A DNA stretch of 64,000 bases from an uncultured Clostridia bacterium (lineage in GTDB: Bacteria; Bacillota; Clostridia; Oscillospirales; Ruminococcaceae). Shown here in pieces: positions 1 to 64,000 of the stretch (positions within the stretch are counted from its first letter, which is position 1; every line of letters begins with the position of its first letter). The DNA is taken from positions 53,350 to 117,349 of the forward strand of contig CALWNN010000038.1 in the NCBI GenBank assembly GCA_944382845.1, given 5' to 3'. The notes under the pieces were generated by a model. The model worked only from the letters and a program-made list of their open reading frames with translations. It did not search any database and was not told the DNA's origin. The position numbers and the translations under genes were made by a program.

Positions 1-1081
1 TTTCAGGAGTTTTGTTTTTCTGCTCAACCCCATATTCACCGATAATTACAGGAATACCGTTATCAACAAACTTTTCCTTCATCATATCCATATTCTTGTC
101 AAGCTCAGCAAGATCCTGTTCGTCACCCCATTCGGTCTTTGCCTTGCCCCATTCGGCGTCCTCTGAAAGAATACAGAATGTCGCAGGAGTATAGTAGTGT
201 ACCGAAACTGCACATCTGTTTTCCGAGTCATTTGGCATTTTAAAGGCATCATCGCAGGTAAGCTCAATATCAGTGGCATATCCTGCAATAAGAAGGTGAC
301 GCTTTGCATTGTTTCCTCCCGAATTTCTTACCGTATCAACAAATGTCTGATTTATCTCATTAAGGAGTCCGAAAGCGGCTTGCTTATCGCCGGCATTTGG
401 GTTGTACCTGTTCCATAAAGATTCCCAGTTTCCCTCTTCATTAAGAGATTCAAACATGAGGTAATCATTATAATCCTTGAAATTCTCGCATATTTGTTCC
501 CATATGCGAATGTACTTTTTCATGCAGTTTTCCTTGTCTGTAGGGAAATTTGTCCACCAGCCGCCGTCCCAATGAATATTGACAATTGCGTACATTCCGT
601 TGTCAATAGTCCAGTCAACTATCTGAGTGACCCTTTCCATATAGCTCGAATCAATGGTATAATTATTTTCCACATCCATTAGATTTGACCACGCAACAGG
701 TATTCTGAGAACTCCGAAGCCTTCATCGGCATAGCCTTTGATGATATCCTCTGTAATTTCAGGGCTTCCCCAAGCAGTTTCATAATCTGCAGCAGTTATA
801 CCGTTTATCCAGTCGCCACAAGACTCCATTGTATTTCCAAGGTTTATGCCAATGCCCATATCGTCAACAAGTTCCATTGTTGTTATGTCACGCATACCGG
901 GATACTTATCTTCTCCGTTATCCTTGCCCTCGTTGCTTTTTTCTGTAGAAATATCAGAAGGCGAATTTACAGAGGAGGATTTATCATTGGAAGAATTTTT
1001 TTGATTCTTGTCGGCGCAACCTGCTGCTATTGAAAGAGTCATAACAAAGCAAACAACAGTGCAAAATAATTTTTTCAGCAT
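1..1081 (-). CDS. GH5 family glycosidase (endoglucanase-like), lipoprotein; 3' end outside window
   Basis: The reading frame stays open from the ATG at 1081 to the window edge (360 residues seen), so the C-terminus is missing. The N-terminus is a lipoprotein signal: a hydrophobic stretch ending in a lipobox (SIAAGC, lipidated Cys22), then a Ser/Asn/Lys-rich linker to about residue 60. The catalytic barrel shows GH5 hallmarks: GINLGNTME (78-86), RIPVAW, NIHWDGGWW, the acid/base in FESLNEEG (Glu215) and the nucleophile in IIGEYG (Glu349). GH5 enzymes of this type cut beta-1,4-glucans, xyloglucan or mannan; the substrate cannot be told here. It is the last visible gene of the abfA/GH43 operon, 11 nt after the GH43 stop. 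It should sit on the outer face of the membrane, working on plant polysaccharide fragments. Confidence 0.9.
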   Translation of the reverse strand, partial: MLKKLFCTVVCFVMTLSIAAGCADKNQKNSSNDKSSSVNSPSDISTEKSNEGKDNGEDKYPGMRDITTMELVDDMGIGINLGNTMESCGDWINGITAADYETAWGSPEITEDIIKGYADEGFGVLRIPVAWSNLMDVENNYTIDSSYMERVTQIVDWTIDNGMYAIVNIHWDGGWWTNFPTDKENCMKKYIRIWEQICENFKDYNDYLMFESLNEEGNWESLWNRYNPNAGDKQAAFGLLNEINQTFVDTVRNSGGNNAKRHLLIAGYATDIELTCDDAFKMPNDSENRCAVSVHYYTPATFCILSEDAEWGKAKTEWGDEQDLAELDKNMDMMKEKFVDNGIPVIIGEYGVEQKNKTPE

Positions 1082-1092
1082 ATTATACCCTC

Positions 1093-2412
1093 TTACTTTA
1101 TAAAAACAAAACTATTAAGCTCAAAAAGTTCCCTGTTTGAAAAATATTCTGAGAAATATCCATTGTAGCAGTGTTTTACTTTAAAGAATATACTATGTCT
1201 TCCGCAGATATTTTTAATTCTTGCTTTGTAAACTCCGTCGCTTATATCAATGTTACAACTTCCGAGGTATTCCCCGTCTTCCCCGTCTGCGAAAACCTCA
1301 ATCTCAGCCTTACAGCCTCTTCCCTTTACATCAAATGCAATCTCCATGGTTTTGCTTGAATAGTCCTCGCCGAAATCAAAATATTTATAACCCATTACAG
1401 AGCCTGTAACAATATTTGTAATCACTCTTTCAAAAACTGATTTCTCAGTTATAAAACAGCCACCCTTTAAAACGCAGGCAATCTCAGCCGGCGTTATTTT
1501 AAATGGGTTAAGGGAATCCTCAAAGCCAAGGGAAGTCATTTCAACTGCGGGGATAGTTCCGTCGGGAAGTATTTCGATCTTTTCAACACAAGCACGTCTT
1601 GACATGATAGTCCCGTTTGTCATTCGGTGATAGAATACATACCATTGACCGTTTATGCAACAGACTGAGCCGTGATTGTTTCCACCGGGATAATCCACGC
1701 CGTTGTCGATTATATAATTTTTTCTTACAAAGGGTCCTGTAGGACTATCGGAAACAGCGTAAAACAAGCGGCTTCCCTTTCTCGGCGAATAAATGAGATA
1801 ATACTTTCCGTTTATTTTCCTTGGAGAGCTTGCTTCAAAAAAGTCGTCGTCGCCCATTCCGCAGGGTATGACATCTTCTTTATAGCTTCCGGGAATTATT
1901 TCATACATATTTTCGCCGTTTATCATATTCATATGAGACTTTTCAAAGCCGTAATAAATATACACCTTTCCGTCATCGTCAACAAGAACTCCCGAATCGT
2001 TATATATTCCCTCGTCCCCTGCGTCCTTAGGATCGTACTTATATTTTGAAAGGAGTTTAAAAGGTCCTTCCGGTCTATCACTGACTCCAACGCAGCCCTT
2101 TGAACCGACAATATAAGCATAAAGATAAAACTTTCCGTCCTTTCCCTGTACAACGTCAGGAGCATAAAGCTCTCTGTCCGTCCAGTCGCAATCTGACTCA
2201 TGGTCGAAGTCCGCTCTTGTATGAAAGCTGTCCCCATGACAGATCCAGTTATTAAGGTCATTTACAGAAGCAGACCACACCTTTAATTTAAAATCGCAAA
2301 AGTCCTCGGAAGCTACTCTGTCATGAGAGCCGTATATATAGACCCTATCATTGAAAACTCTCGGCTCACCATCCGGAATATATTCGCAAAGCGGCAAAAA
2401 CGGATTTGCCAT
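1093..2412 (-). CDS. GH43 family beta-xylosidase / alpha-L-arabinofuranosidase
   Basis: A five-bladed beta-propeller glycosidase of family 43 with no signal peptide, so probably cytoplasmic. The catalytic triad can be placed: base Asp14 (IPDGEPRVF), pKa-modulating Asp86 (LYAPDVV) and acid Glu193 (DFFEASSPRK). After the propeller, residues about 310-439 form a beta-rich C-terminal region with the character of a CBM6-like domain. The start is taken at ATG 2412 because GAGGTG lies 6 nt upstream; a GTG three codons earlier is part of that ribosome-binding site. The gene follows the GH51 arabinofuranosidase and the small Cys-rich protein, fitting arabinoxylan or arabinan side-chain removal. The exact subfamily is not resolved. 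Confidence 0.9.
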   Translation of the reverse strand: MANPFLPLCEYIPDGEPRVFNDRVYIYGSHDRVASEDFCDFKLKVWSASVNDLNNWICHGDSFHTRADFDHESDCDWTDRELYAPDVVQGKDGKFYLYAYIVGSKGCVGVSDRPEGPFKLLSKYKYDPKDAGDEGIYNDSGVLVDDDGKVYIYYGFEKSHMNMINGENMYEIIPGSYKEDVIPCGMGDDDFFEASSPRKINGKYYLIYSPRKGSRLFYAVSDSPTGPFVRKNYIIDNGVDYPGGNNHGSVCCINGQWYVFYHRMTNGTIMSRRACVEKIEILPDGTIPAVEMTSLGFEDSLNPFKITPAEIACVLKGGCFITEKSVFERVITNIVTGSVMGYKYFDFGEDYSSKTMEIAFDVKGRGCKAEIEVFADGEDGEYLGSCNIDISDGVYKARIKNICGRHSIFFKVKHCYNGYFSEYFSNRELFELNSFVFIK

Positions 2413-2433
2413 ATAAATCACCTCGTATTTTTA

Positions 2434-2694
2434 TTACCATTTTTGAGGAACATGAGGGCAGTACATATTTTTCTTCAGCGCCCTCAGTTCAACGTAGCAT
2501 CCGCATTTTTCACACATTCCGTTTATGAGATATCTACAGCTTTTACAAATATCAAGCCGGTTTTTATATGTGACTTCGTCCGCACGTTTTTCCTCAGGAT
2601 AGTTTTTAATATAGTCATTAAGACGGTTAAAAAACTCGTCCGTATCCATATCCTCAATAAGGCATTTTCTGCAAACCTTTTGAGAAGATATCAT
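2434..2694 (-). CDS. Small Cys-rich protein (DUF6171-like)
   Basis: An 86-residue soluble protein with eight cysteines: CRKC near the start (8-11), then CKSC, CEKC and further single Cys in the C-terminal half, which suggests zinc or Fe-S binding. It resembles the DUF6171 group of short clostridial proteins; the function is unknown. Its ATG overlaps the stop of the upstream GH51 gene (ATGA), so translation is coupled, and the GH43 gene follows 21 nt later. Being embedded in a sugar operon does not show a role in sugar breakdown. Confidence 0.75.
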
Positions 2695-4166
2695 CTGAAT
2701 TTTACCGAAACTACTGAGCAGGCAGGAATTTCAACATATGTTTTCCCGTTTTCTTCTCTGTAGCCCTTATATTCTTTGAGAGTTACCTTTTCCTCGCAGT
2801 TAAAATCGTTATAGTCATGAACATCATCGGCACTAATAATTTCTGCAGAAATTACTCCCTCTGCGTTTATTTCAAGTGTGAATCCCTCTTCAAGAGAGCA
2901 GTTTGCTATTGTTGCAAAAAGTTCTCCCGATTCATTGGTTGTTACAGAACTTGAAAGGGCTGAAACCATGCTTTCGCCGACGCCTACTTTAATATCGGAA
3001 ATTTCAGATTTTACAAGCGTTGCGTCATGGTGAGGAACAAACATTTTGAAAACGTAGAAGGTTGGGGTTTTGACCATATACGCCCCGTCTGTAAGAACAA
3101 CAGACTGCAAAACGTTTACCACCTGAGCGATATTCGCCATAATAACAACATCAGAATGGTTGTTGAAGATATTAAGATTAAGCGCTGCGGTTATTGCATC
3201 TCTCATGGTGTTCTGCTGATAAAGGAATGCAGGGTTTGTTCCCTCTTCAACTTCTAACCAGTTGCCCCACTCGTCAATGATAAGCTTTATTTTTTCTTCC
3301 GGATCGTATTTCTTTATAAGCTCCTTATTCTTTTCAATTATTTTCTCAATGTATACAGCATTTGATATTGTACTGTAATATTCGTCCTCTGAAAATTCAA
3401 GAGCTTTTCCCTTATAAGACCAGTCGGAAGTAGGTATAGTATAGTAGTGGAGAGAGTAAGCGCTCATCTGCCTGTTATTAACAGTCTCAAGAAGCTTTTC
3501 GCTCCAGTTATAATCATCGCCAGACGGTCCGCAGGCAATTTTGAAAAGTTCGTTCCCGCTATAGCTTTTACAAAATGTCTGATAGCGTTTATATTCGTCG
3601 GAATAGTATTCCGGTCTCATATTTCCGCCGCAGCCCCAGTTTTCGTTGCCGATACCGAAATATTTTACTTTCCACGGCTTTTCCCTGCCGTTTTTTCTTC
3701 TGAGTTCTGCCATTGGAGAAACCCCGTCAAAGGTCATATATTCTATCCATTCTGACATTTCCTGAATTGTTCCGCTTCCAAGGTTTCCTGCTATGTAAGG
3801 TTCGCAGCCAAGCATTTCGCAAAGGTCCATAAACTCATGAGTTCCGAAGCTGTTATCCTCAACAACTCCTCCCCAGCTTGTATTTACCATTTTCTTTCTT
3901 GTTGACTTTTCCCCGATGCCGTCTTTCCAATGATATTCGTCAGCAAAACATCCTCCCGGCCAGCGAAGAACCGGAATTTTTATTTCCTTCAGCGCTTCAA
4001 CAACATCTTTTCTCATTCCATGTATATTAGAGATTTCAGAATTTTCGCCCACATATATCCCATCGTATATACATCTTCCAAGATGTTCTGAAAAGTGACC
4101 ATAAATGTTTTTGTTCACATTACTGAGTTTTACATCTCTGTCAATATTCAAAACCGCATTTTTCAT
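2691..4166 (-). CDS. abfA: Alpha-L-arabinofuranosidase, GH51
   Basis: Releases terminal L-arabinofuranose from arabinoxylan or arabinan oligosaccharides. The 491-residue length is normal for intracellular GH51 enzymes. Family signatures are clear: [19 protein letters not shown] near the N-terminus, [19 protein letters not shown] (68-85), the acid/base in [11 protein letters not shown] (Glu175) and the nucleophile in IIDEWGNW (Glu299). A C-terminal beta-sandwich follows. There is no signal peptide, so it acts on imported oligosaccharides. The start is supported by GGAGGG upstream of ATG 4166 and a promoter at 4198-4226. It is the first gene of the operon running to the GH5 gene. Confidence 0.95.
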
Positions 4167-4197
4167 AAAAATCCCTCCGAAACAAAAGATTTAGTTA

Positions 4198-4226
4198 ATT
4201 ATAACATTGTTTTTTCAGCAAATCAA
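4198..4226 (-). promoter_or_regulatory. Promoter of the abfA operon
   Basis: Reading the minus strand, TTGATT (4226-4221) and TATAAT (4203-4198) are 17 nt apart, about 30 nt upstream of the abfA start. This is a near-consensus sigma-A promoter. No clear operator palindrome was seen next to it. Confidence 0.6.
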
Positions 4227-4260
4227 ACGAATTTTATATTAACAATTGATTACTATTTGT

Positions 4261-5583
4261 TTATTCTTCCGTAATCTCCTGAACAGGGTTTTTTATTGAA
4301 AGTCTGCACCTTATGATCCTGTGGTTCTTCACTTCCGTAAGCTCAGCTCTTAAAATATCGGTATTAATAATAGTTATCTCATTATCCTTTGGAAATTCGT
4401 CTGCAAATGAAAGAAGATAGCCGCTCAATGTATCATATTTATCCGTGGGAAGATGAATATTCAATTCTTCTGCGGCCTCCGTAAGGGAGACCATGCCTCC
4501 TGCCGTCCACAAATTTTCGCCGGTTTTTTCAATTCTCTCTGACATATCATCGAAGCTTTCCTCTGAAAAATCTCCGACAAGCTGTTCAACAAGGTCGGTT
4601 ACGGTGACTATTCCGCACACTCCTCCGTACTCGTCAATAACAACAGCAAAATGCTCTGCATTCTGCATTTTCATAGCGTCAAACAAAATATCCGCTTTCA
4701 TATTCTCGTGAACAAAATAAGGCTCTCTCACAGCATATTTCATAACATTTTCTCTTGAGCGGTCTGTAAGACGGTAATATCTTCTTGCGTCAAGAATACC
4801 TGTTATCTTATCTATTCCGTCTTTGTAAATAGGAAATTTGCTGTGGAAACTGTTATGGATCGTTTCAGCCCATTTTTCATCGCTGTCCTGTTCCGACAGA
4901 AAAACAACGTCAGTCCTGTGGGTACAAAGGTGTTCAACAGAAATATCGTCAAAAGCAAAAATGTTTTTAATTATCCTGTTGTCGTCCTCATCAATAGTTC
5001 CCTTCTCAGCTCCCGCATCTGACATCATAAGAATCTCTTCTTCGGTAACGGTTTCCTCCTCGCCCTCCGGACTTATTCCCATTATCTTTAAAATGCAGTT
5101 AGTTGAAACATTGAGCAGCCATACGATCGGCGCAAAAAGCTTTGAAATAAAGGTTATCATTCCCGACATGGAAAGAGCCATTGGTTCAGCTTTTTTCATT
5201 GCAACTCTCTTGGGAACAAGTTCTCCGAAAACAAGTGTAAAGTATGAAAGAATAAGGGTAATTATAATTACCGAAACGCTTCTTAAGACGCTTGGGGAAA
5301 CTGCTATACCCGCATTCCGGGCAAGTTTTACGAGTCTGTCAGCAAAGTTGTCAGCCGCAAACGCTGAGCCGATAAATCCCGAAAGTGTAATTGCTACCTG
5401 AATGGTCGCAAGAAACTTTGAAGGTTCGCTTGTAAGTCTTTTCAGACGCTTTGCCTTTTTGTTTCCGCTTGCAGCCATTTTGTCAAGCTTAGCGTCGTTT
5501 ACCGAAATAACCGCAATTTCTGCACAAGCAAAAACCGCGTTGCAAAAAATAAGTAATACCTGTAATAATAATTGCCAGACCAT
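4261..5583 (-). CDS. CNNM/CorC-HlyC family transporter (hemolysin-like, CBS domains)
   Basis: A 440-residue membrane protein with the layout of the CNNM (DUF21) family: about four membrane segments in residues 1-155, a CBS pair (about 205-325) and a C-terminal CorC/HlyC domain (about 345-425). The family is linked to magnesium or cobalt efflux; the name hemolysin is historical. The N-terminus has the typical FACAEIAVISV motif and the CBS region shows VVIDEYGGVCGIVTVTDLVEQLVG. GGAGGACAAT precedes ATG 5583. A long leader with a strong promoter and a short ORF lies upstream (5642-5807). Confidence 0.9.
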   Translation of the reverse strand: MVWQLLLQVLLIFCNAVFACAEIAVISVNDAKLDKMAASGNKKAKRLKRLTSEPSKFLATIQVAITLSGFIGSAFAADNFADRLVKLARNAGIAVSPSVLRSVSVIIITLILSYFTLVFGELVPKRVAMKKAEPMALSMSGMITFISKLFAPIVWLLNVSTNCILKIMGISPEGEEETVTEEEILMMSDAGAEKGTIDEDDNRIIKNIFAFDDISVEHLCTHRTDVVFLSEQDSDEKWAETIHNSFHSKFPIYKDGIDKITGILDARRYYRLTDRSRENVMKYAVREPYFVHENMKADILFDAMKMQNAEHFAVVIDEYGGVCGIVTVTDLVEQLVGDFSEESFDDMSERIEKTGENLWTAGGMVSLTEAAEELNIHLPTDKYDTLSGYLLSFADEFPKDNEITIINTDILRAELTEVKNHRIIRCRLSIKNPVQEITEE

Positions 5584-5641
5584 ATTGTCCTCCGTAAAAA
5601 ATCAAATTAGAAACAAACGAATACACACAAAAAGGCATAGC

Positions 5642-5743
5642 CTAACATTTTAAATAATGCAGACCATACCTGAAAAATCTGAAGTATATAATCGAACTTA
5701 TAATAGTCATAGCAGTGTTATTAGTCCCGTCACTGTCGTCCAT
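5642..5743 (-). CDS. Possible 33-residue leader peptide upstream of the CNNM gene
   Basis: A short frame starts at ATG 5743 (MDDSDGTNNTAMTIISSIIY and so on, ending in LHYLKC). It lies within the leader transcribed from the promoter at 5779-5807. A strong GGAGG sits upstream but 13 nt from the ATG, which is long, so translation is uncertain. The acidic start followed by a hydrophobic stretch resembles the beginning of some CNNM proteins, so it may be a decayed duplicate N-terminus instead of a functional leader. Confidence 0.35.
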   Translation of the reverse strand: MDDSDGTNNTAMTIISSIIYFRFFRYGLHYLKC

Positions 5744-5778
5744 GTAAAATTTTTCACCTCCAAAAAATGATTTTTTTT

Positions 5779-5807
5779 ATTATAGCATTTATTTTTTTGT
5801 TTGTCAA
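5779..5807 (-). promoter_or_regulatory. Strong sigma-A promoter for the CNNM transporter leader
   Basis: On the minus strand TTGACA (5807-5802) and TATAAT (5784-5779) are separated by 17 nt, a perfect consensus. The predicted start point leaves a leader of about 190 nt before the CNNM gene. That leader contains a GGAGG, the short ORF and a small AGGC/GCCT hairpin followed by TTTTT. Confidence 0.75.
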
Positions 5808-5881
5808 TAACAATTTGAAACGCAAAAACGTTCCGATTTTAAGCCGGAACGCTCATGCATTATACATTGAAATAATATGTA

Positions 5882-6058
5882 TTATTTCTTTTCAGGATGA
5901 CAAAACGAAGACCCGGGACATCCTGAGCACCCACAGCCACAGGATTTTTTCCCCTGCTTTTTGTCTTTTCTCATTGAATATATAACAAGTGCAACAATAC
6001 ATACTACTGAAATGAAAACAATAATTGTTCCAAGATTTGAAATCAAAAGTTTTAGCAA
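5882..6058 (-). CDS. FeoB-associated Cys-rich membrane protein
   Basis: A 58-residue protein starting at TTG 6058, with AGGAGG upstream. One N-terminal membrane segment (about 4-28) is followed by a basic stretch and a Cys-rich tail, CGCGCSGC (40-47), then a further Cys. This layout is typical of the small proteins encoded after feoB in Firmicutes. They probably dock on FeoB and may handle Fe2+ on its way into the cytoplasm, but the role is not proven. It is the last gene of the feo operon, 33 nt after feoB. Confidence 0.85.
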   Translation of the reverse strand: MLKLLISNLGTIIVFISVVCIVALVIYSMRKDKKQGKKSCGCGCSGCPGSSFCHPEKK

Positions 6059-6091
6059 TTTCCTTTACCTCCTTGTTTAAATTTGATGATA

Positions 6092-8227
6092 TTATGCGTA
6101 TCTTAGTCTGTCTTCTCTTTTTGCAGGTCTTACAAGCATATAGATCATGAACACAAGTATTGCTACAGCAACAACGACACCTACATAATTAACATTTCCT
6201 GTAAACAAGCATCCGAACTGGTAAACCATAAAAGAGATGCAGTAAGCAAACACACACTGATATGTAATAGCGAAAGCAGTCCATTTCCCGCTATTCATTT
6301 CACGCTTGATAGCTCCCATTGCTGCAAAGCAGGGTGCGCAGAGAAGATTGAAGATAAGAAATGAGTACGCAGATAGAGGTCCGATCAGTGAAGAAAGACT
6401 TGCATGAAGCGTAGGGTTGTCTTCCGCCGCTTCTTCTATTCCGCTTATAAGAACGCCGAAAGTCGCAACAACGTTTTCTTTTGCAATAAGTCCTGTGATA
6501 GTACCCACTGCAAACTTCCAGTCGCCCCAGCCAAGAGGCGAGAATATCCATGCAATGCCATGGCCGATAGAAGCAAGAATGGAATCTTCGAGGTCAACAG
6601 CCCCAAACCTTCCGTTTGTAAATCCATATCCCTGCAAGAACCAAAGAAGAATAGACGATAGAAGGATTATCGTTCCCGCCTTTTTGATAAACGACCATCC
6701 GCGCTCCCACATTGAACGAAGAACGCTTCCGAATGTGGGCAGGTGATATGCCGGAAGCTCCATAACGAATGGAGCCGGGTCTCCTGCAAATAATTTAGTT
6801 TTCTTTAAAATTACTCCCGAAACAACAATTGCTGCGATTCCAATAAAATATGCGCTGGGCGCTACCCACCATGCATCAGAGAAGAATGCTCCGGCTATCA
6901 TTGCAATTATTGGCAGTTTGGCTCCACAGGGAATAAATGTTGTCGTCATAATAGTCAAACGGCGGTCTCGTTCGTTTTCAATTGTTCTTGAAGCCATTAC
7001 TCCGGGTATTCCGCAACCTGTTCCTATAAGTATTGGGATGAAGGATTTTCCCGAAAGACCAAATTTCCTAAAAATTCTGTCCATAATGAAGGCAACTCTT
7101 GCCATATATCCACAGCCCTCAAGGAACGCAAGGAAAACAAACAAAACAAAAATCTGAGGAACAAATCCGAGAACAGCTCCTACTCCTCCGATAATACCGT
7201 CAACGATAAGTCCTTCAAGCCATGCTGCACAGCCTATCTTCTCAAGAAAGCTTGCCGCTCCGCCCTGAAGCCATTCAGCTGCAAATACATCATTTGTCCA
7301 ATCTGTAACCCATGTTCCTACAGTTGTTACAGAAACATAGTAAACGATAAACATTACCGCCGCAAAAACGGGAAGAGCAAGAATACGGTTTGTAACGACC
7401 TTGTCTATTTTATCGGAAAGGGTAAGTCCGCCTTTATTCTTCTTTTTAAGGCATCTCTTTATTATCGAGCCTATGTAAACATATCTTTCATTTGCGATAA
7501 TGCTTTCCGCGTCGTCGTCAAGCTCTTTTTCAACAGTAGTAATTTCTTTTTCGATATGCTCTCTTAAATTTTCGGCAATTTTAAGCTTTGAAAAAATTTT
7601 TTCATCACGCTCAAAAATCTTGATTGCATACCATCTTCTCTGCTCTTCCGGTATATCGAGCAGAACGGCTTCCTCGATATGAGTAATAGCTTGCTCCGCA
7701 GCATCGCTGAAAGAATGTTGAAGGATAGTAATATTCTTATCTTTGGCCACCTTGACTGCAAGGTCTGCGGCTTCTCTGACGCCTGTTCCCTTGAGAGCGG
7801 ATATTTCAACAACACGACAACCAAGCTCCTTTGCAAGTTGAGAAATATCTATCTTATCGCCATTTTTCTTTACAATATCCATCATGTTTACAGCTATTAT
7901 AACAGGTATTCCAAGCTCCGCAAGCTGAGTGGTGAGATATAGGTTTCTTTCGAGATTCGTTCCGTCGATGATATTGAGAATAACATCGGGTCTTTCTGAA
8001 AGAAGATAGTTTCTTGCAACGACTTCTTCAAGAGTATACGGCGAAAGCGAATAAATTCCCGGAAGGTCGGTAATTATTACGTCCTTATAGCCTTTTAGCT
8101 TTCCTTCCTTCTTTTCCACCGTAACGCCAGGCCAGTTTCCCACAAACTGATTTGAGCCGGTAAGAGCGTTAAAAAGCGTTGTCTTACCTGCATTCGGATT
8201 TCCCGCAAGGGCAATTTTTATCTCCAT
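6092..8227 (-). CDS. feoB: Ferrous iron transport protein B
   Basis: GTP-dependent Fe2+ importer of the cytoplasmic membrane. The N-terminal G domain shows G1 GNPNAGKTTLFNALTG (9-24), G2/switch GVTVEKKEG, G3 DLPGIYSL and G4 NMMD. A helical GDI region follows (about 170-265), then a membrane part with two Gate domains, including GTGCGIPGVMASRTIENERD and PFVMELPAYHLP. The length (711) is normal for Firmicute FeoB. Two FeoA genes lie upstream and the Cys-rich partner downstream. A DtxR-like palindrome lies between feoA and feoB at 8249-8262. Confidence 0.97.
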   Translation of the reverse strand: MEIKIALAGNPNAGKTTLFNALTGSNQFVGNWPGVTVEKKEGKLKGYKDVIITDLPGIYSLSPYTLEEVVARNYLLSERPDVILNIIDGTNLERNLYLTTQLAELGIPVIIAVNMMDIVKKNGDKIDISQLAKELGCRVVEISALKGTGVREAADLAVKVAKDKNITILQHSFSDAAEQAITHIEEAVLLDIPEEQRRWYAIKIFERDEKIFSKLKIAENLREHIEKEITTVEKELDDDAESIIANERYVYIGSIIKRCLKKKNKGGLTLSDKIDKVVTNRILALPVFAAVMFIVYYVSVTTVGTWVTDWTNDVFAAEWLQGGAASFLEKIGCAAWLEGLIVDGIIGGVGAVLGFVPQIFVLFVFLAFLEGCGYMARVAFIMDRIFRKFGLSGKSFIPILIGTGCGIPGVMASRTIENERDRRLTIMTTTFIPCGAKLPIIAMIAGAFFSDAWWVAPSAYFIGIAAIVVSGVILKKTKLFAGDPAPFVMELPAYHLPTFGSVLRSMWERGWSFIKKAGTIILLSSILLWFLQGYGFTNGRFGAVDLEDSILASIGHGIAWIFSPLGWGDWKFAVGTITGLIAKENVVATFGVLISGIEEAAEDNPTLHASLSSLIGPLSAYSFLIFNLLCAPCFAAMGAIKREMNSGKWTAFAITYQCVFAYCISFMVYQFGCLFTGNVNYVGVVVAVAILVFMIYMLVRPAKREDRLRYA

Positions 8228-8248
8228 AATATCTAATCCTTTCTGATA

Positions 8249-8262
8249 TTAGCCTAAGCTAA
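8249..8262. promoter_or_regulatory. DtxR/IdeR-like iron box upstream of feoB
   Basis: TTAGCCTAAGCTAA is a near-perfect palindrome of the form TTAGCnTAnGCTAA, close to known DtxR/IdeR-family operators. It lies between the second feoA gene and feoB, 21 nt before the feoB ATG. It could give feoB its own iron control or help repress the whole operon. Confidence 0.6.
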
Positions 8263-8299
8263 CCTCGATGTATTTTAAAAGCGGAAAATTCCGCTTAAA

Positions 8300-8521
8300 T
8301 TACACGATTTCAATTTGTTCTGCGTCCTCTTTTCTAAGTGAAAGCTCATATCCGCGAACAGTTATTTCTATGGGATCTCCAAGTGGAGCTACCTTTCTGA
8401 TAAAAACATCAACGCCTTTTGTGATTCCCATGTCCATGATCCGTCTTTTTACCGCCCCCTGACCGCTGATTTTTGAAACCTTGATGGTCTGACCGATCTT
8501 AGCGTCTTTAAGTGTTGCCAT
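8300..8521 (-). CDS. feoA: FeoA domain protein (second copy)
   Basis: A 73-residue SH3-like FeoA domain, a cytoplasmic partner needed for full FeoB activity. It has the usual GxGAVKRRIMDMGITKG turn, the LGDPIEI strand and the LSLRKEDAEQIEI ending. It sits between another FeoA gene and feoB in the same direction, so it is probably co-transcribed. Paired separate FeoA proteins are common in Clostridia. Confidence 0.92.
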   Translation of the reverse strand: MATLKDAKIGQTIKVSKISGQGAVKRRIMDMGITKGVDVFIRKVAPLGDPIEITVRGYELSLRKEDAEQIEIV

Positions 8522-8558
8522 ATAACTACCTCCGTTGTATATTTGCGGAAAATCCGCT

Positions 8559-8771
8559 TCAGATCATTATTTTGCACGCCATTTCCTTTGAAACGGCTAC
8601 TCTTGAATCTTTTACATTTACAATAATGTTACCACCGTTTTCACTGATAACTGTTACCATGCCTCCCGGAACAAAGCCAAGATTACTTAGAAACTTTCTT
8701 ACCTCGGGATTTCCGCCGACCCTTTTTATCATATTTTCTTCGCCTATATTTGCAAAATTCAATGGCATCAT
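8559..8771 (-). CDS. feoA: FeoA domain protein (first copy)
   Basis: A 70-residue FeoA protein: a short N-terminal extension, then VGGNPEVRKFLSNLGFVPG and VTVISENGGNIIV, ending at SKEMACKIM. It is diverged from the second copy. The start is placed at ATG 8771, where AAAGGG precedes two adjacent ATGs; longer versions would run into the operator. It is the first gene of the feo operon, directly behind a promoter (8821-8849) and an operator palindrome (8797-8812). Confidence 0.88.
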   Translation of the reverse strand: MMPLNFANIGEENMIKRVGGNPEVRKFLSNLGFVPGGMVTVISENGGNIIVNVKDSRVAVSKEMACKIMI

Positions 8772-8796
8772 TTTTACCCTTTCTTTATGAATTATC

Positions 8797-8838
8797 GTTA
8801 GCAATAGCTAACTATATATTATATTACCCTTTGCTAAC
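8797..8838 (-). promoter_or_regulatory. Iron-regulator-like operator of the feo operon
   Basis: GTTAGCAATAGCTAAC (8797-8812) is a perfect-arm palindrome just downstream of the -10 box, and a further half site TTGCTAAC (8831-8838) lies between -35 and -10. The motif matches the TTAGC..GCTAA pattern at 8249-8262. The placement over the promoter suits repression by an iron-bound DtxR/IdeR-type or MntR-like regulator. Confidence 0.65.
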
Positions 8839-8849
8839 TCATTTGTCAA
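8821..8849 (-). promoter_or_regulatory. Promoter of the feo operon
   Basis: On the minus strand TTGACA (8849-8844) and TAATAT (8826-8821) are 17 nt apart. Operator half sites lie inside and just downstream, so repressor binding would block RNA polymerase. Confidence 0.75.
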
Positions 8850-8943
8850 GTAAATTACCGTAGTTTTTTTTGAAAGTTAAAAATTTTGTATGTTTTCACA
8901 ATCAAATCAGTTACCATTGATTAATTATATGTGCAAATCAGCA

Positions 8944-8974
8944 AAAAAGACCCGTCACTATTGCGACGGATCTT
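8944..8974 (-). terminator. Terminator of the spore protein gene
   Basis: On the minus strand GATCCGTCGC-AATA-GTGACGGGTC forms a 10-bp stem followed by TTTTTT, 20 nt after the stop of the small acid-soluble spore protein gene. Confidence 0.85.
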
Positions 8975-8992
8975 TTGTGATTGAGAAATATA

Positions 8993-9181
8993 TTACTTAT
9001 TTGAACCGGTCTTATAAGCGTCGATCATTTTCTTAACCATCTGACCGCCTACAGAACCTGCCTCACGTGAAGTAAGGTCTCCGTTGTAGCCCTGCTTAAG
9101 GTTAACTCCTACTTCGTTTGCAGCTTCCATCTTAAATCTTTCAAGGGTCTGTCTGCCCTGTTCTGTTGTAATACCTTTCAT
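8993..9181 (-). CDS. Alpha/beta-type small acid-soluble spore protein
   Basis: A 62-residue DNA-coating protein of dormant spores. It matches the family core: residues 16-30 (FKMEAANEVGVN) with the germination-protease type site, then the second conserved box LTSREAGSVGGQMVKKMI. It is slightly short and its ends vary, as usual. It is a single gene with its own terminator at 8944-8974. In this family expression is normally forespore-specific (sigma-G); a matching promoter was not pinned down in the AT-rich upstream DNA. It shows that the lineage has sporulation genes. Confidence 0.92.
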   Translation of the reverse strand: MKGITTEQGRQTLERFKMEAANEVGVNLKQGYNGDLTSREAGSVGGQMVKKMIDAYKTGSNK

Positions 9182-9328
9182 TTTTAAAACTCCTTTTTAT
9201 TTTTTTCGGGTTTGCTTTATTATTATTGCTTCGAGTTTCATTTTTTATTAGAGGAAATTCCTTGTTTTGCGTCAAAAAATTTCTTTTGAAATTTCAAAAA
9301 ACAATTTCCGAAAAATAATCGAAGTTTA

Positions 9329-9514
9329 TTTAAATCAGAACAAAGCTAAGACCATTGCAACTCGTCATTAACAATGACAAGTCATTGTTTAGAGTTTGCT
9401 TCTCAGGATTTCAGTATGGGATTCTCATCTAACCTACCACCGATAGATTGCATAGACCTTGCCTATAGAAGCATATCTGCCTGAATGGTGGGTGACATTG
9501 GCGACTTGGTTATA
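9329..9514 (-). repeat. Modular hairpin repeat, copy A
   Basis: A diverged copy of a dispersed repeat found eight times in the window. The tail end TTTAAATCAGAACAAAGC is at 9329 and the head end (minus strand TATAACCAAGTCGCC) begins at 9514. The head lies inside the 3' end of the nitrilase gene and encodes its last 16 residues. The middle is more degenerate than in copies B, F and H. Confidence 0.75.
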
Positions 9515-10338
9515 AGTTCACCATACTTTTCAGGGTGACGACAGACATTTCCCATAACTTCATTTTGACGATATTCACGAAGAAGATCCAAATCAAGGCT
9601 TACAATATAGATACCTTCTTCTTCAGGCGCTTCAAATATACACATATCTCTCGAACCCGGTTCATCACTAAGCCATGCAACGCCGTCAAACACGGTAGAG
9701 TGACCGTTACAGTCGGGATGACCTTTGGGATAGTTGCATGTGGCTATCGCAAGCATATTTTCATAAGCACGTGTACGCAGTGTACTCAGCCTGTTTATTT
9801 CCATAGGACAAGCATTTGGAGCAAGTATCAGTTCTGCTCCCTTACACATTAATATCCTTGCACTTTCAGGGAACTCTCTGTCAAAGCAAATCATACATCC
9901 GACAGTGACTGTTCCTTTATCGGTTTCAAGTACTGTTGTATAAAATTCATCTCCGGGAGAGAGCATTTTTTCAGCGTCAAAATCGCATATATGGACTTTT
10001 GAGTAATGAATCGCCTCATTACCGTTTTTATCAAAAACAACTATCGAATTCAACGGCTTTGGATAATGCTTTTCTAGAAAAGTTATGCCGATAGCCATTT
10101 TAAGTTTTTTTGCAAGGTCTTTAAATGCTGTCACAAAACGGTTTGTAAGACTCAGAGCCAGACTTTCTAAAAGTTCTGTATTCTGAGGGATATTATAACC
10201 GTTGCTCCACATTTCCGGAAACAGGGCGATATCCGCTCCCATTTCCTTAGCTTTTTTACAAGCATTGATTCCTTTTTCAAGCTGCTTGTTCCTGTCATTT
10301 TCTCCATAAAGCTGAAGCAAAGCGATTTTAAGTTTCAT
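9463..10338 (-). CDS. Carbon-nitrogen hydrolase (nitrilase superfamily amidase)
   Basis: A 291-residue cytoplasmic amidohydrolase of the nitrilase superfamily. The Glu-Lys-Cys triad is complete: Glu42 (ALFPEMWSNGYN), Lys114 (HYSKVHICDFD) and Cys151 (VGCMICFDREFPES). It fits the omega-amidase or N-carbamoylputrescine-amidase-like branches, but the substrate cannot be told. The last 16 residues (ITKSPMSPTIQADMLL) are encoded by the head of repeat copy A, so the original C-terminus seems to have been replaced or extended. The downstream gene is a spore protein and the upstream one a broken aldo-keto reductase; no functional link is apparent. Confidence 0.92.
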   Translation of the reverse strand: MKLKIALLQLYGENDRNKQLEKGINACKKAKEMGADIALFPEMWSNGYNIPQNTELLESLALSLTNRFVTAFKDLAKKLKMAIGITFLEKHYPKPLNSIVVFDKNGNEAIHYSKVHICDFDAEKMLSPGDEFYTTVLETDKGTVTVGCMICFDREFPESARILMCKGAELILAPNACPMEINRLSTLRTRAYENMLAIATCNYPKGHPDCNGHSTVFDGVAWLSDEPGSRDMCIFEAPEEEGIYIVSLDLDLLREYRQNEVMGNVCRHPEKYGELITKSPMSPTIQADMLL

Positions 10339-10380
10339 CTAAAATAAACTCTCCTTTGATTTACCAAAACAAAATCTCTT

Positions 10381-11223
10381 TTACGCTTTCTCATACTCCG
10401 GCTGCCATGCCGCAAATCCGGCAAGCGCCTCGTCGGTACGAATGTAATAACGGACTCCCTTATTCAGCTTTGCAATCTCCGCCATCTCGTCATCTGTCAG
10501 CTTGAAGTTGAGGATATCAAGATTATCTCTGATATGATCAAGATTTTTGCTGCCCGGAATCACAACAAAGCCCATCTGGGTGTGCCAGCGAAGGATTACC
10601 TGCGCCGGAGTCTTTCCGTACTTCTCGCCAAGCTTAACAAAGATCGCTTCCTCCATCAGAGACTTATCGCCATGTCCCAGCGGATACCATGACATCAATT
10701 TGATTCCATATTTGTCCAACGTTTTACGCAGTTCCTCCTGTGTAAAATAGGGATGCGCTTCTGCCTGCATAAACTGAGGTGCGATTTCCCACTTCCGGCT
10801 GAGTTCATCGAGATACTCGCCTTCAAAGTTGGAGATGCCGATTGCTTTTGCCTTGCCGTCACGGTACGCCTTTTCAAGCTGTCTGTAGCCTGCAAGCCAG
10901 TTTCCGGCAGGCTGATGAATAAAAAGAAGATCCACATAATCTACGCCAAGACGCTCCAGATTTTCATCCACCGCATTCTCGTTTTCAAATTCGCTTGCCC
11001 AGAGTTTTGTGGACAGGAACACTTTTTCTCTCGGAACGCCGCTTTCTTTGATTCCTCATCCAACCGCTCTCTCGTTTACGTAAGCGTTTGCAGTATCAAC
11101 GCACTCATAACCCATTTTGAGCGCCTCTCTGACGCTTACCTCTGCGTCTGCCGGGGAAATCATAAAAGTTCCGAGTCCGATAACCGGGCATTTGTTTCCG
11201 TTGTTCAATGTTACATATTCCAT
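10381..11223 (-). pseudogene. Aldo/keto reductase interrupted by an in-frame TGA
   Basis: The complete frame would encode a 280-residue NADPH-dependent aldo/keto reductase starting at ATG 11223 (MEYVTLNNGNKCPVIGLGTF). Catalytic Asp43 and Tyr48 (DTANAYVNERAVG), Lys (LSTKLWA) and His (LLFIHQPAGNW) are all present. Codon 56 is TGA (11058-11056) where relatives usually have Arg (AVGRGI), so a single CGA-to-TGA change explains it; there is no frameshift. The downstream part stays open for 225 codons and could start at an internal GTG (11022), but such a product lacks Asp43 and Tyr48. It follows a TetR gene by 23 nt. Both look more GC-rich than their neighbours, suggesting import. Confidence 0.85.
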
Positions 11224-11246
11224 TTGAATATCCTCCTTTATGATAT

Positions 11247-11864
11247 TTATAGTCTGTAGGTTTCAATCGCAGCTTTGAATACTGTTTCACATAAGGCATC
11301 AGTTTTTTCAGAGCCCTTAACTTCACTGTCTGTCATACACCAGGCAATCATCAGCCCATAAAGTTGGGCATTGATGAACAGAGCAAAATCGTCAATTGGC
11401 ACATTGCTTTTCAATTCTCCACGCTTTACCGCTTCTTCAAGAATGGACTGCACGGCACGGTAGTCATACCTGTACTTTGTGATCTCTTCCCAGCCAAGCA
11501 GCATATTGTTGGGGGAAAGGTTGTTCCTGACCCACTGCCTGCATATTTCGATTCCCGTTTCCTCAATGTCGCCCAGGAAATGCCCGCAATAGTACCGCAG
11601 CCTGTCCAGGATATCCTTGTCTTTCATTCCGTTCACAATCTCCGCAAGGCGGTAGAAATCTGTCTTGTTCAGTTCCTCTACCACATCTTCCTTCTTTTTA
11701 AAGTAGGTGTAAAACGATCCTATGGAAACTCCGGCCTCTTTTACGATATCGTCAATGGACGTGTTTTCAAAGCCTTTTTCCGCAATCAGAACCTTTGCCG
11801 CATTCAGGATTTTCTTTCTTGTCTCTACTGCACGGACTTGTCTGCTTGTCATTCTTTTCTCCAA
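11247..11864 (-). CDS. TetR/AcrR family transcriptional regulator
   Basis: A 205-residue repressor with an N-terminal helix-turn-helix (about 12-60: RKKILNAAKVLIAEKGFENTS then IVKEAGVSIGSFYTYFKKKED) and a variable ligand-binding C-terminal domain. It probably controls itself and the aldo/keto reductase that follows in the same operon. An ATTCAATGAAT palindrome at 11917-11927 upstream of the gene could be its operator (inference). The ligand is unknown. Codon use appears more GC-rich than in most of the window. Confidence 0.92.
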   Translation of the reverse strand: MEKRMTSRQVRAVETRKKILNAAKVLIAEKGFENTSIDDIVKEAGVSIGSFYTYFKKKEDVVEELNKTDFYRLAEIVNGMKDKDILDRLRYYCGHFLGDIEETGIEICRQWVRNNLSPNNMLLGWEEITKYRYDYRAVQSILEEAVKRGELKSNVPIDDFALFINAQLYGLMIAWCMTDSEVKGSEKTDALCETVFKAAIETYRL

Positions 11865-12053
11865 ATTGATGCCTCCTTTTTTCTGCTGTTTTAATAATAA
11901 CGCAAAGCCGAATTAGATTCAATGAATTTTATTCAGTTTTATATAAACTTTTTGTGAACAGCAAAAAACGCTCCACCTAAGCTATCCATTGAAAGAAATC
12001 GCCTATTGAGGTTTTAAAAACTGATTCTTCCTTTAAGTTTGCGCTCAAAGCAT

Positions 12054-12326
12054 TTAAATCGGAGCAAAGCGTTGATAAGGATGTCTGCTTTTCAGCAGAC
12101 AGGCTTAATCACGTTGCGACGAAAAGCAATCTGTCGCTGACTGCAGCAAGCTGCAGATAGGAGCTTTGCTCCTCAGTTTTTCAGTGGGGGTTTTAATCCC
12201 CCACTGAAAAACTGAATGGAACCCCGCCTCCTATAGGAGGCAGATCATCCAATAGGAGGCGGACCCGCCTAATATGAGGCAGACCTGCCGAATACTCGGC
12301 AGGGGGACATCGGCGACTTAGTTATA
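12054..12326 (-). repeat. Modular hairpin repeat, copy B (long form)
   Basis: The longest copy. Minus-strand order: head TATAACTAAGTCGCC (from 12326); a run of small hairpins (TGCCGAGTATTCGGCA, GCCTCATATTAGGC, GCCTCCTATTGGATGA, CTGCCTCCTATAGGAGGC); a large hairpin with arms CAGTTTTTCAGTGGGGG and CCCCCACTGAAAAACTG; an inner block bounded by GGAGCAAAGC and GCTTTGCTCC; then the TTTAAATC end. The head starts 12 nt after the rubrerythrin stop codon. No open frame in it looks real. Together with 11865-12053, which holds no other gene, it fills the gap between tetR and rubrerythrin. Confidence 0.9.
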
Positions 12327-12338
12327 TATGTTCTATAA

Positions 12339-12884
12339 TTACTTGAAGTATCTGTCGTAAAGTCCCTTGAATCCACAGCCGTGTCTTGCTTCGTCCTTAG
12401 CCATTTCGTGAACAGTATCATGAACAGCGTCATAGCCAAGTTCCTTAGCCTTCTTGGCAAGAACCATCTTTCCTTCACAAGCGCCGTTTTCTGCCATATA
12501 TCTGAGTTCAAGATTCTTCTTTGTGGAAGGTGTAACAACTTCGCCGAGAAGCTCTGCAAATTTAGCAGCATGCTCAGCTTCCTCCCATGCAGCCTTCTCA
12601 TAATAAAGACCAACTTCAGGATAACCTTCTCTGTATGCTACTCTCGCCATTGCAAGGTACATACCTACTTCTGAACATTCACCGTTGAAGTTTTCTCTGA
12701 GTCCTGCAACAACTTCTTCATCAAGACCCTGTGCAACGCCTACCTTGTGCTGGTCAGCCCAAGAAAGCTCTGTATCTTCAACCTTGTTGAACTTGTCAGC
12801 TCCTGCGCCGCAAAGAGGACACTTTTCAGGAGCAGCTTCTCCTTCGTATACATATCCGCATACTGAACATACCCATTTAATCAT
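12339..12884 (-). CDS. Reverse rubrerythrin (rubredoxin domain first)
   Basis: Oxidative-stress protein of anaerobes that reduces hydrogen peroxide and can feed O2 detoxification. Residues 1-35 form a rubredoxin-like iron site with [10 protein letters not shown] and [11 protein letters not shown]. Residues about 55-178 form the di-iron ferritin-like domain with [23 protein letters not shown] and [12 protein letters not shown] supplying Glu/His ligands. The rubredoxin-first order marks the reverse rubrerythrins of clostridia. It is a single gene behind a consensus promoter that holds a palindromic operator (12948-12976), so regulation by a peroxide or redox sensor is likely. Confidence 0.95.
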
Positions 12885-12947
12885 GATAACATACCTCCGT
12901 TTTAAATTATTTTCTTATTTCAATATCCAAGCTGTAAGCTTAAATAA

Positions 12948-12976
12948 AGTATACCATATCGGTATAGTTGTGTCAA
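12948..12976 (-). promoter_or_regulatory. Rubrerythrin promoter with embedded palindrome
   Basis: On the minus strand TTGACA (12976-12971) and TATACT (12953-12948) are 17 nt apart. The palindrome TATACCATATCGGTATA (12950-12966, plus strand) fills the spacer and overlaps the -10, an ideal repressor site. It does not match the usual PerR box closely, so the regulator is open. Confidence 0.75.
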
Positions 12977-13099
12977 GAGGAAATTATAAACATTTTATGA
13001 ATTTATGAATTCAACTCTTCTTCAGACAAACAACTTTTCCCGCTATAACAACTATTGAAATTTTTCTCGGCATTAACTTTTAAGAAGTCGAAACTAAAC

Positions 13100-13208
13100 T
13101 TTAAATCGGAGCAAAGCTCCTCAGTTTTTCAGTGGGGACTAAAACCACACTGAAAAACTGAATGCAACCCTGCCGTTTAGGCAGGGGGACATCGGCGACT
13201 TGGTTATA
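13100..13208 (-). repeat. Modular hairpin repeat, copy C (minimal form)
   Basis: The shortest copy with both ends intact: TTTAAATC at 13100, a tight GGAGCAAAGCTCC hairpin, the CAGTTTTTCAGTGGGG hairpin, one TGCCGTTTAGGCA module, and the head ending at 13208. Compared with it, copies B and H carry insertions inside the GGAGC/GCTCC hairpin and extra small modules. It lies between the divergent rubrerythrin and asparaginase genes; the rest of that gap holds their promoters. Confidence 0.9.
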
Positions 13209-13304
13209 ATCCTTTACAAACTTTCTCCTTTATTGTATTTTAACAAATAAACATTCATTTTTTATGACTATTTTATAAATTTTGATATTCCATTGCTTTT
13301 TCCT

Positions 13305-13333
13305 TTGACAAAAATGTCGTATGGGTTTACAAT
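13305..13333 (+). promoter_or_regulatory. Promoter of the asparaginase gene
   Basis: TTGACA (13305-13310) and TACAAT (13328-13333) are 17 nt apart, 39 nt upstream of the asparaginase start. It probably also serves the small membrane protein and ung genes that follow. Confidence 0.75.
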
Positions 13334-13372
13334 CATTATTATAGAAAAACCGCGAAGGAGAGTATTGCACTC

Positions 13373-14254
13373 ATGAAAATACTTGTTATCCATACAGGAG
13401 GAACTATTGCTTCTTCTTATTCGCCTACTTCAGTTACTCTTAAAGACAACAAAGCCTTCTCGCTTGCAGATGATTTCACCGATATAGACTTTACTCAAAG
13501 ACTTTTAATGAATGTTCTGAGCGAAAATATGGAGCTTTCAAAAATAAATGAAATTTGCAGGGCTTTATATGAGGCTGCGAGTAAAAGAGATCATGACGGC
13601 ATTATCCTTACCCATGGGTCTGATACGTTGAGCTATACGGCTGCCTTCTGCGAGCAGATGCTTGGCGGAACGCCTGTTCCCATCATCCTCACTGCGGCTG
13701 ATCATCCCCTTGAGGATCCGATCTCTAACGGCAGGGATAATTTCAAAGCTGCGGTAGAGATCATAAAGGCAGGAAAACCGGGAGTTTACGTTGCATGGAA
13801 AAATCAAAAAGAACCTACTTTTTGCTGTCACGGCGGAAACATTTGTGAAGCCGACCCCTACAGCGACAGCTTTTCATGTTTTATGCCTGAAGAAAAATAT
13901 GTTCCTTGTGACAGGTTTGAATTTATACCTCTTGAAAAACAGGTTTTGCTGATAAGATGTTATCCCTCAATTGATTTCAGGTGCTATGAAATGAAAAGCT
14001 TCAGCGCAGCTGTCATTTATCTTTATCACAGCGCAACAGCGCCTACCGAGGGAGAAGGATCCATATGCGAATTTATAAAAAGGTGCAGAAAAAAGTCAAA
14101 GAATATTTATCTTGCAAGCATAAAAAAAGGTGTAAAAATTTACGAAACGGCAGAAAATTTCCTTTCTCTCGGAGGAATCTCAATTTATGATTCATCTGTT
14201 GAAACGGCTTATGCAAAGGCTGTAATAAGGGAAAACAGGTTGACAAAGCTGTAA
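13373..14254 (+). CDS. Asparaginase/glutaminase family protein
   Basis: Predicted to hydrolyse L-asparagine (or a related amide) to aspartate and ammonia. It carries the two family active-site boxes: TGGTIAS near the N-terminus (9-15) and ILTHGSDTLSYTA (about 76-90) with the Thr-Asp pair; NGRDNFKAAVEII follows. At 293 residues it is shorter than typical type I/II enzymes (about 325-350), the C-terminal domain being compact. There is no signal peptide, so it is cytoplasmic. The start is at ATG 13373 behind GAAGGAGAG. Confidence 0.88.
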   Translation: MKILVIHTGGTIASSYSPTSVTLKDNKAFSLADDFTDIDFTQRLLMNVLSENMELSKINEICRALYEAASKRDHDGIILTHGSDTLSYTAAFCEQMLGGTPVPIILTAADHPLEDPISNGRDNFKAAVEIIKAGKPGVYVAWKNQKEPTFCCHGGNICEADPYSDSFSCFMPEEKYVPCDRFEFIPLEKQVLLIRCYPSIDFRCYEMKSFSAAVIYLYHSATAPTEGEGSICEFIKRCRKKSKNIYLASIKKGVKIYETAENFLSLGGISIYDSSVETAYAKAVIRENRLTKL

Positions 14255-14326
14255 TAAAGATGTATAATTTATTAAGGTAACACAGCACAGCTACCGCCTT
14301 TATAACATTTTTGAAAGGAAATAATT

Positions 14327-14569
14327 ATGGCTACAAATAAAAAGCGTAAAAGAAAAAACACCAACAGAAATCATGCCAATAAAAATAAGACTGTTGATGT
14401 TTCGACTCAGATAAAAGCGGCTGAAAAAGCCGGCTCATTGTCTGCATACTCATACGGTTACAGCAAGAAAGACAAAGCCAAGAAAACATTTGTCAGAGTA
14501 ATCGCTCTTGCACTGGCAGCGATTCTTGTTCTCGGATTTGTGGTTTCTGCCGCATTTTCACTTTACTGA
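14327..14569 (+). CDS. Small basic single-pass membrane protein, unknown
   Basis: An 80-residue protein with a very basic N-terminus (KKRKRKNTNRNHANKNK), a soluble middle and one C-terminal membrane helix (about 56-78: VIALALAAILVLGFVVSAAF). GAAAGGAAAT lies upstream of the ATG. It is followed 9 nt later by ung and preceded by asparaginase, likely in one transcript. The family was not recognised and no function is proposed. Confidence 0.75.
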   Translation: MATNKKRKRKNTNRNHANKNKTVDVSTQIKAAEKAGSLSAYSYGYSKKDKAKKTFVRVIALALAAILVLGFVVSAAFSLY

Positions 14570-14578
14570 TATACGACT

Positions 14579-15247
14579 ATGGTAAATCTGCAAAACGATT
14601 GGGACGGTATCCTTTGCGATGAGTTTAAAAAGGAATACTACCTTAAACTAAGAGAATTTTTAAAGTACGAATATACTCATTATCATATCTATCCCGATAT
14701 GTACGATATCTTCAACTCGCTTAAATATGCGCCCTACGGCAGGATAAAGGCTGTCATTATCGGACAGGATCCTTATCATCAGCCGGGACAGGCTCACGGG
14801 CTTTGCTTTTCCGTAAAAAAGGGAGTTAAGATTCCGCCTTCACTTGTTAATATTTACAAGGAGCTTGAAAGCGATCTGGGCATACCTCCTGCAAGCCACG
14901 GGGAGCTTACCTGTTGGGCAAAACAAGGAATACTGATGTTAAACAACGTACTTACCGTTCGTGAGGGTCTGCCAAATTCCCACAGAGGAAAAGGGTGGGA
15001 GATCTTTACGGACAAAATTATCGAGATACTTAACACACACAATGCTCCGATTGCGTTTTTGCTCTGGGGAGCAAACGCCAGAGAAAAAGCTAAAAAAATC
15101 ACAAACCCGATTCATTTAAAGCTCACTGCGGCACACCCAAGCCCTCTTTCCGCTTATAATGGCTTTTTCGGATGCAGACACTTTTCAAAGACGAATGAGT
15201 TTTTAATTAACAACGGCATCGAGCCGATTGACTGGCAAGTAAAATAA
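14579..15247 (+). CDS. ung: Uracil-DNA glycosylase, family 1
   Basis: Removes uracil from DNA as the first step of base excision repair. The water-activating loop GQDPYHQPGQAHGLCFSV (62-79, Asp64), the LLWGANA strand and the leucine loop HPSPLSAYNGFFGCRHFSKTN are all intact. The length of 222 is normal. It lies 9 nt after the small membrane protein gene; a shared bidirectional terminator (15259-15295) separates it from the convergent pflA. Confidence 0.97.
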   Translation: MVNLQNDWDGILCDEFKKEYYLKLREFLKYEYTHYHIYPDMYDIFNSLKYAPYGRIKAVIIGQDPYHQPGQAHGLCFSVKKGVKIPPSLVNIYKELESDLGIPPASHGELTCWAKQGILMLNNVLTVREGLPNSHRGKGWEIFTDKIIEILNTHNAPIAFLLWGANAREKAKKITNPIHLKLTAAHPSPLSAYNGFFGCRHFSKTNEFLINNGIEPIDWQVK

Positions 15248-15258
15248 CAATAACATAA

Positions 15259-15295
15259 CCCTCCGCCTTGTATAAAAGCGGAGGGCTATTTTTTT
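15259..15295 (+). terminator. Terminator between ung and pflA
   Basis: CCCTCCGC and GCGGAGGG form an 8-bp GC-rich stem with an 11-nt loop, followed by CTATTTTTTT. It ends the asparaginase-ung transcript; the opposite side has only a weaker T tract for pflA. Confidence 0.85.
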
Positions 15296-15995
15296 ACATC
15301 ATCATTTCAAGCCCGGCAATGGTTTCCGGTGAAGTCTCGGGATATATTTCAAAGGGAAATTTAATTTTCAGATTTTCATACTTTGAAGTGCATAGCTTTC
15401 TGAAAGGGAGAAATTCCACACGCTTTACATTTTCCCTGCCCCTTAAAATTTCCTTTAAGCGTAAAACGTTTTCTTTATTGTCGTTAATCCCCTCAACAAT
15501 TACCTGCCTTATCCACACGGGAATATTTTCTTTTGTCAACTTGTCCAGAAAGCGAATCACCGGCGCATATTCCCAGTGAATATACTTTTTGTATTCCTCT
15601 TCGCTTGTCATTTTTATATCAAGCAGAACAAGGTCGGTAACTTCTAAAAGTTTGTCCTCAGCGTCACATTCTACCCCTCCGCTTGTGTCAAGGCAAGTAT
15701 TTATCCCCTCTTTTCGGCAAAGAGAAAACACTTCCTTTACAAACTCGCCCTGCATCAGCGGTTCACCTCCGGAAATAGTTATTCCTCCCTTTTCTCCGAA
15801 ATAGCTTTTGTACCTTTTCGCCTTTTTTACAATTTCCTCGGGAGTGTAGACATCACCTTTGTGAAACTCCCAAGTGTCGGGATTGTGGCAATATCCGCAT
15901 CTTAAAGGACAGCCTTGCATGAAAACAAGAAATCTTACCCCCGGACCGTCAAGAGTGCCCATTGACTGAATTGAATTTACATATCCTTTTGTCAT
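15294..15995 (-). CDS. pflA: Pyruvate formate-lyase activating enzyme (radical SAM)
   Basis: Radical-SAM activase that installs the glycyl radical on pyruvate formate-lyase. The 4Fe-4S motif is GCPLRCGYCHNPDTW (CxxxCxxC, about residues 29-43). GGITISGGEPLMQ and LDTSGG follow as in the family. At 233 residues it has normal length. It is 9 nt after pflB on the same strand, a standard pflBA operon, and acts only under anaerobic conditions. Confidence 0.96.
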   Translation of the reverse strand: MTKGYVNSIQSMGTLDGPGVRFLVFMQGCPLRCGYCHNPDTWEFHKGDVYTPEEIVKKAKRYKSYFGEKGGITISGGEPLMQGEFVKEVFSLCRKEGINTCLDTSGGVECDAEDKLLEVTDLVLLDIKMTSEEEYKKYIHWEYAPVIRFLDKLTKENIPVWIRQVIVEGINDNKENVLRLKEILRGRENVKRVEFLPFRKLCTSKYENLKIKFPFEIYPETSPETIAGLEMMM

Positions 15996-16004
15996 GACTT
16001 TCCC

Positions 16005-18239
16005 TTACATTTTGTCGTGGAAGGTTCTTGAAATAACTTCCTTTTGCTGTTCCTTTGAAAGCTTATGGAAGTTTACCGCATAGCCCGATACGCGAATGGT
16101 AAGATTGGGGTATGCCTGAGGATCCTCGTAAGCCTCAATAAGCTTTTCACGGTTAAGAACATTCACGTTTATGTGGTGTGACATCTGAGAAAAATATCCG
16201 TCAAGAATGTGTACAAGATTTTCAATTCTTTCCTCTGCTGTGTTTCCGAGAGTCTGAGGAGTAATGGAAAATGTGTTTGAAATTCCGTCACGGCAACAGC
16301 TGTATGGAAGCTTTGCAACAGAATTGAGAGAAGCAAGCGCTCCGTTTGTTTCTCGATTGTGCATGGGATTTGCTCCGGGAGCAAAAGGCTCTCCCTTCTT
16401 TCTTCCGTCCGGAGTTGAACCTGTTTTCTTTCCGTAAACAACGTTGGAGGTGATTGTAAGAGCCGAAAGAGTATGCTTTGCGCCTCTGTATGCGGGCGTC
16501 TTGCAAAGCTCGGCATAGACCTGCTCCAGAAGCTCGACTGCAATCATATCCGCTTTATCGTCGTCGTTTCCGTACTTAGGAAAATCTCCTGTTGTAACAA
16601 AGTCAGTCACATATCCCTCCTCGTCAGCAACAGGCTTTACATTTGCAAATTTTATTGCGCTGAGGGAATCGGTGATAACGGAAAGCCCTGCAACTCCAAA
16701 CGCCATAAGCCTTTCAACGTCTGTATCGTGAAGCGCCATCTGAGTTTTTTCGTAAGCGTACTTGTCGTGCATATAATGTATAACGTTCATTGTGTTCACA
16801 TAAAGCTTGCAAAGCCATGTAAGATAAACGTCAAGTCTTGCCTTTACCTCAAAATAATCAAGCCTGTCGCCTGCAAGAGGCTTCATCTGAGGTCCTATAT
16901 GAGTCTTGAAAACATTGTCGTATCCGCCGTTTATAGCAAGAAGGAGAAGCTTTGGAAGATTGAATCTTGCACCAAAAAACTGCATCTGCTTTCCTATCTT
17001 CATTGCGGAAACACAGCAGGCAATACCATAGTCGTCCCCGTACATCGGACGCATAAGGTCATCGTTTTCGTACTGAATGGAATCTGTGTCGATTGATACC
17101 TTGGCGCAGAATTCCTTGAAAGCCGCAGGAAGCTGCTGCGACCAGAGTACAGTAAGATTAGGCTCAGGAGCGGAACCTAAATTATACAGGGTGTTTAACA
17201 TTCTGTAAGAGGTCTTTGAAACAAGAGTTCTGCCGTCCTCTCCCATTCCGCCTACGCTTTCGGTTATCCACATGGGGTCGCCTCCGAAAAGTTCGTTGTA
17301 TTCGGGAGTTCTCAGATGTCTTGCCATTCTCAGCTTCATTACAAAGTCGTCGATTATCTCCTGTGCGCCTGTTTCGTCAAGTATTCCCTTCTCCATATCC
17401 CTTTCAAAGTAAATATCAAAGAATGTGGAAACCCGTCCAAGACTCATTGCGGCGCCGTTCTGCTCCTTGTTTGCCGCAAGGTATGCAAAGTATGTCCACT
17501 GAACAGCTTCTTTTGCATTGGAAGCGGGAAGCGAAATGTCATAGCCGTAGCTTTGCGCCATCTGCTTTAGCTTTCCAAGAAAGTTTATCTGCTGATAAAG
17601 CTCTTCCGAAAGTCTTATATTGTCAACATCCATGAAGTTCTCGCCCTTTTTCTTCTTGTCGGCGGTTTTCATTTCAATAAGCTTGTCAATTCCGTAAAGA
17701 GCAACTCTTCTGTAGTCGCCTATTATCCTTCCCCTGCCGTAAGCGTCGGGAAGTCCCGTAATGATACCGCAGTGTCTTGCAGCTTTCATTTCATCTGTGT
17801 AAACTCTGAAAACGCCGTCGTTGTGGGTGGTTCTGTAAGTGAAGTATTCTTCGATGTCCTCTCCGAGCTTTCTTCCGTAAGCCTCGCAGGCGCTTCTTGC
17901 CATTCTGATTCCGCCAAAAGGATTTACCCCTCTTTTCAAAGGAGCGTCCGTCTGAAGTCCGACAATGATCTCCTCGTCCTTGTCAAGATAGCCGGGAGCG
18001 TAATTACAAAGGGAAGATACCGTTGTGGTGTCTATATCAAGCACTCCGCCGTTTTCCATTTCCTTTTTCAAAAGCTTGTTAAGCTTTGCCATAAGCCTTG
18101 AGGTTCTTTCGGTAGGTCCCGAGAGAAAGTCGGAGTTTCCCTCATACGGCTTGTAATTTGTTCTGATAAACTCTCTGACGTTTATTTCTTCCTGCCAGAG
18201 TCCGCCCTCAAAACCATTCCACTGATTGAAATTCATCAT
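16005..18239 (-). CDS. pflB: Formate C-acetyltransferase (pyruvate formate-lyase)
   Basis: Glycyl-radical enzyme converting pyruvate and CoA to acetyl-CoA and formate, the main fermentative route here together with acetate kinase at 39.4 kb. The active-site Cys pair is in GIACCVSAM (about residues 408-409) and the radical glycine in [10 protein letters not shown] (about 718). The start is set at ATG 18239 (744 residues), with AAGGAAG upstream; a longer frame would run into the leader terminator. A ZTP riboswitch precedes the gene, tying it to one-carbon metabolism, where formate feeds 10-formyl-THF and purine synthesis. Confidence 0.97.
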
Positions 18240-18270
18240 AAGACATCTTCCTTTCGTAAAAAGTTCAAAT

Positions 18271-18379
18271 AAACAAAAACGGACAGCCTTTAAAAAAGAC
18301 TGCCCAGACGGTCGGCTTAAATATAAGAACATACCGCACTGTGTTATTTCACATTTCCGTCAGCGGTAAGTCCTTTACT
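18271..18379 (-). promoter_or_regulatory. ZTP (pfl-motif) riboswitch with terminator, controlling pflBA
   Basis: The minus-strand leader has the features of the ZMP/ZTP riboswitch. The 5' domain is a TACCGC/GCGGTA stem enclosing CTGACGG and a TGTG/CACA hairpin. The linker is followed by the conserved 3' element GCCGACCGTCTGGGCA (18316-18301). GACGG in the first domain can pair with CCGTC in the second, the expected pseudoknot. A terminator hairpin (18305-18281) starts inside the 3' element and is followed by GTTTTTG, so ligand binding should block termination. ZTP rises when 10-formyl-THF is low, which would switch on formate production by PflB. Confidence 0.85.
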
Positions 18380-18385
18380 GCCTTT

Positions 18386-18414
18386 AGTATAAACTATTTT
18401 TTTATTTCTGTCAA
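18386..18414 (-). promoter_or_regulatory. pflBA promoter
   Basis: On the minus strand TTGACA (18414-18409) and TATACT (18391-18386) are 17 nt apart. The predicted start point falls at about 18379, immediately before the riboswitch aptamer. Confidence 0.8.
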
Positions 18415-18563
18415 CTGTGATTTAGACCAATTCTATAAGCTTTCTATTAACTTTTTTGAGCAAGTTTTAAAATATTCTTGGCTGAGTTTACGAAAATTAA
18501 AAACTTGTTAATCAATCTATACTTATTTGGTACAGATTAATTGTACTGTAATTAGTTTAATAT

Positions 18564-18583
18564 TGTTACATACAGCTGTAACA
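18564..18583. promoter_or_regulatory. Palindromic candidate operator between pflB and the EAL gene
   Basis: TGTTACA-TACAGC-TGTAACA is a perfect 7-bp inverted repeat with a 6-bp centre in the divergent intergenic region. It lies about 65 nt upstream of the +strand promoter at 18650-18678 and about 150 nt upstream of the pflBA promoter. The regulator is unknown. Confidence 0.4.
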
Positions 18584-18649
18584 GTTTTCCTATAAAATAC
18601 AAAGAAATAAAAACAATATTGTGCATAGTGCCGAAAAGGGCAATATTTC

Positions 18650-18678
18650 TTGATAAAAAATAATTAATGTTGTATAAT
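18650..18678 (+). promoter_or_regulatory. Promoter of the PAS-GGDEF-EAL gene
   Basis: TTGATA (18650-18655) and TATAAT (18673-18678) are 17 nt apart, about 95 nt upstream of the gene start. Confidence 0.65.
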
Positions 18679-18772
18679 TAAACTAAATTCAAGTTTATTA
18701 AGAAGAATAACAATTTTTCAATTTTGAAATAGACCTGCGATTTTATGATTAACAGAAACGAGGTGTTTTCAT

Positions 18773-20848
18773 TTGTTGTCCATCACCAATACTTTAGCAA
18801 AGGTTCAGTACGGAAAAATAGTTCTTGACGCTGAAAATCTGCGTATAATAAATGCTTCGGAAGGCTTTTTTGCACTGTTTGGCTTTTGCTGTGATGACAT
18901 TGAAAAAGGTCTTTATTATGACGATCTCTTTAGCGACTGTGGCTGTGAAAAAATCCGGTGGGAGCTTATCTCTGAAATAAAAAACAAGGGCGAAAGCTGT
19001 TTTTCAATTTATATGTATACAAAGGACAGAACAAAGCTTTATATTCTATGCCATGGCTCTCTTGAAAAGAATAAAAACGGAAAAGACGCCATTTCCCTGA
19101 CGCTTTCAGACATTTCCGAGGATAAGCATCGTTATTCCGACCTTCTTGTCCAGAGCAAGTGCTACAGGATAATTGAAGAACATACCGACGAAATATACTT
19201 TGAGTACGATGTAAACAATGACATTCTTCACATTCCCAAGAAATATCAGGAGCAAATTAAGGGCAGATACGATTTCAACGACTACTGGGCAAAATGCTCA
19301 CCTGAAAAATCTGTTCATCCCGAGGATTTTGAAGCCTACAAGCAGGCTTGGTCAGAATGTATTGACAATAAAGAAAACCGCACAATCGAATTCAGGACAA
19401 GGGCTTTTTCAGATGATGGAAGGTATGAATGGTACAGACTTCCTCTTATGTGCATAACAGACGATCAGGGACTTGTCGTAACAGTATTCGGCAGACTGAT
19501 TTCCATCCAGCGCGAAAAAATGCTCTACCGTACCGTTGAAATGGATCAGCAGATAATTGAAAAGCTTACTTCGACCGATCATCTTACGGGACTTTACAAC
19601 CGCGCCGCTTTCAAGCGCAAGGCCGCACAGTTGCTCAGCAATTATGATGAAAACAAATGCTATTCTCTTGCATATTCCGACATAAATGATTTTTCTTACA
19701 TAAATGATAATTTTGGATACCAGGAAGGAAATAAAGCGCTTTGCGAATTTGCAAACCTGATTGCCGGAAAACCCGGAGAAACGGTTATTTCATGCCGTAT
19801 CTACTCCGACTATTTTATAACCTTCAGTATTACAGACTCCAAAGACGATATGATTAACATATTGTCCGAAAAAAACGAAGAATTTTCAAAGAGCTTAAAG
19901 GCAAAATATCCCGCAAGCGATATTCACGTTTCCACCGGTATATACTTTTTTGACAAGGATAACCGTGATGTGACCATTGCAATTGACAACGCAAACCTTG
20001 CGAGACGTTCCGTAAAGGGAAGCAAAGATGTTCCGTGTGGAATTTACTGCGAGGAGCTTCGGAAAAGACGCCGCCACGATCAGAAGATTGCAAGCGAGCT
20101 TCCGTCTGCAATTGCAAACGGTGAAATCGAAATGTTTTTACAGCCAAAGTTTTCCCTGAGATCCCGTGAGATAATTGGAGCTGAGGCGCTTGCAAGATGG
20201 AGAAATCCTGACGGAACATACAAGCTCCCCTTTGAATTTGTAGATGTGCTTGAAAAGGTCGGTTATATAATGGAGCTTGACTTTTTCATTTATGAGAGTC
20301 TTTTAAAATGCATGAAACGCTGGAAAGAGCAGAAAAAAAAGCTTGTTCCCATATCGGTAAACTTTTCAAGACTTCACAACTCAAGAAACGATTTTGTTTC
20401 AAAGCTTATAGAACTTGCTGACAGATATGGCGTTGACAAACGGCTTATTGAAATTGAAGTTACCGAAAGCGTTTTTGCTTCCGACTATAATACAATGATA
20501 AGAAACATGACAAGGCTCCGTGAAGCCGGCTTCAGGATAGACATTGACGACTTCGGTATCGGCTACTCCTCCCTTTCAATGCTTATGAATGCGCCTATCG
20601 ACACGGTTAAGGTAGACAAGGTGTTTATCGATAATCTCGACGCTTCCAAAAGCAACCGAGAGTATGTCAAGCAGATGTGCATACTTATTGCCACAACTCA
20701 CAAGGAGGTCGTTTTTGAGGGAGTTGAAACCGAAGAGCAGGCAGAATTTTTAAGCCAGTGGGGCTTCAACATTGCTCAGGGCTGGCTTTTTGACAGAGCT
20801 ATATCCATAAAGGATTTTGAAACAAAATATCTTGAAGATTTAAAGTAA
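18773..20848 (+). CDS. Cytoplasmic PAS-(degenerate GGDEF)-EAL cyclic-di-GMP phosphodiesterase
   Basis: A 691-residue soluble signalling protein: a PAS-like domain (about 15-120), a second PAS (about 130-245, YEWYRLPLM), GGDEF (about 265-430) and EAL (about 440-685). The GGDEF signature is degenerate (CRIYSDYF at the active-site turn), so no cyclase activity is expected. The EAL part keeps its metal and catalytic residues: GAEALARWRNPDG, PISVNFSRLH, IEVTES, DIDDFGIGYSSL, TVKVDK and FEGVETEEQ. It should hydrolyse c-di-GMP, possibly with the GGDEF part as a GTP sensor. The start is TTG 18773, 7 nt after GAGGTG. It is monocistronic with a terminator. Confidence 0.92.
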   Translation: MLSITNTLAKVQYGKIVLDAENLRIINASEGFFALFGFCCDDIEKGLYYDDLFSDCGCEKIRWELISEIKNKGESCFSIYMYTKDRTKLYILCHGSLEKNKNGKDAISLTLSDISEDKHRYSDLLVQSKCYRIIEEHTDEIYFEYDVNNDILHIPKKYQEQIKGRYDFNDYWAKCSPEKSVHPEDFEAYKQAWSECIDNKENRTIEFRTRAFSDDGRYEWYRLPLMCITDDQGLVVTVFGRLISIQREKMLYRTVEMDQQIIEKLTSTDHLTGLYNRAAFKRKAAQLLSNYDENKCYSLAYSDINDFSYINDNFGYQEGNKALCEFANLIAGKPGETVISCRIYSDYFITFSITDSKDDMINILSEKNEEFSKSLKAKYPASDIHVSTGIYFFDKDNRDVTIAIDNANLARRSVKGSKDVPCGIYCEELRKRRRHDQKIASELPSAIANGEIEMFLQPKFSLRSREIIGAEALARWRNPDGTYKLPFEFVDVLEKVGYIMELDFFIYESLLKCMKRWKEQKKKLVPISVNFSRLHNSRNDFVSKLIELADRYGVDKRLIEIEVTESVFASDYNTMIRNMTRLREAGFRIDIDDFGIGYSSLSMLMNAPIDTVKVDKVFIDNLDASKSNREYVKQMCILIATTHKEVVFEGVETEEQAEFLSQWGFNIAQGWLFDRAISIKDFETKYLEDLK

Positions 20849-20865
20849 ATTTCATACAAAAAAAT

Positions 20866-20900
20866 AACCGGCGTCTGAATTTAACAGAAGCCGGTTTTTT
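20866..20900 (+). terminator. Bidirectional terminator
   Basis: AACCGGC and GCCGGTT form a stem around a 17-nt loop, with TTTTTT on the + side and a run of A (T on the minus strand) on the other. It serves the EAL gene and the convergent P-type-ATPase-like gene. Confidence 0.85.
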
Positions 20901-20911
20901 ATGTGTGTATT

Positions 20912-23425
20912 TCAGCTTACCTTTCTGAGTTGCTGTACCAAAAGAGTAACAACTGTCCATACAATGTTGTAGCAAAGAACTACCGACGCCGTAAGCTGGC
21001 TGAAAGACCCTAAAAGCGCCATGATAAGAGCAATAACTCCTCCGAGAACGATTGACGCTGCCTGAATGGTAACGCCCACAAACGAGAGTATCTGAAGCTT
21101 CTTGACGCCGGTTATGAGCATGGCTAAGCTTCTGAAATGTCCTGAGCACAGCATTGAGGCGGACATTTTCGGAGTGTAGGCGGTCTCTCTTTCATAATCC
21201 TTGTAAAATCTGAACGGAAGAAGCTTGAACATATCGGGAGATACGTCAAAAAGTCTTGATAAAAGATTAAGGGAAATAAACGCGTCAACAGATTTGAGGA
21301 TTACGGTAACACCGTTCTTTTCAAGCTCTCTCAAGGATTTCCCAACTCCCGCAGATGCCTTTGCTCTTATAACGAACAGGGACGATACAACTCCCGAAAT
21401 CGAAAGGTAAACAACAAGATTTCCTCTTGCATATTCCCTTTCCTTTGCAATGTTCGGAAGTCCCTCAATAGAGTGATTTTCCATAAGTTCCCTTGTTCCA
21501 AGGAGTATCCTCTTGTTTTCTATCCAGCCGGAAAGACCCTGACCGTCCTCGTAAATATAGCTTTCAACCGGATAAAGCATATCCGTCTTGCCTTTAAGAA
21601 TTTTATAGAATGTCGGCTTCAGAACGCTTCCAGCCTGACAGGCAAGACTTCCCGCAAGCAGAATACATTCTTCGATCATCGTGGTAGATGTCGCCTTTAA
21701 ATTGACAAGTTCAACCATTCCCTCCGGGAAAAGCTGTTCCATTCCAACCAGAACGGCATTTGTATCCGCATAATCCTCAACAGCCGAATAACCCTCAATA
21801 ACGGCAGAAGCCTGAAGATATTTCTTTGAAGCCCTTGCAAGAGGAACATTCACCGCAAGCATCGTTGCCACAGCGGAACACATTGCAAGCGCTCCGGACA
21901 AAACCGCAAGTCCAACGACAATATGTCCCAAAACCCCCGAAGCATTTCTGTCGATAAGACCGCCAAGGAGTGCTACAACCACACAGCCTATAACAACAAA
22001 AGGCGAAACCTTCTTAGAGAATGCGTCCGCTATATCCGAAGCATATGAATTTTTAAGAAAATCCTTTACAAATTCCGTCTTTCTCATTGCCGCAAGGCAG
22101 GGATAGTCGGTCACAGCTCCGTTTGTGAACTTATATGCCGTCTCCTCATCAGACACGATACATAATGCGTATTTATCGTATTCTCCGGAAACATATGCGA
22201 AGTTTCTTTCGGTACGGTAAACTATAAACAATTTACCAAGGGTATTTATCATAAGTCCAAGGATCGCAGAAGCTATATAAATGTGAAAATAGCCTGTACG
22301 CACAAGGTCCTCGTCCGCAAGGGTGATAATCCCCGACAAAACGGAAGCCGTCATTGCCGCCGAAACAAGACTGTCGCTGTCGGCTCTCATAGAAACAAGA
22401 TTTTTAAGTCCTGCAAAAATAACGTTGTATCCGACGAAGCAGGCAACAAGTCCAAGGGCTGTAAGCGTAAATGTAAATCCTCCCGGACTTGTTGTCTTAT
22501 CAAAGATCCCGAGAATAGGAAGGGAAAAATCGTTTGCAACAGAAATATATCCCGCCGCAAGAGCAGTTACCGCAAGAATGATAAATCTTACAAAAAGCTT
22601 TGACCTGAGATTCTCAATATCAGCCGCAACTTCCTCTGTCTGGTCGAAACTGTTATACTCACCCTCTTCATAATCCTCGTCGATATTGTCGCTTTCGGCG
22701 CTTTCTTTTAAAACAAACTTATTTATTTTTTCCTGACGCTTTTTCTTGAAATCCTCAGCGCTCCTGGCTTCGTTTTCAGCCTCCTCGATATCAGACTTGT
22801 CAAGCTGTTCGGTCTGAGGAATTATTTTGCCTGTCAGATCCATGTGAACGTCCTTTGGCGTAGATCTTTTTATCTGCTCGGCGTCGTTATCCTGCTTTTT
22901 GGCAACCACTCTTTTGCGCTTCATCCTGACGATTTTTTCAATAGCCGCAGTATTTTCAATTACTTTCTGATCCATAGCGGCGTCGCTCTCAGTCTCACGA
23001 CCGTTCTTGTCATCATTTTTTTCCGCCGACGGTTCTTCCTCAATTTCCTCAACAGCCTTTTCAACCAATGCTGTAACGGAAATATCCTCAATAGACGACG
23101 TATCTTCCTCTGCCGCCGAAACGACAGGCTCAATACTTGACTGAGGCTTTACGCCAAGCTTTATCTGAAGTCCCACAGTCTCCTCGCTTACAACCGGACG
23201 CTTTTCGGTCAAAGACGCTTTTTCGCGAGCAGTATTCTCATTCTCAGGGCTTTCATCTTTTTCGTGAGAGACCTTTGCCGCCGCAGGAACGCTTTCAGGC
23301 TTTAATACAGGTTCTTTTTCAATCTCAGCCGGATTTTTTTGTTCTATTGGCTTATCCGCTTTGTGGCCCGGAACTCTGTCGGAATATTCCTTAAGTATGT
23401 CCTCAAGGGAAAAATCTTCTGCCAT
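20912..23425 (-). CDS. P-type-ATPase-like membrane protein lacking catalytic motifs
   Basis: An 837-residue protein. Residues 1 to about 265 are acidic, Glu/Lys-rich and probably disordered. The rest follows a P1B-type ATPase plan: membrane segments, an actuator-like part, a pair of helices around GALAMCSAVATMLAVNVPLAR, and cytoplasmic P/N-like domains, then two C-terminal helices. The key residues are gone. The CPC ion site reads MCS, the phosphorylation motif DKTGT reads GMEQL (in NAVLVGMEQLFPEG), TGDN reads KSVD, and no GDGIND motif follows. The nucleotide-domain motif GQGLSGWIENKRILLGTREL is retained. It is therefore likely a structural or regulatory pseudoenzyme. The start is ATG 23425 behind GGAGTG. 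It follows an RlmB-type gene by 13 nt. Confidence 0.8.
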   Translation of the reverse strand: MAEDFSLEDILKEYSDRVPGHKADKPIEQKNPAEIEKEPVLKPESVPAAAKVSHEKDESPENENTAREKASLTEKRPVVSEETVGLQIKLGVKPQSSIEPVVSAAEEDTSSIEDISVTALVEKAVEEIEEEPSAEKNDDKNGRETESDAAMDQKVIENTAAIEKIVRMKRKRVVAKKQDNDAEQIKRSTPKDVHMDLTGKIIPQTEQLDKSDIEEAENEARSAEDFKKKRQEKINKFVLKESAESDNIDEDYEEGEYNSFDQTEEVAADIENLRSKLFVRFIILAVTALAAGYISVANDFSLPILGIFDKTTSPGGFTFTLTALGLVACFVGYNVIFAGLKNLVSMRADSDSLVSAAMTASVLSGIITLADEDLVRTGYFHIYIASAILGLMINTLGKLFIVYRTERNFAYVSGEYDKYALCIVSDEETAYKFTNGAVTDYPCLAAMRKTEFVKDFLKNSYASDIADAFSKKVSPFVVIGCVVVALLGGLIDRNASGVLGHIVVGLAVLSGALAMCSAVATMLAVNVPLARASKKYLQASAVIEGYSAVEDYADTNAVLVGMEQLFPEGMVELVNLKATSTTMIEECILLAGSLACQAGSVLKPTFYKILKGKTDMLYPVESYIYEDGQGLSGWIENKRILLGTRELMENHSIEGLPNIAKEREYARGNLVVYLSISGVVSSLFVIRAKASAGVGKSLRELEKNGVTVILKSVDAFISLNLLSRLFDVSPDMFKLLPFRFYKDYERETAYTPKMSASMLCSGHFRSLAMLITGVKKLQILSFVGVTIQAASIVLGGVIALIMALLGSFSQLTASVVLCYNIVWTVVTLLVQQLRKVS

Positions 23426-23438
23426 ATTTATCACTCCT

Positions 23439-24293
23439 TTAAGGGTTATTATTTAAACTGCCTTTGCTTCTGACAACCTCATACATGAAAATACCTGCCG
23501 CAACCGAAGCGTTAAGCGAAGTTATCTTTCCTTTAAGAGGAAGCCTCAACAAAAAATCGCACTTATCCTTTACAAGCCTTCCCATTCCGAAGCCCTCGCT
23601 TCCGATGACAAGTCCTACTCCTCCGTCAAATCTGACCTTCTGATAATCCTCTCCCGAAGCGTCTGTACCGTATATCCAAACTCCGTTTTCCTTAAGGATA
23701 TCGATTGTCTGAGGTATATTTGAAACTCTTGCAACAGGGACAATACTTGCCGCCCCTGCGGAAGTCTTGAATACCGTAGTATTAAGAGAGGCGCTTCTGC
23801 GTTTGGGGATTATCACTCCGTGGGCCCCCGCACATTCCGCCGTTCTTATAATCGCACCTAAATTGTGAGGGTCCTCTATTTCGTCGCAAATTATTATAAA
23901 GGGATCCTCTCCCTTTTGCTTTGCGATTCCCAAAATTTCTTCAACGCTGCTGTACTTGGCGCAAGCGCCTGCAGCAACGACTCCCTGATGCACTCCCCAA
24001 TGGGACATGGCGTCAAGCTTCTGAGGAGTGACCTCCTTTACAACAATGCCTTTTTCTCTTGCAAGGCTTACTATCTGCACAACGCTTCCTTTGGCGTTGC
24101 CGTCAATAAAAATCTTATCGATGAGCCTGCCCGACTTCAAAGCCTCCAGAACAGGGTTTCTGCCAATTATAAGCTCAGAATCAAACTCACCCTCACCGTC
24201 TTTTTTGTTTTGATATCCCCTGTCGCGAACTCGTTTTTCAGAGGACTTTTTCCCCTCCCGGGAATCACGTACATTCTTTTTAAATTCAGCCAT
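23439..24293 (-). CDS. rlmB: 23S rRNA 2'-O-methyltransferase, TrmH/RlmB family
   Basis: SPOUT-class methyltransferase, probably methylating the ribose of 23S rRNA G2251. A basic tail (1-38) precedes the substrate-binding domain (IIGRNPVLEALKSGR) and the knotted SPOUT domain with motif 1 NLGAIIRTAECAGAHGVI, motif 2 VIGSEGFGMGRL and motif 3 LPLKGKITSLNASVAAGI. The length of 284 includes the extra tail. It shares a transcript with the P-type-ATPase-like gene (13 nt gap). The RlmB assignment against other TrmH proteins is by overall pattern. Confidence 0.9.
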   Translation of the reverse strand: MAEFKKNVRDSREGKKSSEKRVRDRGYQNKKDGEGEFDSELIIGRNPVLEALKSGRLIDKIFIDGNAKGSVVQIVSLAREKGIVVKEVTPQKLDAMSHWGVHQGVVAAGACAKYSSVEEILGIAKQKGEDPFIIICDEIEDPHNLGAIIRTAECAGAHGVIIPKRRSASLNTTVFKTSAGAASIVPVARVSNIPQTIDILKENGVWIYGTDASGEDYQKVRFDGGVGLVIGSEGFGMGRLVKDKCDFLLRLPLKGKITSLNASVAAGIFMYEVVRSKGSLNNNP

Positions 24294-24340
24294 ATTGCCC
24301 TCCGTAAAATTGAAATTCTATTGCTACAGTGTTTTAAAGC

Positions 24341-24564
24341 TTTCAAATCGCAGCGAAGCCGATTAGCTTGATTAAAATCGGCTGCGACAATTGCAGCCTG
24401 TCCAAGCTTGCTCCTCAGGAGGTTAAAGTTGGTGTTTCTCCCTGCCTGACTAACCGCCTCCGCTGAAATTCCCAATTAAACCCGTCTCCTATAGAAGACA
24501 GACCCGCCTGTATGAGTCATACCTGCTGCTTTATTCGCAGGGGGGACATCCGGGACATGGATAT
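24341..24564 (-). repeat. Modular hairpin repeat, copy D (diverged)
   Basis: A diverged copy: TTTCAAATCGCAGCGAAGCC at the tail, GCTCCTCAGGAG in the middle, one CTCCTATAG-type module and a CTGC/GCAG module, and a head ending GGGGGACATCCGGGACATGG (24541-24560). It begins 47 nt upstream of the rlmB start, and its head lies 100 nt after the stop of the 24665-24940 gene. The gap 24294-24664 contains nothing else recognisable. Confidence 0.75.
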
Positions 24565-24664
24565 CAAATCAAAAATAAATACCCATAATAAAATATTATA
24601 ACACAAAAAAACCCAAAAGCCAATAGCCTTTGAGAATTTTTCATCACATTACACAATTTTTTTA

Positions 24665-24940
24665 CTATAATATCAGCGATACTGCCAATAAACCTGTAAG
24701 TCCGGCAAGAATAGTTCCGGCAATAATAAGAATTTTAAGTGCGGATAGGCTTCCTGTACGATTTTTGTTTTCAAATTCCGACTTTCCCACAAAGGAATGA
24801 TAATATCCGTACACCTCTCTGCCAAGTTCATCAAGGGGCACTTCACCCCGGTCGCACTTGACAAATAACAAAATCCTATCAAAATTTTCACTTTCAGGAC
24901 ATTTTATTTCTATGATTTGTTTATTTATCCCCTTCAACAT
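24665..24940 (-). CDS. Small membrane-anchored protein, unknown
   Basis: A 91-residue protein: a soluble N-terminal part (CPESENFDRILLFVKCDRGE) and one C-terminal membrane helix (about 66-90, LKILIIAGTILAGLTGLLAVSLIL), so it is probably tail-anchored. The only in-frame ATG with a ribosome-binding site is 24940, with GGAGG 11 nt upstream. Two ATGs closer to the GGAGG are in another frame and hit a stop after 9 codons. The family was not recognised. Confidence 0.6.
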   Translation of the reverse strand: MLKGINKQIIEIKCPESENFDRILLFVKCDRGEVPLDELGREVYGYYHSFVGKSEFENKNRTGSLSALKILIIAGTILAGLTGLLAVSLIL

Positions 24941-24950
24941 CTTTCATCAT

Positions 24951-25426
24951 ACCTCCGTGCAAACGAAAAGTGGCTTCGTAGGGCATTATTGTCAAAATGT
25001 ATGCAAAATATTCACTTGCAGATTTTAAAAATGTTGAAAAGTGAGTTGAAAGTGTTGAAAGTGAATTTAAAAATGTTGAAAACCATGTTGAAAACGTTGA
25101 AAACTTCTTGATTTTAAAGGCTTTGCGAAAGGCTTTTTGTCAGACTTTATATTTGAAAAGTTGTTAAAACTCAAAATCCCAAGTTTTTTTGTGAATAGAT
25201 TTTTAATAAAATCGTGCTCTTGCCGCAGAATTTTTTAAAGCACGGTTTTAAGGGAAAAGCACCGCCATTTATTTTGTTTCGGCTTACAGATGTTTCTGCA
25301 CGGCGGACGTCAGGAAAAAAACAGCTTTTAAATTTTCACCGCCTGCCAAAGGGACAAATTATTTTATAGTACTTATTTTTGTACAGTTATACATTGTATG
25401 AGAAAAAAGTGTCTTTTGCTTTCATA
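24951..25426. other. Gene-free gap with tandem GTTGAAA repeats and hairpins
   Basis: Between the small membrane protein and the DUF6062 gene no convincing protein gene is seen. 25028-25108 is a degenerate tandem repeat built on (A)TGTTGAAAAc. 25190-25320 on the minus strand contains nested pairings (CCGCC with GGCGG around a CAGA/TCTG hairpin) and a CGTGCT/AGCACG hairpin (25244-25213) followed by ATTTTATT, which could end a small RNA or a leader. Confidence 0.4.
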
Positions 25427-26107
25427 TCATCTCGTTGTAAGAAATTTAATTGAACGCTCGATAGAATCCTTTGAATTTTTCCAGTCAGCGTCCTTGCCGG
25501 TGTTTCTGTAATCATACATATTGCAGAAGTGAGATACGTCCTCGATAAGGGTCTCAAGATACTGCTTTGTAAGAGCGTTGCAAGCCTTTACAAATTCAGA
25601 CTGATATTTCTTGTCGATATTATTTATTCCTGACACAAGCAAATCATAGTGATGAAGGCAAATGGTCTGCTGCTTTGAAAAAAGTTCACGAAACTCCTTT
25701 TCCTTGCCGTAAAGCTCGTAAAAGGTCACCATAAGCCTCGACATTCCCCACTCTATTTTAGAACACACAAAGCATTCCTCGTTTATCTGAGACACCTTTT
25801 TTTGCTTAGCCGTCTTGCTTTCAAGTACAGACCTGCGGTCAAATATATTCTTGTCAAGCTCCATAAGATGAGTCTGTATCATAAGGGCGAGCGAAAGACG
25901 GTTTTTCTGCTTCAGCATCTGGTCAAAATGGGTCTTGCAAAAGCCTAAGCGGTTTGTTTCCATGCGGACGTCAGGCTCCATCATTGCAGCGCCCATAATG
26001 TATTCTATAGTCCTTGCTTCAAGCATATCCCTCATTCGGCATATAGGACAGCCTTCCATCGGCTCGAATATTTCGCTTATGGGAATCGTAAGAATACTTT
26101 CTCTCAT
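25427..26107 (-). CDS. DUF6062 family Cys/His-rich protein
   Basis: A 226-residue mostly helical soluble protein. Two Cys/His units are seen: CPICRMRD (20-27) with GFCKTHF, and CFVCSKIEW with TICLHHYDLL, a spacing that suggests two zinc or Fe-S sites. The pattern matches the DUF6062 group of clostridial proteins, whose function is unknown. It lies divergently from the 8-oxoguanine glycosylase gene with repeat copy E between them. Confidence 0.8.
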   Translation of the reverse strand: MRESILTIPISEIFEPMEGCPICRMRDMLEARTIEYIMGAAMMEPDVRMETNRLGFCKTHFDQMLKQKNRLSLALMIQTHLMELDKNIFDRRSVLESKTAKQKKVSQINEECFVCSKIEWGMSRLMVTFYELYGKEKEFRELFSKQQTICLHHYDLLVSGINNIDKKYQSEFVKACNALTKQYLETLIEDVSHFCNMYDYRNTGKDADWKNSKDSIERSIKFLTTR

Positions 26108-26124
26108 AATAACCTCCTCAGAAA

Positions 26125-26212
26125 TTTAAATCATAGCAAAGCCTAATAATCGGCAGAGTGACATCTGCAACATGGTTTAAATCGGCAGAGTGACATGTGC
26201 GACTTAGTTATA
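26125..26212 (-). repeat. Modular hairpin repeat, copy E (short, internally duplicated)
   Basis: A compact copy: TTTAAATCATAGCAAAGC at one end and GACTTAGTTATA at the other. The block AATCGGCAGAGTGACAT occurs twice within it, the second time after a fresh TTTAAATC, so it looks like two head-tail junctions in tandem. It lacks the small hairpin array. Confidence 0.75.
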
Positions 26213-26284
26213 GACAAAACTCTTTAAATATATTATAATATTTTGTGTGGGACATTTCAAGTAAAATTTACAGAGGGTGATTTT

Positions 26285-27112
26285 TTGGATTACAAAATAT
26301 CAAAATACGATATAATTCTCAAGCAAGCCGATTTCGATCTTGATGAAACCCTTGACTGCGGACAGGCTTTCCGCTGGGAGAAAGTTTCTTCATCAGGGGG
26401 AGTAAAAACCTACTGCGGTCATTATCTGAACAATCCTCTTAAAATATCTCAGCAGGGGGATATCTTCATATTTCACAACACGACCGAGGATGATTTTTTA
26501 AATTTGTGGGCATCTTATTTCGATCTTTACACCGATTACGGAAAGCTCAAGGCTCGCTTTTGTGCGGATAAGACAATGAAAGAAGCAATCGGCTACGCAG
26601 GCGGAATACGTCTTTTAAGGCAAGATAAATGGGAAGCATTATGCTCGTTTATAATTTCCCAGAACAATAACATTCCAAGAATAAAGGGAATAATCTCACG
26701 GCTTTGCAAACATTACGGCGGCTTTCCCACATACGGTGACCTTGCAAAGGAAACAGAGGAAAGCCTTGGATTTCTGCGAAGCGGATTTCGGGCAAAATAT
26801 CTTATTGACGCTGCGACAAAGTTTGACAGAGGCGAACTTGACCTTGAAGAAATATCCAAATCCGAAATAAACGAAGCAAGAAAAAGCCTTATGCAGATAA
26901 AGGGAGTAGGACCAAAGGTTGCGGAATGCGCCCTGCTTTACGGTATGTACCGAGTGGAAGCTTTTCCTATGGACGTATGGATAAAACGTGTTATGAAAGA
27001 CTACTACCCCGAAGGCTTGCCGGACTGTGTAAAAGGCTTCGAGGGTATCGCCCAGCAGTATCTCTTCCATTACATACGCACTGCAAACGCAAATAACTCC
27101 CTTGCGGACTAA
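26285..27112 (+). CDS. 8-oxoguanine DNA glycosylase/AP lyase (OGG1 type)
   Basis: Excises oxidised guanine from DNA. The N-terminal OGG domain shows DLDETLDCGQAFRWEKV and the C-terminal HhH-GPD core shows QIKGVGPKVAECALLYGM with the Schiff-base Lys, then AFPMDVWIKRVM with the catalytic Asp. The length (275) is normal for bacterial OGG1-type enzymes. The start is TTG 26285 because GAGGGTG lies directly upstream; another TTG 14 codons earlier lacks a binding site. It ends just before repeat copy F. Confidence 0.93.
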   Translation: MDYKISKYDIILKQADFDLDETLDCGQAFRWEKVSSSGGVKTYCGHYLNNPLKISQQGDIFIFHNTTEDDFLNLWASYFDLYTDYGKLKARFCADKTMKEAIGYAGGIRLLRQDKWEALCSFIISQNNNIPRIKGIISRLCKHYGGFPTYGDLAKETEESLGFLRSGFRAKYLIDAATKFDRGELDLEEISKSEINEARKSLMQIKGVGPKVAECALLYGMYRVEAFPMDVWIKRVMKDYYPEGLPDCVKGFEGIAQQYLFHYIRTANANNSLAD

Positions 27113-27147
27113 ACGCAATATGAATTTAAAATCATAAGATCAGATAC

Positions 27148-27330
27148 TATAACCAAGTCGCCGATGTCCCCCTGCCGAGTATTCGGCAGGTCTTGCCGAG
27201 TATTCGGCAGGTCTTGTCGAGTATTCGGCAGGTCTTGTCAAGTATTCGGCAGGTCTGCCTCATATTAGGCGTGTCCGCCTCCCATAGGATGATTCGCCTC
27301 CCATAGGAGTCGGGGTTCCATTCAGTTTTT
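27148..27330 (+). repeat. Modular hairpin repeat, copy F (opposite orientation, expanded)
   Basis: The only copy on the + strand. The head TATAACCAAGTCGCC begins 35 nt after the glycosylase stop. Four successive 21-nt units (TGCCGAGTATTCGGCAGGTC type) follow, two of them with T for C in the left arm, then GCCTCATATTAGGC and two GCCTCCCATAGGA units. The copy breaks off inside the CAGTTTTT arm and lacks the TTTAAATC end. The ribosome-binding site and ATG of the next gene follow within 20 nt. Confidence 0.9.
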
Positions 27331-27348
27331 TATTTGGTGGTGTAACAT

Positions 27349-28896
27349 ATGATAAAAATCAGCAGAGGGCTTCAATGGATCTTTGCAGGTATTTTTTTAT
27401 TTATTATAATTTCGGCTTTAATTAAATTGTACAAACTGTATTCTCTTTTTATTATAGTCGTAGCGGCGGTTGCCGGAACAGCTTTATTTTTTGCCGCATT
27501 AATTTTTCTCTACGGATTTATAAGGAAAAAAACCGTTTCTTTGACAAGGAAACAAATAAGGAAGATATTTTTTGTTATTGCCGCAGTTGTACTGTTTGTT
27601 CAGATAATCTCGGCATTGCTTCTTAAATTTCCTCCTATAATCGACCTTGGCTATGTAGATAGTGCAGCAAGGAATTTTTCTGTAAGCTGGAACAAGGCTG
27701 ACCTGTACGTTGACCCAAATCTTCCAAAAAGACATATTCATTATTTTTCAGTCTATACCAACAATCATGCTTTGCTGATAATTTTATCCCTCATTTACAG
27801 CGCAAGCAGATTCTTATTTAACGACGCACTTTCTATTGCGCCCGTAATGATAAACACAGCAGGCATTTTCATCTCTTATGTCCTTGTGTATTTTTGTTCT
27901 GAAATTATTTTCAAGGACAAATCCACTCCACTTTTCTGCGGAATTTTCGCCGCAGGTCTGTCTGTCATTTACACTTATACCCCATATTACTACACCGACT
28001 CTCTCAGTATGCCCTATGTAATGGGTTCGCTTTACCTGTTCCTTAAAGGAGTGACAAGCAAGAGTCTTAAAAAGAAAATACTCTTTCTCACAATCTCGTC
28101 CATTCTTTTGGTGATAGGAACTGCCATAAAGGGAAGTGTTATAATCCTTCTTCCTGCATACGCCGCATACCTTCTTTTTACTGTCAGCAAAAAGAATTTC
28201 AAAAAATATGCCGTGAACTTTCTGACAATCCTTTTAGCATTTGCCGTCTCCACTGCAAGCGTCAACGCTTTTATAAACAGCTTTGATATCACTTCGGATG
28301 AGGAGCTTGAAACATATAAATTTCCTCCTCATCACTGGATAATGATGGGGCTTTACGGTAAGGGAACGTATAATCTTGACGACTTCTATTATACTCAGTC
28401 AAGCGGAAATTACGAGGCAAAAAAAGAGGCTGATATAAAATTAATAAAGGAAAGACTTTCACGGTACGGCATATTGGGCACGATAAGACACATTTCAATA
28501 AAAACCGCCAATATGTGGGGCGACGGAACTTATATGATAGGTTATTACCTTAAAAATTCCGGAACCGATAACCTGCTTTGCAGATTTATATACAAAGGCT
28601 CAGTCTTTAAAGTTCTGTGTACGATTTATCAATCAGTTCTTCTTGCAGGAATACTTATCTCTTTTATTACGGGAGCTTTGAAGAAAAGACAAGGAAAAGA
28701 ACTGCTTATAAAAATAATTGTATGGGGAGTTATTCTGTTCTTTATTATCTGGGAAGCAAAATCAAGATATCTCGTAAACTTTACTCCGATTTTTGTCATA
28801 ACAACTGTATATTCCATAAGAAGCTTATATTGTAAAAACTTAGGCGGACGTCATAAAAAAAGACATCTTGCGCTAAGCTTAAAAAAGGAGAAGTAA
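27349..28896 (+). CDS. GT-C fold membrane glycosyltransferase, putative
   Basis: A 515-residue polytopic membrane protein with about 11 hydrophobic segments. After the second or third helix comes a conserved acidic loop motif (DLGYVDSAARN), as in GT-C/PMT-type transferases that use lipid-linked sugars, then alternating helices and a C-terminal IWEAKSRYLVNFTPIF motif common in these families. Acceptor and donor are unknown. It is 3 nt before the Cache-GGDEF-EAL gene and probably shares its transcript. GGTGGTG precedes ATG 27349. Confidence 0.75.
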   Translation: MIKISRGLQWIFAGIFLFIIISALIKLYKLYSLFIIVVAAVAGTALFFAALIFLYGFIRKKTVSLTRKQIRKIFFVIAAVVLFVQIISALLLKFPPIIDLGYVDSAARNFSVSWNKADLYVDPNLPKRHIHYFSVYTNNHALLIILSLIYSASRFLFNDALSIAPVMINTAGIFISYVLVYFCSEIIFKDKSTPLFCGIFAAGLSVIYTYTPYYYTDSLSMPYVMGSLYLFLKGVTSKSLKKKILFLTISSILLVIGTAIKGSVIILLPAYAAYLLFTVSKKNFKKYAVNFLTILLAFAVSTASVNAFINSFDITSDEELETYKFPPHHWIMMGLYGKGTYNLDDFYYTQSSGNYEAKKEADIKLIKERLSRYGILGTIRHISIKTANMWGDGTYMIGYYLKNSGTDNLLCRFIYKGSVFKVLCTIYQSVLLAGILISFITGALKKRQGKELLIKIIVWGVILFFIIWEAKSRYLVNFTPIFVITTVYSIRSLYCKNLGGRHKKRHLALSLKKEK

Positions 28897-28899
28897 TAC

Positions 28900-31161
28900 A
28901 TGGTTGAACACACTCTTCAAAGAAGGTTGAAACGTGCAGCTACGCTTGTCCTTGGCGTGTGCGTTCTGCTTACGATCTGCGGAGGCTTTTTGTACGCTTA
29001 TCTTCAAAGCTCAAGAAATGAAATGCTCAGAAGTCAGGTCGCTGCTGAAACAGATGAATACAAGACAAGAATACTCAAACAGCTTAAAGGCAACTTTCAG
29101 ATGCTTTCATCTTTATCCGAATTAATGAAAGACGGTGATACATTTTCGGATGCTGAAATTGCAAAACGGCTGAGCGCAATTCAAAGTCACACAAATTATG
29201 TAAATCTCGTCTATTACAGACAAGACTTTTCTGGAGTCATTTCATCACTTGACGGAAATACCGTTACAGACGCCCACATTTCGGAACTTTCTTATGATGG
29301 TCAGCAAAGCGTCAAAGAGGCTCTTTCGGGCAAGCCTCATATTTCCAGACTTTTTGACAGCGTCGTTTCAAACAGTCGTGTGTTTGTGCTAAGCGTTCCT
29401 GTTTATAACGGCAACAGGGTAATAGGCGCTTTGTCTGCAAGCTCCCACATCGACGTGTTTTCGGATATTATTTCTGGAGATACAGTTCTTGGGGGAGGCG
29501 GATACCTTCACATGATAGATTCTGATGGGAATTTTCTTATCCGTTCAACAAAAAAGGTTGTCAAGGAGGACTATCCTAACATTTGGAAAGGACATTACCT
29601 TTCAGACGACGAAACGGAAAAAATCAGAACGGCTCTTAAAAACGAGAAACAAGTTTACTCGGTTCTTTCATATGAAGGTAAAAACTACACCTTTATGATT
29701 GAACCTGTAGGAATAAACGGCTGGTATCTTTTCTGCGTCAACGCAGACGAAGGTATAAGCGAAGGTTACAGCAGTACCTTGCTGACGACGCAGATAATTT
29801 TCGCAGTGATAATTTTCTCAGTGGTGGCGCTTATGATTTACGGCTATCGTCTTTTGAGAAACTATAACAAAGAGCTTGTTGTTATCGCTTATCGCGACCC
29901 TCTTACAGGTGGAGAAAACCTTGTTCGTTTCAGACAAAGACTCAGACAGGCTCTTGAAGATTCACAAGGAAGCGTTACAGCTCTGACAATAAGACAATTC
30001 CCGTTTCTTACCGAGATATTCGGCAAAGAAACCTCCGACGAGCTTCTCTGCATTATAAAAGCAATAATTGAAAAGCATATGAAAAATAATGAATTTTTCT
30101 GTCACGACACTGACGACAAGTTCTATCTTTTTTTCCTTGAAACCGATAAGGACACTGTAAGAAGCAGACTTGAAGAGATAATAAAAGAGATTGAGAACAA
30201 CCCAATCGAGCGTCTCAAGGATTATCAGCTTGCTGTATACTGCGGAGTCATTTTCTCAGACAGTTCTGAAAGCCCTGTAAAATCAGCGGAAAATATGCTT
30301 TCAAAGGTTCAGTTTGCACTTGATACATCAAAAGGCTCACACAGCAGTAAGATATGGTTCTTTGACGTGGAGCTTCACAAGCGTGAGGAGCTTGAAAACT
30401 ATATAGAAAGCCATATGTCAAACGCTTTGCAGACGGGAGAATTTGCCTTGTTTCTACAGCCCAAGACTGATCTTCAGAGCGGAAAGCTTTCAGGCGCAGA
30501 AGCTCTTGTGAGATGGAAAACCTCCACAGGACGAATGATATTCCCGGATCAGTTCATACCTCTTTTTGAGAAAAACGGCTTTTGTGCAAGACTTGACCTT
30601 TATATGGTTGAAATCGCATGCAAGACCATACGGAGTTGGATTGACAGCGGAAAAACTCCGGTACCCATTTCCGTAAACCAGACAAAGCTTTTGTTCTTTG
30701 ACGGGGAATATGTAACTAAGCTTACAAGTATTCTGGAGAAATACGGCGTTTCGCCAAAGCTTATTACTCTTGAGATCCTTGAAGGTCTCGCCCTTGAAGA
30801 TGTCGGCAGACTTAACGACATAATTTCTTCCCTTCAGGCAGAGGGCTTTAAAATTTCCCTTGACGATTTCGGAAGCGGATATTCCTCTCTCAACACCTTG
30901 GGAAAGCTGAAAATCGACGAGTTAAAGCTTGACCGTGGATTCTTGTTAAGCGCCGCTGAGGAAAAAGAAGGACGTGTGCGGCTGATTATGGAAGAAATAG
31001 TACGCATGGCAAACCGCCTTGGAATCAAAACCGTTTCTGAAGGAGTAGAAACTGCCGAGGACGTAACGTTTGTCAAAACTATCGGCTGCACCACAGGTCA
31101 GGGATATTATTACAGCAAGCCAATAAGCGTAGATGAATTCACCCAAAAATATATACAGTAA
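28900..31161 (+). CDS. Membrane Cache-(degenerate GGDEF)-EAL cyclic-di-GMP phosphodiesterase
   Basis: A 753-residue sensor with membrane helices at about 15-37 and 293-315 bounding an extracellular Cache-like domain (about 40-285), then a GGDEF-like domain (about 320-485) and EAL (about 495-750). The GGDEF site is replaced (CHDTDDKFYLFF), so it is probably not a cyclase. The EAL residues are intact: GAEALVRWKTSTG, PISVNQTK, LEILEG, SLDDFGSGYSSL, ELKLDRG and VSEGVETAE. It likely lowers c-di-GMP in response to an external ligand. Its co-transcription with a glycosyltransferase suggests surface-polysaccharide control, which is inference. Confidence 0.92.
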   Translation: MVEHTLQRRLKRAATLVLGVCVLLTICGGFLYAYLQSSRNEMLRSQVAAETDEYKTRILKQLKGNFQMLSSLSELMKDGDTFSDAEIAKRLSAIQSHTNYVNLVYYRQDFSGVISSLDGNTVTDAHISELSYDGQQSVKEALSGKPHISRLFDSVVSNSRVFVLSVPVYNGNRVIGALSASSHIDVFSDIISGDTVLGGGGYLHMIDSDGNFLIRSTKKVVKEDYPNIWKGHYLSDDETEKIRTALKNEKQVYSVLSYEGKNYTFMIEPVGINGWYLFCVNADEGISEGYSSTLLTTQIIFAVIIFSVVALMIYGYRLLRNYNKELVVIAYRDPLTGGENLVRFRQRLRQALEDSQGSVTALTIRQFPFLTEIFGKETSDELLCIIKAIIEKHMKNNEFFCHDTDDKFYLFFLETDKDTVRSRLEEIIKEIENNPIERLKDYQLAVYCGVIFSDSSESPVKSAENMLSKVQFALDTSKGSHSSKIWFFDVELHKREELENYIESHMSNALQTGEFALFLQPKTDLQSGKLSGAEALVRWKTSTGRMIFPDQFIPLFEKNGFCARLDLYMVEIACKTIRSWIDSGKTPVPISVNQTKLLFFDGEYVTKLTSILEKYGVSPKLITLEILEGLALEDVGRLNDIISSLQAEGFKISLDDFGSGYSSLNTLGKLKIDELKLDRGFLLSAAEEKEGRVRLIMEEIVRMANRLGIKTVSEGVETAEDVTFVKTIGCTTGQGYYYSKPISVDEFTQKYIQ

Positions 31162-31168
31162 ACAAAAA

Positions 31169-31198
31169 CCTGAGATCATCGGTCTCAGGTTTTGTTTT
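31169..31198 (+). terminator. Bidirectional terminator after the Cache-EAL gene
   Basis: CCTGAGA and TCTCAGG form a 7-bp stem around TCATCGG, with TTTTGTTTT after it and AACAAAAA before it. It ends both the EAL gene and the convergent GH2 gene. Confidence 0.85.
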
Positions 31199-31206
31199 GC
31201 CCTTAT

Positions 31207-33924
31207 TTAATTCCTGCAATAATCTGTAACGGACTTTATAAACCATCTGCCCTCAGGAGTACCTGAAAGCTTTTCAAAGTCAACATTTGCTTTGACTACC
31301 TTTCCTCCGCTAAAATCATATTCATAAAGGAGTCCCAAAGAGTGGCAGCGTTCAAAGTTATCTATGGTGCGGACAATAAACGTCTTGTCGCTGTCATTGC
31401 CGTCAAGAATTTCAGATTTTGAGTTTTCTGCGATCTCCCACCACTGATGAGTGGAGTAAAACTCACTCGGAAACTGAGAAAGCACCGGGTGAGTGTTATC
31501 GATAAGAAGTCCCATTGTGCCTATGGGAAGAGGTTTGTTCATCATTTTTGAAATGCTTGAAAACATGGGATAACACCAGAAATCCGTGCAGTAAAATCCC
31601 GCAATGGCGTTTTCAAGCTTTGAAATGTCGGGAACGATAAGAACAGTTTTTCCCTCGCTCAAAAGCTTCTCAGCCTCTGCATTTATGCTCTCAAACATGA
31701 AAACCCCCTCAAAATCAACGCTTTCAAGCTTTGGATAAAGCCACAACGTGTAATGATTGTGAAGATCTCTGTCGGCAGTTTCAACAGTAAGCTCAGCTTT
31801 GCATGGAGCGGAAATTTCAGGAACGTCAAACTCTAAATCGGCAATATTAAGAAAATTCTCTCCATTGTCCTTTATGACGGTTTCATATTCCTGAACCTTA
31901 TCGTCAACGGTCAGTTTAACTCTTGCCTTTACGTTGTCAAGGGAACTTTCGCTGAAATTAGCAGCTCTCAGCTTTACCGAAATCTTATCCTTGCTCTCAT
32001 AGGTATAGGATGGAAATTCGCAAAGAACGACCCTGCTGTTGCAGAATTCCCGCCATTCTTCAGGAGTAATGTTGCCCTTGTTTTCCATAAATGCGTTTAA
32101 TATTCCTACAAGAGCCGTTCCCTGTCCGCTGAAATCCTGAATGTCAAGAAGCTGGAAGCCTGCAATAAGACTGCTTCTGAAAATTGCTTCAAGTTCTTCC
32201 TTGTAGCAGGACGCCGCAAGCTTTCCCGAAGCCTTAAAGAATCTCTCCCAAAGAGGATATAACCCCTTTTCCTTCATCTTTTCGGCAAAAACCTCAAAGT
32301 TGCGGGCCTTTAACGGACCTGTGTATTTTGGGATTTCGCTGAAATCGGGAGTTGTTTCATACTGACCTATTTCATGAGTGACTATTGGAACATCAGGAAT
32401 AAAATCAGCGTCGGCGTCGCTTGCCTTGACAGTTTTCATAGTTGTGCCAAACTGTATCTGAACTGTTCCGTCAGCAGAAGCCTCTGTCTTATGCGCCGCA
32501 GCAGCGGGCATTATTGCCCGGTCGTAGTTGTGCATGGTAGACGGTCTGTCTGTCTGGACATGGCCCAATGGGGCGTCGCACATAGCGTATGAGCCGCGGA
32601 TAAGCCTGTCTTTTGCAAGCCTTACCCCAACGAAAAAATCGTCGTTCTCAACAACATTCGGGTACCACTGAAAGTTATTTGAGCCCTGAGTGTAAAGGTG
32701 TCGGCCGTCTGCTTTCTTGTAGCCTCCCATAATGGAATTTATGCGCTCCTTGCTGCCCCAAAGCTCGTTTCCCATGGACATCATGCAGAATGAAGGGTGG
32801 TTTCCGAAAGCCTTTATCATTTCAAAGCCCTCGTTTATAAGAAATTCCTGCTCTATTGCATTGTGGTTCTCGTCCTCCTCAGTAGTCACCGTTCCCCAGA
32901 AAGGAAGCTGAGGCTCCATATAAATTCCAAGTATATCCGCAGCAATAAAAGCCGCCTCGGGAGGACAGCAGGTATGAAAACGATAGTGGTTTATCCCATA
33001 GGACATTGAAGTTTTAAAAACCTTTATCCAGCTTTCAACATCAGTAGGCGCATAGCCTGTTTTCGGAAAAATAAGTCCGTCGTGCTTTCCTCTTAAAAAA
33101 GTGCGCCTGCCGTTTAGTGTGAAAAATCTTCCGTCTGTCTTGAATTCTCTGAGCCCTGCCACCTCGGTGTGAACATCATTGCCAACAGAAATTTCAATTT
33201 TATATAACGATGGAGAAAATTCGCTCCAGAGCTTAGCGCCGGGCATTTCAAATGTTATATCCAGCTTATTATCTTCATAATTAAATTGCTTTGCAGAATA
33301 AATTTCCTTATTGGATTTTAAATCAAGTCCCCTTACAATAACAGTTCCGTACCTTTCTCCCGGAATATCGGCTTTTATATAAATACAGCTGTTATGTATA
33401 TCACTTTGGATATATACATTTTCAAGGTGAGTTTTATTGTAGTATCTTATTGATATTTCTCCGGTGATACCGTTCCAGTTGCTCTGGGTATCCTGAGAGG
33501 TCATATGTCCGCCGCCTGTTTTATAGCCTTTATTTGTAACTCTTATTTCAAGGGTATTTTCCCCGTTTTTAATCATATCCGTTACGTCGTAGCAATGAGG
33601 GGCGCAAAAGCTGTCTTTTACTCCTGCGGAGATACCGTTTATGTAAACCTCAGAAATTCTTGTCCTTTCAAGAAAAATATATGCTCTTTCATTTTCGTCC
33701 TTCACAGCTTCAAATTTTCTTTTAAACCATGCGCTTCCTTCAAATTTGTATGCGTCTGTCAGAAATCCGGTCTCCCGTTTTTCGTTAGGCGCTCCTTTTT
33801 GAGCAAATGAAGTCGTTCCCGGAAGAGTTATCTCGTCGTTATATGGTATCTTTCCCGCCTGTCCGGTCATTTCACCGTCAAGAAAAAGCTTATATAAACC
33901 GCTTAAATCAGTTTTCCTTATCAT
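31207..33924 (-). CDS. GH2 family glycoside hydrolase (beta-galactosidase/glucuronidase-like)
   Basis: A 905-residue cytoplasmic GH2 enzyme: an N-terminal jelly-roll (WFKRKFEAVKDE, VYINGISAG), an immunoglobulin-like linker domain, a TIM barrel and C-terminal beta domains. The acid/base is in SMGNELWGS and the nucleophile probably in VTHEIGQYE. The barrel motif HDGLIFPKTG followed by YGINHYRFHTCCPPEAAF fits the family. The substrate cannot be told between galactosides, glucuronides and other sugars. The start is ATG 33924 behind AGGAAGTGG, not the earlier ATG in the same frame. It stands alone. Confidence 0.9.
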   Translation of the reverse strand: MIRKTDLSGLYKLFLDGEMTGQAGKIPYNDEITLPGTTSFAQKGAPNEKRETGFLTDAYKFEGSAWFKRKFEAVKDENERAYIFLERTRISEVYINGISAGVKDSFCAPHCYDVTDMIKNGENTLEIRVTNKGYKTGGGHMTSQDTQSNWNGITGEISIRYYNKTHLENVYIQSDIHNSCIYIKADIPGERYGTVIVRGLDLKSNKEIYSAKQFNYEDNKLDITFEMPGAKLWSEFSPSLYKIEISVGNDVHTEVAGLREFKTDGRFFTLNGRRTFLRGKHDGLIFPKTGYAPTDVESWIKVFKTSMSYGINHYRFHTCCPPEAAFIAADILGIYMEPQLPFWGTVTTEEDENHNAIEQEFLINEGFEMIKAFGNHPSFCMMSMGNELWGSKERINSIMGGYKKADGRHLYTQGSNNFQWYPNVVENDDFFVGVRLAKDRLIRGSYAMCDAPLGHVQTDRPSTMHNYDRAIMPAAAAHKTEASADGTVQIQFGTTMKTVKASDADADFIPDVPIVTHEIGQYETTPDFSEIPKYTGPLKARNFEVFAEKMKEKGLYPLWERFFKASGKLAASCYKEELEAIFRSSLIAGFQLLDIQDFSGQGTALVGILNAFMENKGNITPEEWREFCNSRVVLCEFPSYTYESKDKISVKLRAANFSESSLDNVKARVKLTVDDKVQEYETVIKDNGENFLNIADLEFDVPEISAPCKAELTVETADRDLHNHYTLWLYPKLESVDFEGVFMFESINAEAEKLLSEGKTVLIVPDISKLENAIAGFYCTDFWCYPMFSSISKMMNKPLPIGTMGLLIDNTHPVLSQFPSEFYSTHQWWEIAENSKSEILDGNDSDKTFIVRTIDNFERCHSLGLLYEYDFSGGKVVKANVDFEKLSGTPEGRWFIKSVTDYCRN

Positions 33925-34170
33925 TAAAACCACTTCCTGCATTTATTCGTTGTTTTATAAAAACATTATTGCTTAAAACAAGGATAACACATTATAAAAA
34001 CGATTACAAGGAAATTTGGAATTGTTAAGAAAAATTTAACCTTGCTTATTTTCAGCTGAGAAAAAGTGTTTCCCCATAGGGGCTGTTTATGAAATTGTAA
34101 CAAAAAATAAACTCAAATGTGTAATCAATCTTAACTTTTGATTTTACCGAAATTTTTTTAGTTACCCCCC

Positions 34171-34232
34171 TTGACAAATTCGAATAAAGGTTTATTATAT
34201 CTATAGCTTTGAATTTTACGAAATTTTCGTAA
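34171..34232 (+). promoter_or_regulatory. ABC exporter promoter with palindromic operator
   Basis: TTGACA (34171-34176) and TTATAT (34195-34200) are 18 nt apart. TTACGAAATTTTCGTAA (34216-34232) lies at or just after the expected start point and is a near-perfect 8-bp inverted repeat, typical of a MarR- or TetR-type repressor site. The rest of the 33925-34318 gap holds no gene. Confidence 0.65.
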
Positions 34233-34318
34233 GCCGAAAACACATTTTTTTCAAGTGGATATAACTTTATGAAAGGGGGAAAGCCTTCATTTTATGGGGA
34301 TAATGTGAAGGTGAAAAA

Positions 34319-36097
34319 ATGTTTCAGATCAAATGGATTTGGGAAAACCTGAAGGGTTACCGAGGGCTATACATAACGGCTCTTTGTATGTCTGTTGTTA
34401 TTCAGGCTTTTTATCTCACAACGCCGATAATCTCTCAGCAGATTGTTGACAACTTCATATCTTCTGATAATGCAGTTAAAAATTTAAACACAAGACCGGA
34501 CTTTCTTATCATGCTTCTTATCTTAATGGTGGGAACAACCTTTTTGCGTACAGTTATTCAGTACAGCGCAAACATGATTTACGAAGTGACATCTCAGGGA
34601 ATGATATACAAGATAAGGAATCACCTGTTCAGGTCCATACAAAATCAGGATATGAGCTATTATGACAAAAACCGCACGGGAGACCTTATGACAAGACTTA
34701 CAGGCGACCTTGATATGGTCCGTCACTTTATGTCATGGATACTTAAAACCGTTGTTGAAAGCCTTTTCCTATTTACATCAACGGCAGTTTATTTTCTTAT
34801 TATAAACTGGAAAATGGCTCTTTGCCTGTTGGTGCTTACCCCTTTGATTTTTCTTATAACGATACTTTTCAAGAAAAAGGCAGGACCTGTATATGTTGAC
34901 CTTCGTGAAAGGCTTTCTCAGATGAACACTGCCGCACAGGAAAACATCTCAGGAAACAGAGTTGTAAAAGCCTTTGCAAGAGAGGACTACGAAATTGAAA
35001 AGTTCCAGCAGAAAAACACCGACTACTCAAAGGCAAACAAAAAAGCCGCTCTTATGTGGCTGAAGTTTTCGCCGTATATAGACGCCGTTGCGGAAGCCTT
35101 GCAGATAACAATGCTTCTTGCGGGAGGAATTTTCCTTATAAACGACATGATGACAATGGGCGAATACATTGCGTTTTCCGGACTTATCTGGACCCTTTCA
35201 AACCCGATGAGACAGTTTGGAATGGTAATAAACGACTTCCAGCGTTTTTCAGCTTCCGCACAGAAGATAATCGAAATTTTCTACGCAAAGCCGATTATTG
35301 TGGATCGTCAGGACGCGATCGAACAAACCGAAAGACTCAAAGGCGACATTGAATTTAAAAATGTAAGCTTTTGTTACGGCGACAAAGAAGTACTCCACGA
35401 CATAAGCTTTAAAATAAACTCCGGTGAAACTGTTGCCATAATGGGTGAAACGGGAAGCGGAAAGACCTCTCTTATTAACCTCATTCCAAGATTTTATGAC
35501 GTATCAAAGGGCAGTGTGCTTGTTGACGGAGTTGACGTAAGAAACAGAAAGCTTCGTGAGCTGAGAGGCGACATAGGTATGGCTACTCAGGACGTGCTTT
35601 TATATTCGGATACGATTGACGGAAATATTGCTTACGGCGATTCGGATATGCCGGAGGAAGAAGTCAGAAAGTGCGCGAGACTTGCCGCCGCAGACGATTT
35701 TATCGAAAAACTTCCGGAGGGCTACAATACCATTATCGGAGAACGTGGAGTGGGTCTTTCCGGCGGACAGAAGCAGAGGATATCTCTTGCACGAGCCCTT
35801 GCGGTAAAGCCGTCCATACTTATTCTTGACGACACCACTTCGGCAGTTGACATGGAAACGGAAAAGCACATTCAACAAAGTCTTGAAAATCTTGATTTTG
35901 ACTGCACAAAAATAATTATTGCCCAGCGTATTTCATCAACTAAGGACGCTGACAAAATACTTATTCTCCGAGACGGAAGAATAACTGAAATGGGTACTCA
36001 TGAACAACTGATCAAAAATAAGGGTTACTATTACGAAGTGTTCATGCTCCAGAATGAGGGCTTTGAGGAAGGAGGAGATGAAAATGGCAAGGAATAA
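34319..36097 (+). CDS. ABC exporter subunit 1 (transmembrane plus ATPase)
   Basis: A 592-residue half-transporter of the multidrug/lipid exporter type. Six membrane helices (about 15-310) precede the ATPase. Walker A is GETGSGKTS, the signature is LSGGQKQR, Walker B is ILILDDTTSAVD, and a H-loop equivalent is IIAQRIS. The residue after Walker B is Asp and not the usual catalytic Glu, and the H-loop His is Gln, so this is the degenerate nucleotide site of a heterodimer. It pairs with the next gene, whose ATPase is canonical. The substrate is unknown. Confidence 0.93.
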   Translation: MFQIKWIWENLKGYRGLYITALCMSVVIQAFYLTTPIISQQIVDNFISSDNAVKNLNTRPDFLIMLLILMVGTTFLRTVIQYSANMIYEVTSQGMIYKIRNHLFRSIQNQDMSYYDKNRTGDLMTRLTGDLDMVRHFMSWILKTVVESLFLFTSTAVYFLIINWKMALCLLVLTPLIFLITILFKKKAGPVYVDLRERLSQMNTAAQENISGNRVVKAFAREDYEIEKFQQKNTDYSKANKKAALMWLKFSPYIDAVAEALQITMLLAGGIFLINDMMTMGEYIAFSGLIWTLSNPMRQFGMVINDFQRFSASAQKIIEIFYAKPIIVDRQDAIEQTERLKGDIEFKNVSFCYGDKEVLHDISFKINSGETVAIMGETGSGKTSLINLIPRFYDVSKGSVLVDGVDVRNRKLRELRGDIGMATQDVLLYSDTIDGNIAYGDSDMPEEEVRKCARLAAADDFIEKLPEGYNTIIGERGVGLSGGQKQRISLARALAVKPSILILDDTTSAVDMETEKHIQQSLENLDFDCTKIIIAQRISSTKDADKILILRDGRITEMGTHEQLIKNKGYYYEVFMLQNEGFEEGGDENGKE

Positions 36098-37868
36098 GTA
36101 CGACATTGACGAAGTTTTAGAAACCCCTTTTGACTTTACTCACTTAAAAAGGGCAATGGTGTACATTAAAAAGTACAAAAACAAAATGATACTTTCACTT
36201 GTTTTGTCAGTAATATGTACTGTCTCAGGACTTTTCGGACCTCTTATAACCCAGTACGCACTTGACTATTCTATCCCTGAGAAAAACATTCCTCAGCTTT
36301 TGATGCTTTGTGGACTTTTCGCAGTTTCAATTATAATTTCTATCGTATTTTCAAATATCCGTTCAAGGATAATGACTGTTGTTGGTCAGAATATAATTTT
36401 CGACATAAGAACAGACCTTTTCAAGCATCTTCAGAAACTCCCTTTCCAGTATTACGACGACAGACCCCACGGAAAGATCCTTATACGAGTTGTAAACTAT
36501 GTAAACTCTGTTTCGGATATGCTTTCAAACGGTATTATAAACGTTATACTTGAATTTCTGAACATGATCTTCATAACAATCTTTATGTTTACGGTAAACG
36601 TAACTCTGTCATTTATCGTTCTTGCAGGCGTGCCTGTGTTCATGCTTATAATGTGGGCAATAAAGAAACAGACAAGGCGTTCGTGGCAGATGGTGTCAAA
36701 CAAGAATTCAAATCTTAACGGATACCTTCAGGAAAGCATTTCCGGAGCAAGAGTTACCCAGATATTTACTCGTGAAGAAGAAAACCAGAAAATTTTCGAG
36801 CGGCTTTCACAGGCCTGCAGAAAAACATGGATGAGAGCGGTCAAGTTCTCAAACCTTGTATGGCCCTGCACCGATAACATTTCCACCATCGTAAGAGCCG
36901 CCATCTTTGCAGTAGGACTCCTTGTTATGGGTCCTGCACAGATAACTCTCGGAACCATTTCCGCAATGACCTCTTACGCCTCACGTTTCTGGCAGCCTAT
37001 AATGAATCTTTCAAATCTTTTCAATAACTTTATAAACAACATCGCCTATCTTGAAAGAATATTTGAAACCCTTGACGAGCCTGTAACTGTTGCAGACAAA
37101 CCGGGCGCAAAGGAACTTCCCGAGATAGTCGGAAATGTAAGCTTTGAAAACGTGACCTTTGCATACGAAGAAGGAAAGAACGTTCTTGAAAATCTTTCCT
37201 TTGACGTGAAGGCAGGAGAAAGCATCGCTCTTGTAGGTCCTACAGGAGCAGGAAAATCAACAATAGTAAACCTTATTTCAAGGTTTTACAATGTCACAAA
37301 CGGCAAGGTAAAAATCGACGGACAAGATATTTCGGAAGTAACTCTCCACTCACTGCGTTCACAGATGGGAATAATGCTTCAGGACAGCTTTATTTTCAGC
37401 GGTACTATCCTTGACAACATCCGCTACGGAAAGCTTGACGCTACAGACGAGGAAATAATAAAGGCTGCGAAAACTGTCTGCGCCCACGATTTTATCACCC
37501 ACATGGAAAAAGGCTACCAAACAGAAGTAAACGAGAGAGGAACCGCTCTTTCTCAAGGTCAGCGTCAGCTTATTTCCTTTGCAAGAACTCTCCTTTCAGA
37601 TCCAAAGATACTTATACTTGACGAAGCCACATCTTCTATAGACGCAAAAACGGAAAGACTTCTGCAAAAAGGACTGCTTGAGCTTTTAAAAGGAAGAACT
37701 TCGTTTATTATCGCTCACCGTCTTTCAACAATAAAAAACTGCGACAGGATAATGTACATTGACAACAAGGGCATCGTTGAATGTGGAAATCACGAACAGC
37801 TCCTTGCCAAGAAGGGCGCATACTACAACCTTTATATGTCACAGCACATTTCCGAGCAGACAGCATAG
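36084..37868 (+). CDS. ABC exporter subunit 2 (canonical ATPase)
   Basis: The partner half-transporter, 594 residues, with six membrane helices followed by Walker A GPTGAGKST, signature LSQGQRQ, Walker B LILDEATSSID with the catalytic Glu, and the H-loop IIAHRLST. The signature has Q in place of G (LSQGQ), as is common in such heterodimers. The start is ATG 36084 with GGAGGA 7 nt upstream, overlapping the end of subunit 1 by 14 nt, so translation is coupled. A strong hairpin ends the operon at 37900-37941. Confidence 0.93.
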   Translation: MARNKYDIDEVLETPFDFTHLKRAMVYIKKYKNKMILSLVLSVICTVSGLFGPLITQYALDYSIPEKNIPQLLMLCGLFAVSIIISIVFSNIRSRIMTVVGQNIIFDIRTDLFKHLQKLPFQYYDDRPHGKILIRVVNYVNSVSDMLSNGIINVILEFLNMIFITIFMFTVNVTLSFIVLAGVPVFMLIMWAIKKQTRRSWQMVSNKNSNLNGYLQESISGARVTQIFTREEENQKIFERLSQACRKTWMRAVKFSNLVWPCTDNISTIVRAAIFAVGLLVMGPAQITLGTISAMTSYASRFWQPIMNLSNLFNNFINNIAYLERIFETLDEPVTVADKPGAKELPEIVGNVSFENVTFAYEEGKNVLENLSFDVKAGESIALVGPTGAGKSTIVNLISRFYNVTNGKVKIDGQDISEVTLHSLRSQMGIMLQDSFIFSGTILDNIRYGKLDATDEEIIKAAKTVCAHDFITHMEKGYQTEVNERGTALSQGQRQLISFARTLLSDPKILILDEATSSIDAKTERLLQKGLLELLKGRTSFIIAHRLSTIKNCDRIMYIDNKGIVECGNHEQLLAKKGAYYNLYMSQHISEQTA

Positions 37869-37899
37869 CGCTAATAATCTGACAGATGATAATTTACGC

Positions 37900-37941
37900 T
37901 TTCGGCGCACTTGTGTCCCCATGACACGAGTGCGCCGAAAA
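37900..37941 (+). terminator. Strong hairpin after the ABC exporter operon
   Basis: TTTCGGCGCACTTGTGTC and GACACGAGTGCGCCGAAA form an 18-bp stem with one mismatch around CCCAT. The T tract is weak (AATGTTT), so it may act partly as an RNA 3' end stabiliser. Confidence 0.7.
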
Positions 37942-38002
37942 ATGTTTAAACAGCCGAAGCCTGCCAATAATAACTGCATAAATGTTTATTGGGAGGGCTC
38001 TT

Positions 38003-38095
38003 ATGAAAAGTAACAAGGATAAATTGGTTGAAAGACTGATAATCGCTTTGATAGCACTGTCAGTACTGTCACTTGTAATGCTGATGATAAGCTAA
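38003..38095 (+). CDS. Putative 30-residue membrane peptide
   Basis: A short frame with a good ribosome-binding site (GGGAGGG, 7 nt before ATG 38003) encodes a charged head (MKSNKDKLVERL) and one hydrophobic helix. Its stop overlaps the 3' end of the convergent tmcAL gene by 4 nt. It lies after the exporter terminator, so it needs its own promoter or read-through. Only the binding site and clean membrane topology support it. Confidence 0.45.
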   Translation: MKSNKDKLVERLIIALIALSVLSLVMLMIS

Positions 38096-39264
38096 CTGTC
38101 AACTATTGTAAAGGGAATTGAAAATTCAGACGGATACGAACTGTAAGAGCGCAAACAAAGCTTTTGAAATGCGGAAGATATCACATCAAGCTCTGAAAGT
38201 CGCCTTCCGTCAACCCCTGACGACCGAAGCTTAGAAAGAGAATGGGAAATCGGTATGACGCTTTTGCTTTTTGCGGCTGCCAGAATTTCCATTCCCTTTT
38301 TGTTTGCAGCCAAAATCCTCGCATATGGCTCAAGCAAAAAGTCCGAAGGTTTTATCCCCAAAACTCCATACAAAACAACTCTCCTTATCCGTGCATGAGT
38401 TATGTTTTTTGTTTTTAATCCCATGTAAAATTCCTCAAGGCTTTTCGGCAAACCTTTTTCGAGAAGAGTTTTTATCTTCGCCGCCAACTCCTGATTGCTG
38501 TCCGGAAGATCGGCAATTTCTTCTTTAGACATGGAAATAAATCTCATAAATGCGAGAGACGAAAATTTTTCACTGTCCGAAATCCCGTCATAATTGTAAT
38601 TGTACGGAATAAATTTTGAGACATCCTCCCCTTTTCTTATCATATCCCTTAGCTTTGATGCACTTGCGTAACCTTCCGAACAAATATTGCTGTCGTGTGC
38701 CGCCCCAACTCTCTTTACAGGAATAATTTCAGGCTCAAACCCAATCCTTTCTGCGGCTCTTAAATATTCAATTGCAAGGGTGTTGTTGGGTGAGGAAATA
38801 ACTCTTGCCTGGTCCTGTCCGTAAATCTCCTTGCAGGCTTCATGTACAGCTGACGGATAGCTTCTCCCTTGCCTTATAAGTTCCCTTACAAGAGCAGAAT
38901 TCTTAAGCCCTCCGGTTGCTTTGGCGGCCTTTTCAAGAAGTTCTTTGTCGTCCGTCTCACAGCCAAACGAAAGATGTGTGACAACTCCCGTACCTTTCAT
39001 TATTTTCATTGCTCCAAGAGCAAAAATTTCAGCGTTTGCACAAGAAAAAGGACATGGAAGTTCAATCACAAGGTCTGCTCCGTTTTTGCAGGCGGTATAC
39101 GCTCTTTTATGCTTGTCAATAATTGCAGCCTCACCACGTTGGACCACGTTTCCGCTCATAACAGACACAATATGAGTCGCTCCCAACTCTTTCGCCTTGT
39201 CTATCTGATAAAGATGTCCGCGGTGAAACGGGTTGTACTCACAGACAATACCGCACACTTTCAT
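38092..39264 (-). CDS. tmcAL: tRNA(Met) cytidine acetate ligase (TmcAL, YlbM)
   Basis: Makes N4-acetylcytidine at the wobble position of elongator tRNA-Met, using acetate and ATP. The N-terminal nucleotidyltransferase domain shows EYNPFHRGHLYQI (the HxGH signature) and MSGNVVQRGEAAI, then NGADLVIELP and SSPNNTLAIEYLRA. The length of 390 is normal. It is divergent from acetate kinase, so two acetate-handling genes face each other across 130 nt. Confidence 0.92.
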   Translation of the reverse strand: MKVCGIVCEYNPFHRGHLYQIDKAKELGATHIVSVMSGNVVQRGEAAIIDKHKRAYTACKNGADLVIELPCPFSCANAEIFALGAMKIMKGTGVVTHLSFGCETDDKELLEKAAKATGGLKNSALVRELIRQGRSYPSAVHEACKEIYGQDQARVISSPNNTLAIEYLRAAERIGFEPEIIPVKRVGAAHDSNICSEGYASASKLRDMIRKGEDVSKFIPYNYNYDGISDSEKFSSLAFMRFISMSKEEIADLPDSNQELAAKIKTLLEKGLPKSLEEFYMGLKTKNITHARIRRVVLYGVLGIKPSDFLLEPYARILAANKKGMEILAAAKSKSVIPISHSLSKLRSSGVDGRRLSELDVISSAFQKLCLRSYSSYPSEFSIPFTIVDS

Positions 39265-39316
39265 AGCCTTTCCCCCCGAAAATGTTGTAGAAAATTAAAA
39301 ATTTGCTGAAAACCAC

Positions 39317-39345
39317 TTGAAATTTGCTTCATAATGTTATAATAT
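39317..39345 (+). promoter_or_regulatory. Acetate kinase promoter
   Basis: TTGAAA (39317-39322) and TAATAT (39340-39345) are 17 nt apart, about 50 nt upstream of ackA. Confidence 0.55.
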
Positions 39346-39396
39346 ATAATAATGTGATAAAAGTCAAGTCATACATACTTAAAGGAGAAATGTAAT

Positions 39397-40602
39397 ATGA
39401 AAATCTTAGTTGTCAACGCAGGAAGCTCTTCACTTAAATATCAGCTTCTTGACATGAATGACGAATCGGTCATTGCTAAAGGAAACTGCGACAGAATAGG
39501 CATCGACGGTCACATAAATCACAAGACCTTTGATGGCAGGACTATCGATGAGGATTGCAGCTTTCCGACTCATACAGAGGCTTTTGAAAAGCTTGTTGAA
39601 GTTCTTACCACAGGCGAAGCTTCCGTTATCAAATCCATGGATGAAATTTCTGCTGTGGGCCACAGAATAGTTCAGGGCGCTGAAGTTTTTAACAAGACCT
39701 GTTTTGCAACAGATGAAGTTATCAATCAGATCGACGCACTTTCCGAGCTTGCGCCTGTTCACAACCATCCACACGCCCTTGCTCTGAGAGCCTGCAAGAA
39801 AGTTGTTCCCGAATCAACTCCTCAGGTTGTTGTATTCGACACAGCTTTCCATCAGACAATGCCAAGAAAAGCATATATGTACGGACTTCCTTACGAATGC
39901 TACAAGGATCTTCACGTAAGAAAATACGGCTTCCACGGAACATCTCACAGATTTGTTACAATGGAACTTGCCAAGACCCTGGGAAGAAATCTTAAGGACA
40001 TGAAGATCGTTTCATGCCACCTTGGAAACGGCTCATCAATTACAGCTGTCGAGGGTGGAAAATCCATTGACACTTCAATGGGATTCACTCCTCTGGACGG
40101 TATTATTATGGGAACGCGTTCAGGTGCGGTTGACCCGTCTGCTGTTGAATTTGTACAGAAAAAGCTTGGTTTTTCACCTGCCGAAATGAGCGATTACCTC
40201 AATAAGAAATCAGGTTTCCTTGGACTTTCCGGAATTTCCAGCGACAACAGAGATATTGAAAAGGCAGCTGCCGATGGCAACGAAAGGGCTGTGCTTGTAA
40301 CTGAGCTTTTAGCTTACGACATCAAGAAGTACATTGGTTCTTACGCTGCTGCAATGAACGGACTGGACGCTGTTATTTTCACGGGAGGAATCGGAGAAAA
40401 CGCTTCCGAAGTCAGAGAAAACGTATGCGACAATATGGAGTTTTTAGGCATCAAAATCGACAAGGAAGTAAATGCCGGCACAAGAGGAAAGCTCAAGAGA
40501 ATTTCCACACTCGATTCAAAGGTTGAGGTATGGGTAGTTCCCACAAACGAAGAGCTTCTCATTGCAAGAGATACCCTTGCTCTTATCAACCAGTCCAAAT
40601 AA
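39397..40602 (+). CDS. ackA: Acetate kinase
   Basis: Converts acetyl phosphate and ADP to acetate and ATP, the energy-yielding end of the pyruvate formate-lyase route. The 401-residue protein has all signatures: NAGSSSLKYQL (6-16), GHRIVQGAE, FDTAFHQTMP, YGFHGTSHRFV, LGNGSSITA and FTGGIGENA. GGAGAAATGTAAT precedes the ATG. No phosphate acetyltransferase gene lies next to it. It ends at a clear terminator. Confidence 0.98.
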   Translation: MKILVVNAGSSSLKYQLLDMNDESVIAKGNCDRIGIDGHINHKTFDGRTIDEDCSFPTHTEAFEKLVEVLTTGEASVIKSMDEISAVGHRIVQGAEVFNKTCFATDEVINQIDALSELAPVHNHPHALALRACKKVVPESTPQVVVFDTAFHQTMPRKAYMYGLPYECYKDLHVRKYGFHGTSHRFVTMELAKTLGRNLKDMKIVSCHLGNGSSITAVEGGKSIDTSMGFTPLDGIIMGTRSGAVDPSAVEFVQKKLGFSPAEMSDYLNKKSGFLGLSGISSDNRDIEKAAADGNERAVLVTELLAYDIKKYIGSYAAAMNGLDAVIFTGGIGENASEVRENVCDNMEFLGIKIDKEVNAGTRGKLKRISTLDSKVEVWVVPTNEELLIARDTLALINQSK

Positions 40603-40629
40603 TATATCATCAAACCATCAATAAAAAAA

Positions 40630-40667
40630 GCAAGTCTTATCTATCGTTAAATAGGACTTGCTTTTTT
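40630..40667 (+). terminator. ackA terminator
   Basis: GCAAGTC and GACTTGC form the core of a stem around CTTATCTATCGTTAAATA-type loop sequence, followed by TTTTTT; a run of A on the other side gives partial activity on the minus strand. Confidence 0.85.
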
Positions 40668-40760
40668 ATTTTAAATTCACATCGGAGTAAAACATAATAA
40701 GCCTGCGCTGTCAATCGCATCCAAAGGCGGGTAGATGGTTCACAACATAAATATCAGTCC

Positions 40761-40795
40761 AAAAAAGCTCTCCTCTTTTGGCAAAAGGAGAGCAG
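40761..40795 (-). terminator. Terminator of the typA-thiT transcript
   Basis: On the minus strand CTCTCCTTTTG and CAAAAGAGGAGAG pair around a short loop, followed by CTTTTTTGG, 17 nt after the thiT stop. Confidence 0.85.
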
Positions 40796-40811
40796 ATGTG
40801 AATATTCAGCT

Positions 40812-41405
40812 TCAATCTCTCGGACTTACAAGCTTCTTTATCTGAGGAAGTTTTAAAAATATAATTGCTGCGACAGTAGTGAAAATTATTTCGGGAAGCA
40901 TATATGAACCGTTGTAAAGAATACTGTAAAGCCAGCTTTTGGTGATATTCAATCCGAAGATTTCTCCTACTGATTTCCAGATAACAACTCCACTCGCAAA
41001 ATGGCACAAAAGTCTAAGAAGCATTGCTATAACCGTTCCTGCTACCCAGCCTCTTACTCCAAGCCTTCTGAACATTCCTGCAAAACCAAGAACCGAAAAA
41101 GCCAAAACATAGTCGAGCAAAATACAGGCTATAAGCATAGGAGCGCTGAGTCCCCATCCGAACAGTCCGTCTGTTATACCCTGAAACAACTGAACAAGAC
41201 TGTATACAAACGCAACTCCAAGTCCGTATTTGATTCCGTATTTTATGCTGAAAAGCACAATAGGTAGCATTGAAAGAAGAGTTATTGAACCTCCCGTCGG
41301 AAGTTTATATACCCTTATGTAACTTAGTACTGTTGCAAGGGCGACCATTACCGCCCCTTCAACAATCACAAATATTTTTTTATTTCTTACCTGTGACTTA
41401 CTCAT
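40812..41405 (-). CDS. thiT: Energy-coupled thiamine transporter S component
   Basis: Substrate-binding membrane subunit of an ECF transporter for thiamine. The 197-residue protein has six hydrophobic segments and ThiT-like features: an N-terminal VEGAVMVALATVLSYIRVYKLPTGGSITLLSMLP, with the aromatic substrate region later at YSLVQLFQGITDGLFGWG. The shared ECF ATPases are not in the window. The start is ATG 41405 (GAGG 5 nt upstream), 16 nt after typA, so it is read from the typA transcript. No TPP riboswitch was found. Confidence 0.88.
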   Translation of the reverse strand: MSKSQVRNKKIFVIVEGAVMVALATVLSYIRVYKLPTGGSITLLSMLPIVLFSIKYGIKYGLGVAFVYSLVQLFQGITDGLFGWGLSAPMLIACILLDYVLAFSVLGFAGMFRRLGVRGWVAGTVIAMLLRLLCHFASGVVIWKSVGEIFGLNITKSWLYSILYNGSYMLPEIIFTTVAAIIFLKLPQIKKLVSPRD

Positions 41406-41421
41406 AATGTCCTCACCCATA

Positions 41422-43245
41422 TCAACCGTTAAGCTTTGCTCTTTCCTTTGCTCTCTGAGTGTTGCTCAGAGTACGCTTTCTTATTCTTATGGATTTTGGA
41501 GTAACCTCCAGAAGCTCGTCGTCGGCCAAAAATTCAAGGCTGTCCTCAAGACTTAAAATTCTCGGCGGAATAAGTCTTAAAGCGTCGTCGCTTCCGCTTG
41601 CACGGGTATTTGTAAGGTGTTTTTTCTTGCACACGTTTACAACAAGATCCTCTGCCTTTGGAGATGCCCCGACTACCATTCCCTCGTAAACGGGAGTACC
41701 TGCGGTGATGAAAAGCTCTCCTCTTTCCTGCGCATTGTAAAGCCCATAGGTAATGGCTGTCCCTGTTTCAAATGCAATAAGCGAGCCTGAATTTCTTCTG
41801 GGAATATCACCCTTGTACGGCTGATAACCGTAAAATACCGAACTCATGATTCCCTCGCCCTTGGTATCGGTGAGAAATTCGCTCTTGTATCCGAATAGTC
41901 CTCTTGCAGGAATCAAAAATTCAAGTCTCATTCTGCTTCCTACAGGGGTCATCTGCTGAAGTTCTCCTTTTCTCACTCCAAGTTTCTCCATAATCGAGCC
42001 AACGCAGTTTTCAGGAACATCGATAACAAGTCTTTCAACAGGTTCATTAAGCTTGCCGTCAATTTCCTTGTAAAGAACTCTCGGAGTTGATACTCCAAGC
42101 TCGTATCCCTCTCTTCTCATGTTTTCAATTAAGATAGAAAGGTGCATTTCACCTCTTCCGGCAACCTTAAAGCTGTCGGTGGAATCAGTTTCGGAAACAC
42201 GCAGGGAAACATCCTTTAAAAGCTCCCTGAAAAGCCTGTCCCTTAAATGTCTTGAAGTAACGAATTTGCCCTCTCTTCCTGCAAAAGGAGAATCATTTAC
42301 AGAAAAAGTCATTTCAACGGTAGGCTCTGAAATTTTGACAAAGGGCACTGCCTCGAACTTTCCGAAATCGCAGATAGTATCCCCGATAGTTATATTTTCG
42401 AGTCCGCTTATACAAACGATATCTCCTGCCTTTGCGCAGTCGCATGGAACACGGTTAAGCCCCTCAATCTGGTACATTGTAACAATCTTGCCTCTGTACT
42501 CCTTCTTTGTCTGGTGGTAGTCGCCTACAGTTACCTCCTGATTAACCTTCATAACGCCACGCTCAATTCGTCCGATAGCAATTCTTCCTACATACTCGTT
42601 GTAGTCTATAGAAGAAACAAGGTACTGCATATCACCTTCTGTATCAACATCCGGTGCTGGGATATAATTTAAAATTTCATCAAACAGCGGAACAAGGTCC
42701 TTTCCAAGGTCAGAAGGAGTGTATGAAGCGGTTCCGTCACGTCCCGAACAGTAAAGAATAGGACTGTCAAGCTGTTCATCGGAAGCGTCAAGGTCCATAA
42801 GAAGCTCTAAAACCTCATCTCCCACCTCGTTAAGTCTTGCATCCGGTCTGTCTATCTTGTTTACAACAATAATTATCTTGTGTCCAAGCTCCAAAGCCTT
42901 CTGAAGAACAAATCTTGTCTGTGGCATAGGTCCCTCAGCAGCGTCAACAAGAAGTATTACGCCGTTTACCATTTTAAGCACGCGCTCTACCTCTCCTCCG
43001 AAATCAGCATGACCCGGCGTATCGATAATATTGATCTTAACCCCGTCATAAACTATCGAAGTGTTTTTTGCAAGAATAGTTATTCCTCTTTCGCGCTCAA
43101 TGTCGTTTGAGTCCATGACTCTTTCGTTTACCACCTGATTTTCTCTGAAAGTTCCCGACTGCTTTAACATCTGGTCGACAAGAGTTGTTTTTCCATGGTC
43201 AACGTGGGCAATGATTGCAATGTTTCTCAAATCATTTCTTAGCAT
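41422..43245 (-). CDS. typA: Ribosome-associated GTPase TypA/BipA
   Basis: Translational GTPase that helps ribosome assembly and stress growth. The 607-residue protein shows G1 [34 protein letters not shown], and the BipA-specific C-terminal domain ([19 protein letters not shown]). The start is ATG 43245 with GGAGG 7 nt upstream; longer frames add leader sequence. It follows tRNA genes with a structured leader and terminator between (43284-43405), and is followed by thiT. Confidence 0.97.
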
Positions 43246-43283
43246 TTTAGTTCCTCCGTTTGGTATAAAAGGTTTATTCACAT

Positions 43284-43405
43284 TAAAAAAGTCCTGCATA
43301 CCCAAATGCAGGACTTGCGCATATCTGACGCCGGACTTTCATCTGCGTTTTCACTGCAAGAAAGATGAAAGATTTACAATTAAGCTGAGCCGACCGAAAT
43401 CCGGC
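43284..43405 (-). ncRNA. Structured leader RNA with terminator before typA
   Basis: On the minus strand GCCGGA (43405-43400) pairs with TCCGGC (43335-43330), enclosing CTTTCATCT/AGATGAAAG (43371-43363 with 43344-43336). A clean intrinsic terminator follows: AGTCCTGCAT and ATGCAGGACT with TTTTTT (43316-43284), ending 39 nt before the typA start. The layout (structured domain, terminator, gene) is that of a riboswitch or other attenuator, or of a free small RNA. No known class was recognised. Confidence 0.5.
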
Positions 43406-43423
43406 AGGTTGGCACATATTCCA

Positions 43424-43458
43424 ATAAAAACGGGGTAGGCATTCGAGTGTCTACTCCA
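43424..43458 (-). terminator. Hairpin with T tract, possible second terminator
   Basis: On the minus strand GGAGTAG pairs with CTACCCC (one mismatch) and is followed by GTTTTTATTGG. It may back up the tRNA terminator at 43505-43529, or belong to the typA leader. Confidence 0.45.
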
Positions 43459-43504
43459 CGTTTGGAAAACAAAATAGATAACGTTATTGCTACAACCATA
43501 AAGG

Positions 43505-43529
43505 TAAAAGTCCCTCGCAAAGAGGGACA
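43505..43529 (-). terminator. tRNA operon terminator
   Basis: On the minus strand GTCCCTC-TTTGC-GAGGGAC forms a 7-bp stem followed by TTTTACCTTT, 22 nt after tRNA-Tyr. Confidence 0.75.
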
Positions 43530-43550
43530 GTACACTCAGCGTTACGCTAT

Positions 43551-43634
43551 TGGTGGGAGAGGGTGGATTCGAACCACCGAAGCCGAAGCAACAGATTTAC
43601 AGTCTGCCCCCTTTGGCCACTCGGGAACTCTCCC
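43551..43634 (-). tRNA. tRNA-Tyr (GTA)
   Basis: Minus-strand acceptor stem GGGAGAG pairs with CTCTCCC, anticodon loop CTGTAAA gives GTA, a long variable arm as in class II tRNAs, the T loop GGTTCGAATCC, and an encoded CCA end. Confidence 0.97.
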
Positions 43635-43671
43635 ATTTATCTGCTTTTCAATTTTCATCTTAAAGCAATAC

Positions 43672-43747
43672 TGGAGCTGGTGGACGGACTCGAACCCCCG
43701 ACCTGCTGATTACAAATCAGCTGCTCTACCAACTGAGCTACACCAGC
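43672..43747 (-). tRNA. tRNA-Thr (TGT)
   Basis: Minus-strand acceptor GCTGGTG pairs with CACCAGC, D arm TAGCTCAGTTGGTAGAGCA, anticodon loop TTTGTAA gives TGT, T arm GGGGGTTCGAGTCC, and an encoded CCA. It precedes tRNA-Tyr by 37 nt. Confidence 0.97.
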
Positions 43748-43767
43748 GTATTTCAAACGCAAGAATT

Positions 43768-43796
43768 ATTATATCACTTTTCTTTGCCGTTGTCAA
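43768..43796 (-). promoter_or_regulatory. Proximal tRNA promoter
   Basis: On the minus strand TTGACA (43796-43791) and TATAAT (43773-43768) are 17 nt apart: a perfect consensus 20 nt before tRNA-Thr. Confidence 0.85.
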
Positions 43797-43886
43797 TACC
43801 CTTAACAACTTTTTTACAAAATAATTTTATCTTATCGTTATATGTTGTTTCGACGTTGATTTTGCTTTTCAAAATATATCTTTATT

Positions 43887-43915
43887 ATTATACTATAACA
43901 CCTTATTAATGTCAA
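43887..43915 (-). promoter_or_regulatory. Distal tRNA promoter
   Basis: On the minus strand TTGACA (43915-43910) and TATAAT (43892-43887) are 17 nt apart: a second perfect promoter 119 nt upstream of the first, giving tandem promoters for the tRNA unit. The rest of the 43748-44082 gap holds only the terminator at 44028-44050. Confidence 0.8.
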
Positions 43916-44027
43916 GTGTTTATACGGCATTTTGTCGGATTAAACAATTAAGCCTCGTTTTATTGCGATGAATTCTAAGATTTTCACAACTCAAAATCAA
44001 CCATCAATGGTTTAGAGCAAACAAAAT

Positions 44028-44050
44028 CAGCCCTGCAAAAAGCAGAGCTG
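44028..44050 (-). terminator. Terminator after the zinc-ribbon gene
   Basis: On the minus strand CAGCTCTGC and GCAGGGCTG pair around TTTTT, followed by ATTTTGTTTG. Confidence 0.75.
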
Positions 44051-44082
44051 TAATAAAACTTTATAAATAAAAATTGAATTGA

Positions 44083-44364
44083 TTATTCTTGCTCTTCCTT
44101 AAGTTTCGCAAAGCACTCGCTGCAATAAACAGGCTTGTCCTCTCTCGGCTTGAAAGGTATTCTTGCTTCGCCTCCGCACGCAGCGCAGGTAGCGGTAAAA
44201 TATTCTCTTGCACCCTTTGAAGCATTCTTTCTTGCGTCTCTGCAAGCCTTGCATCTCTGGGGTTCGTTCTCAAATCCTTTTTCTGCGTAAAATTCCTGCT
44301 CACCGGCAGTAAAAACAAATTCGTTTCCACATTCCTTGCAAACTAAAGTCTTGTCTTCGTACAT
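44083..44364 (-). CDS. Zinc-ribbon protein, unknown function
   Basis: A 93-residue protein with paired CxxC motifs: CKECGNEF (9-16), CKACRDAR, CAACGGEA and CSECF, enough for two zinc sites. The N-terminal half (FVFTAGEQEFYAEKGFENEPQRCKACR) is typical of a widespread small clostridial family of probable zinc-binding proteins. It follows the sigma-factor gene by 60 nt on the same strand and probably shares its promoter. Confidence 0.85.
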   Translation of the reverse strand: MYEDKTLVCKECGNEFVFTAGEQEFYAEKGFENEPQRCKACRDARKNASKGAREYFTATCAACGGEARIPFKPREDKPVYCSECFAKLKEEQE

Positions 44365-44424
44365 AGTAAAATTACCTCACTTAAAGTTATTATTTGACCG
44401 GAGCGATCCGGTGCGCCTGGGTTA

Positions 44425-44985
44425 TTACACGCTGCCGTCTGTTTTCAAAAGCGTTTTCAGCTTGCGCCTTACTCTCTGCATCGCATTGTCAACTACTTTA
44501 AGCGAAATATCCAATTCCAACGCTATTTGACTGTAAGCCTCTCCCTGAAGATATTTCTCAAAAACCTGTCTTTCAATGTCCGAAAGGACACCACTGTAAA
44601 GCTCCCTTATCTCTCGGCTTCTCTCTTTATCTATTACCGTAGCCTCCGGGTCGGAGCACTCCCCCGTGTCCCTGATGTCATCGGTAATTTCAGCCGCTGC
44701 TTTAGGTCGCTTCCGTATGGCGGTGAGAATCTTGTTTTTGATACAAACATTCGCATATGTTGAAAAAAGTACGCCCTTGCTGCTATCGTAAGTCTTAACC
44801 GCATCGATAAGTCCCATAAGACCTTCCTGAGACAAATCGCCTACTTCATCGGTAGATTCAGCCATAGATACTACCGTCGCCTGAATAATTTTCGTATACA
44901 TACAGATAAGCTCCGAATAGGCTTCCTTATCTTTTAGAGCCTTTAACGCAAGTCCCTGAACAGTATTTGAAAAATTCTTTGCCAT
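44425..44985 (-). CDS. Sigma-70 family RNA polymerase factor, SigH-like
   Basis: A 186-residue sigma factor with region 2 (ELICMYTKIIQATV, DLSQEGLMGLIDAVKTYDSSKG, FSTYANVCIKNKI) and region 4 (LSDIERQVFEKYLQGEAYSQIA followed by a helix-turn-helix ending NAMQRVRRKLK). The architecture (no region 1.1, short linker) is that of SigH and related sporulation/stress factors. It may be the stationary-phase or sporulation SigH, but an extra sigma of another role cannot be excluded. It has its own strong promoter and is followed by a zinc-ribbon gene. Confidence 0.88.
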   Translation of the reverse strand: MAKNFSNTVQGLALKALKDKEAYSELICMYTKIIQATVVSMAESTDEVGDLSQEGLMGLIDAVKTYDSSKGVLFSTYANVCIKNKILTAIRKRPKAAAEITDDIRDTGECSDPEATVIDKERSREIRELYSGVLSDIERQVFEKYLQGEAYSQIALELDISLKVVDNAMQRVRRKLKTLLKTDGSV

Positions 44986-45021
44986 AACTCTTCCTTCAGC
45001 AATGCTTCTTTAATCCTACTT

Positions 45022-45050
45022 ATAGTAGCATAAAATTTCTAATTTGTCAA
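45022..45050 (-). promoter_or_regulatory. Promoter of the sigma factor gene
   Basis: On the minus strand TTGACA (45050-45045) and TACTAT (45027-45022) are 17 nt apart, 36 nt before the start codon. Confidence 0.75.
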
Positions 45051-45099
45051 GTATTTTTTATAAGAAATATTTATTTTATGCCAAGCGCCACACAAAGCC

Positions 45100-45293
45100 T
45101 TTAAATCGGAGCAAAGCGTGATAATTACATCTCTTTCAGAGCTAAATATCTCTTTCAGAGCTATACATCTCTTTCAGAGCTATACATCTCTTACAGAGCT
45201 GTGCTTAATCTCGTTGCGACGAAAAGCAACCCGCCTTCTTATAAGAGGCAGACCTGCCGTTTAGGCAGGGGGGACATCGGCGACTTGGTTATA
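45100..45293 (-). repeat. Modular hairpin repeat, copy G (with four 19-nt tandem units)
   Basis: The TTTAAATCGGAGCAAAGC end is at 45100 and the head begins at 45293, 10 nt after the fumarase-subunit stop. Its inner block holds four tandem 19-nt units (TATACATCTCTTTCAGAGC type), each with a CTCT/AGAG mini-hairpin; the last has TAC for TTC in the loop. It carries one GCCTTCTTATAAGAGGC-like module and one TGCCGTTTAGGCA module. It fills the gap 44986-45303 together with the sigma promoter. Confidence 0.9.
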
Positions 45294-45303
45294 TGACGTT
45301 TGA

Positions 45304-45861
45304 TTATTGTTTTTTATACTGATTTCTTCCCATCTCGAATATATCTCCGCCGTTGCAGTCATCAGCGACGATAAGCGGGAATTTATTAAAGTACAATTTT
45401 TTTACGGACTCACAGCCCAGATCCTCAAAAGCAATGACCTCGCATGATGTTATACAGTTACACGCAAGAGCGCCCGCTCCGCCTACAGCGCAAAGATATA
45501 CTGCCTTGTTTCTTACAACAGCCTCTCTTACCTCTTTGCTTCTTTCTCCTTTTCCTATCATTGCCGCAAGTCCCATATCAAGAAGTCTGGGAGCAAATCT
45601 GTCCATTCTGCCGGAAGTCGTAGGTCCGCAGCTTCCTATAGGTCTGCCTTCAGGAGCAGGGGTAGGTCCTGCATAATAAATAACTGCATTTTCAATATCA
45701 AAGGGAAGCTTTTCACCCTTGTCAATAAGCTGCATAAATCTTTTATGAGCAGCGTCCCTTGCGGTATACACCGTTCCTGTAAGAAGTATCTTGTCTCCGA
45801 TTTTTAATGTCGGAGCTGTTTTTTTCAACTCCTCCGCTTTTACTTCAATTATTTCAGACAT
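45304..45861 (-). CDS. Class I fumarase C-terminal (beta) domain subunit
   Basis: A 185-residue beta subunit of an Fe-S hydro-lyase (fumarase or L(+)-tartrate dehydratase type). Recognised by GDKILLTGTVYTARDAAHKR, YYAGPTPAPEGRPIGSCGPTTSGRMD and the GGAGALACNCI region. It works with an alpha subunit carrying the Fe-S cluster, normally encoded just upstream, but the upstream gene here is DivIVA-like. A terminator separates the two, so this subunit is an orphan in the window. ATG 45861 is preceded by AAAGGAT. Confidence 0.93.
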   Translation of the reverse strand: MSEIIEVKAEELKKTAPTLKIGDKILLTGTVYTARDAAHKRFMQLIDKGEKLPFDIENAVIYYAGPTPAPEGRPIGSCGPTTSGRMDRFAPRLLDMGLAAMIGKGERSKEVREAVVRNKAVYLCAVGGAGALACNCITSCEVIAFEDLGCESVKKLYFNKFPLIVADDCNGGDIFEMGRNQYKKQ

Positions 45862-45882
45862 TTTTTATCCTTTCAAAACTGA

Positions 45883-45920
45883 TAAAACAGTGCTTTCTGA
45901 GAAACTCTACAGAAAGCACT
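45883..45920 (-). terminator. Terminator after the DivIVA-like gene
   Basis: On the minus strand AGTGCTTTCTG and CAGAAAGCACT form an 11-bp stem, followed by GTTTTATC. It isolates the fumarase subunit gene from upstream transcription. Confidence 0.8.
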
Positions 45921-45942
45921 TTGTAACAATTGCAATTTGGTT

Positions 45943-47199
45943 TTATTTTTTTTCCCATTTTTCAAGGAAATCCTCATCCGAAAGAGCATCATTTTCGTCT
46001 TCCGACCTGGACTCGATCTCCTTTGTCAGAGCAGAGAGCATATCAAGATCGAAGCTTTTCGAATAACTTGATCTGATTTTTGGAGAATCATTCTGAGCAG
46101 CCTTTTCCCGAACTTTTCTCGCTTCCTCCTCGGCAGCAAGTCTTTCGGCTTCTTCCTGAGCCTGTCTTTCTTCCTCCTCAGCGGCTACCGCTTTTTCCGC
46201 TTCAGCTTGCAATTTAGCAAAGTATGCCTGCATTGCCTCTACGTCATCATTTCTATATTCTTCCACATCTGAAGAGTCCTCTTGCAAGGATTCATCATTT
46301 GTTTCATTAGGGTTATTATCTGATTCGTTATTATCTTCTCTGCTTGTGTCCTCCGACACACCACTTCCTTTCACCGAGTAATTAAAATTTGAGTTACCAT
46401 TTACAAGCTCAAGGCCCTGTTCAACAAGTTCCTTAGCTGAATCAAGCTTAACCATATTGTCTCCGAAAAGTTCTCTTATAACATCGGAAAGCTTGGCAAC
46501 ATTTTCGTTAAGTGCTGTGTATTCGCTGAGAACAGAGGATCTCAGACCAGCCGATTTTTCTCTTATCACTTCGGCTTCGTTATTTGCTTTTTTAATAGTA
46601 GCCTCAGCCTGGGCATTTGCTTCTGCAACAGTTGCTTCAGCCTCGCTCTTTGCGGTATTTACAATGCTTTCCGCCTGAGCGTTCGCCTCGTCAAGAACCT
46701 GATTCTGGAGTTCCTTGGCATCGTTCTCCATTTTCTTGGCAGCTTTTCTTGCTTCGTTTACAACATTATTTGCAGTTTTCTGAGCTTCGATAAACACGCT
46801 TCCAAGGTCAAATTCCGAAGCTCCGCCCGAACCTGCATTTGCCTCTGCATTTTCAAGCTTCTGCTTAAGGTCTTCGATCTCGTTTTCCATTTCGGTAATC
46901 TTCTGATCCTTTTCAGTAACATCGCTTTCGTAGTTTGCCACTTGAAGCTTCAGCGTATCGTTTGACGCCTGAAGTTCAGATATCTTGCTTTTGCCTTCGT
47001 CGATCCTTGCTTCAAGATCTTCCTTGCCGGCAAAATTCTGCACTTCGCCGCTTTCAAGCGATTCTATCATTTCATTTTTTTCTTTTACTTCGGCTTGGAG
47101 CTTGTAAATATCGGAATACAGCTTATCAATGTAAGCCAGAACTTCCTTCTTATCGAAGCCGCCGAAGTTGACAGTTTTCAGATAAACATTGCCATCCAT
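45943..47199 (-). CDS. DivIVA-domain coiled-coil protein
   Basis: A 418-residue protein with an N-terminal DivIVA-like segment (about 5-40: YLKTVNFGGFDKKEVLAYID) and a long coiled coil (about 35-240, Ala/Glu/Lys heptads). Then come an acidic linker and a second Ala/Glu-rich coiled coil ending in a charged tail. Such proteins bind curved membrane at poles or septum and recruit partners in growth, division or sporulation. Its place near the dcw cluster fits, though it has its own transcription unit. Confidence 0.85.
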   Translation of the reverse strand: MDGNVYLKTVNFGGFDKKEVLAYIDKLYSDIYKLQAEVKEKNEMIESLESGEVQNFAGKEDLEARIDEGKSKISELQASNDTLKLQVANYESDVTEKDQKITEMENEIEDLKQKLENAEANAGSGGASEFDLGSVFIEAQKTANNVVNEARKAAKKMENDAKELQNQVLDEANAQAESIVNTAKSEAEATVAEANAQAEATIKKANNEAEVIREKSAGLRSSVLSEYTALNENVAKLSDVIRELFGDNMVKLDSAKELVEQGLELVNGNSNFNYSVKGSGVSEDTSREDNNESDNNPNETNDESLQEDSSDVEEYRNDDVEAMQAYFAKLQAEAEKAVAAEEEERQAQEEAERLAAEEEARKVREKAAQNDSPKIRSSYSKSFDLDMLSALTKEIESRSEDENDALSDEDFLEKWEKK

Positions 47200-47309
47200 A
47201 ACGTAACCTCCGTATCATAAGATGCTATATTTTATATTGTATCATATTGCAGCATAATTTGCAATAGTTTTAGCAAATGTTTTTAAAACTTTATTAAGAT
47301 TATACAAAT

Positions 47310-48233
47310 TTATTTTTTCTTTTTTAGCAAAAAGAACGCAACCACCCCTGTTGCTATCACAGAAACCAGTGTAGGAAACCATGTAAATGGGAGCGGAAGT
47401 CCCTTTGTATTCATTCCATAGAAGCTATATATCATATTTGGTATCGCCATAAGAATAGTAATTATTGTCAATCTCCACATAACCATGTTCAGGTTATTAG
47501 AAGTAACAGAAGCAAAAGCCTGAACCATACCTGACAAAATTCCGGAATAGATATTAGCCATTTCGATAGCCTGTTTAACTTCGATAAGAACGTCCTCAAG
47601 AAGGTCCTGATCCTCTTCATAGAGCTTAATAACACGACCTCTCAGTATTTTTTCAAGAGTAACGTCGTCTGCCTTTAATGAAGTTGAAAAGTAAACAAGA
47701 GATTTTTCAAGTCCAAGAAGCTGAATAAGCTCTCTGTTCTGCATTGACCCTTGGATCTGTTTTTCAATTGCATTTGAGATCTTGTCTATCTGTTTAAGGC
47801 ACTGAAGAAATCTTGCGGTAATTCTCAAAAGAAGCAGTAGTACAAATCTTGTCTTGAGGTTAGTTTGTAAGTTTTTGACCATACCAGAGGACAGGTCGGC
47901 AAGCGCAGGGTTTTCCTTCAACGAAATGGTAAAAACGTAATCATCGGTAATAATTATGCCAACAGGCATTGTGTAATACAAAATTGTATTTTCGGCTTGG
48001 GTCTCAGCATACGGAGTATCCACAATTATAAGCGTCTGGTCGTCCTCGATCTCCACACGGGAGCTTTCCTCCTCGTCCAATGAGGATTTGACAAATCCGC
48101 TGTCCAATCCGAATTGTTCAATAAGAAGCTGAGTTTCTTCCGGAGTCGGTTCAACAACGGATATCCAACTTCCGGGCTGTGGGCTTTCAAGTTCAGTCAG
48201 CACAGTCCCGGAGGTTTTATAATAAGTTATCAT
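47310..48233 (-). CDS. corA: CorA-family magnesium transporter
   Basis: A 307-residue divalent cation channel. The N-terminal cytoplasmic funnel is acidic and helical; two C-terminal membrane helices flank the signature YGMNTKG (about 275-281), followed by TWFPTLVSVIATGVVAFFLLKKKK. The start is ATG 48233 (AGGCGG 6 nt upstream). The ribosome-binding site can be locked in a hairpin, and a 22-residue leader ORF precedes it (see 48239-48350), so translation is probably regulated. Confidence 0.93.
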   Translation of the reverse strand: MITYYKTSGTVLTELESPQPGSWISVVEPTPEETQLLIEQFGLDSGFVKSSLDEEESSRVEIEDDQTLIIVDTPYAETQAENTILYYTMPVGIIITDDYVFTISLKENPALADLSSGMVKNLQTNLKTRFVLLLLLRITARFLQCLKQIDKISNAIEKQIQGSMQNRELIQLLGLEKSLVYFSTSLKADDVTLEKILRGRVIKLYEEDQDLLEDVLIEVKQAIEMANIYSGILSGMVQAFASVTSNNLNMVMWRLTIITILMAIPNMIYSFYGMNTKGLPLPFTWFPTLVSVIATGVVAFFLLKKKK

Positions 48234-48238
48234 ACTTA

Positions 48239-48350
48239 TCCGCCTTTCCAAGGGGGCGGAAAGTCGTATTCTACAGTAGATTCCGCCTCTTTGCAGTTAT
48301 TATTGAATTATTACAGTTCCCAAGAGGGTCGGATTTCATACTGCACCTCC
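48239..48350 (-). promoter_or_regulatory. corA leader with alternative hairpins
   Basis: In the minus-strand leader, TTCCGCC (48261-48255) can pair with GGCGGAA (48287-48281) in the end of a leader ORF. Alternatively CTTTCC and CCGCC can pair with GGAAAG and GGCGG (48249-48240), which include the corA ribosome-binding site. The two structures exclude each other. A ribosome on the leader ORF would decide which one forms, the logic of a translational attenuator. Confidence 0.6.
48271..48339 (-). CDS. Leader peptide of corA (22 residues)
   Basis: ATG 48339 has an ideal GGAGG 6 nt upstream, better than that of corA itself. The peptide is MKSDPLGNCNNSIITAKRRN plus two Leu, ending at TAG 48271, 37 nt before the corA start. 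Its last codons form one arm of the leader switch. It is not a known Mg leader such as the proline-rich MgtL. Confidence 0.6.
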   Translation of the reverse strand: MKSDPLGNCNNSIITAKRRNLL

Positions 48351-48524
48351 AAAATCTTTTCCTTCAAAAATTATCAGGCAATATTCGCCTACATAACAAT
48401 TATAACAAATAATATTTCTTTTGACAAGACCCGAAACAAAATTTTTACTTTCAGAATCACGCACCGCCATTCATACGGCAAAATGCGTATTGAAAGAAAA
48501 ATGCCTCTCAAAGCCATGACCTTC

Positions 48525-48558
48525 AACAAAAAAGAGCGCCTGTCAAAGACGCTCTTTC
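48525..48558 (-). terminator. ftsZ (dcw cluster) terminator
   Basis: On the minus strand AAAGAGCG and CGCTCTTT pair around a TCTTTGACAGG loop, followed by TTTTGTTG, 21 nt after the ftsZ stop. It ends the dcw transcript. Confidence 0.85.
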
Positions 48559-48578
48559 TATTTGCAGATTAACTATTA

Positions 48579-49649
48579 TCAGCTCTTGAGGATACCGAAA
48601 ATGTCCTCATAAATGTCAGTATTTCCGGGAGCCTTTACTCCTGCGTTTGCAAGAGCCTTTTCATCCTCGGCAGCGTCGTCCTTGATGCCGTCGTCAAAAT
48701 CAACGAAATCAGAAGCGATAACTGTAACAAATATTTCATCGTTGCCGTCCTCGATATAGTCAACACCGGTGATGATGTTTGCATTGGGATCTGCCTCGTC
48801 AGTGAGAAGATCGGTAAGTTCAGCAAGGTCAACGGTTGTAACGTCGTCTGACATAACAACATTGAGAAGAAGTCTTCTCGCACCCTTGATAGATGTTTCA
48901 AGCAACGGACTTGTAATAACCTGCTTTGCAGCGTCCTTTGCCTTTTCCTTGCCCTGACCGTGTCCCATAGCCATATGAGCATAGCCTGCGTTCTTCATTA
49001 TAGATGTAACGTCGGCAAAGTCAACGTTTATGAATCCGTCTCTCAGGATAAGATCTGCAATTGATTTTACGCCGGTCTTTAATACATCGTCAGCCATAGC
49101 GTAAGCCTGACGCATTGTGATCTTGGCGTCATTTTCCATAAGCTTCTGGTTTGGAATAACGATAAGGGAGTCAACATTGTCAAGAAGTCTTCTTATTCCT
49201 CTTTCAGCCTGCTCCATCTTTCTCTTGCCTTCAAATGCAAAAGGCTTTGTAACAACAGCAACTGTAAGCTTTCCAAGCTCCTTTGCGATCTCAGCAACCA
49301 CCGGCGCCGCTCCCGTTCCGGTTCCGCCGCCCATTCCCGCTGTGATGAATACCATATTACAGTCCTTGATAGCCTCGGCAATATCGTCCTTGTTTTCCTG
49401 AGCAGACTGTTCTCCTACCTCAGGATTTCCGCCGGCGCCAAGTCCCTGAGTAAGCTTCGGACCGATCTGGATAGTCTGAGTAGCCTGGGAACGGTTAAGA
49501 GCCTGAAGGTCAGTATTTACCGCTATGTAGTCGATATTTCCCTTTACGCCTTCCGCAACGATACAATTGAGAGCGTTTCCTCCGCCTCCTCCTACACCGA
49601 TTACAAGAATTTTAGCTCCGTCGTTGTTCATCTGCACATTCTGAAACAT
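48579..49649 (-). CDS. ftsZ: Cell division protein FtsZ
   Basis: Tubulin-like GTPase that forms the division ring. The 356-residue protein has the N-terminal nucleotide motif VGVGGGGGNALN, the tubulin signature GMGGGTGTGAAPV, and the T7 loop NVDFADVTSIM. The C-terminal peptide (YEDIFGILKS) is short and unlike the usual PxFLR-type tail. It is the last gene of the dcw cluster, with no ftsA in front. Confidence 0.98.
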   Translation of the reverse strand: MFQNVQMNNDGAKILVIGVGGGGGNALNCIVAEGVKGNIDYIAVNTDLQALNRSQATQTIQIGPKLTQGLGAGGNPEVGEQSAQENKDDIAEAIKDCNMVFITAGMGGGTGTGAAPVVAEIAKELGKLTVAVVTKPFAFEGKRKMEQAERGIRRLLDNVDSLIVIPNQKLMENDAKITMRQAYAMADDVLKTGVKSIADLILRDGFINVDFADVTSIMKNAGYAHMAMGHGQGKEKAKDAAKQVITSPLLETSIKGARRLLLNVVMSDDVTTVDLAELTDLLTDEADPNANIITGVDYIEDGNDEIFVTVIASDFVDFDDGIKDDAAEDEKALANAGVKAPGNTDIYEDIFGILKS

Positions 49650-49858
49650 TTTTAAACAGCCTCCTATTTTTAATCCGATATAAATAAAGTTCTACAAACG
49701 CATATTTACACTACTTAAAGATATTAATATATTATCATATTTTTTTACGCATTGCAAGGGTTTTTTTGAAAATTGTCGCAACTTTTTTATACTTTCCATA
49801 ATAATCGCCCTTGTTTTTCAATTTTTATTTCCTATTTTATCCAATCAACTCTTGAGCG

Positions 49859-50950
49859 TCAATAATCCACGCTTATTCCCTCGTCAAGAGGAAAACTCGG
49901 CGTCGAGGTATCATCACCCGATGAACTGTTATCGCCTGTTGAAGTCGTATCGTCTGATGCAGCTTCGTTGTCAGAAGCCCCCTCTTCCTCAGGCTCATCT
50001 CCCGTTGAATTGTCGCCTATATTTTCATCGTTTTGATTATTCTCTTCAGCCGTCTGCTCCTGATTCTGATTGCCGTCAGCGCCATCCGTATCGTCTCCGC
50101 TGTCGGGATTTTCTTCAGGCTGATTGACTGTTTCATCTGCAATAGCCGACATTCCGCTTGTTGCCGAATGATAAATAAGAGTTCCCTTATACGAACCGTC
50201 ATAAGTATCTTCAAGAGATTGTATAACTGCTTTTGTATAATTGAGCTTGTATGAGATGTCATACGAGCTTCCAAGCCTTATTTCGATCCTGTTGTCATAA
50301 TTGAGCTTTATGTCGGTTCTGTCCGTCATGTCAACCGAAAGCACATCTGAAAGACCTGCATTTTCAAGTCCCTCTGAAATGTCCTCCAGGATCTTTCCTT
50401 TAAGATTGTCTTTTGATTCAAGGGGTGAATTTGGAGTTTCGTCCTTTATCTCAAAGCCTTTCACGATAAGCAGACCGCTTCTCGGAGCAGTCATATCTCC
50501 CTCAAGTATCTTTCCGCTTTTTGATACAAGAAAATACCGTCCGTTCTGTTCAAGATTATAAAGAGGTTCAGCCTCCGTAACAGTTATGACTATAGACGAA
50601 GGAAGCTTTCTTCTCACCTTTATCTCGTCAGCGTAAACCATAAATCCCGAAAGATTTTGTTCGACCTGAGAGGTATCCGTTCTGAAAAGGTTATCTCCTT
50701 TTTTCATTCCCGAAACAGCAATCACCTGCTCCGGGTCGTAAAGGGACGTACCTTTCACGGTTATATTGTCGATTCTGAAAAATACATAAAACGTAAGAAT
50801 ATATACCGCAAACGCTACAATGATAAACACCATTATATAGTAAAGGGACATATTCCTTTTTCTTTTTCTTCTCCTTTTTGCAGGAGGTCTTTGTCCTGTG
50901 CCGGGGTATCGTCCGTTCTGTCCCGGCGGTCTTTTTACAACATCATTCAT
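49859..50950 (-). CDS. ftsQ: Cell division protein FtsQ/DivIB
   Basis: A 363-residue bitopic membrane protein: a basic cytoplasmic head (1-33), one membrane helix (about 35-57), a POTRA domain (FFRIDNITVKGTSLYDPEQVIAVSG region), and an FtsQ beta domain (about 115-250). A low-complexity Asn/Asp/Glu/Ser tail follows (about 268-355). It bridges FtsL and FtsI at the septum. It lies between murA and ftsZ on the same strand. Confidence 0.92.
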   Translation of the reverse strand: MNDVVKRPPGQNGRYPGTGQRPPAKRRRKRKRNMSLYYIMVFIIVAFAVYILTFYVFFRIDNITVKGTSLYDPEQVIAVSGMKKGDNLFRTDTSQVEQNLSGFMVYADEIKVRRKLPSSIVITVTEAEPLYNLEQNGRYFLVSKSGKILEGDMTAPRSGLLIVKGFEIKDETPNSPLESKDNLKGKILEDISEGLENAGLSDVLSVDMTDRTDIKLNYDNRIEIRLGSSYDISYKLNYTKAVIQSLEDTYDGSYKGTLIYHSATSGMSAIADETVNQPEENPDSGDDTDGADGNQNQEQTAEENNQNDENIGDNSTGDEPEEEGASDNEAASDDTTSTGDNSSSGDDTSTPSFPLDEGISVDY

Positions 50951-50984
50951 TTTCTCAGCCTCATCAATCTGTTATCCGCCTGTT

Positions 50985-52238
50985 CTATACTCTTTTTATA
51001 TCAGCTCCCATAAGAGCAAGATCTCTTTCGATGCTTTCATATCCTCGGTCGATAAGCTTTATATTTGAAACCGTAGTTTTTCCTTCCGCCGCAATGCCGG
51101 CAAGAACAAGAGAAGCTCCCCCTCTGAGGTCGGTTGCAACAACATTTGCGCCGTAAAGCCTCTTCACTCCCTCAATTACGGCTACCTTTCCCTCAGTCTT
51201 TATTTTACAGCCCATTCTTTTAAGCTCGTCAACCTGCCTGTACCTGTTTTCAAAAATATTTTCAACCATAACGCTTGTTCCATGCGCCTTTGAAAGGCAG
51301 GCGAGAAACACTGACTGTGCGTCGGTAGGAAATCCCGGATACGGCATTGTCCTTATTGTCCTTACAGCCCTCAGGGGCTTTTTTGCTCCAAGATAGATTT
51401 TACCGTCATAGCAAAACACCGTGCAGCCCATTTCCTCAAACACAGGAAGAACCGATTCAAGATCCGATTTTCTGGCATTGAGAAGGGTCACTTCTCCGCC
51501 TGTAATAGCCGCTGCGCCCAGATATGTAGCGGCAACAATCCTGTCAGGCATGACAGGATATTCGCAGCCGTGAAGCCTGTTTACTCCCGTTATGCTCACA
51601 GTACTTCCTCCCGCCCCCGATATCCTTGCTCCGCACCTGTTCAGAAACGATGCAAGATCGACTATCTCAGGCTCTCTCGCTGCATTTTTTATAACAGTCT
51701 CCCCTTTTGCAAGACAGGCTGCCATAATTATATTTTCCGTAGCCCCCACAGAAGGAAACGAAAGAACGATGTCCGCTCCCCTTATCCCTTTCGGAGCATA
51801 GCAGTCGAGTATACCGTGTTCTTCGTTTATAACGGCTCCCATTTGCCTGAGAGCGGCAATATGCATATCTATAGGTCTCGGCCCAAGCTCGCACCCTCCC
51901 GGAAAGGAAAGACGGCATCTTCCCATTCTTCCGAGTATTGCTCCGAGAAAAACAATGGAAGACCGCATTTCTCTCATAAGTTCCTCAGGCACTTCCCAGT
52001 TTTTTATCCCCTCCGGATCTATCTTTACAACATTGCCTTCTCTTTTGCATTCAAGTCCAAGCCTTGTAAGTATGCGGCAGCTTGCGTAAACGTCGCTCAG
52101 CCCCGGACAGTTTTTAAAAACTACCCTTTCGCTGCAAAGGGCGGCAGCCGCAAGAAGGGGCAGAGCAGCATTTTTTGCACCATGCACACAAAGCTCTCCG
52201 CTAAGCTTTTTTTCGCCTGTAATCACCAGCTTCTGCAT
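50985..52238 (-). CDS. murA: UDP-N-acetylglucosamine 1-carboxyvinyltransferase
   Basis: First committed step of peptidoglycan synthesis, transferring enolpyruvate from PEP to UDP-GlcNAc. The 417-residue protein has the catalytic Cys116 in FPGGCELGPRPIDMH and the N-terminal signature GELCVHGAKNAALPLLAA. The start is ATG 52238 with GGGGG 7 nt upstream; a longer frame runs into repeat copy H. Finding murA within the dcw cluster, between murG and ftsQ, is typical of clostridia. Confidence 0.97.
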   Translation of the reverse strand: MQKLVITGEKKLSGELCVHGAKNAALPLLAAAALCSERVVFKNCPGLSDVYASCRILTRLGLECKREGNVVKIDPEGIKNWEVPEELMREMRSSIVFLGAILGRMGRCRLSFPGGCELGPRPIDMHIAALRQMGAVINEEHGILDCYAPKGIRGADIVLSFPSVGATENIIMAACLAKGETVIKNAAREPEIVDLASFLNRCGARISGAGGSTVSITGVNRLHGCEYPVMPDRIVAATYLGAAAITGGEVTLLNARKSDLESVLPVFEEMGCTVFCYDGKIYLGAKKPLRAVRTIRTMPYPGFPTDAQSVFLACLSKAHGTSVMVENIFENRYRQVDELKRMGCKIKTEGKVAVIEGVKRLYGANVVATDLRGGASLVLAGIAAEGKTTVSNIKLIDRGYESIERDLALMGADIKRV

Positions 52239-52264
52239 TCTGGATCCCCCTTTAAGATGTGATT

Positions 52265-52501
52265 TTTTAATCGGAGCAAAGCGTGATAAAGATGTCTGCT
52301 TAATCACGCTGTGACGATTGCAATCTGTCGCCGAGGGGCTTTGCTCCTCAGGGTTTCAGTGGGGGATTAAAACCCCCACTGAAAAACTGAATGGAACCCC
52401 GACTCCTATGGGAGGCGAATCATCCCATAGGAGGCGGACCCGCCTAATAGGAGGCTGACCTGCTGAATAATCAGCAGGGGGACATCGGCGACTTGGTTAT
52501 A
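52265..52501 (-). repeat. Modular hairpin repeat, copy H (inside the dcw cluster)
   Basis: A long copy between murG and murA. The head begins at 52501, 35 nt after the murG stop. It is followed by TGCTGATTATTCAGCA, GCCTCCTATTAGGC and GCCTCCTATGGGATGA modules, the CAGTTTTTCAGTGGGGG hairpin, then a block with CGTGAT/ATCACG and GATTGCAATC hairpins, ending TTTTTAATCGGAGCAAAGC. It sits in the transcribed dcw operon, so its RNA structure lies between two essential genes. Confidence 0.9.
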
Positions 52502-52536
52502 GTTACATCTTATGCAGAAGTGTGAAACTTGGTTAA

Positions 52537-53676
52537 TTACTTAACATTTTCAATCAGAGGCTCAAGCACTCTGTAAACTCTTTGGGGAGTGTCCTCTATG
52601 TAAAGTCCCGCGCTGTTTTTTGAAAACTCGCAGAGCTTATCTTTGTCAGAAAGAAGCTTTGAGACTTCCTTTACAAGTCTGTCATCTGAAAGATCCTTTT
52701 CTTCAATAACGATACCTGCTCCCGCATTTTCAAGAACCATTCCGTTATAATACTGATGATTCTCAGCGACATTCGGCGATGGAATAAGTATCGCCCCCCT
52801 GCCTACAGCCTCGATTTCCGTTACAGTAGACGCTCCGCATCTTGATATAACAAGGTCGCAGGCGGACATTGCAAGGGGCATATCTATATATTCCTTTACT
52901 ATCCTGTATGGATTATTCCTTATTTTAACTCCCTTTGCTTCAAGCACATCGACAAAATCTGCGTAGCCCTTGTATGTTCCGTAAGAATGTATATGGAACA
53001 CCTTTATATCATTTTCCTGATACCATTCAAGAAGCCGTGATATGTTGTTGTTCAAAACCCTTGCCCCAAGACTTCCGCCCGTTGAAAGAACGACCGTCAT
53101 TCCGTCGGGTATACCAAGCTTTTTTCTTGCCTCTTCCCTGGATATCTTTGAAAAAGCCTTTCTCACAGGAAGCCCCGTAACAGTGCTTTTGCTTATTGCC
53201 TCAGCCTCAAGATTCTTTGTGTCGCTGACGGTAAGCATTACCTTGTCAACGTATTTTGAAAGAAGCTTTGTTGTGACTCCGGCAAAAGCGTTCGCCTCAT
53301 GAATAGCAGTTTTTATTCCCATAATTGCGGCTTTTCTTACAACAGGACCGCTTGCATATCCCCCTGTTCCGATAACAAGGTCGGGAGAAAAGTCCTTTAT
53401 GATCTGTTGCGCTCTTTTCCCGGACGTGGCAAGATACCACAAAGCCTCAAAATTGCGCTTTATATTTTTAGGAGTGATCTTTCTCTGAAAACCTCTTACC
53501 TTTATGGGTTCAAACCTATATCCCGCTTCAGGGATTAGCTTTGCCTCTATGCCGAACGGAGTTCCCGCAAAACAAAATTCGGCGTCCGGACGGTTTTCCT
53601 TTATTATCTCGGCAATAGCAAGGGCAGGATTTATATGTCCCGCCGTACCTCCGCAGGCAAAAAGCACTTTAAGCAT
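52537..53676 (-). CDS. murG: UDP-GlcNAc:lipid I GlcNAc transferase
   Basis: Makes lipid II from lipid I on the inner face of the membrane. The 379-residue GT-B protein shows the N-terminal GGTAGHINPALAIAEII, LVIGTGGYASGPVV, LSTGGSLGARVLNN, and the donor-site SRCGASTVTEIEAVGRGAI. The start is ATG 53676 (AAAGGA 9 nt upstream). It follows ftsW by 31 nt. Confidence 0.97.
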   Translation of the reverse strand: MLKVLFACGGTAGHINPALAIAEIIKENRPDAEFCFAGTPFGIEAKLIPEAGYRFEPIKVRGFQRKITPKNIKRNFEALWYLATSGKRAQQIIKDFSPDLVIGTGGYASGPVVRKAAIMGIKTAIHEANAFAGVTTKLLSKYVDKVMLTVSDTKNLEAEAISKSTVTGLPVRKAFSKISREEARKKLGIPDGMTVVLSTGGSLGARVLNNNISRLLEWYQENDIKVFHIHSYGTYKGYADFVDVLEAKGVKIRNNPYRIVKEYIDMPLAMSACDLVISRCGASTVTEIEAVGRGAILIPSPNVAENHQYYNGMVLENAGAGIVIEEKDLSDDRLVKEVSKLLSDKDKLCEFSKNSAGLYIEDTPQRVYRVLEPLIENVK

Positions 53677-53707
53677 ACTACACATTCCTTTCGTTCATTT
53701 CAGGACT

Positions 53708-55084
53708 TTATCCCCGGGTCTTTTTCGATACCGACAGAAGCAGTCCCATTTCACAAAGCTGTATCGCAAGGGCTGTTCCTCCGTAACTGAAAAACGGAAG
53801 TGAAATTCCTGTACTTGGTATGGTGTTTGTTGCAACAGCAATGTTGAGAAGCGCCTGAATACCTATCTGTGTAGTTATTCCGGCGGCCAAAAGCATTCCG
53901 AAACGGTCAGTGGCTTTTGAAGCAATATAAAAGCCTCTGTAAATAAAGAACACAAAAAGAGCTATGACAAAAAGTCCGCCGATAAATCCCATTTCCTCGC
54001 ATACGATAGCAAAGACATAGTCGTTATGCGCCTCTGAAAGCCAGAGGAACTTCTGTCTTGATTCGCCTATACCGAGTCCGAAAACTCCTCCCGAGCCGAT
54101 AGCGATAAGGCTGTTATATATCTGATTTGTCGAGTCCGAGATATCCGACAGAGGGTCTTTCCATGCGGCAATTCTCTTTGTAATATAGCCAAAGCCTGCG
54201 TCCTCTCCCGTAGACGTGATCATTTTGTACCCTAAAAACACGATTCCCAGAACAGCCACCGCCGAACAAAAGATAACAAAATGCTTTTTTGGTATCCCTC
54301 CGATAAAAAGCAGACATACGGTGATCACTCCCATAATGACGATGAGCGACATATGGCGCTGTAAAACCGCCGCACCGGCGCACACTCCCAGCACAAGCGT
54401 ACACGGCAGGATTGAAAATCTGAAGTCATTGAATTTAGGATAATTTGCCGACAAAATGTAAGCCAACACAATTATAAGCGTTATTTTCATGATTTCAGAC
54501 GGCTGAAGACGCTGTCCGAAAATCCCGATCCACCTTCTCGCTCCGGCAACCTCAAACCCGACAAACGCCGTGATAAGATTTATTATAAGTACCACTGCAA
54601 ATGAAGCGTACGCAAAAACAGTGTTCTGCAAGAAGTGATAATCAAGCTTTGAAATGACTATCATAGCGATAAGTCCGATAATTCCGGCGGTGAGCTGTAT
54701 TTTAAGATAATGATAGCCGTCCGAGTAGTCGTTTATCCCCCAGAAATAGCTTGCGGAAAACATCGAGGCAATACCCACCGCAAGAAGAATTATTATTATA
54801 AAGAACATCGGCATATCTACTTCGCCGTCAAGTCCCCAGATGTAGAATTTTCTTCTTGCCTGAGCGTATTTGAGTTCTTTTTTTCTCCGTGTGAATTTTA
54901 TTCTGTTTTGGGAGGATGATGTTGTACTTCGCCTTTGAGCGCCCTGAGAAACCTTCCTTGGATAAGCGGGACCGTCCACATACCTTGTAGGAGTTTTTCT
55001 CACGGAGGTTCTGGGATTATTTCTGTTTACAGGCGGTCTGTTTGCCCGTGAAGCGCTTCGGTTTTGGGAATAATCTCCCGGCAT
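53708..55084 (-). CDS. ftsW: SEDS-family peptidoglycan polymerase (FtsW/SpoVE)
   Basis: Membrane glycosyltransferase that polymerises lipid II with a partner PBP. The 458-residue protein has a basic, disordered N-terminal tail of about 90 residues and then ten membrane helices. SEDS motifs include GARRWIGIFGQRLQPSEIMK, LSEAHNDYVFAIVCEEMGFIGG and SLPFFSYGGTALAIQ. Whether it is FtsW or the sporulation form SpoVE cannot be told. GGAGGAAG precedes the ATG. Its partner is probably the PASTA-PBP at 59-61 kb. Confidence 0.95.
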   Translation of the reverse strand: MPGDYSQNRSASRANRPPVNRNNPRTSVRKTPTRYVDGPAYPRKVSQGAQRRSTTSSSQNRIKFTRRKKELKYAQARRKFYIWGLDGEVDMPMFFIIIILLAVGIASMFSASYFWGINDYSDGYHYLKIQLTAGIIGLIAMIVISKLDYHFLQNTVFAYASFAVVLIINLITAFVGFEVAGARRWIGIFGQRLQPSEIMKITLIIVLAYILSANYPKFNDFRFSILPCTLVLGVCAGAAVLQRHMSLIVIMGVITVCLLFIGGIPKKHFVIFCSAVAVLGIVFLGYKMITSTGEDAGFGYITKRIAAWKDPLSDISDSTNQIYNSLIAIGSGGVFGLGIGESRQKFLWLSEAHNDYVFAIVCEEMGFIGGLFVIALFVFFIYRGFYIASKATDRFGMLLAAGITTQIGIQALLNIAVATNTIPSTGISLPFFSYGGTALAIQLCEMGLLLSVSKKTRG

Positions 55085-55098
55085 GATACTTCCTCCTT

Positions 55099-56088
55099 TT
55101 AATAATTTCTCATTTTAAATATCACCGACGCCGTTGCAATTGCAGAAAAGAGCATTGACGCCAAAAGATAAAACAATAGTATTTTTCCTTTATTCATTCC
55201 GCAGAGCTTTAAATGCTCGTCTGCCGGAAGCTTTAAAAAAATATGTCTTGATGTAAGCTTGAAAATCAACTTGTCAACAGGATACGCCATAAGCATAAGG
55301 GTGGGAAATGCAAAAACGCAAATCAGACTTCCTTTTTCATATGAAAGCATACAGCTTGAAATTAGTATTCCGCTTATAAGGTATTTTCCCGCAGTTCCCG
55401 TTTTTAAAAGGGGAGGGTCGCTTACCCAGAAAAACATTCCCGATACCGCTCCTGCGGATACAAGAGAAAATGCAAGCCCCGTAAAATTTCCCGTCAAGGC
55501 AAACGACAAAGACAAAAGCAAAAGTCCTCCGCCGCATACGGCACAGTCTGCTCCTTCAAGTCGAGCAGACAGTCTTATCCCCTCGCAGAAAAGCACAGTA
55601 AGTATTGTCACAACGGGGCAGAAAAAAGCACCTGTTCTCACTGCGCCATATATAAACGGCATGGAAATAAGACTGTCGCCGCCAAAAACTAAATAGAGAA
55701 ATGAAAATACAAGTCCGCAAAAGCTTATGTACAAAGTTCTTGCAGGAAATCTGAGTCCTGCAAAAACTCCTCTTTCGGTTTTTAAATAGTCCTCAAGAGC
55801 GCCGCAGGAAAATAACATTGTGCAAAAGATTATACACGGCACAAAAAGTGCGGGACTCTCATTTCCGATATGCAGTAACGAAGCTGAAACAAGCCCTCCG
55901 ATTACAAATCCCGCAAGAGCCGATATCCCGGCTCCCGGATATCTTAAATTATTATCGAGTTTTTTCCTGTCGGGAAGAAACCTTGAACTTGCGCCGGTAT
56001 AACGCTTTCTCAATAGCACAAATACAAAGTATCCGCATAAAATCGATGTAATAAGGGAAATTAAAAACCCTGCGACTGCGGCTGTCAT
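55099..56088 (-). CDS. MraY-like membrane protein lacking catalytic motifs
   Basis: A 329-residue polytopic protein in the position of mraY (after murF, before ftsW). It aligns along its length with MraY but the catalytic signatures are altered. The DD of GFLDDYIK becomes ED (CGALEDYLK), NLTDGLDGL becomes SARLEGADC, MGDTGS becomes LKTGTAG, and the PLHHHYE box becomes PADEHLKL. These residues bind Mg2+ and UDP-MurNAc-pentapeptide in MraY, so this protein is probably not an active lipid I synthase. Its start overlaps the murF stop by 4 nt (ATGA), a sign of coupled expression. A true mraY, and murD, are not in the window. Confidence 0.75.
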   Translation of the reverse strand: MTAAVAGFLISLITSILCGYFVFVLLRKRYTGASSRFLPDRKKLDNNLRYPGAGISALAGFVIGGLVSASLLHIGNESPALFVPCIIFCTMLFSCGALEDYLKTERGVFAGLRFPARTLYISFCGLVFSFLYLVFGGDSLISMPFIYGAVRTGAFFCPVVTILTVLFCEGIRLSARLEGADCAVCGGGLLLLSLSFALTGNFTGLAFSLVSAGAVSGMFFWVSDPPLLKTGTAGKYLISGILISSCMLSYEKGSLICVFAFPTLMLMAYPVDKLIFKLTSRHIFLKLPADEHLKLCGMNKGKILLFYLLASMLFSAIATASVIFKMRNY

Positions 56089-57443
56089 TTGTCAAGCTCC
56101 GCAAGTATTTCAAGAGGAGTATATTCACGTCTGCACTTTAATAGTACAACGTCCTCCGGTCTTACTGTTTCTTCAAGAGCCTTTGCAAGTTCTTTACTGC
56201 TGTCAAAAAGCCGTGCTTTATTTTCGTCATGTCCTTTTTTGACAGCTCCCTGAATATACCCTTCAGCATGGCTGTCGATACAGTAAAGAATATCTATTCC
56301 CGATTTTTCAAGGGATTCTCCCACCGACCTGTGAAGCGCTGACGACTTTTTCCCAAGAGCAGGCATATCCGCAAGGACCGCTATCCTTCTTCCGCCCTCT
56401 CCCACCTCGCAGTTTTTAATAATATCGACTGCGGCTTTTACAGCTTCGGGAGAAAAGTTGCTGAGATCGGTAAGCACTCTGCACGACTTTGTTTTTACAA
56501 ACTGCTGTCTGTATCCGTCGGGAACATACATTTCAATTCCCTTTACTGCGTTTTCGGAAGAAACGCCCATTGTGACGGCTGCCGCAAAAGCTCCGAGAGC
56601 GTTTGAAACATTGTGTTTGCCCATGCAGTTGAGTGTTACATGGAATTTCTCTCCGTTATAATTTATATTAAATGAGACTTTTTCGTTTTCAGTTTTTATT
56701 GAATCGGCAAAAACATCTGCTTTTCTGTCCTTTACCGAATAAAATACAACTCTTCTTTCACCTCTCGGAGTAACTCCCGAAAGAAGTTTGTCGTCAAAAT
56801 TGAGAACAAGCGGAGAAGAATAATCCGCCCCGTCAAGAATCTCCATTTTAGCTTTGAGTATGTTTTCAAGAGAGCCGTAACTTTCAAAATGAGAATATCC
56901 GATATTGGTTATAACCGCAATATCCGGAGCGGCTGCCACCGAAAGAGCGGATACCCCGCTTTTGGGAGTTATCCCCATTTCCACAACAGCATTTTTAAAG
57001 CCGGCATCGAGTTTGAAAAGGGTAAGGGGCATACCCGTTTCATCATGGCGGTTTTCTTCTGTAACAAGAGTTTTTCCCTCAAGACTCAGAATGTTTCCCA
57101 GCATATTTGTAACAGTCGTCTTTCCAACGCTTCCCGTTACCGCCGCAAGCCTTACGGGAAAGCTTCTTCTGTAGCTTTCTGCAAGAAGCAGCATCGAGAG
57201 CCGTATGTCGTCAACGATTATACATTTTGCTCCCGGAATCGGTCTTTCGCATATAACCGCATACGCACCTTTTTCCATTGCTTCAAGGGCAAAGTCGTTT
57301 CCGTCGTACCTTTCCCCTTTCAGAGCAATAAATACAGATCCCGGTCTGATGGTCCTTGTGTCGGCGGAAATCTCAGTTATCTCTATATCCGCAGGATATC
57401 CGAAGCTTCCTCTGCACGCCCTTACAATTTCGTTTAATGTCAT
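56085..57443 (-). CDS. murF: UDP-MurNAc-tripeptide--D-Ala-D-Ala ligase
   Basis: Adds D-Ala-D-Ala to the UDP-MurNAc tripeptide. The 452-residue Mur ligase has an N-terminal uridine domain (ADTRTIRPGSVFIALKGERYDGNDFA), the ATP loop TGSVGKTTVTNML, NRHDETGMPLTL, and the central NIGYSHFESYGSLENILKAK. The C-terminal substrate domain is present. It follows murE by 9 nt. Confidence 0.96.
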   Translation of the reverse strand: MTLNEIVRACRGSFGYPADIEITEISADTRTIRPGSVFIALKGERYDGNDFALEAMEKGAYAVICERPIPGAKCIIVDDIRLSMLLLAESYRRSFPVRLAAVTGSVGKTTVTNMLGNILSLEGKTLVTEENRHDETGMPLTLFKLDAGFKNAVVEMGITPKSGVSALSVAAAPDIAVITNIGYSHFESYGSLENILKAKMEILDGADYSSPLVLNFDDKLLSGVTPRGERRVVFYSVKDRKADVFADSIKTENEKVSFNINYNGEKFHVTLNCMGKHNVSNALGAFAAAVTMGVSSENAVKGIEMYVPDGYRQQFVKTKSCRVLTDLSNFSPEAVKAAVDIIKNCEVGEGGRRIAVLADMPALGKKSSALHRSVGESLEKSGIDILYCIDSHAEGYIQGAVKKGHDENKARLFDSSKELAKALEETVRPEDVVLLKCRREYTPLEILAELDK

Positions 57444-57452
57444 ATCATACCC

Positions 57453-58916
57453 TTATTTCTTTTGGATTGAGTCTGCAAGCCTGTCAAGGATCTCGCTTAC
57501 GACTTCTTTTTCGTCAAAATGTATCTTTACCCCGTTTTTCAGTATCTGATAATCCTCGTGTCCTTTTCCCACAACCGCGATGATATCATCCTTCCGGGCG
57601 TTTTTTATTGCCCACTCGATAGCTTCTCTTCTGTCTGTAATTGTAACGTAAGGAGTTTTCTTTCCTTTCATCCCCACAAGTATATCTTTTATGATGTCCT
57701 CAGGCTCTTCATCTCTCGGATTATCTGAGGTGACAATACAAAAGTCTGCATTGTCCGCCGCAGCCATCGCCATAAGCGGACGTTTTTTTGCGTCACGGTT
57801 TCCGCCGCAGCCAAAAAGGCATATAACTCTTCCTCTGCACACTGCCCTTACAGCCTTGAGTATTTTTTCAACAGCGTCAGGAGTATGGGCATAGTCACGG
57901 ATAACGGTAAAATCAGTACCATAGGAAATAACCTCCGCTCTTCCGCAGACTCCCTTTGAATGTGAAAGAGAATCCGTCACCTTTTCAATGTCAAAACCAA
58001 GTGAACATAACGTCGCAATAACAGCAGTCGAATTTGAAACGTTAAATTCCCCCGGCATAGGAAAATGCACCTTGTGCCTTTGCCCATGACTGTTGATATA
58101 ATAGTCGCAGCCCGATTCCGAAAGAGCAATGTCGTCTGCGTAAAAGTCGGCTTTGTCCCTGTCTGAAAACGTAATTATTTTGCATTTAACCTCTCCGACA
58201 AGTCTTTTTCCGTACTCGTCGTCAATATTGATAACTCCGGTCTTGCTTATTTCAAACAGCTTTTTCTTTGCCTGATAGTAGTTTTCCATTGTTTTGTGAA
58301 CGTCAAGATGATCCTGAGTAAGATTTGTGAATATTCCCACCTCGTAAACGCAGCCTGCCACACGCTTCTGATCAAGGCCCTGAGAGGACACCTCCATAAC
58401 TGCGTATTCGCAGCCCTTGTCAACCATCTCTTTGAAAATTTCAAAAAGTTCAAAGGCTTCGGGAGTGGTGGAAGTTGAAATCTCACCCTTCCATTTTTCA
58501 TCTGCTATCTCTATTCCGCACGTTCCGATAAGCCCTGCCTTTATTCCGTTTTCATCAAAAAATTTCTTAATGGTGGTAGCAATGGTTGTCTTGCCGTTTG
58601 TTCCTGTTACCCCAATAAGTTTCAGAGCTTTTTCGGGATTGCAAAACCAGTTCGAGCATATTTTTGCAAGAGCTTCTCTTGTGTCGTCAACAAGAATTTG
58701 TCTGTCAAGTCCCATGTCACGGCTTACAACGACCGCCCCCGCTCCCTTTTCAAGCATTTGTGCCGCAGCGGTATGTCCGTCGAAGTTTTCCCCTTTGATG
58801 CACACAAAAATTCCGTTTTTTTCAATAGCCTTTCTGCTGTCCGAGGATATTTCAGTAACTTCAAAGTCCGCAATGTCAGTTTGCGTCACGTTTTCAAGGA
58901 GAGTATGCAGTTTCAT
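57453..58916 (-). CDS. murE: UDP-MurNAc-tripeptide synthetase, meso-DAP type
   Basis: Adds the third amino acid to UDP-MurNAc-L-Ala-D-Glu. The 487-residue protein has GTNGKTTIATTIKKF, EVSSQGLDQKRVAG, and the C-terminal DNPRDEEP motif that marks meso-diaminopimelate specificity. The organism should therefore have meso-DAP peptidoglycan. It lies between the PASTA-PBP (45 nt upstream) and murF. Confidence 0.97.
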   Translation of the reverse strand: MKLHTLLENVTQTDIADFEVTEISSDSRKAIEKNGIFVCIKGENFDGHTAAAQMLEKGAGAVVVSRDMGLDRQILVDDTREALAKICSNWFCNPEKALKLIGVTGTNGKTTIATTIKKFFDENGIKAGLIGTCGIEIADEKWKGEISTSTTPEAFELFEIFKEMVDKGCEYAVMEVSSQGLDQKRVAGCVYEVGIFTNLTQDHLDVHKTMENYYQAKKKLFEISKTGVINIDDEYGKRLVGEVKCKIITFSDRDKADFYADDIALSESGCDYYINSHGQRHKVHFPMPGEFNVSNSTAVIATLCSLGFDIEKVTDSLSHSKGVCGRAEVISYGTDFTVIRDYAHTPDAVEKILKAVRAVCRGRVICLFGCGGNRDAKKRPLMAMAAADNADFCIVTSDNPRDEEPEDIIKDILVGMKGKKTPYVTITDRREAIEWAIKNARKDDIIAVVGKGHEDYQILKNGVKIHFDEKEVVSEILDRLADSIQKK

Positions 58917-58961
58917 TTTCAGATCATCCCTTCCGTTTTATGGGTAATTTAGATTTGAAAT

Positions 58962-61283
58962 TTATTGAGAAGTCGCCTCTTTCAGAACAAATCCGACTTC
59001 AATAACAGTTCCTATAGGTACCTGATTTCCCTCGGCGTAGTTCTGAGTTGAAGCAATGGCTCCGCTTTCATACATAGCGCTTCCCGATGGGCTGATATTA
59101 AGATTCAAATCTGCAAGGGCGTTTTCGGCTTCTTCCAGAGTAAGTCCCGAAAGGTTCGGAACTTCGGTAAACTGTTCTTCATAGTCGCTTTCGGTGTAAA
59201 GCACCACTGTACAGCCTCTCGGAACAGATCCGCTTTCCGGAACCTGTTTTACAACGGTTTCTCCCTCGCCTATGATATTTGCCTCAAGTCCCATTTCCTC
59301 AAGGGTTTCAACGGCAGTATCAACAACCTGCATTTCAACCGTCGGGATGCTCACCTCAATCTGTTCAAGCTGTTCCTCTGTATATTCAGGGAAATAACCC
59401 ATATAAGGAAGCACTTCTTCAAGTACCTCGGTAACAACCGGAGCGGCTACCTGGCTTCCGTAGTATTTATCTCCCGTTGGGTCGTCTACCATAACAAGAA
59501 TGATGATTTCCGGGTCGTCCGCAGGAGCGAATGCACAGTATGACGCAACGTAGGTATGACCTGTAGAGTCAACGTCGATCTTCTGAGACGTTCCGGATTT
59601 TCCGCCTATTCTGTAGCCTTGAATATATGAGTTTGAACCCGTTTCGGTGTTTACGACATTTTCAAGTATATCTCTCATTGCGGCAGACGTATCCTCTGAG
59701 ATCACCTGTCTTTTTATCTCCGTGTCAAAATCTTTTATAAGGTTTCCCGTCTGAGAGTCAACTATCTTGTCAACCACCTGAGGAGTAACCAGATATCCTC
59801 CGTTTATGCAGGCAGCATATGCGGTTATCATCTGAATGGGAGTTACCTTGTTGGTCTGTCCGAAGGAACATGACGCAAGTTCTACAGGTCCCATATTGTC
59901 GTAGCTCATGTAAATGGAGCTTGCTTCTGAAGGAAGATCGATACCTGTCCTTTCGGTAAATCCGTAAGCCTTGAAATAATCGGTAAATCCCTTTGCGCCG
60001 AGAGCCTGACCTATCTGAACGAATGCCGGGTTGCAGGAATGTACCATAGCCTCCGCAAAGGTCTGAGCGCCGTGAGGATATGTTGCCCAACAGCTTATAC
60101 GTCTGTCAGCCACCTCGATATATTGGTCACAATAAAATGTTTCCGTAAGGTTTATAGCTCCCTCTTCAAGAGCGGAAGAACCTGTTATAACCTTGAAAAC
60201 AGAGCCCGGGAAGTAAAGCTCGCTTATAGCTTTGTTTTTCCACTGAACGCTCCATGCGTCAAGCTTAGCCTGGGCCTTCTCATCCTCATCGATTATGCCG
60301 GCTATTTCGGCAGCAGTTTTCTGATCGTAAATTTCCGAAGGATTATTAAGGTCATAACCGGGGGTTGTCGCCATTGCGTATACAGCTCCCGTATTGCAGT
60401 TCATGATTATTCCGCAGGCACGCTCATTGGGCATATTAAGCTCAACCGCATTCTGAAGAGCCTTTTCAAGATATCTCTGTATTGTCATATCGATATTTAA
60501 TACAAGAGAGTTTCCGGCCTGAGCGTCGTAACTCTGCTTATACTTATATGGGATTTCTTTTCCGTCACGATCTCTTGCATATATGCTTCTTCCGTCAACT
60601 CCGGAAAGATATTCGTCATAGTATGCCTCAAGACCGTATATTCCCTGTCCGTCAAAATTAAGATGACCTATAACAGCCGCCGCAAGTTCATTCTGCGAAT
60701 AAAATCTCTTTGACGAAGCCTGACAGTCAATGGCGTTTATATTATGCTCGTCAAGAAAAGCCCATATTTCGTCTGCAACCGTCTTTTCAACGTTTCTTTT
60801 TATTATCTCATATCTTGAGCTTTTAAGTGAAAGTTCCTTTATTGTTTCAGAATCAACGTCAAGAAGCTGAGAAAGCTCAAGGCATATTTCGTCAAGAGTA
60901 AGATATGTTCTTGTGCCGTCCTCGTTAAGCTTCCCCGCTTTATCCGGATCGTTCAGGTTTTCAAGATATTCGCTCATAGTAACCGGATCCACAAACACAG
61001 TGTAAACCGTTGCGCTTCTTGCAAGAACGTTTCCGTTTGAATCGTAAATAGTTCCTCTGGGCGCAGTTATCACCTTGCTCTGAAGCTGTTGAGCATTTGC
61101 TATTTCCTTATACTTATCCGATTCAACGATCGCATACTTTATCATAGTTATAATTATTGCCGCAACCATGAGCATCATTATTCCGAAAACAAATATCCTT
61201 AGCCTTGCAATCATTGAAAACGTAGGGATATCCCCTGCTTTTTCAGTCTTTCTCTTTTTGTCGGGTCTTTCGTTCATCGCCAT
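58962..61283 (-). CDS. Class B penicillin-binding protein with PASTA domains (FtsI/SpoVD)
   Basis: Septal transpeptidase, 773 residues: one N-terminal membrane helix (about 28-50), a dimerisation domain (about 60-240), a transpeptidase domain with the active-site SVFK (about Ser360), SCN (about 418) and KSGT (about 562), and two C-terminal PASTA domains (about 640-768) that can bind muropeptides. The number of PASTA domains fits both FtsI and SpoVD of clostridia. GGGAAAGTGAG precedes ATG 61283. It is the likely partner of the SEDS protein at 53.7 kb. Confidence 0.94.
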   Translation of the reverse strand: MAMNERPDKKRKTEKAGDIPTFSMIARLRIFVFGIMMLMVAAIIITMIKYAIVESDKYKEIANAQQLQSKVITAPRGTIYDSNGNVLARSATVYTVFVDPVTMSEYLENLNDPDKAGKLNEDGTRTYLTLDEICLELSQLLDVDSETIKELSLKSSRYEIIKRNVEKTVADEIWAFLDEHNINAIDCQASSKRFYSQNELAAAVIGHLNFDGQGIYGLEAYYDEYLSGVDGRSIYARDRDGKEIPYKYKQSYDAQAGNSLVLNIDMTIQRYLEKALQNAVELNMPNERACGIIMNCNTGAVYAMATTPGYDLNNPSEIYDQKTAAEIAGIIDEDEKAQAKLDAWSVQWKNKAISELYFPGSVFKVITGSSALEEGAINLTETFYCDQYIEVADRRISCWATYPHGAQTFAEAMVHSCNPAFVQIGQALGAKGFTDYFKAYGFTERTGIDLPSEASSIYMSYDNMGPVELASCSFGQTNKVTPIQMITAYAACINGGYLVTPQVVDKIVDSQTGNLIKDFDTEIKRQVISEDTSAAMRDILENVVNTETGSNSYIQGYRIGGKSGTSQKIDVDSTGHTYVASYCAFAPADDPEIIILVMVDDPTGDKYYGSQVAAPVVTEVLEEVLPYMGYFPEYTEEQLEQIEVSIPTVEMQVVDTAVETLEEMGLEANIIGEGETVVKQVPESGSVPRGCTVVLYTESDYEEQFTEVPNLSGLTLEEAENALADLNLNISPSGSAMYESGAIASTQNYAEGNQVPIGTVIEVGFVLKEATSQ

Positions 61284-61482
61284 AAAAAACTCACTTTCCC
61301 TGCTAAATGCATACCAATTAAAAAAATGTCCTTTGCTGATTTTTCTTTTATAAATAATTCTTTAACTTAAACTTCTTTTATCGACAAAATCCGATATCTA
61401 TCAATTAGAACAAGAAAGCTAAGTCCGGCTTGTAAAAACAAAACCGATCCTTAACTTTCCTTAACATTATTATCTTATTTTA

Positions 61483-61956
61483 TTATATTCCGATATATTC
61501 CAGTACTCCGTCAAACCATTTTTTGACCGACTCGATAAAACTTTCATCTTTTTCTTCGTCAACCTCGATCTTATTTTTATTTTCAATTTCAATATACTCG
61601 ATCTGTGATTTGTCAAGCTTGATAAGTCCCAGAACATTTTCGGCGTATTCTTCAACCTTTACAATGCTTGTTTTTGATTCAAGCTCAGATTCAAGGCTGA
61701 GATTATTTTCCTGAAGCTGTGCAAGCTCGCTTTTAAGTTCACTCTGTTCGTTTGTGATCCTTGAAAGCTCAACCTTTCCGTAGATCATCCCCATTGCAAG
61801 AGCAAACGCAAGTATCGTGCCTGTAAGAGGCTTTACGACTTTAAGTATCGCAAGCTTTTTGGGTTTCGGGTTTCTTTTGTGTCTGATCTTTGGAGCCTCC
61901 GGACGTCTTGGTTCGGTCTCATAGGCTCTTCTTGCCAGATTATCATATCCGGTCAT
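61483..61956 (-). CDS. ftsL: FtsL-like septum formation protein
   Basis: A 157-residue bitopic protein: a basic cytoplasmic part (1-50), one membrane helix (about 50-70) and a heptad coiled coil (about 75-110: SELKSELAQLQENNLSLESE) with a YAENVLGLIKLDKSQIEYI motif as in FtsL/DivIC. A charged tail follows. Its place between rsmH and the PBP gene is the standard ftsL position. Confidence 0.85.
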   Translation of the reverse strand: MTGYDNLARRAYETEPRRPEAPKIRHKRNPKPKKLAILKVVKPLTGTILAFALAMGMIYGKVELSRITNEQSELKSELAQLQENNLSLESELESKTSIVKVEEYAENVLGLIKLDKSQIEYIEIENKNKIEVDEEKDESFIESVKKWFDGVLEYIGI

Positions 61957-62126
61957 TTTATACCTCTGTTTCCAGCTGTGGTAAGCTTATTGCAAAACGT
62001 CCAAAAATCCGATGGGAAATCCCAATCGTTATCTCCTGTACTTTGCTTTTGTTCGTGCCTTTGCGCACGGTTCTTCCATAAGTTTTTTTGCGTAGATAAA
62101 AAGTAAACGCCAAGCAATCTGTTAAT

Positions 62127-63050
62127 TTAAATTCTCTCTATTATCCTAAGCTTTGCGCTTCTGCTCCTGTTATTATTTCCGATCTCAGCTTCGCTTGGAA
62201 CAATCGGCTTTCTTGTTATCAGTTTTCCCTGCGGAGTCCTTCCGCATACGCACTTAGGAAAATCCGGCGGACAGATACAGCCTTTGCAGAATGACGCAAA
62301 ACGCTGTTTTACAAGTCTGTCCTCAAGTGAATGGAAAGTAATGATGCAAAGCCTTCCTCCCTTATTCAGGGAATAAAAAGCCTTGTCAAGAGCCGTTGAC
62401 AGATGATCAAGCTCACTGTTTACAGCGATCCTTATAGCCTGAAAAGTTTTTTTGCAGGGATTTTTTTCTCTTCTCACCCTTGCAGGAACTGCGCTTTTAA
62501 TGATTTCCGAAAGTTCGGATGTTGTATTTATAAACTTTTGTTCTCGTGTCTTTATAATTTGTGCAGCTATGTTCTTTGCAAACTTTTCCTCGCCGTATTC
62601 AAAAATAATTCTGGAGAGTTGTTCGTAAGAATATCCGTTCACAATATCCTTTGCCGATATCCCCTCTTTACTCATTCTCATATCGAGAGGAGCGTCAAGG
62701 TGATATGAAAAACCTCTCTCGGCGGTATCAAGCTGATAAGACGAAACCCCAAGATCCATGAGTATCCCGTCACATCCCTTTATGCCGAGATCATCAAGCA
62801 CGGCGTCGATTTGCGAATAATTATTTCTTACTACCGTAACATTGTAGTCTTTCAATCTGTCTTTGCATACCTCTACAGCCTCAGGGTCACGATCAATCGC
62901 CACAAGCCTGCCTGTTGTAAGCCGCTTTGCTATCTCAACACTATGCCCTGCGCCTCCTGCGGTAGCGTCAACATATATCCCGTCGGGTCTGATGTTCAGT
63001 CCCTCAATGCACTCGTCAAGAAGTACAGAAACGTGTCTGAATTCAGTCAC
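62127..63050 (-). CDS. rsmH: 16S rRNA m4C1402 methyltransferase
   Basis: S-adenosylmethionine-dependent methyltransferase acting on C1402 of 16S rRNA. The 307-residue protein has FRHVSVLLDECIEGL, the SAM motif DATAGGAGHSVEIAKRL, MDLGVSSYQLD, and ITFHSLEDRLVKQRF with a C-terminal Cys cluster (CKGCICPPDFPKCVCG). It starts one base inside the mraZ stop region and follows mraZ directly. Confidence 0.97.
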   Translation of the reverse strand: MTEFRHVSVLLDECIEGLNIRPDGIYVDATAGGAGHSVEIAKRLTTGRLVAIDRDPEAVEVCKDRLKDYNVTVVRNNYSQIDAVLDDLGIKGCDGILMDLGVSSYQLDTAERGFSYHLDAPLDMRMSKEGISAKDIVNGYSYEQLSRIIFEYGEEKFAKNIAAQIIKTREQKFINTTSELSEIIKSAVPARVRREKNPCKKTFQAIRIAVNSELDHLSTALDKAFYSLNKGGRLCIITFHSLEDRLVKQRFASFCKGCICPPDFPKCVCGRTPQGKLITRKPIVPSEAEIGNNNRSRSAKLRIIERI

Positions 63051-63481
63051 TAAATATTCAGTCCTTCCATAGAAGCCATAACGTCTTCTTCACTTATGGC
63101 GGCATTGTAATCATCCCATCGCTTCCGGTCCCAGATCTCAGCTCTGCCCGAAACACCCGCAACTACAATATCCTTTTCGAGATGCGCAAAATTTCTCAGC
63201 GACATGGGAATAAGAATTCTTCCCTGCTTGTCCGCTTCGACCACCTGTGCGCTTGCCAGAAAGAATCGCTGGATATTCCTTGCCGTTGACATAGGAAGGT
63301 TTTCCAGCTTCTCAGACAGCACCTCGAAATTTTCGAGCGAATATACAAAAAGACATTCGTCTATACCCTTGGTGACAACAAAACTTTCGCCGATAATTTC
63401 CCTGAGTTTGTTAGGAAAGCTCATTCTGCCCTTAACGTCCATTGCCTGATAGAACGTACCGTTAAGCTTATTCAGCGACAT
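63050..63481 (-). CDS. mraZ: Transcriptional regulator MraZ
   Basis: DNA-binding protein with two AbrB-like swapped-hairpin domains. The two sequence signatures are DVKGRMSFPNKLREII (about 15-30) and ADKQGRILIPMSLRNFAHL (about 90-108). In other bacteria it binds repeats in front of its own operon and controls the dcw genes. The start is ATG 63481 with GGGAGGTGG 5 nt upstream; the protein is 143 residues. Repeats matching an MraZ box lie at 63518-63544. Confidence 0.95.
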   Translation of the reverse strand: MSLNKLNGTFYQAMDVKGRMSFPNKLREIIGESFVVTKGIDECLFVYSLENFEVLSEKLENLPMSTARNIQRFFLASAQVVEADKQGRILIPMSLRNFAHLEKDIVVAGVSGRAEIWDRKRWDDYNAAISEEDVMASMEGLNI

Positions 63482-63517
63482 GTCAGCCACCTCCCGTAAG
63501 ATTTTAGGGAATGACAA

Positions 63518-63544
63518 CCACTTTTTTGCACTTTTCACCCCTTG
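63518..63544 (-). promoter_or_regulatory. MraZ-box repeats in front of mraZ
   Basis: On the minus strand three units repeat with 10-bp period: CAAGGGG (63544-63538), AAAGTGC (63534-63528) and AAAGTGG (63524-63518). This matches the AAAGTG[TG]-N3 pattern known for MraZ operators in Mollicutes. They start at about the transcription start point, so MraZ could repress the cluster. Confidence 0.65.
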
Positions 63545-63552
63545 TGAACATA

Positions 63553-63581
63553 ATTATACACTACCATTTCAAAAAAATCAA
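63553..63581 (-). promoter_or_regulatory. dcw cluster promoter
   Basis: On the minus strand TTGATT (63581-63576) and TATAAT (63558-63553) are 17 nt apart, 72 nt before the mraZ start and just upstream of the MraZ repeats. Confidence 0.7.
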
Positions 63582-64000
63582 CACCAAATTTTTTCTTTTT
63601 TCTATTAATAATAGTCTCAAAAGGCTCTAAAGCCCTTGTAAAATCATATTTAAAAGCCTTGTCCATCTTATAAAACGCCGATTTTTAGGGATTTTAAGTT
63701 TCGGTAAAACATATATTCGTTCCAGCAATAGCACATTTGTAAATTTTTATTGAATTAATTTATCGTTTATAATTAAGTTCAAACTCCCAATAATGCGTTA
63801 TATGCACAAAAGGAGTATGCTTTACAAATACAAAAGACAGAAGTTTACACAAAAAGATTTAAAAAAACGTAATAATTAATATTTCTGCAAAAACCGCATA
63901 ACAACATATAGTGTAGGCAAAATTGTCGCCTACAATATTTCGTTTCAGCAAATGCAAAAACAGACTTCCGAAAACGAAAGCCTGTCTTACGAAGTGTATT
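63582..64000. other. Gene-free end of window
   Basis: No convincing frame is seen here. The DNA is AT-rich up to a hairpin at 63956-63988, which on the minus strand (AAGACAGGCTT and AAGTCTG, followed by TTTTTGC) looks like the terminator of a gene lying beyond the window. Confidence 0.5.
63956..63988 (-). terminator. Terminator of a gene beyond the window
   Basis: On the minus strand ACAGGCTTTCG and CGGAAGTCTGT form an 11-bp stem (one G-T pair) around TTTT, followed by TTTTGC. Confidence 0.7.

Follow-up and report, generated by a model that had tools for sequence, protein, structure and literature searches.

A small, probably mobile repeat of stacked DNA hairpins, apparently undescribed, in a gut Clostridia genome

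BOX elements of S. pneumoniae and S. suis have terminal inverted repeats and target duplications, their ends have been compared to ISSpn2, and they are regarded as parasitic non-autonomous elements (available part of PMC3049150). The repeat studied here resembles BOX, as portrayed in that part of PMC3049150, in its fixed end modules around variable internal modules and in being small, interspersed and foldable. However, BOX is reported to duplicate its target, whereas in the present repeat no variable duplication was found, the target is TATAA and there is a strand bias. PATEs of Haloquadratum insert without target duplication, have a targeting oligonucleotide at one of their ends and occur also as core-deleted, terminal-only forms (available sections of PMC3119063). 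Set against these sections, the present repeat has the same absence of duplication, one-ended short target, palindromes near the ends, terminal-only forms and lack of a gene. It differs in having weakly inverted ends and in that no IS605-type parent was found for it, whereas the palindromes of PATEs are similar to those of IS605-type transposons (PMC3119063, same sections). The SMR of Haloquadratum, as far as these sections of PMC3119063 describe them, are alike in having inverted ends without a known transposon, no target duplication and no gene, but SMR-A use the palindromes of PATEs and IS605 as insertion sites, whereas the present repeat appears to insert behind TATAA and has variable modular cargo.

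REP/BIME with RAYT are similar in their palindromic-unit mosaics, high copy number and proposed Y1 mobilisation, and REP/RAYT are defined by a GT(A/G)G head and a RAYT gene between two inverted repeats (accessible part of PMC2817692). Identity with REP/RAYT was rejected, since the present element is two-ended and lacks the GT(A/G)G head, and the repeat was not found to flank any Y1 gene. The substrate of Y1 transposases is the lagging-strand template, and their target tetranucleotide flanks the left end (PMC6006769, available part). The present repeat combines features of two separate kinds of element, the modular hairpin arrays being BOX-like and the duplication-free insertion IS605-like.

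Copies in the window and hairpin architecture

The window, a 64-kb stretch of the 2.14-Mb source genome (G000), contains all eight copies listed in an earlier note, within 1-2 bases of where it had placed them:

Copy 1: 9329..9514, minus strand; head-first on this strand, with TATAA of the head end at 9510-9514 and the tail TTTAAATC at 9329.
Copy 2: 12053..12326, minus strand; long form with a GTCTGC hairpin in the outer stem, GCGACGA-type, CTGCAG and GGAGC hairpins, a large CAGTTTTTCAGTGGGGG hairpin, GCCTCC/GCCTA-type hairpins and one CTGCCGA hairpin.
Copy 3: 13100..13208, minus strand; short form with the tail fused to a GGAGC hairpin, then the large hairpin, one CTGCCG hairpin and the head.
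Copy 4: 24342..24565, minus strand; old copy with degenerate ends (head region CCGGGACATGGATATC, tail with 3 mismatches).
Copy 5: 26125..26212, minus strand; short tandem of two abutted units (26125-26180 and 26181-26212), their junction reading head-first CGATTTAAA and then CCATG.
Copy 6: 27148..27330, plus strand; head-first on this strand, with four CTGCCGA-type and about three GCCTC-type hairpins, truncated at the large hairpin and without a tail.
Copy 7: 45100..45293, minus strand; four tandem CTCTTTCAGAG-type hairpins inside an outer stem of CGTGATAA and TTAATCTCG.
Copy 8: 52265..52501, minus strand; long form, the tail one base off (TTTTAATC for TTTAAATC).

The head, held by the note to be common to all eight copies, was recovered in seven; in the copy at 24342 it is degenerate. 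In the tail-to-head reading it is GGCGACTTGGTTATA, exact at 9500, 13194, 27148 (minus), 45279 and 52487; the heads at 12312 and 26198 differ from it by one and two bases, respectively. The missing tail of the copy at 27148 was confirmed. The 18-nt tail proposed as a conserved unit had to be shortened, as only TTTAAATC is truly conserved. It is continued in several ways, most often by GGAGCA, which is present in 49 of 79 copies in G000 and 2 of 76 in G041, another carrier.

Read head-first, the element follows TATAA with CCAAGTCGCCGATGTCCCC, continues with hairpin modules and ends with GATTTAAA. Both ends are sharp: across a single base, conservation of 85-100% gives way to background (71 copies). 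They form a weak inverted repeat, TNTAA and TCGCC being common to both on reading the sequence. Lengths and target duplications were determined only for copies with an exact TTTAAATC within 420 bases, by which 46 of 125 copies were dropped in G000, 23 of 99 in G041 and 2 of 16 in G184, the third carrier. Fixed ends enclosing internal hairpin modules that vary in number, the formally BOX-like design of the earlier note, were found in 79, 76 and 14 copies of the three genomes. The cargo differs by copy in number and kind: with fuzzy patterns, the 79 copies of G000 had 0-4 CTGCCGA, 0-6 CTCTTTCAGAG, 0-4 GTCTGC and 0-4 GCCTCC modules each. G041 also holds bare 18-bp forms; TATAA directly precedes each of the ten that were inspected, and 4 of the ten lie at a stop codon. 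The comparison with BOX stood for the modular design, but identity with BOX was rejected on the lack of a variable duplication and the only weak inverted similarity of the ends, and the BOX sequences are presumably unrelated to the present repeat. Junctions between elements were of at least two tandem and at least one head-head cases, which fit an element edge re-used as target.

Distribution among genomes

Heads in G000 numbered 119 with a 15-mer at up to 1 mismatch (reversed-pattern controls 0 and 2) and 125 with a 21-mer at up to 2 mismatches (controls 0 and 0), and 136 tails were found with an 18-mer at up to 2 mismatches (controls 0 and 1). The 'many hundreds' of copies per genome expected earlier were too high against these approximately 125-136 sites, a total which excludes copies lost at contig ends; the window is about 2-fold denser in copies than the G000 average. 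Several contig breaks in the G000 MAG fall within copies, and the repeat may account for such breaks.

Confinement of the matches to the window, which the earlier note had named as refuting its reading, was not observed: they occur genome-wide and in two other MAGs, G041 and G184, with 118 and 13 head sites, respectively. The head was absent from 40 relatives searched, including four congeners. Among 397 genomes of the family and 394 of the order, more than 2 matches were found only in G000 and, within the family, G184; the remaining matches, 1-2 in 26 family genomes and one at 2 mismatches in five order genomes, are at about chance level. The three carrier genomes belong to at least two genera and differ in copy number and cargo.

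No match to the copy at 12054 was found among plasmid or phage records, nor to the exact head in viral contigs. Rfam at curated score gave no match at the repeat; its sole matches within the window were two tRNAs and one ZTP riboswitch. Topic searches of the literature listed no description of the family, and its end sequences were not found printed in any available paper. The repeat is apparently undescribed, in agreement with the earlier note, which knew of no family with these ends.

Insertion site and strand bias

The 5-mer before the head end was TATAA in 104 of 122 copies in G000 and 83 of 98 in G041, more loosely NATAA; copies near the edges of the analysed stretches are left out of these and the stop-codon counts. 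The TAA of TATAA is the stop codon of the upstream gene in 22/122 (G000) and 16/98 (G041) copies, 38/220 in total, whereas in the two remaining frames 6 and 4 open frames of at least 90 codons ran on into the element. The resulting 38 vs 10 gives p = 1e-10 against 1/3. The tail end, used as a control (TAA of TTTAA; 75 + 81 copies), gave 5 vs 9, which is chance level. Following the stop-codon test, a model with TTTAA at the tail end (tail-to-head reading) as the target was given up in favour of TATAA at the head end.

For comparison with congeners, 12 of 22 genes were queried and 7 had orthologs; five of the seven stop at the same codon and two stop elsewhere in the element-free congeners. Gene C24 ends GTATAA in both congeners. 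As the congeners read TTTAA at three and ACTAA at one of the five conserved gene ends, not TATAA, the A of TATAA may be derived from the element. The site of copy 5 reads CTATAATTTTGGAGG without the element in the congener G003, with CTATAA and then a ribosome-binding region, but CTATTTTTTT in G001, which counts against the TATAA target model. No element was present at the sites compared in congeners; those at 24341, 27148 and three further sites were too diverged to read base by base. TATAA was very probably already in place as the target before insertion.

No variable target duplication was detected in 76 G000 copies at lengths 2-6, 8 and 9, nor in 75 G000 and 75 G041 copies at lengths 2-9, no offset having a sizeable share. 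The best combination in the 76-copy test was a 4-base match in 3 copies (0.28 expected). The largest excess among 1,800 combinations was in G041, where 8/75 copies matched over 3 bases at the exact ends vs 2.5 expected. A fixed TAA duplication may still lie within a fixed TATAAA target. Absence of duplication and a one-ended pre-existing target, as in PATEs, were found with this and the congener TTTAA as caveats. Insertion into terminator hairpins was rejected from the inverted flanks of 76 copies (3 stems of at least 8 vs 0.65 expected; 4 of at least 7 vs 2.7).

With replication direction taken from GC skew alone, the head-first sequence was on the G-rich strand in 90/120 copies in G000 (p = 4e-8) and 65/97 in G041 (p = 0.001), 155/217 together. 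Without the stop-codon cases the values were 73/98 and 55/81. Copies occupy many unrelated sites, nearly always outside long open frames. Where the flanking genes run in the same direction, the head-first strand was codirectional with them in 45/60 (G000) and 40/54 (G041) copies. Copies also occur between divergent genes. Because the bias between convergent or divergent genes was 34/45 in G000 but only 16/29 in G041, transcription is not fully separated from replication as its source.

Mobilisation and rival explanations

A non-autonomous family moved in trans, with single-stranded DNA inserted 3' of TATAA by an HUH/Y1 (IS200/IS605-like) transposase, has in our judgement about an even chance of being the right reading. 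A transposase recognising the terminal sequence and hairpins would cut out the element (CCAAGTCGCC...GATTTAAA) and reinsert it directly 3' of TATAA, both steps taking place in single-stranded form on the lagging-strand template. A gene's stop codon would survive insertion behind TATAA, making such sites tolerable and giving a simple rule for filling a compact genome without gene breakage. Slippage and repeat-mediated deletion may change the cargo, down to a bare 18-bp remnant. In its polarity, its duplication-free insertion and its strand bias the repeat recalls the single-strand transposition of IS200/IS605, and we therefore read it as a PATE-like element with BOX-like modularity.

The mobilising enzyme is probably encoded elsewhere than in the element. 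The Y1 (PF01797) search found no cognate transposase in G000, G041, G184 or the four congeners: G000 has one broken 234-base piece with two internal stops, G041 two intact IS605-like genes, and G184, which carries copies, and the congeners had no match. A link to the G041 IS605-like elements was rejected, as by eye their ends do not match the repeat; no ends in common with a host Y1 element were found in this comparison. The repeat was not filed as a PATE because no transposase with matching ends was found. It might tentatively, though doubtfully, represent a new class of single-strand element, with 18 fixed bases (CCAAGTCGCC + GATTTAAA), stop-sparing insertion behind TATAA, freely exchangeable hairpin-by-hairpin cargo, inter-genus movement and an undescribed enzyme. 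The three carrier genomes and the element-free congeners make the mobilising enzyme and palindrome growth directly testable.

A MITE of a DDE transposase (e.g. IS630- or IS5-like), with short imperfect terminal inverted repeats (TATAACCAAGTCGCC vs TTTAAATCNTCGCC) and a fixed TA/TAA duplication, appears unlikely. The weakly inverted ends and the TAA at both of them would suit it, and pneumococcal RUP has ends like IS630-Spn1 (available part of PMC3049150). However, bases are conserved outside any possible TA/TAA duplication on both sides, and the excess of stop codons is seen at the head alone (38:10, vs 5:9 at the tail). A strand bias relative to GC skew would also not be expected of double-strand transposition. 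Another duplication-free mechanism, by a tyrosine or serine recombinase, an IS91/Helitron-like rolling circle or an undescribed transposase, was given a similarly low probability: it agrees with the failure of the Y1 search to find matching ends and with the copies of G184 in a genome lacking a Y1 match, but no specific positive evidence was found for it and the transposase search covered PF01797 only.

We consider it very unlikely that the repeat is a host element of gene 3' ends (terminator, mRNA stabiliser or attenuator) selected behind stop codons. In favour of such a role, copy 2 folds very stably (z of about -11 to -12 on either strand), and the stop-codon starts and the codirectionality with flanking genes given above would suit it too. 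However, the four congeners lack the head and have no element at the compared sites, and copies sit between divergent genes too. A structured-RNA reading was rejected, as loosely defined hairpins showed no clear strand preference (G-T vs A-C 502 vs 605 and 298 vs 208). Aligned stems, taken from G041 and G184 copies only, had no excess of G-T over A-C (12:11, 5:4 and 7:8), as for DNA palindromes.

Copies and anatomy of the repeat

The eight copies proposed for the window by the earlier note were located within a base or two of its coordinates. In the source genome (G000; 2.14 Mb, 93 contigs, with the window at C38:53350-117349), matches were found well beyond the window: 119 heads with a 15-mer (≤1 mismatch), 125 heads with a 21-mer (≤2 mismatches) and 136 tails with an 18-mer (≤2 mismatches). 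Reversed control patterns gave 0-2 matches. Since several contigs end inside a copy (tails at C2:109, C20:157, C48:2 and C79:110, for example), the actual copy number is probably higher. The 526 kb around matches contained 130 heads (≤5/21 mismatched) and 107 tails, with 87 pairs of head and tail. On C29 (~6550-7600; L105), three copies or fragments, one of them a deletion derivative, lie within about 1 kb. Absent from the earlier list is TTCACATCGGAGTAAAAC at window 40676-40693, which follows a terminator-like hairpin and, with 4 mismatches to the tail, may be an old fragment of one.

Both edges were sharp, conservation beginning and ending within one base (71 copies). The element reads TTTAAATC...GGGGGACATCGGCGACTTGGTTATA from tail to head and TATAA-CCAAGTCGCCGATGTCCCC...GATTTAAA head-first, and palindromic modules fill the space between the ends.

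Modules of the repeat
Outer stem: CGTTGATAAG/CTTAATCACG, enclosing n copies of CTCTTTCAGAG or GTCTGCTTTTCAGCAGAC hairpins
Internal palindromes: GCGACGATTGCAATCGTCGC; CTGCAGCAAGCTGCAG; GGAGCTTTGCTCC
Large hairpin: TCAGTTTTTCAGTGGGGG
Repeated modules: n x GCCTCC..GGAGGC; n x CTGCCGAATATTCGGCAG

The lengths of copies with exact TTTAAATC were 41-333 bases in G000 (79 of 125 heads), 74-263 in G041 (CAMMVF01; 76 of 99) and 115-211 in G184 (CALXIQ01; 14 of 16). The continuation was mostly TTTAAATCGGAGCA in G000 and G184, and TTTAAATCTTCGCC in 57/76 copies of G041. Copy 2 (window 12053..12326, minus strand) folded far better than shuffled sequence on either strand (z -11.4 and -12.1). G-T mismatches were as frequent as A-C mismatches in the stems aligned for G041 and G184 (12:11, 5:4 and 7:8), which gives no sign of one strand being kept as RNA; compensatory pairs were few (1, 0 and 1). 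Matched hairpin modules, loosely defined, gave 419 cells with change on both sides. A ZTP riboswitch aptamer and two tRNA genes lie on the minus strand at window 18295-18377, 43554-43634 and 43675-43747.

Distribution among genomes

The head was absent from 40 relatives, including four congeners. Among 397 family genomes, more than two matches of GGCGACNNGGTTATA were detected only in G000 (68) and G184 (7); G015, G165, G238, G252 and G334 had two each and 21 others one each, which is about the chance number. Among 394 order genomes, only G000 had more than one. The exact 24-base head, scanned against a genome contig collection from which the source genome itself may be missing, was found in G041 and in CALXIQ01 (as G042, with the coordinates of G184); at ≤3 mismatches these had 118 and 13 heads, respectively. 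The exact head had no match in viral contigs, nor copy 2 in plasmid or phage records, and the end sequences were not found in the literature searched for them. G000 and G184 represent two genera within one family, and the sampled congeners of either genome are without the repeat, which suggests horizontal spread.

Target site, strand and mechanism

The key test of polarity was provided by genes ending at the element edge. Read head-first, the TAA of TATAA was the exact stop of the upstream gene in 22/122 copies of G000 and 16/98 of G041, while open frames of at least 90 codons entered in the other two frames in 6 and 4 cases, respectively. Random import of TATAA by the element would place one third in the stop frame (p = 1e-10). 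The tail-end control (exact GATTTAAA, 75 + 81 copies of G000 + G041) gave 5 vs 9, and TTTAAA therefore seems to belong to the element.

Twelve of the 22 G000 genes were compared with two congeners, and 5 of the 7 with orthologs shared the stop codon (C15, C2, C22, C24, C48). An additional match at C24 is cut short by the contig end. The C34 ortholog is five codons shorter and that upstream of C38:39808 ten codons longer, both with different stops. The C24 gene ends in GTATAA in both congeners; among the five, the congeners read TTTAA in three and ACTAA in one, so that the second base of TATAA is only tentatively part of the target.

At copy 5 (window 26125..26212, minus strand; two abutted short units) the element-free congeners G003 and G001 read CTATAATTTTGGAGG and CTATTTTTTTGGAGG, respectively, and the window reads CTATAA, element, TTTCTGAGGAGG. 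Five other sites were not readable at base level. Target duplications 2-9 bases long were sought at every offset, and none was shared by an appreciable fraction of the copies; of 1,800 combinations, the one with the largest excess, 3 bases matching at the exact ends, occurred in 8/75 G041 copies vs 2.5 expected. With a simple ORF finder, few copies (3/122 in G000 and 9/96 in G041) lay inside open frames of at least 100 codons.

The head-first sequence was on the locally G-rich strand in 90/120 copies of G000 and 65/97 of G041, or 73/98 and 55/81 without stop-codon cases. In Firmicutes, the G-rich strand generally serves as template for the lagging strand, which would also apply here. Where the flanking genes converge or diverge, the values were 34/45 and 16/29; the latter does not separate replication and transcription effects in G041.

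Y1_Tnp (PF01797) matched two intact IS605-like genes in G041 and one broken 234-base piece with two stops in G000, and was not matched in G184 or four congeners. The G041 elements were rejected as source of the repeat, their end hairpins (CCCCTGCCTTTAGGTATGGGG; CCCACCTGCCAAGGCAAGTGGG) being unlike it by eye. A truncated copy of the repeat directly adjoins an IS605-like element whose open frames include tnpA and tnpB (L276:1-67 and 240-1869; G041:C2). As no Y1 element had matching ends, it is from target polarity, absent duplication and strand bias that we infer movement by an IS200/IS605-like mechanism. These features match descriptions of IS200/IS605 elements (PMC6006769) and of the Haloquadratum palindrome-associated elements, PATEs (PMC3119063); BOX elements (PMC3049150) and REP/RAYT repeats (PMC2817692) were also compared.

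Junctions and bare forms

Junctions and bare insertions
Window 26180: tandem junction, CGATTTAAACCATG
C3:8944: tandem junction, CGATTTAAATCAAG
C44:7720: head-head junction, GCATGGTTATAACCAAG
L289, L299, L316 and others (G041): bare 18-bp insertions CCAAGTCGCCGATTTAAA behind TATAA

The tandem and head-head junctions fit re-use of an element edge as target. Bare 18-bp forms, TATAA-CCAAGTCGCCGATTTAAA without hairpin cargo, number ten in G041, seven of them exact and three with 1-2 mismatches; TATAA preceded 10/10, and 4/10 lay at a stop codon. They look like core deletions, forms also reported for PATEs (PMC3119063); a possible alternative is that the bare form is the ancestral unit. It was not found in G000, where the shortest copy had 41 bases. 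C7:19204-19330 of G000 (L118) is a tail-tail palindrome, a copy with its two tails opposed (TTTAAATCGGAGC...GCTCCGATTTAAA); it may have arisen by template switching within the GGAGC hairpin.
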